A stretch of DNA of 64,000 bases, taken from positions 7,483,389 through 7,547,388 of the forward strand of contig OZ037772.1 of the NCBI GenBank assembly GCA_964035545.1, in the 5' to 3' direction. A model generated the notes under the pieces. The model ran no database searches, had not been told where the DNA came from, and saw nothing but the letters and a program-made list of their open reading frames with translations. A program made the position numbers and the translations under genes. Positions within the stretch are counted from its first letter, which is position 1. Every line of letters begins with the position of its first letter. Positions 1 to 64,000 of the stretch are shown one piece after another. The stretch comes from Bugula neritina. Its lineage: Eukaryota; Bryozoa; Gymnolaemata; Cheilostomatida; Bugulidae.

Positions 1-446
1 AAGTTACTGGCTCAGTGAATCCAAACTCACAGAAAGAACCTGTAAGTGTGAAATTACCAGCTCAAGTTTGTCTACCAGAACTTTATGGCAATGTAGAACC
101 TCCAATCAACATGATTTTTTAAAGAAATATATCAATCAGCAATCGGGTGCGTAACAAATATAATAATATCATATATAATAATATATGTAACATATGTCAA
201 TTGTTTTTATTAATTATGTATAGATGTACATATAAATGAATAAATAAATAAATATAAATATATAATTACATTAAATAAGATAAATATAAATAATCAAATA
301 TAAATAAATATATAAATAAACATATCAATAAATAAATATAGATAAATATAAATATATGAGTAAATACAATATAATACACTATAAATATATATACGCACAC
401 ACATATTTATCTACCAATCACATTAGCTGTAACACATTCAACTAAC
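1..446. other. AT-rich intron sequence with (AAATA)-type simple repeat
   Basis: This stretch is downstream of the last exon seen of the minus-strand cysteine-rich gene. Bases of about 230-370 are a degenerate AAATAAAT/ATAAATAT tract. I see no convincing cysteine-repeat exon here; the gene should continue past base 1. Confidence 0.5.
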
Positions 447-3400
447 CAATCAGACAGTCGTAGCAGTCAGCCTGTTCATCCTGTCCATAGTGCGGGTTGA
501 ATGTTCCATTAGCACAGTCGTGCTGGTAAGCATTCTCGGTGTTTATTGGGCAGTAATGACCCGGTGGACAAAGGTCATTCGGCTCTGTCAGACCACCTAG
601 CCAATCAGAACAGCAGATGGTTAGAGAAATGACTTAGACATGTTACCGTGGAAACTAGTTCTAACTGATGCACTTCCCATCTTGAACGATAACAATTTCT
701 CTCAATATAACTGGTAACTTAATTTAAAACTAAAGGACGAGAAAAATTGTTCGCTCATTACTTCATCTAAATAAGTAATGCTAACTTACATTTCAGTATC
801 CGTCTTCAGAGGTAAGTGAGTGAAATTTAAAGTTAAAATGTTGCTTTTAAAAATTTAAACAGTGAAACGGTTTATTGTAATGTTCTAACTATTAGATTTT
901 GTTCAATAAACTACGATATTGGTATCTGACATATATGTTCAATTGAGATAAATAAAATAATAAACAATGTTTCTTGTTTAGTTATTTGTAATAACATTTA
1001 GTGTAAGAACTACCTGTACAGTAGTATCCCGGGTCACAATCCGTACACTGATCCACCTGATAAAGGGCGCTGCTGTTAGAGTAAGTTCCTGACGGGCAAG
1101 GGTGTGAATCGAGTCGAGGCGTCTGCAGAGGGCAGTAATAGCCAGGTTTACAAGGCTGAGGTCCGTTGATTGTCCCCATCCCTGACGTTCCATAGCTAAA
1201 GTGTAGACAGTTATTGTCAATACAATCGTTTGGTGACTCTAACTGTTTATTTCTGTAAAACTTGTTATATGTCTTCCAAGAAGAAAAAAATATATTGAGG
1301 TTTAATTAAGAAATAACAAATAGTCCAAACGCTGAACAGATTACAAAAAGGATAAATATATGCAGCTGCAGGGGTAGAAACTTTGCGACCTCACTCAGGT
1401 ATTATTTAGCAAATGCAACAGAAGACACAAGACAGAAACTATTGAATATAAAAATATAAACTAAAAGCTACGGATATGCAAGCTAACCTTCGCCAATGAC
1501 TTCTAGAACCAAGCAGGTAAAGACAGTAAACACAAAATCTTACCTGCAGTAGTATCCCAGAGGGCACGGGTCACACTCGTCTGCTGAAGCCAGATCAGTT
1601 CTGTTGGAGAATGTTCCAGAAGGACACGGATACTGGTCATCGGCGATGGTTCCATTGGGACAGAAATAGCCTGGAACCATAGAACAGATTGATTGATTGA
1701 TTGATTGATTGATTTACTGCATATCACAAACATGACAACACGTTTCGAAATTCAGTGTAAATACTGGCTATAATATAAGTAGGTATGAACAAAAATGAAA
1801 GAAAAATAAACTAAGTCAAAACCCTGTTGGATTATTTAAAATAGAAGCTCATTTAAAGTATTTAAAAGACCTCCACTACTTTTGTACAGGGTTGTCAAAC
1901 ATAATACAGCTTTTAATTTAAGATATTCAAAGGAAGTGCCAAAAAACTCAAAATTAAAAGTTTGGTAAAACGTTGACCTCCAGTATTTGTGTACAAGATT
2001 GTCAAACAAAATACTGTAACTAAAAGTTCGAGAGATTCAAAATGCAAAATCAAGAACTTTGCAGAGCTGTTGGAAGGCTCTGCACATGCTCAATGAGCTC
2101 TAGCTGTGAGCCTATGACCAGCTTATCTGAAGGAGTTGGATTACCTGCTTTACAGAAGTGATCGGTGGTGTTGACCTCACACTGGCCCACTTCCGGACAG
2201 TAGTAGCTGTGGTCACAGAGTTTGCAGTTGAGAGGGGAGCCTGTCTTGGTGTTAGGGTTGTAGGTTCCCATCCTGCAGGGTATAGGGATATTGGTGGGGT
2301 TATCTGGGTCAGAGAAGGGGCAATAGTGACCACATGGGCAATCCTCACACTCAGTCGCGTCTGCAGAAGACAACAGAAAACTTAACTTTCATTTAATTTT
2401 TGAAACTTCCTTTAATCATTTGTTTACCATTTATATGCAGAGAAACCCAAACCACTTCAATTGATGAAAAAATCAATGAATCATGATACAAAGGACATGA
2501 GAACATTTCCAAAAGAATAAAAGTTAATATGCTACATTTATCAATAAATCATGATAAAAAAAAATTAACAGCTTTCCAAAAGAAAACAAACATAAAAAAT
2601 TCTTTAAAATATATAATGAATTCCCAAACTTAATTCTTAAAACTTCATACAAAAATAACCAAAATGGAAACCTTAACAATTCTACTGGAACATTCCATCA
2701 TAGTAAACACACACACACGTATCCAATACACTCACTAGTTAGTCCAGTGCGCCAGCTGGCCGTGCCAATGGGGCAGGGGTTTTGAGTCCCCTTCTCCGTA
2801 GAAGTGGGGCACCAGAATCCTGCTGGACATATTTCAGTATAGTTCGCTGACCCCTGTTCACAGTAGTAGCCAGCTGGGCAAGGCAGACACTGGGAGTGGT
2901 GCGTGGCGTTCTCGTAAGGGTTATAAGTTCCAGCTACAAGCAAAACATGAAATATTAGCCAAGTTATTATAGCATTGTATGTTGTAAGTCATCCAACCTT
3001 AAATCATATCTTTTATATGAAACATCATAAATTTCAAATCTAGTAATATTCAAATACCATTACTGAGTGTAATAAATGACCTCTATTTCTACATGAATCA
3101 TTGTCATTCTGATCTCAGCTAATTCAATCTTACTTTAACACAAAGAAACTAGCCCCGACTAGTCAACTAAATACACGGCCATTCTTATTTTAGTGCCTTT
3201 GTGTGGGAGAAGACAACTATGCAAGATAGAACTGATGATGGAAAAACAATCGAACTGAACAAACTTTCCAGATGATATGCGATCGAGTCATGAAAAAAAA
3301 TGTCGAACGCCTCAAACATCTCAAAGACATGTGAAGCCTAAATAAGTAAGTCATGGGGTGCATTACACAGGTGTAATTTATGTAATATGGATCCAGACAC

Positions 3401-6400
3401 TTACTTAGTTTATTTCTACTGAAATGGAATTAGACATACCTGAGCAGGGGTACTCTCTGGGATCGGTGGTGCCCTGAGGACAGTAGTATCCCGGTGGGCA
3501 GGGGTGGAGAGTCGGGTCGGTCACATTGGCTACCGAACAGTGATAACCTGCCAATAACAAGAACCACAGACTATATACAACACTAGAGACTACTCAATGA
3601 AAAAGTCGTCTGCAAACTCTGCCTCATATTTTAGCAGCATTTGCTGTGAAACAATTAAATTTGGCAGCAGCGGGACACACATTAATAGCTCAACATCACC
3701 TAACATAAAAGAAAAAGTACAACTGCACGGCAAGGCACAGTTTAGCATTTAAAAACAATAAATTTCATTCAAATAAGGGTAGTTATCATAGCAATGACCT
3801 TGAACTGACCTGAAGGGCAAATGATGCACTCAGACTTGTCCTCAGCCTGGGTGTACGGGTTGTAAGTGCCTGTCTTACAGGGCCAGAACTTCAGACCGTC
3901 ACACCAGCCGCCCGGAGGGCAGATTCCTTCTGGCGGTGTTGGGGACGTGCTGCCGACAGAGCAAACGAATCCTCTTTCACAGGGAAAACAGGAAGTGGAT
4001 CTGCCGTTAGAGTAATGGCCGGCAGGACACTCGGCTCTCGAGTTGTCTGGTAAATGTAAAGAATGGGTCAGCTGGTCTTTTCATTCACAAATTCGAACAA
4101 ACCAAAAACTTACTCATTCATACTTAAACTAACAAAAAAACTACTACTCTAAGTTATGATATCTGTTGATCAAAACGTAAGTAGAAATTGGCATAACGAC
4201 AGTTTACAATTTCAACCTCTTATGTTCATGATTCACATGCTAGTCTACTTTGCATCAGATTGCTAAACTTTGTATTATATTATTATGAGTTACACCAACT
4301 ATTATACTCTTTATTATTACCATTAATAACAATCAGACTATGATTGAGTCTGCACGCTCCACTCATACTGTGAATCACAGAATTGTTCTATTTTAATGAT
4401 GAGTCATATTCACAGTGATAACTACTAAACACTAAGAATATTAATGATATTCACAGTGAGTGTCTCTACACTTAATGACTCATAATCACAGTGACTGTGT
4501 CTACACTCAATGACTCATTCTCGCAGTGAGTGTCTCTGCACTCAATGAATCACACTCACATTGAGTGCGATTTCATTCAATGACTCATACTCACAGTGAG
4601 TGTCTCTACAGAAGAATCCCGGTTCACAGCTCGTGCAGTTTACACTCTCTGCTGCTGAATACTCGCCAGGCTCACATCTGATTGGTCCTTGGTCAGCACG
4701 CGGACAGTAAGAACCGGCCGGACAACTTGTGCAAGCGTCTTGTGACCCGTAGGAGAAGAATCCAGGAAGACATGGTGTACTGTAACATTGTATTCACATT
4801 GATAACTAAAGTTGAAGACAAAGTGTGTACTGTAACAGTGCATCCGCACTCATGACTGGTTTTAAAGAAGCCATTTGTATCATGGTTAGTGGTTGCTTCA
4901 ACAAAATATTTGATACAGATATAACCATATCAAATCCATCAGCAAGATAAATAGATAATCAAAGATATAAATACTAAATGAAACTGAAATTGGGAGAAGT
5001 CATTGTGTAGCGGCTAGAGCGCTGGCCTAGTAAACCCAAGTTCAGCGCTTTGAGTGCCAGCAAAGGTGTTTGGAAGAACATCCAGTCATAATAACTCTTT
5101 TGTCACATATGAATAAGCCTAGGTCAATTCTAAAAACTTTTTTATCAGGGGTTCTCACAGGGATAGTGACTAATAATTTGCGGCAGATTTTTCGTTATGA
5201 AACTGAAAAACAGCTCAGTAATAAGTAAGATGATGTTCTAAGTCTATATTATATATTTATAACTCTTAGATTTACACATAGCCTCAGTTCCAAGCTCACC
5301 TGGAATCTTGATCAACATCTGGACACTCGTAGCCCACCGGGCAGGTGGTGCATTCAGTCTGATTAGCTTCGGCATATGTACCAGTATTACAGGGTATCTC
5401 TATAGCCAGGTTAGTTACTGGACAGGCGTGTCCGGCGGGACAGGAAGTACACTCCGTCTGTAGTCCTACGCTGTATGTACCAGGGTCACAGGCTATGGCT
5501 GTGGAAGAGTTGACCTCAGGACATGCGTACCTAAAGTTGCAAAACATAACTTTATATGAATGTAAAAATAAAATATACTATAGCAAATGATAGGCTGAAA
5601 AACTAAATATGAATTTATATAACCATTTAATCTTCTATTTAGATTACATTGTAAAATAAATAGTTTTAATATACAATAAAATACGAAAAAAAATAAAATA
5701 TACTAGACATTGAAAAGCTAAAAACAAAATTCTAAAATACGAGTATGATGTATGTAACCAGAAATCAGTTATTCTTTCATTTAGAATACATACGAAAAAA
5801 TACTATAAATTATAAAATATTTGTCCTTGAGCGGATTTTTTGAGATATAGATACATAAACAATAAACAAATAAATAACTAGATGTGCAAACAATAACCAA
5901 ACAACTGTTCATCATTGAAATAGTTACCCTGCAGGGCAATCAGTGCAAGCAGTCTGGCCCGAGAGCGAGTAGGTGCCAGGTAAACAGTCCTCTATGTCAG
6001 TGCCATCAACATTGGGGCAGATTTTACCTGCGGGACACTTAGTGCAGGAAGAGGCCATACCTGTTGAGTAGTAGCCTGAGAGACAGGCTATCTGCAGATC
6101 AGTTCTGTAATTATATACAGGGGAGATAACTCTGAGAAATCAAACTATTTTAGGTGTTGACTCAAGATTAATTCAAGGCACAATGCTTAAAATAATAACA
6201 GTATTTTAGCACCCAGGGTTTCATGTCATAAATCCATTGTGAATACAAATCACATTGTAACTAATGTTTCAAAGTAAATTGTATTAGTTTCATTGTCTAT
6301 AAAAGTGTTATTGGAATGTTGCTAGAAGCAGCACAGAGTTCGGGGTGACTGAGTGCGATATTTTCATACACATAGTTGTTCAAACTCCGAACCCTCAACT

Positions 6401-9400
6401 CAACTATTGAGGCAGCGTATCAGGGTTACTCACTCTTTATCCGGACAGTAGCTGCCGGCCAGACAGGATGTACAAGAAGCTGAGCCGAGCGTAGAGTAAG
6501 TCCCGTCAGCACAGGGAGTATTGGCTGTCGGGTCAGCAGAGTCAGGACATTCGTAGCCTGCTGGGCATGACGTGCAGTTGGTGGCGCCAGCAGTGCTCAC
6601 CTCTCCTGTAAACAGAGCACACAGAACATAGGCTATGGTTTATATCAACTCAATGAAAGTATATCATTACAGACTAGTGTTAAACTTTATAGGCTGTCCA
6701 CCTATTAGTATTGTAAAACTCTATAGCATTTCAACAGTGTGAAATTTCTTTAACCTATCAGTATTGTTTTGTAATGTAAGTTATATATTAAAATGCACTT
6801 TCTTGAAAATTAAAATCAAAGCTGAATGGAGACTGAGTAAGTACTATCATCAAAATCAGTCAGCATGGCTTCAGCTTTGCGGCTGATTTGAAGCTCCAAA
6901 AACAAAATTATAAACTACTAAACACGCACATGACTTATACCCTTAAAACAACCAATGCTACTAAAACCTCAGCCTCCAATATAAATCATAATCATTCTGC
7001 TAAAACTAGGATTGAGAGAACGGGCTATGCCCTACCTGGTCCACAGGCTACTGGGCCTGAGTCTGTGTATGGGCAAAAGAACCCAGCATCACACACTGTA
7101 CAGGAAGTGCTGGTTGGGTCAAGGTTGTATGTGCCACGAGGACACAACTCCGGTGACGAGTTTGTAGTGAGACACAAGTAGCCTAAAACAATAGAGTAAT
7201 AAGAACATAGCCAGAGTGAACTGATGCTATACTATATGATGTGGGGTGGCATCTGTGGGCTCCCTAACCTATACTCTCAGCTAATCAGTATGATCATCAA
7301 GCAGAAAATGTTTTAAAAAATCATTGAGCTCTAACGATTTTGACTAAATGTTACTTATTAAAAAAGAGTGCATGTTAACATAACTTTTCCAGAATCTCGG
7401 AAATGAAATACATTGACACCAGTAATACATGCTGGAACTCTGCCAGATGCTTTAGCTTCATAATAAGATGAAAGAGCGTTTTACAACGACCTGGCTACAG
7501 ATACAACTGTGCTCTACACACATAACTATACACTACACACAACTGTACACTACACACACAACTGTACACTACACACACAACTGTACACTACACATAACTA
7601 TACACTACACACACAACTGTACACTACACACAACTATACACTACACACACAACTGTACACTACACACACAACTGTACACTACACACACAACTACACACTA
7701 CACACAACTGTACACTACACACACAACTGTACTCTACACACAACTTTACACACAGTTATCACTAAGTAGATTGAGCTGTTGTAGCAGTTGGCACGTATGA
7801 AGCAGACGTTGTGCACAGCATAAAGTAACCAACCTGTAGGGCACTGAGTGCACGTCTGAGATAGCCCGAGAGAGTATGTGCCAGAGAGACAAGATTCGAC
7901 GTCTGCAGCTAAGGTACTCGGGCACTGTTTACCTGCAGGACACGCTATACAGGAAACAGCTTGTGTGTCGCTATAGTAACCAGCCGTACACGCAGTCTCT
8001 TCACCTGCACCCGTAGGACAGGCGTTACCAGCCGTGCACTCCAGACATGTCAACTCTACAGACAGGAAACAGAATATTACCTAAGAACTCATAGCAAATG
8101 ATGGGGGTGGAGTGAACGCCTACAACACTAAACTGTTCTTCAAAGAGGGAAACGGAGGCTTTCATATAATATATAACTTCTATTAGTTGAAGGCAGCCAT
8201 TACTAAACACTATATTGCGATGAAGTAGATCATATTGGCAAAATGCCACAGTTGGAGATTATATAAGAGAACATATATATCTATCTATATATTTTTATCA
8301 ATGCTTAAAGCATCAGCAAACAAACAGAGTATACCTCTTTATCTCAAAATTATTACTTGTGCATTGAGAACACCACATACTTGAAAATCAAATTTATCAT
8401 TCTTGGAATTTTAGAGTGAAAAACAATTTAGTTTTAGTGACAGCAACTATTTCAAAGGATGGGTGTAGTATACGATATTGGTGGACAGAACGAGCCTCCT
8501 GTTAAATATGAATAATAAAGCCTGAGGTCTAACAGATGAAACTCACCTCCAGCAGGAGAGTAATAGCCTGGCCCACAGCTTTGAGGGGCGGTGTTTGAGC
8601 CATCGCAATACTGGCCAACAGGACATGGCGTGCAAGATGTAGATGAGGCTAAGCTATACTTTCCTGTTGAAATATAAATTTAGGTTTGAAATGACACCTG
8701 TCGTTTTTTACCAATAGCCAATAGGATACAAGCAGTGACAGAAATGACTCAGTGACACTTCCTTACAGGTACTTACAATGGCTGTCATACAGCGAGTAAC
8801 TCAGTGACACTTTTAAAAGCAAGTACTGGCAGATGCTGGTCATATAAAGTAAATAACTTTTCAACCACTGACAAGCACTGACTCAAAATGACACTACTGA
8901 CCTAAACTAAATTTATATGTAGTAGAAAAAGAGTATGAGCAGTCATTAGTAATTAAAGTCATAATCAAAACCAAAACGAATTACAAAATGCTGTAAAATG
9001 TATACTGAAGCTTTTATAAAAATGAAAATGGCTTTATTATAGCCAACTGTGATCACTGTAGTAAAGCATATAAATGAACATTGCAAACTGTAATCTGCAG
9101 AAGACAGGCTGGGTCTAACCTGTGTCACACACAATCTCCTGTATGCCATCGGGACAGTAATAACCGGCAGTACAAGGAGAACATGTGTGATTTCCTAGGG
9201 CTGAGGAGGTTCCAGCAAAACACTTGACAGGATCATCCCTAAAAGAAAAAAATTATGTCACTTCACAGAACTCCTGGAGAGACAAGTTTTTCATATTTCT
9301 ATTCTCTTATACAATTGTTTACCATTTAATAAACACTTGTTATGGATAAAAAAGTAAACACAATTTATGTATTTATACCACTATATTACATATCTGAGGT

Positions 9401-12400
9401 TTAAACATTTCACAAAATTAAACTTGATCGATTTCAAAATGGCTGAGAGATACATGTTTCTAATTGCTCTTAACAACAGAAAAGGTCAAATAAAGCACGT
9501 AGCAATAACACTTTGAAATGGAGTTGATTGTGAGAGTTCCTAAAAGAATGTTTGTATGAAATGGAAATCAAAGTAGACCCAAATACCTGCCTATAGATGT
9601 ATTCAAGTCTACTGTTTGTCTAATAAAGTGAGCTCAAAAGAAATAATCAATAATTCTGGGCAATTTTCAATACTGTTATATATGAACAGCTCATTGAGCC
9701 TATAATCGCGAGGATTACGTCAAAATCTTAGCCTAATTTCTAAAACAAACAAGTGCTAACTTATTTTTAGCTTCTGGTGAGCCCAAATATATTTTAAACT
9801 CAATTTTCACATTAGTATAATGGAATTTCATAAGAAAAATGGATATTGGTGATATTAAAGAGCAAATGTCCTATAAAAACAGTATGTACTGTAGGTTCAA
9901 TTATTATTCTTTTTACTTCACTTCAACTAGAAAAAAACTTTAGTTCAAATCAACAATTTCCCAACTTTCAACGAAGAATTACCACTTAAGATCCAAAAAT
10001 CTAATTAATGACATCTACATGTTGAATCCCATTCAAATCAGAATGGCTAGATGCAGCACAAATGTCCAAGTCATTGAGTGTAGTCTTTTTTGTCTGAACT
10101 CCAAGCCTTAGCTCAAAACTTGAAGTTCACCCCAAAAACACAACAGTGACTACAAACTTTGTGCTAATTCTACATCAGCTCCGAGTTAGGATTGACTAAG
10201 TGCAGTAGCTGACAATTCTCGAGTTTGGAGTTAGGGGTTTAAATTCCCAACTCCAACTCCAAACTCGAGAACCTCCAACAACTACCATCAGCCACCCTCG
10301 ACTCGGAGTTGCTTGGAAAATTTCTAACAAAAGTGTGAAAATTCGCTAAGTTACGAGTGAGATACTCACGCAGGGTCCCCACAAGAGTACCCAGCTGGAC
10401 ATGGATCACATCTATCTTGAGCTAGATTGGGCACAGTGCCAGTTTCGCATTGAGTGCAGCTTTTAGTACCCTCTTCTGCATAGTATCCATCAGGGCACCT
10501 GACAGCACTGTCATAACTGACACAGTCATGACCAGCAGGGCATGGGCTGCAGGTGCTTGACCCTGAATACCAAATCATCTACACTTATACACTTATACAA
10601 CTAACATGCCAGCAAACAATTTCTTAAAAGACCATCACTGCAACAAGCAGATAAAAAGCTTTCTAGAAACTTCTCTAACCTGCTGAGTCTGTATATTCTC
10701 CATCAGGGCACCTGCTACAGTTTGCCTGCTGCAGAGCACTATAGTAGCCCGGTTGACATTGGGTGACAAGTGATGGTGGAAGACAGCTGGAGCCGGCCGG
10801 GCAATCGTCACAAGATGTCTGCCCTTCCTGGGTGGCGTATTGCCCGTCTGCGCAGACGACGGGCTCTGTGTCGGTAGAAGGACAGTACATGCCGGCGGGA
10901 CAGGAAGTACAGTTATTAGCACCTTGGAGAGAGTACTGACCGGAGCCGCACGCCACCGGTACAGATGTACCGGCAACGTCTGCACAGCTGTATCCTGCCG
11001 GGCACGGGTCACATCCTATGGAACCAGCGGAGCTACTGTATGTACCTTGAGCACACACCTGCCAAATGTAGACATCAGAGACTTAACAGTACATCAAACG
11101 TAGAAATCATTTAATTGTGAATATGAAGTCATAAAGTAGTAGTTTAATAGAGAGACATTTTAGGACACATAGCATCGAGAGTAAAGGTTATTACTAATCA
11201 GCATAGCAAGTGGAAACAACTGCAGACACTATTGGAGTGAGTGGAGAGAAAAGTCAATAGTCACACTCATCACTAGAATAGCAGTTGAGAATTCACTTAC
11301 TAGCTAGGAGTTAAGAGTGGAGAATAATTGTCACGAAAAAAGTTGAGCAAAAACTCATGGTTACTAGTTGAGAGTCACTTTAGTTGAGAGTCACAACACA
11401 CAGTTATTGGAGAGTTACTAATAAAGTGAAGAGTTACAAAAGTTGATTTTCAGTTGAGTCCGGCTGCCAGCTACAAACCTGGCAAGCAGAAGAGCTACTC
11501 TCTCCATTTCCTGAGCCATACTGACCAGCTGGACACGGGTTGGGGGCTGCCGCTCCTCCCTCACAACTACAAGAATCCCATAAAATCAAGGGCTAAATAT
11601 TGTATTCTAAGAGAACTCAGCTAGAGTTAGATAAAATCCAGAATAACATCCCTCTATTTTATGTGAGTTTTCAAACTATAAAAAATAAAGTTGGAATTCA
11701 TGAAAAATATACAGTAATTCCAAGTTAACACCTGTAAGCTAAGAGTAAACATGATAAACAAAGTGTTTAATCAAGTTATGCTAATGCAAACAAGGAACCA
11801 TAGAGAGTAAATCTACAAGTGATTGCATTAAGAGAATAGGCCAATTCTACTCCTCATAGAAATTGATCACAAGCAACAATACCCTGTATTTATCTATTGC
11901 TTGGATACACTGTAAACTATGAATATATAATCTGTAGAGTGCAGCTACACCTAGAATATAGTCATAGTGTAACAGTGAGTATGTTTAACAGACTTGGTTT
12001 CAAGTGAGGAAACTTTTAGATTCCTACAAATTCATCAGTTAACAAATATTTGCTTGAATTGATATATCTTCAGCAGTTTGTGTTTGCCTGTTTTATGCAT
12101 CAACAAAATACGCAGAAAAAAACAATATAAATGCAAAGGAAGTGAGCTATAGCCTATAGAGAGACATCTAGTTGCACCCTATTTTTCACATTGAATTTAT
12201 GCCTATTGGTTTAAGACAAGTGTGATATTTTTGTGGGTTGAATAGAACTAGTGCCTGAACATAATCTTTGTTAGAGAGAACAAGATGTGTTGTACAGTTG
12301 AAGCAATCTTTATTGAGTAGAATAATATAATATTAAAGGTCCTCTGCCAGTGAGCTCCAGTAGTAGACTGAACTACACTGGAGCTCGCTGGCTTTTATAT

Positions 12401-13085
12401 ACAGCAAGAGATAGGGTTTTTCCTTTGTTGCCGAGATCGGAGGTCCGAAACGCCGACCTTCGGCATTTTGGAAGTCCGAAACGCCGAATTTCAGCACTTC
12501 GGCATTTCGGCAGTCCGAAACACCGACCTTCGGCATCTCGGGGCTTTCGGCAGCCCGAAATGCCAACTATCGGTATTTCGGCATATCGGAAAGCCGAAAT
12601 GCCGATCTCGGGCAACAGGAAACAAGCGCATGCAAAAATCCACACTACAAGGAAGGGGGGCTGAATATTTTCAGTACAGAAGCCCCTAATGTGTGTTAGA
12701 ATACTTAAGCCACCTAATTGCACATAACTCTAACATATATGGGTGTCTTTCAACAAGCCAACAATTTGCCATCATAAATCTGGTTTCCCTCAGTTTGGCA
12801 ATATGAGAAGTTGGTTATACAAAATGTAACATAATTTTAGTTCAATTTGAGGCCAGCAACTCAAAACTCCACTTAAATACTTTATGTATGTTAGCAGTTT
12901 TTTGCAGTAAGTTGCCATGTTAATTGAGTGATAAAAAAACCAAACAAGACTAGTCACAAGGTAGCCTAAGGCCCTAGGGTGTGATTATACTTACTAGAAT
13001 CCAGGTTCACAAGTTATGCATGATGAGCTGTTAAAGTAGGAGCCAGCAGGACAGCTGGTTATACAGTCAGTTGAGCAATCACAAG
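447..13085 (-). CDS. Large cysteine-rich GCC2/GCC3 (Ephrin_rec_like) repeat protein, partial, 19 exons
   Basis: Nineteen exons join in one open frame (3324 nt, about 1108 codons). In transcript order they are 12995-13085, 11479-11566, 10680-11058, 10370-10562, 9120-9238, 8547-8663, 7834-8055, 7036-7182, 6434-6605, 5928-6104, 5300-5530, 4610-4779, 3810-4046, 3440-3547, 2736-2933, 2145-2360, 1544-1670, 1014-1195 and 447-596. Every junction has GT/AG and compatible phase, and most introns are phase 1 or 2. The protein is a string of about 45-55 residue repeats with the pattern C-P-A-G-Y-x-C-P ... C-x-x-G-T-Y-S ... C-x-x-C, typical of GCC2_GCC3/Ephrin_rec_like modules in secreted or cell-surface proteins. 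Many N-x-S/T sites fit an extracellular location. No signal peptide, membrane segment or other domain is visible, because both ends are missing: exon 12995-13085 needs one base from an upstream exon, and exon 447-596 ends in phase 1 at a donor. The overall protein is unnamed. Further exons hidden in the larger introns cannot be excluded. Confidence 0.85.
1684..1716. repeat. (GATT)n microsatellite
   Basis: About six tandem GATT units sit just 5' of exon 1544-1670 of the minus-strand gene, within a few bases of its splice acceptor. Confidence 0.8.
4450..4609. repeat. Minisatellite of about 35 bp running into a splice donor
   Basis: Four to five degenerate units of about 35 bp contain ACTCACAGTGAGTGTCTCTAC and variants, with anchor points near 4456, 4491, 4527, 4561 and 4595. 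The last unit ends exactly at the donor of exon 4610-4779 (minus strand GTAGAGACAC), so each unit carries a copy of the 5' splice site sequence. More diverged units continue upstream to about 4370. Confidence 0.75.
5005..5195 (+). mobile_element. tRNA-derived SINE copy
   Basis: The segment starts with a tRNA-like A box (TAGCGGCTAGAGCG, about 5009-5022) and carries a body that includes AACATCCAGTCATAAT and a terminal part GGGGTTCTCACAGGGATAGTG. The body recurs at 43690-43860 and 52800-52945, which shows it is a dispersed family. It lies in an intron of the cysteine-rich gene. Confidence 0.6.
7505..7757. repeat. Minisatellite, 17-19 bp unit
   Basis: About thirteen units of the type CTACACACACAACTGTACA repeat, with an alternating CTATACA variant. 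It lies in the intron next to exon 7834-8055. Its open frames in both strands come only from the repeat composition (Thr-His-Tyr strings) and are not coding. Confidence 0.85.
10216..10271. repeat. Inverted repeat (hairpin) in intron
   Basis: TTCTCGAGTTTGGAGTT at the left is answered by AACTCCAAACTCGAGAA at the right, a perfect 17-bp arm pair around a loop of about 22 bases. It sits in the intron upstream of exon 10370-10562. There is no sign that it belongs to a larger element. Confidence 0.7.
12221..12735 (-). mobile_element. Solo LTR, minus strand, with internal palindromic array
   Basis: Read on the minus strand it has a TGT start (TGTTAGAGTTATG), a TATA-like box (GTATATAAAAGCC), the core TCTACTACTGGAGCTC, an AATAAAG polyadenylation signal and an end of the type ACCCACAAAAATATCACA. 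The core, the AATAAA and the CCCACAAAA end match the LTRs of the retrotransposon at 20204-25608, so it is a related but distinct LTR family. Between about 12436 and 12612 it carries repeated CCGAAATGCCGA-type palindromes. I saw no clean target duplication, so the exact ends are provisional. It lies in an intron of the cysteine-rich gene. Confidence 0.6.
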
Positions 13086-14834
13086 CTAGAAGGAAAAATC
13101 ATATCACTTTGATAAATAACCATAAGCAATAGTTACTGAAATTAAACACAGGTTTTGTGATTGCATAACCTTTGTTCATTACTAAGTGGAGGATGGACTA
13201 CACCATCATGGTTTTTACGTTTTTTTCTACCATACAGAGGCTATGTTTTATAGAAAATAAGCATTATTACATAACTTTCTCAATTTAAACAGTGATAAAG
13301 CATAAACAGCCTATGCAAAGTATCCTATAGATATCTAAAAATATGACTTGAAATTCAACTGTGCACAAATTTTTTAGGTAAATGGATATATTGCATTTAC
13401 ATATTTTGATGTAGGATAAATATTGGTAAAAGTAAAAACTGCTCTTGTTTGCAAACATGGCCAAAAACCTCTAGTAAAACAAAAATTGCCAATTACAAAT
13501 CTGTTTTGACTGTTGTTTTAACTGCTAAAATATCAATTTTGCAATGAAGGTAAACAGTACACAATAAAACTAGCTAATAGTTGACTGAATTTATGGGGTA
13601 AATAATTGCACAATGGTGGTATAGTTTCAACTCTAACGTCTTGATCTCCGTAAGCATGGCCTAGAGGACAAGCCCATGATATTTGCAATCCTAAGTTAAC
13701 TGTTAATCAGTATTAAAAACATTGATATTAAATGCGATTATTTGATAACAAAATATTAGCTTTGTGTATAACCAAAAACGCTTTAAATTAAAAGTTAACA
13801 TATTTACTTCCATCACATTTAAATTTAGTATAAAAACAAAAAATAGTCAAAATGAAAAATATAGCTCAGTATGAGTATGACTATTAGTGCTAGTAGTAGT
13901 AGTAGTACTACTACTAGGAACATTAATTTCTACGTTGGAATCACCTATAAAACGAATACTATCAGTGTGTAAATAAGATAATTGAATCTGCTTCTAAAAC
14001 AAATACTATTGCAAGTAATAATATAATATGAAATGACAATCTCAATCTGTCTCACTCACAGACTCAGACTGAGTCTGACTCACCTTGCAATGAAAACTCA
14101 ACACATGCCGAGAATGAAATTATTAAAAACAAAGCGGCGTACTTCATTACAGAAAGTAGCTTTTTACATATTTTTTGTTAAATTTAGAACTAATTTATTG
14201 TTGTTGCAACTAATCTAACCGATGGCATATCTTATTTTAAGTATGAGCGCTGAAATGGAATGACAAGTTTTGATCACAGCGCAGCCATGTTTGTAGCCAG
14301 CAAGTGCTTCGGTGATTCTAGGCAACGCGTAAATAACAATCTGTGTGTGTAGTTGTCTTCTTTATAAAAAGCCTCTCTTATTGCTCGCTAAAACTATTGC
14401 GTTTGGATCGTATAATATTTATAACCATATTGAAACCTGTATTTAGGCAATCATTCCTAACTTGAATTTAATACTTTTACTTAGTTTGTTGGTCTAAAAA
14501 ATTCATAACATCGTAAATTCTTTGTTGGTTGAAAAGTTCAACGCGTAATTGTAATAAGTAATAATATAATTTATAATAATAATTACATTACTACTATTTT
14601 GTAAATGTTCTAGTAGTAACTCGTTGAAATCTAGGCGAGGTTTCTTAAGCTTACTATTGCTACGCGAGTGCCTTGTTAAGCCCTCCCAATATCTGTTTCA
14701 TTAGTTACAGTACTGAAAGATCGCAGCAGCGCTTGGCATTGCTACCTGTTCTTCGCTGAATTATCATTATAACGTTGTAGTTTTGTTGTATTTTGCTAAT
14801 ATAAATATAATAGGTTTTCTACATTTAAAACCTA
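13086..14834. other. Intergenic / unresolved 5' region between divergent genes
   Basis: The upstream exons and promoter of the minus-strand cysteine-rich gene, and the promoter and 5' UTR of PIH1D1, should lie here. I found no signal-peptide exon. The sequence is AT-rich, with a short self-complementary (AGT)n/(ACT)n run at about 13889-13917. The divergent arrangement would suit a shared promoter if the first exon of the minus gene is here. Confidence 0.4.
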
Positions 14835-16617
14835 ATGGAGAAGTTCAAAGAACAATTGCTGCTTGATAAAGAGCCTGCTGGAGATGACAACGCACTTTTA
14901 GAGGAATTCATGAGACTTTATGGTGGCTCTAGCTCAGCCCCAGAAGCCGAAAGTCAAAATCAAAATGAAAATCTAAAATTTAAAGTTGTCGAGCCGCATG
15001 CTGGGTTTTGTATAAAAACTAAATCTCAAGATGGAAATGGAAGTACAAGTAAAGTGTTTTTAAACATTTGCACCGCAGATCACATTCCATCACCTCAAGA
15101 AATCACTGATGAAGAACTAGCTGATATCCTGAGTTGCGAAGATCCCTCTAAATTCCGCGTTCCCATGAGTTTAGGAGAGCCTCACGCCGAAGTAGATAAG
15201 TCAGGCAATGGATGCATAGTATATGACATTGTTATTAGTCAAAAGTTTTTCAACAAAATCTCATCCAACAACTTATTCATGGGCTTTTTCATGTCCGTAG
15301 TATTTGAAGGTTTAGACAACAAGTATGATGTTAAGCTAAGTTCAGATTGGATCAAGTTGAAAAACAAAAAGCAAATGGGGAAAATTATGACTCAGCATAT
15401 TCGTACAGAGAGCAAGCCATGGATCGTAGAAATGGATGCAAACTCATCACCCAGTGCTCAATCAGTGGGGTAAGCATCACATCTTTCAGTTTTCTTTTGG
15501 TTAGATTATGACATACGATTTTTCATCATCCTTTAATACTAATAGCCTATATTATGTTGCACTCTGTTCTAAAACAAATTTGCTCTCATATTAGACAGCA
15601 TTTTTATACAAAACCATTTAATGTCACTCTTGGTTATGATTTTTTATCATGCATATCACATAGTATTTTGTTTACATTATTAACTCAAGGTTGCTATATT
15701 TGCAGGCCATTAATCTCGGAGGTGAAAGATACTGTCAAAGCTAAATCAGTTGAGCCCAAGTATAAGATTGTTCAGGAGCCAACTACTGGACACCCTGACT
15801 ATTTGATTGCCGAGGTGACAAATGTTCTCGTGTTGTTATTGGTTGAAGGTTGTAGGATGTATTTATGGTTGTTGTGTGATATTGTAATGGGTTATGCAGT
15901 CTAATAATATGAAATTACTCTCTCTCCCTTGTGGGGAATACTAATAGACACTAAATGTTATCCAATGAGAAGAACAGGAAGGCGAGCTTCCTGTCCAGTG
16001 ACAATTCCCGGGTTAATTAGCAATTATCACGTTGTTGTGAGCGAGGACTCGTAGTGTAAACACGTATTAGTAGGTGACTAATGTCAGCAGTAAATTGATG
16101 TAATGTTTGTATTGTGTTTTATTGTGGATAATAAAAGTTATTACTCGACAGCTACCCTAGTAATTACTAGTTAACGCCAGCACTGAATACCTCAGATAAA
16201 TCCACGCATAACTATTGTGTAACCCACAACAATATTATATAACCAAAATCTAAGGTAACTAGATTTTTGAATCAAAAATTAAATAAATCAGTATGTTATA
16301 TCTTAATTACTCTAATAAATCACAGTGGTTAATATGTAGGAGGTCTCTTCAGGCTCTTTGTGTTGTTCAGTCACTGGCTCTCAGTCTATATAATTATGTG
16401 TTTACAGATAGATCTGCCTGAGATAAGGAGTAGTAAAGCCATCACATTGGACATAGGAGAGGACTGTATTGTACTAAACACCAGGTCTCTGCTCTACTCA
16501 CTACATATCTACCTTCCTTACAGCTTTGTTCAGACAGAGTGTGGTGCACAGTTTGATAAACAGTCTAAGAAACTCTCCATAACTTTACCTGTTGTCCCTC
16601 AGCAGGCAGTATCATGA
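14835..16617 (+). CDS. PIH1D1: PIH1 domain-containing protein 1 (R2TP co-chaperone subunit)
   Basis: Three exons, 14835-15469, 15706-15814 and 16408-16617, join in frame to 954 nt (317 aa; human PIH1D1 is 290 aa). Donors are GTAAGC and GTGACA; acceptors are TTTGCAG and TTTACAG. The N-terminal PIH domain (about residues 50-205) keeps family signatures: GFCIKT, KVFLNIC, the exact string PMSLGEPHAE, YD, and LKNKKQMG. The C-terminal CS-like part keeps YLIAEIDLPEI and LDIGEDCIVL. PIH1D1 joins RPAP3 with RUVBL1/2 in R2TP, which works with HSP90 to assemble PIKKs, snoRNPs and RNA polymerase II; the PIH domain reads phosphorylated DSDD/E motifs. The lysines of CIKT and SKVF correspond to the phosphopeptide-binding lysines. 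The start is the first ATG in the exon after an AT-rich leader. The gene looks intact. Confidence 0.93.
15930..16228 (+). mobile_element. Possible small solo LTR in PIH1D1 intron 2
   Basis: The segment begins TGTGGGGAATAC and ends TAACCCACA, giving short TGTGGG/CCCACA terminal inverted repeats, and contains AATAAAAG about 100 bases before the end. This is the layout of a short LTR. I see no target duplication and no second copy in the window, so this is tentative. Confidence 0.35.
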
Positions 16618-17927
16618 CATGCTATCAGTGACACTTCAAGCACCTGTTGGCAACTGCCTACGTGACTCAGCTGGATGACATGGCATCGTAGTTGGTATGG
16701 TGTGATGTAAGTCAGTGATCAAAGTCGAGTAATTGCATGCTATCAACTTGTGAAAATCAGAGATAAAATTATGTTGTTTGCATATTATCCATTATCTTTA
16801 AATTGGAATTGCGTATACCAGCCTGGGAGCTTAGCCTTGTTGTTTTACTGAAATATATATAAATAAATGAGTTTTTAAACTTTTTAATGATGCCACTTGT
16901 GGTAATACAGTACCTGCTTGGCTTCTGCTGTTACTTTTCTCATCTCACATGTACGTATGGTAAATTAAACTATTTATGCAATAATGCATAAATATATAAT
17001 ATTATAATATACTGTAAGATGGTTAAAACAACAATCAATGTTTAAGTTTCAAGTCCAAATTATAACTTATAACATAATTTCAAGCACTGCTCGACTCAAA
17101 ATGAATACTATTCTACTACTAAATCTCCATTGACCTAATGTTATACAAAACTGATAGGTTTCATTGTTGCTTAAGTAGTTGAAATATTATAGAATTAGCA
17201 GCATAGTGAAATTCTATATAAAATTTCACTTGTTTTGCCAGAAATAGCTGTCTGTATCCATGGTGAGCTAGCTCAAAAGTCTACCTTAATATTTTATAAA
17301 CAGTAATGTTGTTGGTGACTGTCATGTAGCACCTTGTATACTCCACTAAACAAAAGTAATGCCCCCCCCCCCCTGTTAAACATCTTTGCTGGTGTTTTAC
17401 CACAATGCTGACAGAGCCATGAATGTAGACATTAACTGATAACTTATGGTATGCAAGGTTTTAAATAATGTTCTGCAATTCTGTTTACATCCTGTGTAGC
17501 TAGTACATAACAGTTGACAGGCAGTAAGAAATTGTCAAGAAGGAAATAAAGCTGTGAGTGATTTTAGGCAGCTGGCAGTGTAACAGTAAGCAACGTAATA
17601 GCTGCTGGTAACGAACTGTCATTAAGAGGTTACTGACAGGAATATTGGTAGGCAACTGACAGTAACAGTAAGCAACTGATATTGATAAATGGCAACTGAC
17701 AGTAATAGTAAGCAACTGATATTGATAGATGGCAACTGACAGTAACAGTAAGCAATTGATATTTAAAGTTGGCTATACTGACAGTAATAGTCCAGTGTTT
17801 TAGAATGGCCCTCTGAATACAGTTGCTGAAAAGGGAGAGTTCAATTATCTTCCTACTGTTGAACAGTGTGGTAAATATTAGGAATTATCCCCCTTGACAT
17901 ATTACTTATGGCTGTTTTTCTAAATAC
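16618..17927. other. PIH1D1 3' UTR and intergenic DNA
   Basis: An AATAAA at 16862 is a plausible polyadenylation signal about 245 bases after the PIH1D1 stop. The rest is AT-rich with a poly-C run (17362-17373). No gene is supported. Confidence 0.45.
17645..17765. repeat. Minisatellite, about 40-bp unit, three copies
   Basis: The unit GGCAACTGACAGTAACAGTAAG followed by CAACTGATATTGATA repeats three times with few changes, and weaker copies extend to both sides. The minus-strand frame across it is repeat-derived. Confidence 0.75.
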
Positions 17928-18423
17928 TGTAGTTATAGCTAAGTCTGTAGCATAACTTCCTAATACCTTAAAATACTATGGCTATTGTTAAGCCTTTAGC
18001 ATAGTAAACAGTTAATCCCCTTTTCCCAATTATAAGTTACAATACGCATACACTTGGTTGGGTTCATTTTTTCTGATTCATGTAAACCGACAGTTGGACC
18101 GATTTCGGCAGGTGGATGCCGACAAACCGAATGTCGGTTGCCGACATGATCAGTGTCAGTTACCGACATGACGAATGTCGCCATTCCCTGCCGAACATCG
18201 GCCCGCTGTCGGTAGAAGGTTCTAGAAGTCCTTTGTTCCACTGGTATAAAAGGACACGCATTTTAGAGCTTCAGTCACTTGCGGACTGGAGCTCACACTG
18301 GATACTTCTCTCTACTACAATAAAGTACTGCAAGCACACGGCAACCTCTCCCTCTTGTCTCTTCTATAACAAGGAGTTATGTTCTCTGCCTGATTTCATT
18401 CTATAACCCACAAAACTACTACA
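17928..18423 (+). mobile_element. Probable solo LTR, plus strand
   Basis: It ends AACCCACAAAACTACTACA, the same terminus as the 25188-25608 LTR, and carries a TATA-like GGTATAAAAGG, a CTGGAGCTCACACTGG core and CAATAAAG in the expected order. The section 18084-18215 is an array of short CCGACA/TGTCGG inverted motifs. A TGTAGTTATAG at 17928 is the best start, but no target duplication was found, so the left end is uncertain. Confidence 0.55.
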
Positions 18424-20199
<1,776 letters not shown>

Positions 20200-20203
20200 C
20201 ATG

Positions 20204-20628
20204 TGTAGTGGAAATATATTTATTACATTAGAGTAATCTTTTTATGTATTGTATTTTATTTTTATTTTGAAATTTAATGTAATGTGATTATGTTTTTCGA
20301 TCCTGTCCGATTGTCGGTACAAGTGCTGATTGTCGGGCTCTGACATCGGACCACGGTACTGATGCCGGAGTCCGATTGTCGGAAGTTGCTGATTGTCGGG
20401 CTCCGACAATCAGACAGGATGAGAACAAAAAACTTTTCTTGTATAAAATGAGGTAAGCTCGCAGTGTAGAGTCAGTCTACTACTAGAGCTCGCTGGATCA
20501 AGACTACTTTTACCAGGTATAAATAATACAATAAAGGTTCATCTACTCAAGCTTGTTACCACTTCTTGTTCTTTATACTGGAGCTATGTTTCCCACTTAG
20601 ACTGCATTCTACCCACAAAACTACTAAA
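20204..20628 (+). repeat. 5' LTR of the gypsy-like element
   Basis: It starts TGTAGTGGAAATATA and ends AAACTACTAAA (the last CA is degraded to AA). It contains a GATTGTCGG-type palindromic array (about 20300-20415), a TATA-like TTGTATAAAATGAGG, the core CTACTACTAGAGCTCGC and CAATAAAGG. It aligns along its length with 25188-25608, with many substitutions, so the insertion is not recent. Confidence 0.85.
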
Positions 20629-20689
20629 TTGGTGGCAGCGGTGGAATCCAGAATAGTTAAGTGGCCTACTGAAAGGATAGAAGATCAAG

Positions 20690-21534
20690 ATGGCCAAAGG
20701 GGAGAGAGAGGACCAGTCGCTGAAGTGCCAACAAGACCAGCCCTTACATTGGAGGCTCTGGTGGCGGCCCTCCGAGAGGTCCAAGGGGCTGGACAGGCGC
20801 TACCTGTTGAAAGTGCCGCCTCAAGCCCCCGACCTTCTGATCAGACAGCGATATGGAGCAATTTATCTGGAAGTTTAAGTATGTGGCCACCATTGCTGAA
20901 TGGCCAGCACTAGTGCGCGTCCTGTAACTTTGAGCCCGATGAAGCCCACATAATACGAGCTCTCCGAAACTCGTTTTGGTTTGACAACCCAAGAAGCCAG
21001 GGACAAGCTGCAAGGGCTAAGAAAAAATTGGAGGATGTTCTTACAAGACCATGGCAACTGGATTAAGAGGCTGGCCTAAACTGCTTTCAGTCAGGCCAAC
21101 GAAGACAAGAAGAGACGCCTGATATATAATGCGTCTTTTAGAACTATTAAAAACTCAGGACTACAACGCTACTGATTGGCGGCCTAGTTAAGTACTATTA
21201 AGGAGGCCCTGAAGAAGAGCAAGGCCCATTATCAGGTTGATGGACCCCATGGGCCTGACTTTGCCGCCCACCAGGTAGCCAAAGAAAAAAAGGAGACCAT
21301 CCCACTCCCTACTCTGATCATAGCGGCAGCTACCACAAAGTCGCCAGAGCATACACAGCTCACCATGTTGATGGACATGGTGAAGGACCTGCAGGCTACG
21401 GTGACAGAGCTGCAACGCAACCAAGCCAACAGGCGGGCTCCACAATTGCGGGATGATCCTGTCCGCCCTCCACACCTAACCTGCTAAACATGTGGTGCGT
21501 ACGGACATGTGAAAAGGCAATGCCCTAGGGGAAG
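20690..21534 (+). pseudogene. gag remnant of the gypsy-like element
   Basis: The candidate start ATGGCCAAAGGGG is followed by an open stretch with LTLEALVAALREVQ in one frame, then a capsid-like stretch starting MEQFIWKFKYVAT at 20852 in another. At the end a zinc knuckle (C-x-x-CGAYGHVKRQC) carries a stop between its first two cysteines. The frame changes several times, so it is not translatable. Confidence 0.6.
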
Positions 21535-21959
21535 ATGAGTGCCTTTAAACAGCTGAGGCTCACGGTAACTTCCACCCTGAGCGCCTGAGCCCCAAGCCAG
21601 TCCCATTTGGGGAAGGCTTAGAGGACACGCAGGAGGACCTCTAAAGAGCCTGCTGATGCTGAGTGGCAGGCACATCAAAGACCTCTGACACCGCAAGGTC
21701 TGCCCGATCATCCGGCCTGGCCGCTCTGTAACCGATTCGCAGGGTTGCCCGAAGAGGTTGTGAAAGAAGATTCAGCTTACTCGCAAGAGTATCTCAAGCT
21801 ATTTTCTCAACTTCAGAAAACCCCTGGTGTCTGCAAAACAAAGAGGAGGCCTGTTGTGCAGACCCAAGTAGTGTCTCCCCCAGAGACTAACTGCTCCAGG
21901 AGCACCCAGCCGTACGGAAGCAGCTATTTCCTGCACAGAAAAATTTTGATTAGAGCTGC

Positions 21960-23850
21960 CACATTCTGACTGAACACTGGGTGCACCACCAACCCGCTGA
22001 GTCAGCGTCTTTTCGACACTCTTGGTTACCGTTAGCGTGCGAGCCTCGCGCCGTTTGAAGGTGCACATAGTACGTTGGTGGACAAATCATGTATTTTTTT
22101 GCTACGGCATCGTCACACTACTTGGATGTGTCCGTGATCAGGTGATTCACAAAATGCTCATAGTCAACCAGCTAAAGGAGGTCGTCATCTTAGGGGTGTA
22201 ATTTCTGAAGAAACACCAGTGTCACATGAATTACCAGAAGTCGACGGTGGTGATGGCTGGGAACGAACTTGTCTGTGTTGACAAGTTTGGCAGGCCCTTG
22301 GTGGACAAAGTCCAGGCAGTGCGGGACTGCACGGTTCCTGGGAGATTCCATACAACTCTCCGCTGCAGGGTCAACTGCAAGGAGATTGCAGGTCTAAAGT
22401 GGTGGAAGGAGCGCACAAAGTAATTCGACTGGCAAACAGCCTAAATCGGCTAGACTGTCAGAGAGAGCTTCTCGTGCAGGGTATCAACCCCTTCACCGAA
22501 CCAGTCTGATTATTAGCTGGGGCGCTGGTGGAGAAGTACCACTCCATCTAGGAAGCGGATGTGGGGCAGGCGCTAGAAACAGTAGCCAACATCCAGTGAA
22601 ACTCTCCTTGTACCAGTCGAGAAGCAGTCCCGGAGCACTTGGCTGACCTCTATGGTAGAACTTTTGACAACTGTACAAATAGTACTGAACGCCAAGTACT
22701 GGCTCAACTACTCATAGAGTACAGTGATGTCTTCAGTTGCGGAGATGGAGACATGGAGCTGATTAAGGTTATCTCCCATGAGATACCCTTGGCAGCCAGC
22801 ACAGCCCCTATCAGGTAGCCAACCCGATGTTTAGGCCCGGAGAAGGAGGTGAGCCGACAAGTACAGAATCTTCTCGTCTGGGACCTGATTGAGCCTGCCT
22901 ACGGTGCGTGGAGCTCTCCAGTAGTCCAAGTCGAGAAAAAGGATAGTAGCTGGAGGTTCTGTGTGGACTACCGCCAACTCAACAGTGTTACCATCCAGGA
23001 TGCCCGCCCTTTCCCACAGACAGATTAGTCGCCGGATGCCCTTGCGAGCAGTAAGTACTTTTGTACATTGGATCTGCTTAGCAGGTATTGGCAAGTGCCC
23101 CTTAGTCCTGATGCCCAAGACAGAGCAGAATTCATCACCGGTGATGGGCTCTGAAAATGGAAAGTGCTGTCATTCAGTCTTACATCCGCCCCGGCAACTT
23201 TCCAGCAACTCATGAAACATGTCCTCAATGGATTACACTTGAAGACCCTGGCAATCTAACTGGATGATGTCATTGGTATCTCCCTGACTTTACGATTCAT
23301 GTCAGTCGTCTGCGAGAGGTCTTTGAGCGCCCCCGGGCAGCTGAACTGAAGTTTAAGCTTTCCAAGTGTGCACTCCTGCAGCTGGAAGTCATTGACCTGG
23401 GCCATGAAGTTGCTCGTGATAGAGTTGCTACCAACACGGAGAAGGTGCAAGCTGTGAATGAGTGGACTGTTCCCCAAGACCTTCCTGAGTTGCGGGCATT
23501 GGTGAGCCTGGTAAAGCACTATCGGCAGTACATGCCTGGGTTTGCAAGGGTGGCTCAGCCTTTGAATCAGCTAACTGCCAAGGGAGTCCGGTGGCAATGG
23601 ATACAGGAGGAGTAGCAGACATTTGAGTTTTTCAAGCAACAGCTAATGGAGGCGTCAATCCTGTCGTATCCTGATCCATCCAGAGAGTGCATCCTGGACA
23701 TCGACGCCAGCAACCATAGCGTGAGAGCTGTTTTGTCCCAATTCCAGGGTGGAAGTGAGGTGGTTGTAGCTTACTACAGCAAGAACCTCGCGACCGCCGG
23801 TCAGTCAGTCAGGTATTTGTTTAGGGCTAGATCCTCTAGTATCGGAGTCT
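21960..23850 (+). pseudogene. pol remnant: protease, reverse transcriptase, RNase H
   Basis: The protease region reads LNTGCTTNPLSQRLFDTL near 21968, where the usual catalytic Asp of D-T/S-G is Asn. The RT region, about 22740-23500, contains LIEPAYGAWSSPVV, WRFCVDYRQLNSV, LDLLSRYWQVPL and ATFQQLMKHVL; the YxDD box is present only as LDDV with a stop just before it. RNase H-like sequence (23646-23820) has ILDIDASNHSVRAVLSQ and AYYSKNL. Several stops and at least one frameshift break the reading frame. The protein then ends without a recognisable integrase. Confidence 0.75.
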
Positions 23851-24232
23851 AGCCCAACTTTTACTAGTTGGCCTGCACTAGACTCACCCGAAACTGCCCT
23901 GTTTGAGACTATCAATATGGATTTCGGAGAAGATTCACTCCACGATTACCTGTTAGATCAGGACGTGAGGTCAGTTTTTCTCTAGAATTATTGCAATTCC
24001 CAGTCTCTAGCAGGGTACCCAACAAACAGGTACCGAATTTCGGCAACAGTGAGACAGGCCAGTCACGGCCTCTACTGTTGTAGGGACTGATGTGGAGAGG
24101 AAGGATGCTGGGACGAGTTGTATCAACTCCTTTCCTGTCCAGGCCCTTTGTTCGGCTCTTAGCAGTCTGAAGGGTGCCACTCAAATATCTGAGGTGCTAC
24201 CCACCACCGCTAGTATACCTGTCTCCTAGCCC

Positions 24233-25000
24233 ATGGAGCTCCATCTATCCGCGGGGGACCAGCAGGTGATCCTGCACCTTGAGCGTTTTGAAGAATACTC
24301 ATCAGGTGTGTTGGCTCTACCTCAGGCCCTGTTCGCCCGCCAACACTGGACCACCAAAGAAACTAATCTCCAGATACGCGGAGCTTGCAGCGAGATGGGC
24401 AACCGTGCATGTCATCAGTGCCGGAAGAAGTTCTCTTCCACACGTCAGCTGCGTGTACACACCCCGCAGCACTTGGTAAGCGTATTCTGTTCATGTGACA
24501 AATGCTCTTATTAGCGCGACTGTGTGCTGTGCCATCAGCACATAGCTCGCTGCCACATAGGTCATACGTTCGTGGTCGATGAGACCATGTTTCCGAAGTT
24601 CAGGGACTTGATTCTGCCACACCTCAAGGACCCCCATAAATGACAGCTTTTGCTTTTGGTTTCCTGGCGCATTGGCCCTTGAGAGAGGAGGACCTTGAAC
24701 CGGCCGCTGCATCCCAACCACCAGCTACCCAGCCTTTTTGGGTCCTGCTGGCACGGGTCGCCAAAGTCCACTGCTATAGGCCTGGACCCTCGACCCGCAG
24801 CGGCGAATAAGAAGAAGAGGGACCAGCATACTCGTGTAGCCTGAATCTCTCAGTCTACCCAGGACCACCGACCGATCTGCCCACTGGAAGATGAGGTTCG
24901 GCACCTGTGCCACCATATGCGGCGATATGAAGAAGAGATGCGGCCTTCTGAAAGCAGCTTAGCCGTCTAGAGCACCCTGATGGAGGCCGCCGACACTTAT
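24233..25000 (+). pseudogene. Extra 3' frame with a C2H2 zinc finger, in the gypsy-like element
   Basis: An uninterrupted frame at 24233-24514 (93 aa) contains CHQCRKKFSSTRQLRVH followed by TPQH, an exact C-X2-C-X12-H-X3-H pattern. It is followed by more Cys/His pairs (CSCDKC, then CVLCHQH after a stop). The same frame continues, with several stops, to about 24990. It sits where the integrase or a third ORF would be. It may be an element-specific third ORF or captured sequence. Confidence 0.5.
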
Positions 25001-25187
25001 CAGAATTATTTTACAGATATGGTGGTGGGTGTGTGTGGTGTGCTTAAATTCTCCCATTTCATTTTCTTGTGTGTGCATATACATTTTTTTTTACATATAT
25101 AGCTGTTTATCATCTTGTTCATGCAAATAGTATTTTGGGGTTTCGCCTTGTTTTTGTTATCGGAATCCGGCTTTCTGATGGGAGGTG

Positions 25188-25608
25188 TGTTTAGTGAAAA
25201 TATATACATATATATATATTGCATTAGAGTTGTCTTTTCATGCATCGGTTTTTTTCTAACTTCATTGTAAGGCGATTATGCAATTTGATCCTGTCCGATT
25301 GTCGGTACAAGTGCCAATTGTTGGGCTCCAACAATGGACCAAAGTACCGATTGTCGGAAGGTGTCAATTGTCAGGCACCGATAATCAAACAGGATGACAA
25401 CAAAGAATGTTTCTTGTATAAAATGAGGTAAGCTCGCAGTGTAGAGTCAGTCTACTACTAGAGCTCGCCGGATCAGGACTATTTTTACCAGTTATATATA
25501 CTAAAATAAAAATTCATCATAGATTCAAGCTTGTTACCTCACCTTGTTCTTTCTATTCTGGAGTTATGCTCCCCAGTTGAAGTGGATTCTACCTACAAAA
25601 CTACTACA
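25188..25608 (+). repeat. 3' LTR of the gypsy-like element
   Basis: It starts TGTTTAGTGAAAATATA and ends AAAACTACTACA, followed directly by the target duplicate CATG. The internal order matches the 5' LTR: GATTGTCGG array, TATA-like box, CTACTACTAGAGCTCGC core, then AAAATAAAAATTC in place of CAATAAAGG. Confidence 0.87.
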
Positions 25609-25612
25609 CATG

Positions 25613-27404
25613 TTGATGTTTTGCATAAGCAAAACATTTTCTTATAAAGAAAATTTACTTACTGACTATCCTGCAAATGTAATGGCATCAGCCATAAGAC
25701 AATATTGTTTGCTTTGCCACACTTTGTGAGTGATATTCAAGTTGAATATTTCTGCCTCAATTACTTGCTAGCTGAAACATCTGCACTTACCTCTTAAGCC
25801 ACTGTGACCTTGTCAGCAATGTTACAAATAATTTATAATGAAGCAGGTAGATCACAGGTAAAAGTAGCTGTAAGGTTCCTGCTTTTAAATTCCATGGATA
25901 TCAAAACACGACTTTTTTATTTTGTTTTGTATTACAACTACAGTGCTCCTTCTGTTCATCAATAAGCAGCGGAAGCAAATTTATAGTTAACACTCAGCCT
26001 AGGGCCACACGGTGCGTATTTTCGCATGCGAAAATTGAAACCACAAGTAGCAAAGGCGTCCACTGTAGCGTCAGTGATGCGTGAGAAATAAAGCTTTCAT
26101 TTTTAAATCGCACTCGCTTTCAATAAAACGCAATTTACTGGAATTTAGCACTAAAATAAAGAAATTGGGCTCGCTGAATAACTACCAGCCAATTAGGTGA
26201 CGACGACAGAGACGATTCGCACTTGCATTGAAAATGCAGAGCGACAAGTGCGAACGTTTTCTCAACGCGCACAGTGGACACCTTTGCTACTTGTGATTTC
26301 AATTTTCGCATGCGAAAATACGCGCCGTGTGGCCCTAGGCTAAGTCAATCTCAATATATAAGTTACAAAACCTCCAAATGTCTGTTGCTTATTGAATTAA
26401 TTAGGCAGATGTCGGCAAATCTTAGAGAGCACTTTATGTTATTAAACATCTGTTTTCTATTAATAACATTTAGTATTCAAGATCTTGGTGCATGTTACAA
26501 ATTCCTTTCTAGTATATAGACAAGTTCATTAAAAAATAATTCTTGTAATATTGTTATAATTTCCACGAATTATAATGTTTAGTGTGGGTTCAAGCTGCAA
26601 CTGTTTTACTCAACTTATATGCCCAAACACTGAACAGGTAGTAGTAGATGAAGTTTATATTTAACACAATATATACAGACGATATCAAAATACACTTACA
26701 TTATGACACATAAAATATATCTAAAAACTACTCTCTTGTTTCACATGCTACTCAGAACTGATCCAACTCTAATAATATAATTGTCAGAAAGCATTGTGCT
26801 TCGCCGTGGGGGGGTAATCACATGCCTAACAATGATTGGCTTAATTACACGTGATGTTACCACATTTCACTGGCTACTACAATATAAAAAAGACAAAACT
26901 TTTTGCATGACTCCGTTTCTTCATGATTTAATATTGTAGTATTTTCTTTTTCTATATTGAAGAAATTCCTTGCACAATGCACTAAAATTTTGTTGATCAG
27001 GTTAGCCTTCTAATAACACTGAAATATTTAACTAACGAATTCGTTAATGTCAGTCATTTTGTTCCTATACACACAAATATTAGCCACAGAACACAGATCC
27101 AAAGTGTTCCCATGAACTATGAAATTTGGTGAAAAAAATCTGTGAGATATGGTAGAAGCGCTGTACATAAGTCTCAACACCTGGCGTATTTTAGGTGGTG
27201 TATATTTCATAGAGGTCAAACAGAATGAGTGTTATTTAGTTGATCAGGAAATCACTATTTAATTTTAAAAATCTGGAATAAATGTTTTAATAACATGAAA
27301 AAGTTTTCATTTCAGAGGTAAATACTTTTAAGGAATTTGAGAATGATATGTTATGTTACAATAGCTTACCATTTTTCAATTAAAAGGTAGTGATAAAAGC
27401 TCTC
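25613..27404. other. Intergenic DNA upstream of ankyrin-caspase copy 1
   Basis: It holds one MITE (25998-26339) and otherwise AT-rich sequence. The promoter and possibly a 5' UTR exon of copy 1 should be here; a TTTTTCAATTAAAAG just before 27386 could be a splice acceptor for a non-coding first exon. Confidence 0.4.
25998..26339 (+). mobile_element. MITE family 1, copy 1
   Basis: This 342-bp element has no coding capacity and long terminal inverted repeats beginning CCTAGGGCCACAC and continuing through ATTTTCGCATGCGAAAAT, AAACCACAAGTAGC and a CCACTGT block. Each terminus holds an 18-bp perfect palindrome. Two more copies lie at 37428-37768 (inverted) and 54523-54864. No clear target duplication was identified. 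Confidence 0.85.
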
Positions 27405-30400
27405 ATGAAGAAAATCAAAATGGATTACAATGCAAAAACTCTACACAAGGCTGAAAGCAGAGAAGAAGCTAAACTGCTGCTTGAATCAGTGCCACCAGAA
27501 AAAAGGAGAGACTTATTACTATCTGTCGATGACAAGCAATGTACAGCTCTACATGTCCAAACCAGTAATGGTAAAGCAGATGTAGTTGAATATTTATGTC
27601 ATTCATTCAATACCAATAATGAACTCTTGCTAGCAAAAGATTTAAATGGAAAAATAGCTCTACATTATGCAAAAACCAAAAAAATAGCTGAACTACTTGT
27701 AAAAGCAGTCCCTCTGAAAAAACATAGGGATTTTATATTATCTGCTGATACAAATCAGTGTACAGCATTACATGTAGCTGCCGTCAATGGCGAAAGAGAC
27801 GTTGTGGACTATCTCTGTAGTTTACCAATAACAGAGGAACTAGTGTTTGCAAAATGTAACAAAGGCAAGACAGCCCTTCATTATTCTTCTAACCACAAAA
27901 TTGCACAAACACTTGTAGAGTCAATCACACCTGACAAAAAAAGGGATTTTATATTATCAGTTACTAATAATCAGAGCACAGCATTACATTATGCTGCCAT
28001 TGAGGGTAAAACAGATGTAGTAGAATATCTCTGTAGTTTACCGGAGAAAGATGAGCTAGTGTTAGCAAGAAATGACAAAGGCTGGACGGCCCTTCATTAT
28101 TCTCCAAACCACAAAATTGCTCAAACACTTGTAGAGTCAATCACACTCGACAAAAGAAAGGATTTTATATTATCAGTTGCTGATCATCAGCTTACAGCAT
28201 TACATGTAGCTGCTAGCAATGGTAGAACAGATGTAGTAGAGTATCTCTGCGGTTTACCAGAAAAAGATGAGCTAGTGTTAGCAAAAAGCATTGAAGGCTG
28301 GACAGCCCTTCATTATTCTTCAAACCACAAAATTGCTCAAACACTTGTAGAGTCAATCACACTCGACAAAAGAAGGGATTTTATATTAACAGTTTCTGTT
28401 AATCAGCTTACAGCATTACATGTAGCTGCTAGCAGTGGTAGAACAGATGTTGTAGAATATCTCTGCGGTTTACCAGAAAATGATGAGCTGGTGTTAGCAA
28501 GAGATGACAAAGGCAAGACAGCCCTTCATTATTCTTTCAACCACAAAATTGCTCAAACACTTATAGAGTCAGTCACCCCTGAGAAAAAAAAGGATTTTAT
28601 ATTATCAGTTTCTGTTAATCAGCTTACAGCATTACATGTAGCTGCCAACAACCGTAAAATAGACGTTGTGGAATATCTGTGTAGTTTACCAATAACAGAG
28701 GAACTGGTTTTTGCAAGAACTAACGAAGGCTGGACAGCCCTTCATTATTCTTCCAACCACGAAATTGCTCAAACACTTATAGAGTCAATCACACTTGACA
28801 AAAGAAGGGATTTTACATTATCAGTTACTGATGATCAGTTCACAGCATTACATGTAGCTGCTGGCAATGGTAGAACAGATGTAGTAGAATATCTCTGCGG
28901 TTTACCAGAAAATGATGAGCTGGTGTTAGCAAGAGATGACATAGGCTGGACAGCCCTTCATTGTTCTTCAAACCACAAAATTGCTCAAACACTTGTACAG
29001 TCAGTCGCAGCTGACAAAAGAAGGGATTTTATATTATCAGTTACTGATGATCAGCTCACAGCATTACATGTAGCTGCTGGCAATGGTAGAACAGATGTAG
29101 TAGAATATCTTTGTAGTTTACCAGAAAAAGATGAGCTAGTGTTAGCAAAAAACATTGAAGGCTGCACAGCCCTTCATTATTCTTCAAACCACAAAATTGC
29201 TCAAACACTTGTAGAGTCAGCCACAGCTGACAAAAAAAAGGATTTTATATTAACAGTTACTGAGAATCAGTGCACAGCATTACATTATGCTGCTGACAAA
29301 AGCAAAACAGATGTAGTAGAATATCTCTGTAGTTTACCAGAGAAAGATGAGCTGGTGTTAGCAAAGAGTAACAAAGGCAGGACAGCCCTTCATTATTCTT
29401 CAAATCAGAAAATTGCTCAAACACTTGTAGAGTCAATCACACTCGACAAAAGAAAGGATCTTATATTATCAGTTAGTGATTATCAGCTCACAGCATTACA
29501 TGTAGCTGCCATCGATGGTAAAATAGACGTTGTGGAATATCTCTGTAGTTTACCAGAAAAAGATGAGCTAGTGTTAGCAAAAAATAGCAAAGGCTGCACT
29601 GCCCTTCATTGTTCGTCAAATAAGAAGATTGCTCACAAACTTGTAGAGTCAGTCACACTTGATGACAAAAGAAGGGATTTTATATTATCAGTTACTGAGA
29701 ATCAGTTCACAGCATTACATGTAGCTGCTGACAAAGGCAAAACAGATGTAGTAGAATATCTCTGTAGTTTACCAGAGAAAGATGAGCTGGTGTTAGCAAG
29801 AGATGACATAGGCAGGACAGCCCTTCATCTTTCTTCAAACCACAAAACTGCTCAAACACTTATTGAGTCAATCACATTTGACAAAAGAAGGGATTTTATA
29901 TTATCAGTTACTGATGATCAGTGTACAGCATTACATATAGCTGCTAGCAATGGTAGAACAGATGTTGTGGATTATCTCTGTAGTTTACCAGAAAAAGATG
30001 AGCTGATGTTAGCAAGAAATGACAAAGGCAGGACAGCCCTTCATTATTCTTCAAATCAGAAAATAGCCCAATTGCTTGTAGAGTCCTTAAAAACAGAAAA
30101 ACAGAGATACTTTGTATACATGGTAAACAATTATAAATCTACTGCTTTGCATGTAGCTGCTGAGGAGGGTAAAGTTGATGTAGTAGAATATCTCTGTAGT
30201 CTATATCCAAACAACAATGAACTGATACTAAAAAAAGATGCTGATGGTAATACTGCATTGCATGTTTCTAAAAATCGAGAAATCGCTAGAATACTTTTAG
30301 AATCTGTCACAAAAGTTCAGCAAGCTCGCTTTCTTTTGACTAGTAATAGATATCAGCAGACAGCATTACATGAAGCCGCACGCTCACGTAGAAATGACGT

Positions 30401-33400
30401 AGTAGAATATCTTTGTGAGTTATGCCCAACTGATGAGTTATTTCTCAATAAAGACAGCTCTGGCAAAACTGCTTTATGCTACATTGAAGACAGGAATACA
30501 GCTGAACTGCTAATTAGATCAGCAACAGAAGATGGAAGGGCTAAACTGCTATCAGCTGTTGACAGAAATGAACAAACATTGTTGCACCAGGCTGCTAAAT
30601 TCGGTAGAACTAATGTAATTGAGTATATTTATAGCTTATTAGGTAATGTGGAGCTGTTCTTGAAGAAAGACATTTTTGGCAGAACAGCACTACACTATTC
30701 TAAAAATAAACATGTAGCCAAAGCTCTGTTAGAAAAAGTCCCTTCAAAACATCAAAAAGAGTTTATTTTATCAGTTGACAATAGTGGGCGGACAGCACTG
30801 CATGCAGCAGCAGTCACTGATAAAGCTTTTGAAGTACTCGAATACTTTTGCGAATTACACATAGCAGACGACAAAATGCTAATACAAAAAGACAGAAATG
30901 GCGAAACTGTTTTACACTACGCGGCCAACAAACAAATTGCCAAGTTGCTCATAGATTCAGTTTCACCAGAGAGAAAAGCGGAATTTCTATTCTCTATGAA
31001 TGCTGATCAAGGCACAGTGTTGCATAAGGCTGCTTCATCTTTCCGAACTGATGTTGTCATGTTCCTTTGCAGTTTACCATTACTTGACAATGAATTTATA
31101 TTTCTGGCAAACAAATTTGGTCATACCGCTTTGCATTATACTAAAAATAAAGAATCAGCGAAAGCGATTGTGGATTCGGTTACACCACCAGCAAGACAGA
31201 GAGACCTACTTCTTTTACAAGATAAAAACAAATCTACAGTATTGCATCACGCAGCTACAGACTGGTATGAACAAGATCTAGTGGAATATTTTTGCAGCAT
31301 ATCATTGGCAAAAGACGAGCTGATATGTGCTCAAAATTCTAATGGCCAAACGGCATTGCATTTTGTGTATGACTCACAGATGGTCAAATCTATTGTTTTT
31401 CATCTACACCCTGAAAAGTTACCGTTACTGCTAATGAGTGAAGATAACACAGGAAACACACCTATTCTCTCATTAGCATTCTCAGGAAATGTTAATGCTT
31501 TGAAAGTTCTTCTTAAGCATATTGATGATCAGTGTGAGCCAGAAATAATGTCACTATGCTTACAAAAACACAACAAACTGAAACAGAACATTTTACACCT
31601 TGCAGCTTTGTCACCATATCTTGACCAGCTCTATGATGTTTTGATAGAATATTTATACTGTGTAGATATAAGCAGCATGATGTATCCTGATGTTTATGGT
31701 AATACCCCATTGCACTATATTGCTGCCAAGTATAGCACCAAAATATTTGCTGACTTTATGTTGCACCTTCCTTTGACATTGAGAAAGAATGTCCTGACTT
31801 GTCCAAACAAGCAGAAAACTACATGTCACTCAATCATTGCTAGATCTCGTTTTGATACTAGATACTATGTTGATAAGGTTCTAGGAGGTGATGCAGCAAG
31901 TTTAGCAGAAACAGGCAATGCTACATCTTTATTCGGCATATTTGCAGCTATATCAAAACGCCTCGTTTGCCCTGTCCCATACGCATATAATGAGGATATT
32001 TTCAAAGTATTGCAGCATACTCTAAATCAATACCTACTGCCATGCATCTCTGTAAATGATGAAACAGCTAAACTGTTACCTGCAGCTGCTACTGCAAGAA
32101 TTAAACCAGAAAGATGCCTTCAAAAACAAGGAAAAGTAAGTTATCTGAAACATTTTCAACAATTTTCTCACCAATTATTTTTTGACCGTCACTGATTAAA
32201 CTTATAGTTTGCATAGTTACCATACAGTTTTAAAAACAACTTCAACAGCTGCTGTTGATATCAAACGACAATCGTGTAGATAGTTATGTGAAACTATGTT
32301 ATACAAACTCCAGCTTATATTTTTAGCATCTGTTCAACCTACAACATATGTTTTTTTCAGTAAACATTTTTCAAAAGCTTCTTGAAAAACTAAACTCGCA
32401 CTAAATATTGTCCAATTGTGTTTACATCTCTTTATTTAAGTGCTGAGAGTATATAATTTCTTCAAATAGACTTTTCTAATCAAGGATTTTTGCTATAGTT
32501 GGTAAAATACAATTTTGAACAGTTGTGCTAATTAAAATTGTTTGAAAATTACTTTTCAACCTGATTTTGTGATATGTTAAGTTATCAAAAACAATTGTGA
32601 TATAGAAAAACTGTAGGATGTCAAAAACTAGCCAGTTTTAATTATATTGCTGAAAAGTTTTAAACTTCTTACATTAGACTTTGAAATTGTGTTCTATATT
32701 TATCATCACCATCATGAAACATTCATTAAAACTATAAATTATACTGGACTCTGATAGAAATCAAGTGATGCACAAGACTACTCGTTGATAGTGGTAAGCT
32801 CAACTGATGTGGAAGGGCCAAAACAAGATGTGGTACAGCATAGACTCAGTGACATGGATTACTCTGAATACCATGGCAAACCTAAGGTATCATGTCTATT
32901 TGTCCAACCAAAGGATATATAAATGTATCTTTCAATTTCAATGTATTTGTATTGGTTATCTTACCCAGTATGCAGTTAACACTATAACTTACAAGTTTGC
33001 TTTGATGCAAATTGGAATTACATGGTAAATTTTGTAATGTAAAGAGCTAAAGATTGGGTGATTTTTGTTTTTTATACATAGATAGCAGTTATACAAAGTT
33101 CTGCAATGGAACCAAATCTGAACTTGATACCACCAGGTCCTGATTATCTGATACTCTCAGTGAAATATAACACAGCTGAATACACAAGGTAATGCTATAA
33201 ACTATTAATTAACCCATAAAGTGATTGACTGGATGTGTTTTAACTTTAGTTTACATGTTTTTTTATACAACAAACTTTCAAGAACTTTTTTGCTCAGGAA
33301 TCCGGTACAAGATGTCGAAAAACACAACTCTATTCAATCATTTATTTCTGAGCTCAGCTGTTGTCCTGATGTACAGAAAGTGAATGTAAACTCAACTCTG

Positions 33401-35231
33401 AACAAGATATACATCAGAGGAAAAAATAAGTGTCTTGCAGATGGTTGTAAAGTGGGTTATAAACCAATTGATGATCCAATGCAAGCTGAATCTAATGAGA
33501 AAAAGTCCAAAGCATTGATAATTTGCAATCAATTTAAAATCAGAGATGGAATGACTCCAGAAAACCTACAAACAACAAAGTCTCGCAAGACTACCTTAAA
33601 AATGGCCCAGACAGTATTTGAAGATTATTGGGACTTTGAGGTAATGACCTTCTAATGACATATGTTATTTATCATAATCAAAGCATGCATAATTGAAAAT
33701 ATGTTAATCTAAATTGTACTTATTAGTAATAATCCAAATACGAATGCTGATCAAAATTTCAACTTTCCATAATTCTCAGATAATGCTATAACTATGGAGC
33801 TCAAACAAGTTAACACATAACTATCTTTGTACATAAAGGCTAATTGTGGTATATGAGTGCAAGTTACAATTATTAAATCAGTTACCAGATAATGTTGTTA
33901 GTGAACCATATTATTCTTTAAACTTCTTTAAATTAGGTAGAAGTCAAGTATGATCTCTCTGCAGAAGAAATACTCAGTTCTATATCTGAGTTCTCCAGAT
34001 CAGAAGGACATGGTTCAATGGCTGCTTTGACTATCCTCTCCCATGGATATCAAAGAAACATAATGGGAGCTGATAACCAATCAGTGTGTTCTGTACAGGA
34101 AGTAGTCGACTCATTCAACACAGGAAATGTTGAGAATATAAAAAAGGTTTGAGAAAACTCATTTTAATTACACAGCAGTTGCGTATATTGGCGTCAAATA
34201 TTGATTATATTTCCATCATGCCGTCAAAAATAAATTTCTCAATGAAATAATATTTTTCTGATACACTTTCACTCTTTATATTGTAGTTACTATTTCTGTC
34301 TTACTGCCGAGGAGGTATTCCCACTCAGTTTAATCGTGCTCAACACAGCTTTGAGTCTGGTTCTGGTTTTCCATGGCCAGAGCGAGGGCCTTCAGAGCCA
34401 AATTATCAACCACTCAAAAAGTTTCTAGATGAGTCGTTTAGAAAGCAGGAATGGTACAGTCTACCAACTTTCCCACCATTGGAAGTTCCTGTAGACTGTT
34501 ACATTATGTTCTCCACTCTACCAGACAGCAAGTATGTAGCATCAGAACTGATTTTCAGTATTGAATTGATCTAAATTTGCGTCAAAAGAAATTCAAATTG
34601 CTTCGGCCCTGCACATAATATGCTATAGCAAATTTTCAGCAAAGTGCCTTACTTTACTTTTCGTAACCCATAAACAGCTCACAAGACTGTTTATAGATGT
34701 CTTCAAACAAAATCACAGCTATAGATTCAATTGTTTTGATTAGAAAAGGTACTCTTTTCTTCCCATAAAAAACCCAGTATTTGAAAATAAATAAACTTTT
34801 ACAATAGTTTTTCATGTGAATCAAAATATATTGTTGTGGGCATAGTAATTAATAATTAGTTAAACTGGGTACCCGATGTTTCATAGTCCCACTGCCTGTA
34901 ACATATTCCATCGTGATTTTACAGGTCAAAGCCAGGACTGATGTTCAAGTGTTTGTCAGAACATCTGAGAGATCTGACCAGTGATTACAGAAGTAAACTA
35001 TTGACACCTGCTACCAGCTCTTCTGATGACATCACAGAACAAGCAGACAGAAAACCGTCAAAAGAAAAGCCAGTAATGAGAGTAAACCTACTTGATTTAC
35101 TCACAGATGTAGCTGGAATAATGAGAGATACGTCCAGATCTACACAATATGCTAACTTATGTTATACTGTTGATAGAAACAGTCAACAGATCTTTATTGA
35201 CATCTTTAAGCCCAGCTCTGAGTCAAAATAA
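27405..35231 (+). CDS. Ankyrin-array caspase-like protease, copy 1 (2023 aa)
   Basis: Seven exons join in frame: 27405-32135, 32758-32886, 33082-33188, 33298-33640, 33937-34146, 34287-34531 and 34925-35231 (6072 nt). All introns have GT/AG ends. The first exon alone encodes about 39 ankyrin repeats (TALHVAA / TALHYSS type, residues about 45-1460) in a 72-aa two-repeat module. Residues 1578 to about 1700 resemble the C-terminal half of a caspase (GKPKIAVIQSS, then IPPGPDYLILSV) but lack both catalytic residues. Residues about 1720-2020 form a caspase-like domain: SKALIICNQF, ALTILSHG (His1806), FLSYCRG (Cys1847, for the usual QACRG), and a p10-like part ending QIFIDIF. ATG 27405 is the first in frame; ATG 27420 aligns better with copy 2 and is an alternative. 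No signal peptide or membrane segment is seen, so it is probably cytosolic. The role is inferred: the ankyrin array as a sensor or scaffold coupled to a protease. Confidence 0.88.
27500..31800 (+). repeat. Ankyrin repeat array of copy 1, about 39 repeats, 216-bp module
   Basis: The repeated GCCCTTCATTATTC motif recurs at 216-bp spacing from about 27871 to 30035 (one interval is 219 because of an extra codon). Each module pairs a canonical ankyrin repeat (TALHVAASNGRTDVVEYLC) with a shorter one (TALHYSSNHKIAQTLVES). Modules in 27860-30060 are highly similar at DNA level; the later ones (30100-31800) are diverged and match the equivalent C-terminal repeats of copy 2 more closely. Confidence 0.9.
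32758..33450 (+). other. Degenerate caspase fragment in copy 1
   Basis: Three small exons encode DYSLIVVSST, GKPKIAVIQSS, IPPGPDYLILSV and a helical section like the start of p10 (FISELSCCPDV, VNSTLNKIY). The order matches caspase beta-3, beta-4 (GKPKxFFIQAC), the p20/p10 junction (IPxEADFLxAYST) and the first p10 helices. The His position reads Ser1592 and the Cys position Ser1627. This is comparison by eye with well-known caspase motifs. Confidence 0.6.
33480..35228 (+). other. Caspase-like catalytic domain of copy 1 (p20 plus p10)
   Basis: Exons from 33298 onward encode the second caspase unit. It shows KALIICNQF with a following RDG, SxxEFSRSEGHGSMAALTILSHG (catalytic His), GADNQ, LLFLSYCRG (catalytic Cys), a linker of about 50 residues, VDCYIMFSTLPDS, then the p10 helix GLMFKCLSEHL and a final IFIDIF strand. 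The tryptophan-arginine that normally lines the S1 pocket after the AYST strand is not seen. Confidence 0.75.
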
Positions 35232-37035
35232 AATATGAGTCACACCCACTGATTCATAGGAGTGTATTTATGTTATATAAATAGTGATAGCATTCATATA
35301 ATAGTGGTCCTGCTTAGCTGATAGTGACAGTACTTTACAAGTGATAGTGATATTCTTATATAAGAAAGATTAAATTTCTGTTATAGATTGTCACTGTAGC
35401 CGTTTTAGTTTACTGTTTAAATATGAGTGTTTTCATCAAGTAATTATGACACTCTTCTAGCCGGTCACACTGACCTGTATACTTGGAATCATAGAGACAA
35501 TTTTTATTATCAAAAACAGATTCTAATTTACACAACTATACTGTTGCTGCTGGGTAATCCAACTCATTGCAGAACTTTTATAGCCTATGCCAGTGATTTT
35601 TATATACCATGTGGCCCCTATGGCTATTATATGTTATTGTAATATATAATATTATATTATTATATATCTTATGCTATATTTATACACTGCCAATTTTGTT
35701 CTTGTTATATTGTACATGTAAATATAGTATCGTCAGTTATTCACAATTTTGCTACATGCATGGTGTTCATACAAATTAATACATAATTATACATACATGT
35801 ATACTATTTCACCAATATCTTTTATTTGTGATGATTTTCCATTTACTAACGCAATGTATTATAGGCCTATCATAGTGGTGCAGCATCGCTATCTTTTAGT
35901 TACAAAGCCGTTTTCCTATGCTATATTTTTAATGAAGGCATATTTTCCATGGACTATTATTTACATTCTGTACAGCTACTAGGCCAGATATTTTTTAAAA
36001 TAATACTTTTTTCCCTAACTATTATATATGGTATCTTTTTCACTTTTTTGTATCAAGTGTTTTAGATTGCCTACTTTTGCTTGCTTTGTCATACATAATT
36101 TATACATAAGAACTTCATATTCTGCTTATTTCTTATCCTTTAACATGCTAATAAACTCTCCTGAAAATAAACATAAATGTATTTGTTTTGCTGTATAGTT
36201 GTGTGTTTCTGTTAACCATATTCAGGTTATGATTTAAAGCCACAGTTTAAACAATCAAACTCAAACCATAAGATCATGAAACATAAATATACTTTAAAAG
36301 TAAAAGTATTATTACCTCAGTTTTGTTCTCTTGGAAAAGTAAATTTAGTGTAGACAACTCCAAACTGCAAGAAAATTAGGTAATCTAATTTCTAATAGTA
36401 TTCCATATTTTAAAGTTTGGTGGAGACAACTCATAGCTAAAAGGAGCTTGTTTATACAGATTGCACCACGTTACATTATATTTCAAAAACAGGTTAAATA
36501 GATAGAACAGTGTGACCCTTTAAACCCCAAACCTCTTTTATTCTTACATTATCTATGTAGTATGATGTGCATTTCATTGTGTGAAGTCTATGAAGTCGAA
36601 TTATTCTTTAACTTAGTGTTTTGATGCAATTCTCTTATTTAAGCTCAAGTTGCAGAATGAATAACTTATTGAGGAGTAACGCTTGCTCAACAAGCATGCT
36701 TTATATCCTGTATAAAAACTGAGTCACAGCATCAACATGGAAGTATAAGGAAGTAGCATTTGCACTGCAGAGAGTAACTCATCAACTCAAGAAGAAGTGA
36801 ATAAACTGTGTAACATCTGCTATACCATCTTGACTACACAGTGGATATACTCATATACTGTCCTCGACTAAAACGCATGTATTATAACATACCCATAGAT
36901 AACTGAGACACACTGAATGCTGGCACTGTTATTGTAATAAGGCACAAAACAGTTTTAGGAGTTGGCACAGCAGTCCTAGTATTGACAGCAGGCAGCCTTA
37001 GAATTATGATATATTACGTAACTAAACTAGCACAG

Positions 37036-37426
37036 TAAAGTTGCGTTTATACCTCTGCTGAAAAAAGTACCGAGTTTAAGTTAATAACGCTTTTCCGGGT
37101 ACCCCTTTATAGTCAAACTGAAACTCGTTGAAATCATATTGATGCGGTTGCTCACTTTCTGAAATTGAAATTTGACTCGCATAATAGCTATTTGATGCCC
37201 TTTGTAAACGTCATAAATTAGTGAAGCGGAAAGCATAAAAGCGATAATTGAGAACGCGTAGGCTATATAATTATAACCGTATAAGTACGTTGTCTAATCG
37301 TCAAAGTAATAACTAAAAAACGATGTTTACAAGGAGTTATTACTCCTATTCTAAAATTGGCCGATATTTCAACCCGACCAAATTGAAATTTTGACCGAAA
37401 ATCGTGAAGGTATAAACGCAACTTTA
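37036..37426 (+). mobile_element. MITE family 2, copy A
   Basis: The ends AAGTTGCGTTTATACCT and AGGTATAAACGCAACTT form terminal inverted repeats, flanked by TA on both sides, as expected for a Tc1/mariner-type target duplication. Interior landmarks are GGGTACCCCTTTATAGTC and GAGCAACCGCAT-type sequences, which recur in inverse order in copy B at 39933-40348. No coding capacity. It ends two bases before a family 1 MITE. Confidence 0.75.
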
Positions 37427-37427
37427 G

Positions 37428-37768
37428 CCTAGGGCTATACTGTGCGTATTTTCGCATGCGAAACTTGAAATCACAAGTAGCAAAGGTGTCCACTGTACGC
37501 CTTGAGAAAACATTCGCACTTGTCGCTCAGCATTCTCAACGCAAGTGCGAATCGTCTGTGTCGTCGTCACCTAATTGGCTGGTAGTTATTCAGCGAGCCC
37601 AATTTCTTTATTTTAGTGCTGCATTCCAGGAAATTGCGTTTTATTGAAAGCGAGTGCGATTTAAAAAAGAAAGCTCTATTTATCACGCATCACTGACGCT
37701 ACAGTGGACACCTTTGCTACCTAGGTTTCAATTTTCGCATGCGAAAATACGCACAGTGTGGCCCTAGG
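37428..37768 (-). mobile_element. MITE family 1, copy 2 (inverted)
   Basis: The same CCTAGGG...CCCTAGG ends and internal sequence as 25998-26339, in opposite orientation. The element directly abuts the right end of MITE family 2 copy A. Confidence 0.85.
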
Positions 37769-39342
37769 TTAACTGTAAACCAGCCCTAATGTTTGTATCT
37801 CCTGTCAGCTGAAACACTGAATGCTGGCACTGTTATTGTAATAAGGAACAAAACAGTTTCAAAAGAGGGACCAGCAGGCAGCCTTAGGATTCTGAGATAT
37901 TACGTAAATGGACTAGGACAGCAACTGCAGCAAACCAAGCTTAATGTTTGTATCTCCTGTCAGCTGAAACTCATCCTCAGTGTAGAAGTGTGCTAGTATC
38001 GTAAAATTTAACAGCGCCTAGAAAAGCATATTGGTGATGAAAGAGATTTTTGGATAACTCAAGAAATTTGTGCATTAGGATCTTATTGATAACACAATAA
38101 TTGAAATACTGACAATGTTCAGTTTTGGGTATGAATTACTCAGATTGGTGCGCAGCCTGTAACTGGCCTTGTAAGAATACACCAGGATTTCTAGATGCAG
38201 AAGTTTGCTTGCTGTTAAATTTGCTGAAAAAAATTGAATAAACTAAAGCAAAAGTTATATAATTGATTGCTGCATAAGTGTGGTTAAAAATATCAAGGTA
38301 TTGCTCACAAAAGCCATAAAAACATTTATTATAAAATAATAATTCAGACCATATAATAACATGATTAAAAGTAAGTAACCTCTTGGGTCCTTCATACAAT
38401 ACGCAGTAAATAATATTGTTAAAATAGTAGATTAGAATAGTAACAGTTTTGTTATAACTGCTGCCAACTGGTTGTACTAATTTTGTCAAGAGTTTATATA
38501 CTCTGGTTGTTGTTACTGTACCAGGAAAAACTTTGTTGCATAAACAATAATTTTCTCTAAAATACCACAATGATTGTGTCCCAAAGCATAGCAAACACTC
38601 ACTGGGTAGCCTCAGAGTATCAACCTAGCCTGGCAGAAGTAGGGCGAAAATGACAGGCACCCAACCACAACACCTTGACTACAGATCTAATAGTCAGCAC
38701 AAGGCAGATGAGTAATGTGTGCTGATATATGTCACCCAAACATGAATAAAAGTTATTGAGGTCAATAATGATTTATATAGTGGGCAACACACAATCAGTT
38801 ACACAACCCTTTATATATTATACTTTCCTGTGTGAAGTAAAGTTCGCCTCAAGCTTTCATATGTCAAAGATAAGCATGTATATTGTATACATTCTTTGGA
38901 TGTGATTTCATAGGTAATATGATAGAACACTCAACTCTATTGAATAGTGTCACGCAACACTAAATTAGTAACACTGAGTAAGTGTCTACAATCATTAACA
39001 GGCAAGAGGCTAGTGCTATAACCAGTGTATTATTTTCATGTAGAGACGTCTTCAGGGTGAAAGGTGAAGGACATCTCCATATGAGTGACTAAGAAAGACT
39101 AATTTGCATTTGATTTGGTGAGTTCATACTGGGTAGATTATCTGAATTCTTTTATATGTGTACAGTTAAGAAACAGTTTTGTACTAATTTTACTGTATCT
39201 CTTCAGTCATCTCATGCTCCTACACTTATAGTGCACTAATTAGTCATGTTATTCCACACTGTGTTGCATAATTACTGCTGAGAGAGGCTCTTGTTACATG
39301 ATTCATCATAACTGTTGTGGTATAGCTAGTGTTTTTCTTACT

Positions 39343-39563
39343 CACACACACACACACGCACACACACACGCACACGAACACACACGCACACACACGCACA
39401 CACACGCACACACACGCACACTCACACAAACACACGCAAACACACACGCCCACGAACACACACGCACACACACGCACACACACGCACACACACGCACACT
39501 CACACAAACACACGCAAACACACACGCCCACGAATACACACGCACACACACGCACACGCACAC

Positions 39564-39602
<39 letters not shown>

Positions 39603-39670
39603 CACACGCACACACACACACATACTCACACACACACACACGCGCACACATACGCGCACACACACACGAA
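39343..39670. repeat. (AC)n / ACACGC microsatellite tract
   Basis: About 330 bases of CACACACG-type repeat. It includes one 88-bp block (CACACAAACACACGCAAACACAC and flank) present twice in tandem. The long Thr-His and Cys-Val frames on both strands are composition artefacts. Confidence 0.95.
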
Positions 39671-39932
39671 CGCACACGACAAACCCTAGCTTTTACACTG
39701 ACCGTCCATGTCTATTGTTTAATGGACACATATGAGAAAAGTGATTTCCTGTTAGTAGAAAGTACCTTGCAAATTGAAGTAATTCTTCGCTTACAACACA
39801 AAGAATAACATATAGGTTTTGAGATCTCAAAAATTCTTCACTAATAAAACAATATTACCCTCTGTAATTATTGTCTCGAGGTTTAAAAATCATGAAGAAG
39901 TGTAATTGAAATTTTGTTTCACTGCAGGTGTG

Positions 39933-40348
39933 AAGTTGCCTTTATACCTTCACGATTTTCGGTCAAAATTTCAATTTGACCGGGTTAAAATTTCTCCGAG
40001 TTGCATTGCATTGTAAAAGCCACTCGTTGAAATTTTTGTACTGTGATAACTTAATCGGCCAATTTTAGAATAGGAGTAATAACCCCTTGTAAACATCGTA
40101 CTTATACGGTTATAATTATATAGCCTATGCCTTCTCAATTATCGCTTTTATGCTTTCTGCTTCACTAATTCACTGCGTTTACAAAGGGCATCAAATAGCT
40201 ATTATGCGAGTCAAATTTCAATTTCAGAAAGTGAGCAACCGCATCAATATAATTTCAACGAGTTTCAGTTTGACTATAAAGGGGTACCCAGGCAAGCATT
40301 ACTAACTTAAACTCTGTACTTTTTTCAGCAGAGGTATAAATGCAACTT
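39933..40348 (-). mobile_element. MITE family 2, copy B (inverted)
   Basis: It starts AAGTTGCCTTTATACCTTCACG and ends AGAGGTATAAATGCAACTT, with the interior of copy A in reverse order (for example GGTTATAATTATATAGCC and GAGTTTCAGTTTGACTATA). Flanking TA is not preserved here. Confidence 0.72.
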
Positions 40349-43300
40349 GAAAGATGCCTTTTTTTACTGCAATTGCAGAGATTCAAATTCTTTTGAAAAA
40401 CTCATATGCTGACTTTAATTGCTTGGATTTAACAGCAAAAGAAAGGACATGATTTCTGTCACTATAACAGTCATGTTATAGCAGGTTATTTTGACCAACT
40501 GGTTAACTAAACCAGTTCCTCCCAACAGTTTACTAATTGCATGATTATTTCTTTTAAAATGTTGATGAGCTGCTTTTATTTAGAATATCACTATATGGTT
40601 ACCACAAGATAACCAGTTAGCCTATAGCAAAATAGGTCTGTTAATGGTTGTGTGTCTTACTCTTCCACCCGTAATTTTTTATTTCCTGCATGTTTGTTTT
40701 CTTACGTCTATATATACCGGTAGGTGTTTAGATGTTTGTGATGTGAAAGTTTGCTGAAAATTGCATTGATAGTATTGGAATTGCTATTTGTATTGTTGGT
40801 TGTGCATTTGTCACAGATTTTATAGTTCAAAGTAGTAATCTTGTCATTTGTGTATAACTTACCATGACAGTCACATTTACCTGATATTTGTTCAACAGGC
40901 AAACACCATTGTGTAGCCCTCAGTAATGACCATGCATCACTAGCTGCGCATAAAGTATTTTTGTTGTAATGTAATATCATTATTTAGTGGTGTCAGATAT
41001 GTAATATAAATGAAATAGAAACGCGCGTTATGTAAGATTATTACATTTTGTATGTCGCTTGCTTATCATTTATAGCAACTATCAAACCTGCAATGAATAA
41101 TCTTCTTCTCTTTTGAATAAACAAAAACTTTGTGCATTGATTTCTCTGCATATCTTTTCTTTGTCTTTTTTATTAAACTCATCAACTGAACTTATTGTAG
41201 CATATTGCCTTGCAAATAGTTTGATAAAGTAATAAGCTATTTTATAATATAAATTTGAAATTAAAAGTGCCCGTAACAATTTAGTTTGCTTGTAGTATTA
41301 ATAACTAGGAAAAACATCATGTGAGGAAACCAACTTTAACTATGATATATTGGTACTTAGCTCTTAATACTTAAGCACCCGACAAAGTTATATTGTATTT
41401 CTGTGAATATAAGTACCTTAATCACAAAAAATCGCAATCTTATATGTTGGTGGATTTTTACAGTTTTGTACTCTCAACCCAAAATTCATAAATCTACCAG
41501 CCATAAACGTACTCAGTGCTAGCATGATGTAAACATTTTTGGCTGATATTGTCTCAGCTGAAGTTAATCCTCCCCAGTATTTTCATGTCACTGACTTTGC
41601 CTCAGGTTTTGCTATATTCATGCATTTTGTGTGAAGGTAAAGCTTCGACTTGCACACACTTTGAAAAAACTATAAAAAGCAATAGAAAAATTAATTGCAT
41701 AAAAATCACTTTTGCTTAAAAATAACTTTCAAAATGAAATAGTGGACCAATATTTTGAAGATATAGCATACCAGCCCCTTGTTGTAATTTCTAGGAGATG
41801 CTTAAAATGACTGTATACATTTTGTATTTGCTTTTTAAATTTTTTTCTGTTAATAAAGTATTAATGTTCTTTCTAATTAAAAACTATTATTCTGATAATG
41901 GAAGTTTTGAAAATGTAAAAAACTATAATAACTTTACATATGATTAATTCTTGCAGTGCTTATAATAATCATTAAACATATTGTTCAGGTACAAAAACTG
42001 ATTTTAAGTTGACCTAAATTTGTGTAGAGTCAATCAAATCTGATAGGGAAAACCTTTACACATGATCAAAGGACAGATGACGCATTTTTTTAAGTTTCTA
42101 CTGTTTAAAGCCATGCATCTTATTTCAAAGAAATCAAATTTATTTAAGTTCACTCAACAATTAACAGGGTGGCTGAACAATTTAATTCTACAAAGCAACA
42201 TCTTCTGTGCTATATCATATTTCATGTTTGTAGAGCTGAAGAAAAACAATGACGTGAAGCAGAGTTCATTGTGTTGGTGTGGAGACTTTCACTTGTGCTG
42301 CTGAATAGCATTTATCTAAGAATCTGAAAATTGTAACAAAGGAACCTATTACACCATCAAGTAAGTTAATTTTAATCATCAGTAAAATTCCTTCTAGTCA
42401 ACATTTAGATTTAGTTGAAAACAAAATAATATTTTGATCCCCAAAGAGTTTACTAGAGTCTGAACATCCTGGTAACAGTTTTCTCAACAGAGTGTAGTTG
42501 TCTTTCCTATAATCAACAGAACATATATAAGAAATAGACATCGGTCACATTGTGGAAGCTGTTTTGTTTTTTATTATTACAGCTGCAAAAGTGTGCTGCA
42601 TATCAAATAATATAGAACTTATATTACAAGCAGCAGGATTAGAAAACAACATACAAGTATTAAAAGCTTGTGCAAACTTTTGACCCAATTTTCTGATTGG
42701 TAGATGCAAGTGAACTATTGGACAAATTCAAAGTCTAATATACAATCTAGCTTGACATAAAGTAATCTGGTCTAATCTACATGAAACGGCAAATCCGTAA
42801 CAAACTACGTACTAGATCAAATTCTTACCATTTAGTAAAACCCTTCTTTATCTCTCTTTATTGATGATGTTCTTAGCTGTAGGTGGTATAGGTGCTAAAA
42901 GAACATAAATTCTGTCCAGCGATTTTGTTTTGGATTTTTAGGCTACAGTCTACTGTGCAATTTTATTTTTTATTGTTTCAGCACAGGAAATGCTTAGTCA
43001 CATGCTCCAAAAACTAATTAATCCCATACTACAACATTTTTGTAAACAAATACAAATATATTATAATTTAAATGTATTAAGTAAGTGTGTTAGTGTGAAG
43101 TTTACAGTGTAACTTTTCATTTAATTCTTTTGACTTGCAATTGATTGGAGTTTTCAATTTTGAATTAATGCACCCAACTGTCAAGACTAAAAGTGTAACA
43201 TGTCTAGTTGGCAAAAATAATATTATGCAATACTACTTGTGTATAGGACATATAGCACAAAGCTTAAAACAAGTATTGATAAAAACACGATGTAAATAAA

Positions 43301-43689
43301 TACAGCTATTATAGAAAAGTAAACAGCTATTTTGTTATACTTGAGTTATTTACTTATTACACATATTTTTGTCAATTGACTGTAACTGAGGGCAAAGTCT
43401 GTGCTGTAGGCACAGCTTGTTTATAAAATGCAAACATGATATCTCTTCAACCTACAGCTTTGCATGTTTCACTATATATAACATATATAAATCTTTTTTA
43501 AAATACACAGGTTGTTGTGACTCTAAAACTAGTTATACTGTTATAGCTCTACTGTATTTTTTTAATATAGCAACTATTGCAATACTGCTATATTGCAATA
43601 GCAAAACTAATTATTGCAATGCTAATAGCAACTATAATGTAAAGCATTTTAACTATAATAACTACTTAATGCAGCTTTGGCTTGGGAAT

Positions 43690-43862
43690 TAAAGCTTTGC
43701 TTCATGAGTTTGAGGCCCGACAAAGGTCTTTGGTGATGTTAGGAAGAGCATCCAGTCATAATTGCTCCTATGCCTAATTTAAATAAGTCTTTAGCCTGCT
43801 TTAACAAAAACCCTTTTCATTGGGGTTCTCAGAGGCATAGCGACTATAAACTTGCGTGAGTT
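43690..43862 (+). mobile_element. tRNA-derived SINE copy
   Basis: It shares GAGCATCCAGTCATAATTGC with the copy at 5005-5195 and GGGATAGCGACTATAAACTTGC-like 3' sequence with 52800-52945 (here GGCATAGCGACTATAAACT). The tRNA-like head is truncated or degraded. Confidence 0.6.
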
Positions 43863-43914
43863 TTTTACTTAATGCAGCTTTGCAAACAAAAAAGACATGC
43901 AAAAACAGTAATAA

Positions 43915-45325
<1,411 letters not shown>

Positions 45326-48300
45326 ATGGCAGAGAGAACACTACACAACGTTTCTAACCAAGAAGAAGCTCGGCTTCTGGTAGAGTCAGTGAAACTAGAG
45401 GAAAGAAAAGATTATATACTCTCTGTTGATGAGAACATGCAAACAGCTCTGCATTTTTTGGCTTACAACGATAGAGTTGATGTAGTAAACTATCTCTGTG
45501 AACTATTTCCAAAATTTGACAAACTGCTACTAGCTAAGGATACAAGCGAGAGAACAGCTTTGCATTATGCTAAAACTAAATTGATAGCAGAAATACTAGT
45601 AGAGTCCGTTTCACCTGAGAAGCAAAAGGAATTCATCTTTTCTGCTGATACCAATTATTGTACAGCATTACACGTTGCTGCTGACAATGATAGAACAGAT
45701 GTGGTAGAGTATCTTTGTAGTTTACCAGTAAAAGATGAACTGCTGTTTGCAAGAGATAATAGAGGCTGGACAGCCCTTCATTATTCCTCTAATCAGAAAA
45801 TATCACAGTCGCTTGTACAATCCGTTGCATCTGAAAAACAGAAAATATTTCTGTTGTCAGTTAGTATGCTAAAGTCTACATCGTTACACATGGCAGCTTG
45901 CAAGGGTAGAACAGATGTAGTAGAATATCTCTGTAGTTTACCAGTGAAAGAGGAGTTGGTATTAGCAAAAAGTGACACAGGCCGCACAGCCCTTCATTAT
46001 TCTCCAAATCAGAAAATTGCTCAACTACTACTAGAGTCAATTTCACTTGACAAAAGAAGAGATTTTATATTATCAGTTGCTGATAGTCAACTCACAGCAT
46101 TACATGTAGCTGCTAGCAACGGTAGAACAGAAGTGGTGGAATATTTTTGTAGTTTACCAGCAGAAGATGAACTCCTGTTAGCAATAGATCAGGATGGCTG
46201 CACAGCCCTTCATTATTCCTCAAATCAGAAAATAGCCCAACTGCTTGTAGAGTCGCTGAAATCGGAAAAACAGAGATACTTTGTATATATGGTAAACAAT
46301 AATAAATCTACTGCTCTGCATGTAGCTGCTACCGAGGGTAAGGCTGATGTAGTAGAGTATCTCTGTAGTTTATATCCAAACAATGATGAGTGGATACTAA
46401 AGAAAGATAATAATGGTAATACTGCATTGCATGTTTCTGCAAATAGAGAAATTGTAAAAACACTTTTGGGATCTGTCAAAAAAGAGCTGAAATCAAGTCT
46501 GTTTTTGGCTAGAAACAACTTCCAACAAACAGCACTGCACACCGCTTCAATTTCCAACAAAACTGATGTACTAGAATGTCTTTGTAAATTTGAAAATATT
46601 GGTGAGTTACTTCTCATAAAAGATTGGACTAGCAGAACTGCCTTATACTACATTTACAGCAGATATGCAGCTGAAATTTTGGTTAATTCAGCAACAGAAG
46701 ACGTAAGGTCTAAGTTATTATCAGCTGTTGACAGAGATGGACAAACAGTATTGCACAGAGCTGCTAAATTCAGTCGAACTGATGTAATAGAATATTTCTG
46801 CAGTTTATTTAGTGACGATGAGGTGATGCTCAAAAAAGACATGTTTGGTAAAACAGCTTTACACTATGCAAAGAATAAGCAAGTTGCTAAAAATCTTCTC
46901 ACATGTGTCACTTCAATAAACCAGAAAGACTTTATATTGTCTTCTGACAAATTAGGATCAACAGCATTGCATACAGCTGTAGCCACTAGTCAAACCTCTG
47001 ATCTGGTGAAATACTTTTGTCAATTAAGCTTGGCTGATGATCAATTGTTTCTGCATAAAGACATACACGGAAAATCAGTTTTGCATTGTGCTATTAATAG
47101 CAACGTTGCAAAAATGCTCATAGAGTCAGTTGCACCGAAGAAGCAAAAGAGCTTCCTTTTTTCTCTTGATATAAATCAGCGCACAGCATTGCACTATGCT
47201 GCTATATGGTTTCGAACAGATGTTGTCAAGTTCTTCTGCAGTTTACCCTTGGTTGATGATGAATTTATATTTTTTAAAGACAAAATTGGGCAAACAGCTT
47301 TACATTATGCTCAAAACAAAGAGTCAGCAGAAGCTATTGTAGAATCAGTTACATCATCAAGACAGAGATATCTTCTCTTTTCACAAAATGGAAACAAATG
47401 GACAGCATTGCATTCTGCAGCCTTAAATCCATTTGGAGCAGATGTAACAGAGTATCTTTGCAAAATATCAGTAGGAAATTATGAGCTGATATCCGCTCAA
47501 AATTCGTATGGTCAAACAGCATTGCATATTGCTTGGAGCGCAAATGCAGTGAGATCCATTCTCTTTTCTCTACAAACTGAACAGTTACCTTTTCTGCTCA
47601 TGAGTGAGGATAATGCAGGAAACACACCTCTTCTTTCATTAACACTTTTAGGAAATTATAATCCCTTAGAACAAATCCTGGAGCATATTGAAGATCAGTG
47701 TGGATCAGAAGTAATGCCATCATGCTTACAGAAACAAAACAAACTCAAACAAAACATTTTACATCTTGCAGCTTTGTCGCCACGCCTTGACAAAATATAT
47801 GATGTTTTGATGAAATATTTACACAATGAGGATATAGTGAGCATGATGTATCCTGATGTACGTGGTAACACACCAATTCATTATGTTGCTGCCAAATACA
47901 ACATCAGAGTGTTTGCTGACTTTATGCTACACCTTACTTTGCCAATGAGACATTTTGTGGTAAATCATTCAAATAAGCTGCAAACAACATGCTTGTCAAT
48001 AATTGCTAGATCATCTTTTGATACAAAATATTATGTTGACAACATTCTTGGGCCACCTACAAGCAAAACAGCATTATCAGCTCCTGAGATAGCACCATTG
48101 GTTTTTGCTTCATCAATTTCTAGCATTTTGTACAGAATGTTTCCATATTCATACAATCAAAATGTGTTCAAAGTATTAAGCCATGCTCTTAATCAATACC
48201 CAATATCAGACAGTTGTTTGATTACATCGCTTGATCTGAACAATGAAACAGGAAAAAGTTTGCTGGAAAAAGAAAAAGTATGTGATTTCCTTTGGTTTTT

Positions 48301-51300
48301 CTTTCAGTTTCATTTAATACCACCATGACTAAATTGTTTTGTGAAAACAACTCTCACGTTTTGTTTTATTCCTATCTTCAAACTAAACTGGAATGCTTGA
48401 AATTTTACGTGATGTATTCAAAATTTTAAAGTTGAAAGTTGAGCAAAACACTATTACTTTACATTGCCTTTTTTATTTATAAATGTTAGAGATCTAAAAT
48501 AATTATACTGTATTTGTATTAGGAATCGAATAAAGGTCAGGACTACTTGTTAATGATCGTTAACACAGTTGATGCTGAAGGGCCAATACAAGATACTGTG
48601 CAGAACAAACTCAATGGTATGGACACCCTTGAGTATCATGGCAAACCAAAGGTATAACCACTTTGTTATATGTGACTGCAAAAAGATAATACATTTTTGT
48701 TGTTTAATTTGATAGTATAAAACTGAAATGTACAACTGACTGATCGAATTTATGTTAAGTTGTCATTGTGATCAAATTAAAAGTTGCAAAACTCCTTTTT
48801 AAGGATCTGCACCGTATTTTTATAAATAGTTCACCATAGTAAACTGACTGGTCAAAAACTTAAGAGTGTGCAGTGAAAAAACGCTAAACTTCAGAGCAAA
48901 CTGACTTTTAGTTAACTTCACTTTCAACTTTAAGTTTACAATAAAAACATTTTTATTTCCATCAAAATACTTTATTACTCATCATCACCACAGAATAAAT
49001 GTTCATTGAAGTATAACACCATTTTTGTATTATAATTATTTACATATATTAGTGGTTTTATGGATGAATGAGTCCTAAATCTGAGTTAGGCCCACTATAC
49101 ATTTCAGCTACAATGCAATTGCTTTGCTGCAAACATTGTATTTGTATTTGAAGGATGCATATTGTTGTAAATTGCAAAGGTGCTGTTGAAGCTAAATTCT
49201 AGAAGATTTTGTTCAGCTGGCACTGTTTCATTTATAGATAGCAGTGATACAGAGTTCTGTACCAGAACCAGATCTGAATCTAATACCACCAGATCCTGAC
49301 TACCTGATCCTCACTGTGAAGTATCATACAGACAGTTATGAGAGGTAAGTTTATAAATATAACATTCCGATTTTTTTGTTTTGAGTATACATTTATATTA
49401 TTTATACAAAGTAGTTTATATTATGTGATTTCTTTGTATGTATCTTTCACAAACACCTAACAGAAATCCAGCAATAGACATGTCAAAATACAAAGAGACT
49501 AGCCATCTGATTACCGAGCTGAGCTGCGGTCCTGATGTACAGAGAGTGAGTGTAAACTCAACTCTGAACAAGAGATACACCAGAGATGATGAGGAGAGAG
49601 AAACAGATGATGACGAAGACAATTATGACTCAATAGAAAATGGAAAGAAAGTTGAGCTTAAAGAAAAAAAGTCTAAAGTACTAATTATTTGCAATCAATT
49701 TGAAATCAAATATGGAATGAATCAGCAAAACTTACAGACAACCAAGTTTCGAAGAAACACATTAAAGAAAGCACACGCAGTATTCAAAGAATTTTGGAAT
49801 TTCGAGGTAATTACTTTTTAATGATATTATTAATGTATGGTGTAATATTTGTAGATTATTCACGTTACATTAGCATCATGTGAATACTTTTGCTAATTTA
49901 TGTACATACATTAAAACTTAAACTCTCAAATTCAATATTTTACGGCTTAAATGTATTATTTTAGTGCATAGAGTGGTTACTTTTGACCTAAATATAGAGT
50001 CAAGTTACAACTTTTATTTGTCAATGGTAAATATTATAGATCCTGCGAGTGATTTTGTTTAATCATGTACCTAATTAACACACAAACTATCTGGTAAAAA
50101 GATGTTTCTGAACAAACTAACTTGGTTTTATCAGGTAGAAGTCAAGTATGATCTCTCTGCAGAAGAAATGCTAAGTTCTATATCTGAGTTCTCCAGATCA
50201 GAAGGACATGGTTCAATGGCTGCTTTGACTATCCTATCTCATGGATATCAGAGAAACATAATGGGAGCTGATAACCAATCACTGTGTTCTGTACAGGAAG
50301 TAGTTGATTCATTCAACACAGGAAATGTTCAGAATATAAAAAAGGTTTATACATTGTGGTATTACCTAAACAGTGAATTGTGGCATCAAAGCATTTTAAA
50401 CGCATGAGTTGCTTTATTTTTGGTATCTAATAATGAATTTTGTTTAAGACTAAATCACAATTTATATTAGACTTATAATTTTTGTTTTTAAACTTGTCTA
50501 AGTAATATCCAAATGTTTATGTTACACTTTTATTGCTTATATTGTAGCTATTATTTCTGTCTTACTGCCGCGGAAGTATTCTCCCTCAGTACAACAGAAC
50601 TCCACACAGCTTTGAATCAAGTTCTGATTTCCCATGGCCAGAAAATGAGGTGTCAGTAATGTATCAACCTGTAAGGAAGGGTTTTAATGAGACTTTAAGA
50701 AGGCAGGAATGGAGCAGACAACCAACATTCCAACCATTAGATGTTCCTGTAGATTGCTATATTTTGTTTTCTACTTTACCAGACAGCAAGTATGTATAAT
50801 TTGAACTGGGCACGAGTATCAACTAATCATATTGAATTTCAATATTTTAGTTATACCGTAGAGCTTCTAGACATGTAACTAGAGCAATGCTTCAGCAAAG
50901 CTATTCAATTCACCATTCTGAACCTAAAATTTCAAGTGACTTCAAACAAAGTGCTCAACATAACATTGAGTGCACGGTGTCTTTCATTTAGGTTTCTTAA
51001 AATTCACAAAAAAAACGTCAATTTAAGTAAATAAAATATCGCAGATCATTGCCCATATAGTATTCCTATAGTAGGCTTTATAGCAAAGGTTACATAAATT
51101 CTCAGTAACATTTCTGTAATGCACTCTGCACAAATCTTCCATGCAGGTCGAAGCCAGGACTGATGTTCAAATGTCTGTCAGAACATCTGAGAGATCTGAC
51201 CAGTGATTACAGAAGTAAACTATTGACACCTGCTACCAGCTCTTCTGATGACATCACAAAACAAACAGACAGACAGATGTTAACAGATGATTCTGTGTTA

Positions 51301-51483
51301 TCAGACGAAAGAAAAGACAAGCCGGTAATGAGAGTAAACCTACTTGACTTACTCACAGATGTAGCTGGAATAATGAGAGATACGTCCAGATCTACACAAT
51401 ATGCTAACTTATGTTATACTGTTGATAGAAACAGTCAACAGATTTTTATTGACATATTTAAGCCCAACTCTGAGTCTGAATAG
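45326..51483 (+). CDS. Ankyrin-array caspase-like protease, copy 2 (1439 aa)
   Basis: Seven exons join in frame: 45326-48277, 48523-48651, 49238-49344, 49464-49806, 50135-50344, 50548-50789 and 51147-51483 (4320 nt). Exon number, phases and four of seven exon lengths (129, 107, 343, 210) equal those of copy 1. The first exon encodes about 23 ankyrin repeats against 39 in copy 1. Residues 985 to about 1105 are the degenerate caspase fragment: the His site reads Thr999 and the Cys site Ser1034 (IQSS). The second caspase unit keeps LSHG (His1213) and SYCRG (Cys1254). Between the two units lies an Asp/Glu-rich stretch (DDEERETDDDED) that is absent from copy 1. The Arg that follows KALIICNQF in copy 1 (RDGM) is KYGM here. 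ATG 45326 is clear: it is shared with copy 3 and lies 27 bases after a probable UTR splice acceptor. Likely cytosolic; function inferred as for copy 1. Confidence 0.9.
45430..47960 (+). repeat. Ankyrin repeat array of copy 2, about 23 repeats
   Basis: Alternating TALHVAA-type and TALHYSS-type repeats in the 72-aa module. The N-terminal two and C-terminal dozen repeats have one-to-one partners in copy 1; the central array is eight modules shorter. Confidence 0.88.
48523..49600 (+). other. Degenerate caspase fragment in copy 2
   Basis: DYLLMIVNTV, GKPKIAVIQSS, IPPDPDYLILTV, LITELSCGPDV and VNSTLNKRY correspond position by position to the fragment in copy 1. Both catalytic positions are replaced, so the same loss is fixed in both paralogues. 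Confidence 0.6.
49670..51480 (+). other. Caspase-like catalytic domain of copy 2
   Basis: SKVLIICNQF, ALTILSHG, FLSYCRG, VDCYILFSTLPDS, GLMFKCLSEHL and QIFIDIF appear in caspase order. Relative to copy 1, the exon at 51147 has a 30-nt insertion in the variable section after the SSDDIT motif. Confidence 0.75.
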
Positions 51484-52799
51484 CATTCTTACACAAGTCA
51501 AACTTACATATTCTGTCTCCTAGTAACACTTTTTTGAGATATATGAAAGTGATAGTATATATGTGATAGTGACGCTGATTAACTGATAGTGGTACCCATA
51601 TATAAGTTGGAGTGATACTCTAACAATCAACTAATAGTAATGGTTCTTTCTATATATTAACACTCTCTGTGTTAATATAGTGACAGTCTTTGAGTCCCAG
51701 AGACACATTCATTACAGGACTTTAATATCGTGCGTCATTGATATGCATACAATATAACCTATAGTAAAACTAGTTTAGAATATATATTACTATGTTATAT
51801 TATTACCATACTTAGCTTTACATAAGTTCTTTGCTGAATTATTATGTAATAAATGTCCAGATTTTTTTTAATTTGCTGCAGTGCTTATAATTTTCTACCA
51901 TTCTCCTCTAAATACGTTTGTACTTTTTCATATGCGATGTTCTTATATATATCATATGAAATTATTAAAACAGTATTACTCTATCATTTATAGTCACCTC
52001 ATTATGCCTCCTCTTTATTAAAACTAATATTTTCTAAGAACAACTCCCGATACCCTGTACAGCTACTGAATATATATACCGACAGAGGCTTTTCTTAGTT
52101 AATTATATATGTTTATGTACCTTATACGTTTATTCATCTTTTTTATTTTCAAAATGTGTTTATAAATTTCATAATGACTTGGCTTGCTAATTACCATGAT
52201 TATCTTATTGAAATCCATGACTTTGTGCTTACTATAGGCAACCCCTAGACCACGGCGCTCCTTATAGTAAGAAAATATAAACATAACTAATAATAACATT
52301 CAAATGTTTCCTTAGTTTCATGCCCTTGCATTATAGGGTTCAGTGTAGACAACTCTCAACTGTAATATACTAGTTTATGATAATATCTCCACATAAATTC
52401 TGTCATTTAATGCCTTGTGAAGGCAACTCCAAGCTAGAAGAAACCAGGTCTACTATTTTGCATCTCTTATTGTAAAACAGTAAAAGTGACAGCGTAAGTC
52501 ACAGTATAACTTTTCATACGTACACATCTGTATCCAGTATGTGCAGCTGGGTTTTTTTGAGTGAAGTTTATAAAGTCTACAGTTATTCATTAAATTAAGT
52601 AATTAGATTTGATATTTTCTAAGTAAGCATAATAGAAGAGGAAGAAACGATGTTGGTCAACAACCCTCATACTGAAGTTGATCTTAGGTAGCTCAGAATA
52701 TGATTTTTATCGTACGGTGTGAGCTGCAACAATGTTTTACATCATAAAGTATATAATCTCATCTCATCTAGCGTTACAACAGATTCGACTAGTAAACAT

Positions 52800-52945
52800 G
52801 AAGTCAGGGTTTGAGCTGAACAAAGACCGTTGGTGATGCTAAAAAAATTTAAAATACGTCTTTAGTAGGCTTTAACAAAAACACTTTCCATTGGGGATTT
52901 CTTACAGGGATAGCGACTATAAACTTGCGTGAGTTTTTTCATTTT
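52800..52945 (+). mobile_element. tRNA-derived SINE copy, truncated
   Basis: It carries CAAAGACCGTTGGTGATGCT, TTTAGTAGGCTTTAACAAAAAC and GGGATAGCGACTATAAACTT, parallel to 43720-43858. The middle CATCCAGTCATAAT part is deleted. Confidence 0.55.
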
Positions 52946-54215
52946 ATTCAAATAGCTATAGTCATAGATCTACATACATTTATGCATGTAACAAATCATG
53001 TTTACCTTCCATTTATTCATAGCAAATGCTTTGTTGTGGCTCATTTATTACTGTGCATGTTGATTATTTCAAACATTTAAACCAAGCTTCTTATACTGTG
53101 TGAAGCAAGTTTTAAGTCAACAGAGGAATTAATTCAGCTAATGGAATCAATATATTTTATCTGATTCCACACAGCATAAGTAAACCGAGGACTTTATTTA
53201 ACCACTGAATTCAAATTAAACCTTTAGCTGGTTTATTGTTGTGTGAAAGCAGATAATGTAGACAAGCAATACACTTTTTACATGTGATTTAAAAGATAAG
53301 CTGAATGAATATGTATTGATTACCAACACTGTGTTTAGTCACCTTAAACTTAATCAATGTTATTAATACAATGCAAACAATCATCAACAAAACCAATGAT
53401 GGTGTTGAGTTTTACATTTCATAGATAGTTATTTAACCAGAATATTCAGTATTAGTGTGAAGACGGCCATGCATGGCTGAAAGGTAGAGGACATCTCCAT
53501 ATCCATATAGTTAACTCTGCAGAGTTAGGGGCACTATATATGGTAAGTACAGGAGTGTGTAGGTTGTCTATGTTTGCATGTGTATAAATGTATACAATAT
53601 ATAAAAAGTAATTTAATGCATAATTTGTTTTGGGTTACTGTAAACTGTAGTCCGGCTGTCAACTCGCCTAAAGTTCTGTATTTATTAAATATTATTAATA
53701 CGTCTTCCCCTTTGATCTCACCCTCATTTTAAGGAATTGTATTTGATATCTCACCTAATTTATCTGTTTCTCTACATATTTTCTGTTAGTGAGTAATATA
53801 AATATGATGGAATTAAATAGACAAACCAACTTACACAAACACAGACAAACAGCAAACCTCAAAAGTGTTGTACGTTCAATACCATGGGTGACACGGCCAA
53901 TGCTTCATAAACACGATCATTATAACTCCTTTCAGTGGGCTACTATTTGTTACACACATTATACTCAACTATAAGAATATTCAATATTATTAGGAAATAT
54001 ATATTGCTAATAATCTTTTTTGTGATATTTAATGCTGCCCTGTTCTCCCTTCTAGTTTGTAGCAATGAGTAACCAACTCAGATACTGTATATGTGCTGAG
54101 TTGTAGTATGCCGTATCTATTTTGATACACTGACTTGAAGCTAAACCGTATTTATATTCTATTAACAAAAATATCTTTCGTTTTTAAAAATTGCTTAGTG
54201 TTGAGTTTATAACCA

Positions 54216-54292
54216 GTGACTCCTGTACTGTAATGGTAGCGCACCTGTTTGCAAATTAGAGGTGTTAGATTTGCATCTCAGTGGAGCCAAAA
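54216..54292 (+). tRNA. tRNA-like segment (pseudo-tRNA)
   Basis: TCCTGTACTGTAATGGTAGC followed by GCACCTGTTTGCAAATTAGA and a B-box-like AGATTTGCATCTC resembles a degraded tRNA. The acceptor stem does not close well. A homologous segment occurs at 58389-58460 in the duplicated block. Probably a tRNA-derived repeat, not a functional gene. Confidence 0.35.
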
Positions 54293-54522
54293 GTTATGTA
54301 TATTTATCTAGTTTCAAGCCATCACTTTTTCTTCTGACCATAGTTTTTATTTGATTGGTCCAAATTCTTGGCAGTGCTTAGCAACATGTAAATAATTTTG
54401 TTGTGCAATGCAAAATGAAAAATTGCAAAATAAAAACACCGATGTTAAACAAATTCTATTGTTTCACTGCTATAGTAACTAGAAAGTAAACAAAGGTACC
54501 AAAATAAAAGCATAACAGTAAA

Positions 54523-54864
54523 CCTAGGGCCACACTGTGCGTATTTTCGCATGCGAAAATTGAAACCACAGCTAGCAAAGGTGTCAACTGTAGCGTCAGT
54601 GATGCGTGATAAATAGAGCTTTCATTTTTAAATCGCACTCGTGTTTAATAAATCGCAATTTACTAGAATATAGCACTAAAATAAAAGAATTGGGCTTGCT
54701 AAATAACTACCAGCCAATTAGGTGATGACCACAGAGACGATTCGCACTTGCGTTGAGAATGCTGAGCGACAAGTGCGAATGTTTTCTCAACGCATACAGT
54801 GGACAGCTTTGCTACTCGTGGTTTAAATATTTGCATGCAAAAATACGCACCCTGTGGCCTTAGG
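54523..54864 (+). mobile_element. MITE family 1, copy 3
   Basis: CCTAGGGCCACACTGTGCG at the left and a slightly decayed TGTGGCCTTAGG at the right, with the same 342-bp interior and orientation as 25998-26339. Confidence 0.85.
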
Positions 54865-55236
54865 CTTATTCAGATTAAAGATTTTCATTTTAATGCTGCA
54901 TGAATCTTTTGAATTACAATTGCAGCATTGAATGTAATTGTATATATCCAGGTTTCAACTTTACATCAATTAGCTTCACATCAATAGATATATTTTTGCA
55001 GCTGAAAAATGACATTGCAGGTCCCATTTAATCTTGGCTGATATTTTATTCAGTATATGCCCATTGAATAATAAAGCCAATTTTTTTAAAAAGTTTTTGG
55101 GCTGTTCAAATTGAAAAATTCATCAAAACAAGTGTCTCAACTATTGAATTATATTTGAAACTATGCAAATATTGAACTGGTATATTACAATAAGAAAGCA
55201 GAGTATGTAGACACATCCAACATGTTTTAATAAATA

Positions 55237-55325
55237 TGGCATGGATCTAAAATTATCATGGAGATCAAACTATGGACCTTGTGTTTACTAAGTGTGTGCT
55301 CTAACCACTATGCCATGGATGCTTC
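55237..55325 (-). tRNA. tRNA-like segment, minus strand (pseudo-tRNA)
   Basis: On the minus strand the sequence reads CATGGCATAGTGGTTAGAGC (A-box region) and, after an anticodon-like interval, AGGTCCATAGTTTGATCTCC (B-box region). The stems are imperfect. It is more likely the head of a SINE than a working tRNA. Confidence 0.4.
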
Positions 55326-55794
55326 CAACATTCAACATTCAAAATACCCTACTTTTTATTTGTACAATGCCTCCCTTACATGTAATCTCATATAGGTAGC
55401 ATGATATATCACTTGTCTAGATTTATACTGAACTATTTACATCCCATGAAGTACCCACATTGATAATACACAGAGTCCAGGATCCTTGGTAGGTGTATGT
55501 CTTGTGCTGCCACAGCTTGTTATTTTATCATATAAGGACATTTACAGCTCATACCTGTTGAGTAGGTAAATTAGGGTGGTTTATATACATGTATGTAAAT
55601 ATTGTTATAAATAAGGGAATGAGCACTAGTTTGTGATCAATGTGGTAGGTAAGTAGGCATAGTAGAAAAAGTGAAGGAACAGTGTCTGCTCCATAAACAA
55701 CCGATATATTGAATTTGATCTTAGGTAGGTCAGAATATGGGTTTTGCTGTAATAATATGCTGTGTGTGTGTTGCAACAATGCACTGCAGCATAA

Positions 55795-55821
55795 TGTATA
55801 TATATATATATATATATATAT
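55795..55821. repeat. (TA)n microsatellite
   Basis: A short pure TA run near the left edge of the second intergenic duplicated block. Confidence 0.85.
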
Positions 55822-56149
55822 GATATTTTAAGGTGATGGTATTTGTATACAGTTAATAACTCTCATGTTTACCTTCCATTCATTTCTAGCCAGTGCTTTG
55901 TTGTGGCTCATTTATTACTGTGGGTGTTGTGATTATTTCAAACATTTAAATCAAGTTTCTATTGTGTGAGACAAGTAGCCCAGCAACAGAATTTATACAG
56001 CTATTGGTATCAATACGTTTTATATTATTACACATGCTTAAGTAAACAGAAGAATGTATATATTATATAACTACTGGATTCAATCAGACCTTTGAGCTAG
56101 TTTATTGTTCTGCAAAAGCAGAGCATGTAGACCGGTAAACATACAAAAA

Positions 56150-57251
56150 ACACATTGCTAGGTCCCACCTTGTTCCTAATATATATCAACGATCTTTGCG
56201 AAACCTTAAAATATGTAACACCAATTTTATATGCGGACGATACTAACTTATTTCTAAAATCAAAAAATTTAAACAATGAATATGATAAAATCTCTTCTGA
56301 TCTTAAAAGACTGTGTGAATGGTGCCAGATAAATAAGCTAACAATTAATTATGAAAAAACATCTTACATTATTTTTAAGAATTATCAAAATAAGTTCCAA
56401 TTTAATTTAAAATTAACAATAAACGACAAACCAATAACAGCAGTTGACGAAGTAAAATTTTTAGGTGTGATAATTGATAGAAATTTAAACTGGTCATCCC
56501 ACATTCAGAAAATATTATTAAATCTTCGACCGATTTCGGGACTTTTTTATCGTTTAAATGCATTCGCTCCTAAAAAAATTTTGATCATGTTATACTATTC
56601 ACTTATACATTCCAGGCTGTGCTACTCTATAGAATCCTGGGGAAATGCATCCAGGGTCCATCTTGATAAAGTGATAAAATTTCAAAAGAAAATTGTCCGA
56701 ATAATTCACCGCAAGCCTTTTGGATACCATTCTAAAGACCTGTTTAGGAAATCAGACATTTTACCAGTTGACAAGTTGTACAAGTACAAACTGCTGATTA
56801 AAGCTCATAAAATCTTCTATTCAGAAAGCTTTTTGACACACTCTCACTATACTACTCGTCATCAGTTGCAATCTCTTCCTGTTCCATTTTATTCCTCATT
56901 TGCTGGTCAACGCACCTCAAATTTTGTAATATCTGCACTGTGGAATAAGTTGCCTAAATCTTTAAAGATTACACAGCCACTTGGTAAATTTAAAGTGGAA
57001 TTGAGGCATCACCTCCACTCTATTGAGTGATCTGTGGTGCCTTGTATGGTAATGCCAACATTGGGCCCGCGTACCACTAGCCATGCTATTTCGCACTGGG
57101 CCTCATCATCATTTCCGACAGCTTATTTTGATATACTGTTATTTGTTACTATGTTTCTTTTCTAATTGCTTGTTCTGCTCTTGTAAATTATCCTAGTTGT
57201 AAAACACTATGTTATGATGAAAATAAAACACACACACACACACACACACAA
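56150..57251 (+). mobile_element. 5'-truncated non-LTR retrotransposon with (AC)n tail
   Basis: An open frame of about 290 codons (56155-57030) starts without an ATG and encodes the C-terminal half of a reverse transcriptase: GPTLFLIYINDL, then the catalytic ILYADDTNLF box, FLGVIIDRNLNW, SRLCYSIESWGNA and a C-terminal ALWNKLPKSL. A roughly 200-base 3' UTR follows and ends in GAAAATAAAACACACAC with an (AC)n tail. The layout suits a LINE of the Jockey/CR1/RTE type truncated during insertion. The frame is intact in this piece, suggesting a fairly young copy. It splits an intergenic duplicated block. Confidence 0.85.
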
Positions 57252-58388
57252 TATACTTGTTAAATATTATTTTGAGTATAAGCTGAAAGAATAAATGAAT
57301 ATACATTAGTTACCTATAGTCACTTTACACTTCATAATATATTACTAATGCAGTGCAAACAATCATCAACAAATCCAGTGGTGCTGCTCATTTTTTTCAT
57401 TTTCTAGAATGTTATTAAAACAGAATGTTCAGTATTAGTGTGAAGACTGCCATGCATGGTTGAAAAGTAGAGGATATCTCCATATATATAGCCTATAGTT
57501 AAATTTTTGTTATGTTACTAATACAGTGTAAAGAATTATCAACAAATCTAATAACAATGTTATTTTTTTGCATTTTACAGAGAGCTATTTAAACAGAATA
57601 TTCAGTGTTAGTGTGAAGACGGTCATGTATGTATGAAAGGTAGAGGACATCTTCATATGCATATAGCTAAATCTGCACTTTATGTGGTAAGTATAGGAGT
57701 GTATTGTTTGTCTATGTTTGTGTATAAATGTATACAGCATATAAATTAGTTATATAATATATGTATAAACTGCTTTAAGTTACTGTAGACTGTAAACTGT
57801 CTAGTCTGACTGTCAACTCACTTAAAGTTATGTATTTATTAAATAATAATCACAGCTCTTCTTACTAGATTCCACCCTTATTTGAGGGAACTATTTTTTC
57901 ACTTCCTAATTAGTTCATATGCATCCCTTCATCTTCTATCTACTAGTTCCCAAGATAAATATGATGGAATCTAATAGACACACATAGTTTACATACACAA
58001 ACAAACAGAAACGTCCAACCTTACAAGATTTTTACATTCAATGCCATGGGTGACATGTCCAATGCTTCATAAACACACTAATAATAACTCCTTTCAGAGA
58101 GCTACTACTTGTAACACACATTATACTAAACTTTTATACAATTATCAAATATCATTAGAAAATATATTGCTGGTACACCTGTCACCTGCTTGTGATCTTT
58201 ATTGCTGCGCTTCTGTGTCTTCCAGTTTGTAGCAACCAGTAAACAACTCAAATACTATATACATGTGTTGAGTTGTAGCGTAGCCATATACTCATGCAAG
58301 ACAATTTTTAATGAAATATCACATTTATATTCTATCAACAAAAATATCTTTAGTTGTTAAAACTTCCTTAGTTTTGAGTTTACCCACT

Positions 58389-58460
58389 GTTCCCTGTAGT
58401 GTAATGGCAGTGTACCTGCTTGAAAGTTGGAGTTCTTTGGTTTAAATCTCAGTGAGGGGC
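58389..58460 (+). tRNA. tRNA-like segment (pseudo-tRNA), second copy
   Basis: CCCTGTAGTGTAATGGCAGT with GTACCTGCTTGAAAGTTGG and TTTAAATCTCAGTGAGGGG corresponds to the segment at 54216-54292. It leads directly into a (TA)n tract, a common SINE-type tail. Not expected to be functional. Confidence 0.35.
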
Positions 58461-58465
58461 AAAAG

Positions 58466-58467
<2 letters not shown>

Positions 58468-58534
<67 letters not shown>
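58468..58534. repeat. (TA)n microsatellite
   Basis: A pure TA tract of about 66 bases, with a second short run at 58629-58654. Confidence 0.95.
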
Positions 58535-58537
<3 letters not shown>

Positions 58538-59377
58538 CAATCTGTGGACAGCAGCTGTTTCGGGGTTTGTTTCCTCATCAGCGCAGAACAGAGTACCATG
58601 ACCCACACCTTTGCAATAGTAGAAACTATATATATATATATATATACATATATATTCAGATTTCAACTTTTTATCGACAAACCTTCCATGCGTAGGTATA
58701 TTTTGCAGCTGAAAAGTGACATTGTAGCTTTTATTTAATTTTGGCCACTATTTTATTCTGTATATGTGCATTGAATAACAAAAGAATTTGTTTAACTAAT
58801 GGAATCAATAAATTTTATTTTATTCCACAGGCATAAGTAAACAGAGGAGTTTATTTACCTACTGAACTCAATGCGTATATAGTTTTGGGTTGCTGTAAAC
58901 TGTATAGTCCGGCTGTCAACTTAAATTAAAGTTAAGTATTCAGTAAAAATCAATCCTATACTTCTCACTAGATTTCATCTAGTCTTGGATTTGAACCTCA
59001 GTGGAGGCAAAAATTATATATATCTAGTTTAAACTTATCACTTTTTATTCTAACCATAGTTCTAATTCGATTGCTAAAAGTTATTGGCAGTGCTTATAGC
59101 CACATGTAAATAATTTTGTTGTGCAATGCAAAATGGAAAATGAAAAGTAAAAACACCGATGTTAAACAAATTCTAATGTATCACTGCTATAGTGTGTAGA
59201 AAGTGAACAAAGATGCCCTGGGAAAAGCATTTTAGTTTTAGTAACTCAGAGTAAATCTCTTCATTTCAATGCCGGATCTTTCAAATTACAATTGAAGTAT
59301 TGAATGTACATGTATATATTCAGGTTTCAACTTCAGATCAATGAGCTTCAGATACATGTATAGGTATATTTTTGCAG

Positions 59378-59382
<5 letters not shown>

Positions 59383-59431
<49 letters not shown>
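59383..59431. repeat. (TA)n microsatellite at duplication edge
   Basis: A TA tract that, like 43919-44051, lies immediately left of the TTCTGGCAAAACTGTG start of the duplicated upstream block. Confidence 0.92.
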
Positions 59432-59435
<4 letters not shown>

Positions 59436-60707
59436 TGGCAAAACTGTGTGTTTATTAAAAGCTAGCTTGGCATGAATAGTTGAAAACAAAATTTTTTACT
59501 ACCCAGTATTTTGACATAAACTAACAAAAAGCATAAAATAAACCTTCTCACTTTATCACTTTTTCAAGATTATGGAATGTGCATGTTTGCTAGTATCATA
59601 TACTTTTTTTGTTTTTTTTGTTTGTTTTTATTTTGTCATAGTCGAAAAAAAATTAATTGAGAAAAAAATAAACAAAATGACAGGGCCTATGGTGCAATAG
59701 CGCTGTAGCTAGTCGAGGCACCGAGCCATGAATGGTTGACAGTTATATAAAATTTTTGTTTAGGTTTTTGGAAGTTTTAGCAACTTAAAAGGTATTATTT
59801 TCTTATCTGGAAACTTGCCATTAGATGGTCTCTCAGGGCAAGTTTGAAACCAGCCTCCCTCCCCACAGCACGAATAGAACTAGGCAATTTATTCCATAGC
59901 GACGAACATTGGAATTCTACTCTTCGTGACCTGCAGCAGTTGATGATGGAGGAGTTTGTAGGCTGAACTCTGAAAAACTTGTAGGATAGTTATGTGTGAG
60001 ATGTTTTAGTTGAGAATAGTAAAGTTTATGTGAGAGCAGTATTAGTTTGAATTTGTGTAGAGTGTGAATAGGCATGATTGAAGAACTAAGAAACAGTGGT
60101 TTAGATCGGGAAAGGTGATGCTTTTTATATATAATTCTCAGTATTTTCTTTTGCAGTAAATGTAGTGGTTCAAGATAAATGTTTGCTGCATTACCCCACG
60201 ATTCTAGGCAATATGTTAATTTAGAATTTACAAAAGAGTTTTATATTTGTATTATCAAAATCATATGAGTTTTCAAGTTGAAACAATAATTTGTGGAACC
60301 ACATTACATCTGGAATAGACAAACTTTGACATTATAGCGCAGGGCACTTGTTTATTACTTCTTTCAAGAAATATGCACCATGCATTCAATCTAGTGTTAT
60401 ATTTTTTTCAAACTTTACGAGTTTTAAATTCATAAAGCAAAATGTTAAACTGCACTACATATATTGAGAAACAGAATTTTGCATAAAGATGGAAATTTGT
60501 TATGAAAAATGCATTTCCTAATAATATGCATACATGTAGTAACCTACACCTGTTTTTGTTGCAAATTGCTAGTATCATACTATAATTTTTATTTTTAATA
60601 CCTATACAAGCAAGATAATCTATCAACTTAAAAATAATTGTTCTCAAGTCTTTCAAATACCACAGCAGTTACTTTTACAGGGAAATGTGGAAGTAATAAG
60701 GTAGGAA
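59432..60707 (+). repeat. Segmental duplicate B: upstream region of copy 3
   Basis: Near-identical to 44052-45325, including the non-LTR remnant on the minus strand (59650-60265) and the TTACTTTTACAG acceptor before the ATG. Confidence 0.92.
59650..60265 (-). mobile_element. 3' fragment of non-LTR retrotransposon (duplicate copy)
   Basis: The same insertion as 44290-44900, carried along in the segmental duplication, since flanks and truncation point agree. It is therefore not an independent insertion. Confidence 0.75.
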
Positions 60708-63700
60708 ATGGCAGAGAGAACACTACACAACGTCTCTAACCAAAAAGAAGCTCGGCTTCTGGTAGAGTCAGTGAAACTAGAGGAAAAAAGAGATTATATA
60801 CTCTATGTTGATGAGAACATGCAAACAGCTCTGCATTTTCTGGCTTACAACGATAGAGTTGATGTAGTAAACTATCTCTGTGAACTATTTCCAAAATTTG
60901 ACAAACTGCTACTAGCTAAGGATGCAAGCGAGAGAACAGCTTTGCATTATGCTAAAACAAAATTGATGGCAGAAATACTAGTAGAGTCCGTTTCACCTGA
61001 GAAGCAAAAGGAATTCATCTTTTCTGCTGATAACAATTATTGTACAGCATTACACATCGCTGCTGACAATGGTAGAACAGATGTGGTAGAGTATCTCTGT
61101 AGTTTACCAGTAAAAGATGAACTGCTGTTTGCAAGAGATAATAGAGGCTGGACAGCCCTTCATTATTCCTCAAATCAGAAAATAGCCCAATTGCTTGTAG
61201 AGTCACTGAAATCGGAAAAACAGAGATACTTTATATACATGGTAAACAATAATAAATCTACTGCTTTGCATGCAGCTGCTTACAAGGGTAGAGCTGATGT
61301 AGTAGAATATTTCTGTAGCTTACCAGAAAAAGATAAACTGCTGATAGCAAAAAATAGCGCAGGCTGGACAGCCCTTCATCTTTCTTCAAACCACAAGATT
61401 GCTCAAACACTTGTAGAGTCAGTCACACTTGACAAAAGAATGGATTTTGTATTATCAGTTGCTGATTATCAGCTTACAGCATTACATGTAGCTGCTAGCA
61501 ATGGTAGAACAGATGTAGTAGAGTATCTCTCTAGTTTACCAGAGAAAGATGAGTTAGTATTAGCAAAAGATATCAAAGGCTGGACAGCCCTTCATTATTC
61601 TTCAAATCAAAATATTGCTCAATCACTTGTAGAGACAGTCACACGTGAGAGTTGGAGAAATTTTATATTGTCAGTTACCAATGATCAGCAGACTGTATTG
61701 CATGTAGCTGCTTACAATGGTAGAACAGATGTAGTAGAATATCTCTGTAGTTTACCAGTAAAAGAAGATCTGCTGTTTGCAGAAAATGACAAAGGCTGGA
61801 CAGCCCTTCACTTTTCATCTAATCGGAAGATTGCACAATTACTTGTAGAGTCAGTCACATCTGATAGACAGAAAGAGTTTACATTATCAGTTACCAAGGA
61901 TAAGGTTACAGCACTATATGCAGCGGCTTACAATGGTATAACAGATGTGGTAGGATATCTCTGTAGTTTACCAGTGAAAGATGATCTGCTGTTTGCAGAA
62001 GATGACCAAGGCTGGACAGCCCTTCACGCTTCATCTAATCAGAGGGTTGCACAATTACTTGTAGAGTCAGTCACATCTGAAAGACAAAAAGAGTTTATAT
62101 TATTCGGTAGCAAAGATAAGCTCACAGCATTACATGCAGCGGCTTACAAGGGTAAAACAGACGTGGTAGGATATCTCTGTAGTCTACCACTGAAAGATGA
62201 TCTGCTGTTAGCAAGAGATGACACAGGTTGGACAGCCCTTCATTATTCGTCAAACCACAAAATTGCTCAAACAATTGCAGAGTCACTCACATCTGACAAA
62301 AAAAGGGATTTTATATTATCAGTTACTGATGATCAGCTCACAGCATTACATGTAGCTGCTGGCAATGATAGAACAGATGTAGTGGAATATCTCTGTAGTT
62401 TACCAGTAAAAGATGATCTGCTGTTTGCAGAAGATGACCAAGGCTGGACAGCCCTTCATTTTTCATCTAATCAGAAGATCGCCCAATTACTTGTAGAGTC
62501 AGTCTCACCTGAAAAACAGAAGAAATTTTTGCTATCACTTACTGAGAAAAGAGTTACAGTATTACATGTAGCTGCTAGCAAGGGTAGAACAGATGTAGTG
62601 GAATATCTCTGTAGTTTACCAGTGAAAGATGAATTGCTGTTTGCAAAAAATGACAAAGGCTGGACAGCCCTTCATTTTTCATCTAATCAGAAGATCGCCC
62701 AATTACTTGTAGAGTCAGTCTCACCTGAAAAACAGAAGAGATTTTTGCTATCACTTACTGAGAAAAGAGTTACAGTATTACATGTAGCTGCTAGCAAGGG
62801 TAGAACAGATGTAGTGGAATATCTCTGTAGTTTACCAGTAAAAGATGAACTGTTGCTAGCAAGAGATAACAAAGGTTGGACAGCCCTTCATTATTCGTCA
62901 AATCAAAAGATCGCTCAATTACTTGTAGAGTCAGTCTCACCTGAAAAACAGAAGAGATTTTTGCTATCACTTACTGAGAAAAGAGTTACAGTGTTACATG
63001 AAGCTGCTAGCAAGGGTAGAACAGATGTAGTGGAATATCTCTGTAGTTTACCAGAGAAAGATGATCTGCTGTTTGCAGAAGATGACCAAGGCTGCACAGC
63101 CCTTCATTTTTCATCTAATCAGAAGATCGCCCAATTACTTGTAGAGTCAGTCTCACCTGAAAAACAGAAGAGATTTTTGCTATCACTTACTGAGAAAAGA
63201 GTTACAGTATTACATGTAGCTGCTAGCAAGGGTAGAACAGATGTAGTGGAATATCTCTGTAGTTTACCTGTAAAAGATGAACTGTTGCTAGCAAGAGATA
63301 AAGAAGGCTGGACAGCTCTTCATCGTTCGTCAAATGAGAAGATTTCACAGTCACTTGTAGAGTCACTTAAGCCTGACAGACAGAGATACTTTGTCTACAT
63401 GATTACCATTTACATAGAAACTGCTTTGCATTTAGCTGCTTCCAATGGAAAAGCTGATGTAGTGAAGTATCTCTGTAAGCTATATCCAGATGAGTTGCCA
63501 CTAAAGAAGGATCTATTTGGCAATACTGCATTGCATCTTTCTGAAAATGTAGAAAGTGCAAAAGCAATTTTGCACTCTGTAACACATGCGCAACAGAAGC
63601 ACCTGCTTAGTGTTGTTAACACTTTTGATCGCACAGCACTACATGAAGCTGTCGCTGTAAGAAAGACAGAAGTAGTGAAATATATTTGCAGTTTATATTC

Positions 63701-64000
63701 AAATATTGGAAAAGTTATTTGCACACAGGATAAATATGGTAGCACCATTTTGCACTCTGTTTGTGACAAAAGTACAGCTGAACTGCTCATAGGATTTGTA
63801 AGCTTAGAAAATAGAGAAAAAGTTTTATTTACTGTCGACAACCATGGCCAAACGCTATTACATAGAGCTTCCAAATATGGTAGAACTGGTGTGATGGAAT
63901 TCTTTTGCAGCATCAATACAACTGGTGATAGACTCATACTGGCAAAAGATAACGATGGTAGCACTGTTTTACATTATGCTGCTAATAAAGAAATCGCCAA
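60708..64000 (+). CDS. Ankyrin-array protein, copy 3 (partial; caspase part beyond window)
   Basis: The ATG at 60708 opens a frame with no stop to the window end (1097 codons plus two bases, ending in an ankyrin repeat). The first 28 or so codons (MAERTLHNVSNQ...) nearly repeat copy 2. I count at least 30 ankyrin repeats, again alternating TALHVAA and TALHFSS/TALHYSS types in a 72-aa module. Late repeats (from about 63410) become diverged, as they do near the end of the array in copies 1 and 2, so the array is probably approaching its C-terminal part. The upstream 1.3 kb is duplicated from copy 2. By analogy the next exons should encode the degenerate and catalytic caspase units, but none is visible here, so this is a prediction only. 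Confidence 0.85.
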   Translation, partial: MAERTLHNVSNQKEARLLVESVKLEEKRDYILYVDENMQTALHFLAYNDRVDVVNYLCELFPKFDKLLLAKDASERTALHYAKTKLMAEILVESVSPEKQKEFIFSADNNYCTALHIAADNGRTDVVEYLCSLPVKDELLFARDNRGWTALHYSSNQKIAQLLVESLKSEKQRYFIYMVNNNKSTALHAAAYKGRADVVEYFCSLPEKDKLLIAKNSAGWTALHLSSNHKIAQTLVESVTLDKRMDFVLSVADYQLTALHVAASNGRTDVVEYLSSLPEKDELVLAKDIKGWTALHYSSNQNIAQSLVETVTRESWRNFILSVTNDQQTVLHVAAYNGRTDVVEYLCSLPVKEDLLFAENDKGWTALHFSSNRKIAQLLVESVTSDRQKEFTLSVTKDKVTALYAAAYNGITDVVGYLCSLPVKDDLLFAEDDQGWTALHASSNQRVAQLLVESVTSERQKEFILFGSKDKLTALHAAAYKGKTDVVGYLCSLPLKDDLLLARDDTGWTALHYSSNHKIAQTIAESLTSDKKRDFILSVTDDQLTALHVAAGNDRTDVVEYLCSLPVKDDLLFAEDDQGWTALHFSSNQKIAQLLVESVSPEKQKKFLLSLTEKRVTVLHVAASKGRTDVVEYLCSLPVKDELLFAKNDKGWTALHFSSNQKIAQLLVESVSPEKQKRFLLSLTEKRVTVLHVAASKGRTDVVEYLCSLPVKDELLLARDNKGWTALHYSSNQKIAQLLVESVSPEKQKRFLLSLTEKRVTVLHEAASKGRTDVVEYLCSLPEKDDLLFAEDDQGCTALHFSSNQKIAQLLVESVSPEKQKRFLLSLTEKRVTVLHVAASKGRTDVVEYLCSLPVKDELLLARDKEGWTALHRSSNEKISQSLVESLKPDRQRYFVYMITIYIETALHLAASNGKADVVKYLCKLYPDELPLKKDLFGNTALHLSENVESAKAILHSVTHAQQKHLLSVVNTFDRTALHEAVAVRKTEVVKYICSLYSNIGKVICTQDKYGSTILHSVCDKSTAELLIGFVSLENREKVLFTVDNHGQTLLHRASKYGRTGVMEFFCSINTTGDRLILAKDNDGSTVLHYAANKEIA
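62500..63370 (+). repeat. Four near-identical 216-bp ankyrin modules in copy 3
   Basis: GAAAAACAGAAGAGATTTTT recurs at about 62512 (one mismatch), 62728, 62944 and 63160, exactly 216 bp apart, with the following TGCTATCACTTACTGAGAAA and CTAGCAAGGGTAGAACAG also repeated. The units differ at few positions. Confidence 0.92.

Follow-up and report, generated by a model that had tools for sequence, protein, structure and literature searches.

Caspases are the enzymes that run programmed cell death, and their initiator and effector forms are activated through dimerisation and cleavage of the linker. In NLR- and apoptosome-type receptors, a repeat sensor is linked to a caspase output and the caspase is recruited. 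A more direct arrangement is described for fungi, where a serine protease or a caspase-like CHAT protease is fused directly to ANK, TPR or WD40 repeats and controls gasdermins (PMC12881547). In the cFLIP-L/caspase-8 heterodimer, an inactive caspase part lies beside an active one (PMC11121540).

Here we analyse a window of 64,000 nucleotides from the bryozoan Bugula neritina (the whole stretch of DNA under study), in which long ankyrin arrays appear to be joined to a caspase-type domain. The encoded proteins share with the animal initiator and effector caspases (MEROPS C14A) the Peptidase_C14 domain, the order of the catalytic His and Cys, the p20-p10 layout and the predicted fold. They differ from these in that an ankyrin array replaces CARD or DED, an extra module precedes p20, the Gln of the S1 pocket is replaced, the SWRN loop is shortened, and a long conserved linker lies between the Cys and p10. 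The combination of repeat sensor and caspase output recalls NLR- and apoptosome-type receptors, but the caspase is fused rather than recruited, and no NACHT or NB-ARC match came from a Pfam scan that covered the array exons of all three genes, that of gene C being partial, together with the C-terminal parts of genes A and B. Nor was any CARD or DED found in these same parts. Direct fusion of repeats and protease is also the feature held in common with the fungal sensors, which belong to another protease family and another kingdom and are often clustered with a gasdermin gene, unlike the bryozoan family (PMC12881547). Three gasdermin matches were found in the genome, on contig C2 at 2.0 and 4.3 Mb, and the family clusters of that contig lie at 8.27 and 31.65 Mb. 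No ankyrin-caspase family was found for animals in the literature searched, preprints and most subscription papers being outside its coverage, and the one paper listed under that name concerns human isoforms; an earlier sequence-only reading likewise knew of no described family with this architecture.

Gene structure and the predicted joining of array and protease exons

Gene A (27405-35231) and gene B (45326-51483) lie on the forward strand and have seven exons each, the whole ankyrin array being contained in exon 1 and followed by six small exons with the caspase domain last. Exon 1 of gene A (27405..32135) encodes an array of 1577 aa with 216-bp tandem units. A linker module, possibly a degenerate caspase half, starts in exon 2 (32758..32886, with dN < dS against gene B), continues through exon 3 (33082..33188) and ends in exon 4 (33298..33640), which also carries a spacer and the first strand and helix of p20. 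Exon 5 (33937..34146) holds the p20 core with the catalytic His (LSHG), exon 6 (34287..34531) the catalytic Cys (SYCRG), the conserved intersubunit linker and the start of p10, and exon 7 (34925..35231) the remaining p10 and the stop. Gene B is laid out in the same way, with an array of 984 aa in exon 1 (45326..48277), linker module in exons 2 (48523..48651) and 3 (49238..49344), the end of this module and the start of p20 in exon 4 (49464..49806), p20 with the catalytic His in exon 5 (50135..50344), the catalytic Cys and the start of p10 in exon 6 (50548..50789), and the remaining p10 with the stop in exon 7 (51147..51483). When the exons are joined, frames of 2023 aa (A) and 1439 aa (B) result, without internal stop and with a terminal stop; every intron is GT-AG and the phase pattern is identical between both genes.

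The junctions proposed from sequence, 32135/32758 in A and 48277/48523 in B, proved exact. Exon 1 of gene A ends at 32135 before a GTAAGT donor and that of gene B at 48277 before a GTATGT donor, exon 2 starts after AG at 32758 and 48523, respectively, and both junctions are in phase 0 with open frames on either side. It could be argued that the array exon is a complete ankyrin gene, next to which lies an independent caspase gene, and that the pair has been duplicated as a unit, since in A and D the ankyrin frame continues for about 20 codons beyond the donor to a stop. This sequence beyond the donor is, however, unconserved between A and B, consensus donors with matching phase 0 are present in A, B and D, and a stretch aligning with the array tail is joined to linker or caspase exons in five of six B. 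neritina gene models, so that we regard this explanation as highly improbable. The matching phases of A and B, together with an ankyrin exon upstream of every family caspase cluster (see below), also agree with the earlier argument that a join consistent in paralogues is no artefact. The predicted fusion of ankyrin array and caspase domain in one protein is well supported.

Protein searches returned B. neritina proteins as the only named relatives; none was named from any other organism, part of the searching having scored the best word-sharing candidates only. The other matches were unnamed metagenome proteins, which the Pfam labels mark almost without exception as ankyrin exons; P0017 is a fragment of the exon-4 type. 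Among the B. neritina proteins, P0002 covers the array tail, the linker exons and the protease through the last caspase exon, but lacks the protease portion that exon 4 encodes; six pieces of it align with locus T at 83-96% identity. In P0003, P0004, P0005 and P0010 the stretch aligning with the array tail is likewise joined to linker or protease exons; P0005 stops before the protease, and P0001 begins within the linker. Ankyrin exceeds the Pfam cut-off in P0005 alone and is weak in P0002, as no more than the last part of the array is included in these models. The fused form is conserved in these predicted proteins, which, being gene predictions, may share a bias towards joining neighbouring exons.

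Gene C is partial in the window. Its first exon (60708..64000, forward strand) encodes an ankyrin array of at least 1097 aa and runs out of the window; it is followed by 5000 bases given as N, and a final caspase exon at C8:7552423-7552758, corresponding to window coordinate 69035 and lying 5.0 kb beyond the window end, is presumed to belong to it. Of the two complete genes and one partial gene originally proposed, A and B are indeed complete, and the caspase part of C is assigned by presumption from outside the window. Beyond the window comes gene D, whose array exon encodes 2433 aa (54-60 TALH-type motifs) and whose C-terminal part has 455 aa.

The array exons match Ank_2 with E values of 3.4e-153 (A), 1.5e-82 (B) and 5.6e-130 (C, partial), and beyond ankyrin the Pfam scan of these three exons gave scattered unrelated matches inside the arrays. 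Depending on the pattern used, 34-36 TALH-type motifs are counted in A, 19-25 in B and 28-29 in the partial C, which makes the initial count of 23-39 repeats a fair one. The 216-bp unit corresponds to 72 aa, or two ankyrin repeats, and is present in 11.0 copies in gene A and 10.9 in gene C, compared with about 3 in gene B. On another contig (G000:C6:3073734-3080471, minus strand), a family caspase is preceded upstream by ankyrin matches that all fall in a single open frame of 3025 aa, possibly the longest array of the family.

With the protease part of gene B as query, 81 exon matches were found in the genome, and these form 20 clusters, some of them thin with one to three caspase exon matches each (C1, 4; C2, 2; C3, 1; C4, 2; C6, 1; C8, 9; C9, 1). 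An ankyrin exon lies 1.2-6.2 kb upstream on the same strand in 20 of 20 family caspase clusters, and five of 25 ankyrin clusters have no family caspase downstream; this pairing used all 81 caspase rows and 56 of 131 ankyrin rows, chosen to represent each cluster. By our estimate, with 25 ankyrin clusters in 216 Mb, such a pairing is far from chance. For the caspase part, the exon-intron layout was verified in six loci (A, B, D, E, J and Q), and in F, G and T it was followed through exon matches. The predicted family is larger than genes A to C and comprises about twenty loci.

Several neighbours of these genes were also recorded in the window. A PIH1 domain exon (14829-15470; PF08190, E 3.8e-37) lies upstream of the family, and a reverse transcriptase fragment (56131-57027; PF00078, E 2.6e-9) lies between genes B and C. 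On the minus strand, a cysteine-rich exon at 10678-11082 matches Ephrin_rec_like (E 2.8e-14), and similar cysteine-rich open frames nearby, with exons in 982-8080, suggest one large gene. The region 20001-26000 has a G+C content of 45-50%, compared with 30-43% elsewhere in the window, and contains an open frame that by eye resembles an LTR-retrotransposon polymerase; the part at 23268-23612 had no Pfam match.

The caspase-fold domain and its S1 pocket

The C-terminal parts of B and A match PF00656 (Peptidase_C14) with 60.3 bits (E 3e-16) and 58.8 bits (E 8.5e-16), respectively, against a gathering score of 21.4, and inside this domain the His of LSHG precedes the Cys of SYCRG in both genes, as had been read from the sequence. 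Among the family's own loci, exons 5 and 6 were examined in nine of the 20 clusters, namely A, B, D, E, F, G, J, Q and T. Both catalytic residues are kept in all nine and in all five B. neritina proteins having that part, giving 14 of 14 overall. Structure predictions, made on the B. neritina proteins, gave a caspase fold whose nearest known structures are CED-3 and caspase-7, with low confidence in the modelled p10. For P0002, the best Foldseek E value was a weak 6.3e-4, and the 50 VIA matches listed were mostly ankyrin structures and included two caspases.

The S1 pocket of caspases is given as Arg179, Gln283 and Arg341 in caspase-1 numbering (PMC11121540). At the position of Gln283, the Gln of QACRG, Ser is found in nine of nine own loci, and the five B. 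neritina proteins have Ser in four cases and Cys in one. Arg179 is apparently kept (R33 of alignment A2) in seven of seven aligned sequences, and by eye the SWRN loop, which provides the second S1 Arg (Arg341), is about four residues shorter, with Lys or Arg nearby. Enzyme activity and a preference for Asp are unproven, because the S1 Gln is replaced and the loop of the second S1 Arg is shortened.

These changes in the pocket raise the possibility that the C14 part is a pseudoenzyme or has an altered specificity, and that, in the manner of cFLIP-L and caspase-12, it regulates other caspases or serves them as a scaffold, and is no protease that cuts after Asp. For caspase-12, one substitution in S1 (Arg341 to Lys) is named as grounds for expecting it to be non-functional (PMC11121540). 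Set against this are the catalytic His and Cys preserved throughout, the one S1 Arg seemingly retained and the strong conservation of exons 5-7, and we consider such a role possible but doubtful. The claim of a caspase-like protease is upheld in its domain match, its fold and the order of its catalytic residues and qualified at the S1 Gln. The putative protease domain is a member of the caspase-fold C14 family, and since one S1 residue departs from the caspase pattern, we file it there and leave its placement among the Asp-specific C14A enzymes as unproven.

The genome as a whole gave at least 176 C14 matches (150 of 295 candidates scored), which point to a very large caspase repertoire, and 4 CARD, 3 DED and 1 NACHT matches, these being rough counts in which intron-split domains can be missed. 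Many of the C14 matches are clustered, at C1 33-35 Mb, on C6, and at C7 7.58-7.71 Mb. The best C14 match among the scored candidates (L001; G000:C4:5000994-5001812, minus strand; PF00656, E 1.4e-28 over the 300 aa scanned) has THWAG and DASFG at the caspase SHG and QACRG positions and looks like an inactive caspase relative.

The linker module and divergence among paralogues

The module encoded by exons 2-4a contains 30 invariant columns among nine sequences (eight own loci and P0002). By eye it resembles the second half of a caspase: a hydrophobic strand and a helix lead to GKPK, after which come a strand with Q-S-S at its end, at the QACRG position, and two strands around a helix. In the AlphaFold model of P0002 the module has the order beta-alpha-beta-beta-alpha-beta with block pLDDT values of 69-89, a predicted topology compatible with half a caspase or a ferredoxin-like fold. 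Searches of the module against PDB and against the C14 profile gave no match, and a profile comparison with the family's own catalytic part gave P 0.19. In a shuffle test, the nine linker sequences scored z values of 0.7-4.8 against three local caspase pieces, compared with at most 1.5 for 13 ankyrin control pieces against the same three caspases. Against a fourth caspase, L001, the values were -0.7 to 1.7, level with the controls, and here the true catalytic parts were also without signal. The module may be a degenerate half caspase, a hypothesis that the PDB, C14 and profile comparisons do not support. Loci G and T show remnants of what would be an additional p10-like linker exon (DYVKVSIKYKNEDYK and EYFNVSIKYKNENYK; locus G is the reverse complement of L025, about 1105-1500, and locus T is L028, about 2500-2620), which suggests that the putative module has been duplicated in some paralogues.

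If the linker were such a half, each protein could combine an ankyrin solenoid, a built-in cFLIP-like partner and an active C14 domain whose S1 pocket cuts after a residue other than Asp, and the inactive half would be freed or aligned once the array binds its target. The likeness to the cFLIP-L/caspase-8 pair would be that of an inactive caspase part beside an active one; the differences from it are that the bryozoan case would be a single chain with a half domain, and that homology of the linker to caspases is unproven (PMC11121540). We judge this arrangement unlikely. Were it true, a receptor-protease of this type would replace the adaptor-based assembly of inflammasome or apoptosome, in a genome with few CARD, DED and NACHT matches.

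Exons 5 and 7 (33937-34146 and 34925-35231 in A; 50135-50344 and 51147-51483 in B) are far closer among A, B, D and E than are most neighbouring exons and introns. In pairs among these four genes, dS is 0.14-0.27 for exon 5, 0.16-0.18 for exon 7 and 0.19-0.75 for exon 6; with the A-D pair excepted, it is 0.57-1.19 for exon 3 and 0.74-1.67 or saturated for exons 2 and 4. Identity of the flanking introns is 0.49-0.78, mostly 0.5-0.6, the exception being an A-D tract upstream of exon 5 with 0.99. Silent changes are unlikely to be barred in general, because compared with Q and J, which are on other contigs, exon 5 has diverged about as much as the other exons; we infer exchange largely limited to exons within the C8 cluster. 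In all compared exons with finite dS, linker exons included, dN is lower than dS, with two A-D exceptions (exon 4, where dS is 0, and exon 3, with 0.039 against 0.04), which supports the view that the predicted linker exons are coded and used. The array tail has a dN/dS of 0.4-0.5.

Proposed mode of action and its meaning

Our main reading, to which we assign a probability of roughly one half, is that single-chain ankyrin-caspase proteins form a multigene family specific to this lineage, in which a ligand-bound array switches on the C14 domain without a CARD or DED adaptor. The long ankyrin solenoid, with its variable number of repeats, would bind a ligand or partner. This binding, or the clustering of several chains on the ligand, would bring the C-terminal C14 modules together or release them from restraint, and the C14 domains would then dimerise and turn the protease on with no CARD or DED adaptor involved. 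In this scheme we infer a sensor role for the array, activation by proximity, an active enzyme, and cell death or immune signalling as its output. By analogy with the fungal repeat-protease sensors, direct control of the protease by the array would be most likely. A point against the main reading is that the ankyrin positions that vary are also simply the exposed ones.

Long ankyrin arrays often tether proteins, and bryozoans regularly break down their polypides in a programmed way. Both facts favour a housekeeping or developmental role in which the array tethers the protease to the cytoskeleton, to a membrane or to another complex, for instance in polypide breakdown, with no sensing of microbes. 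Twenty loci with variable array length are, however, more suggestive of recognition genes, and we would rate the chances of such a tethering role as low.

If the main reading of ligand-switched ankyrin-caspase proteins is confirmed, an animal lineage would have fused a caspase domain with repeats of the recognition type and multiplied the product to about twenty loci, a repeat-protease arrangement already described for other proteases in fungi. With this family it becomes testable whether an ankyrin array can control the caspase to which it is fused when death-fold adaptors are absent, and whether the P1 specificity of caspases can shift within animals.
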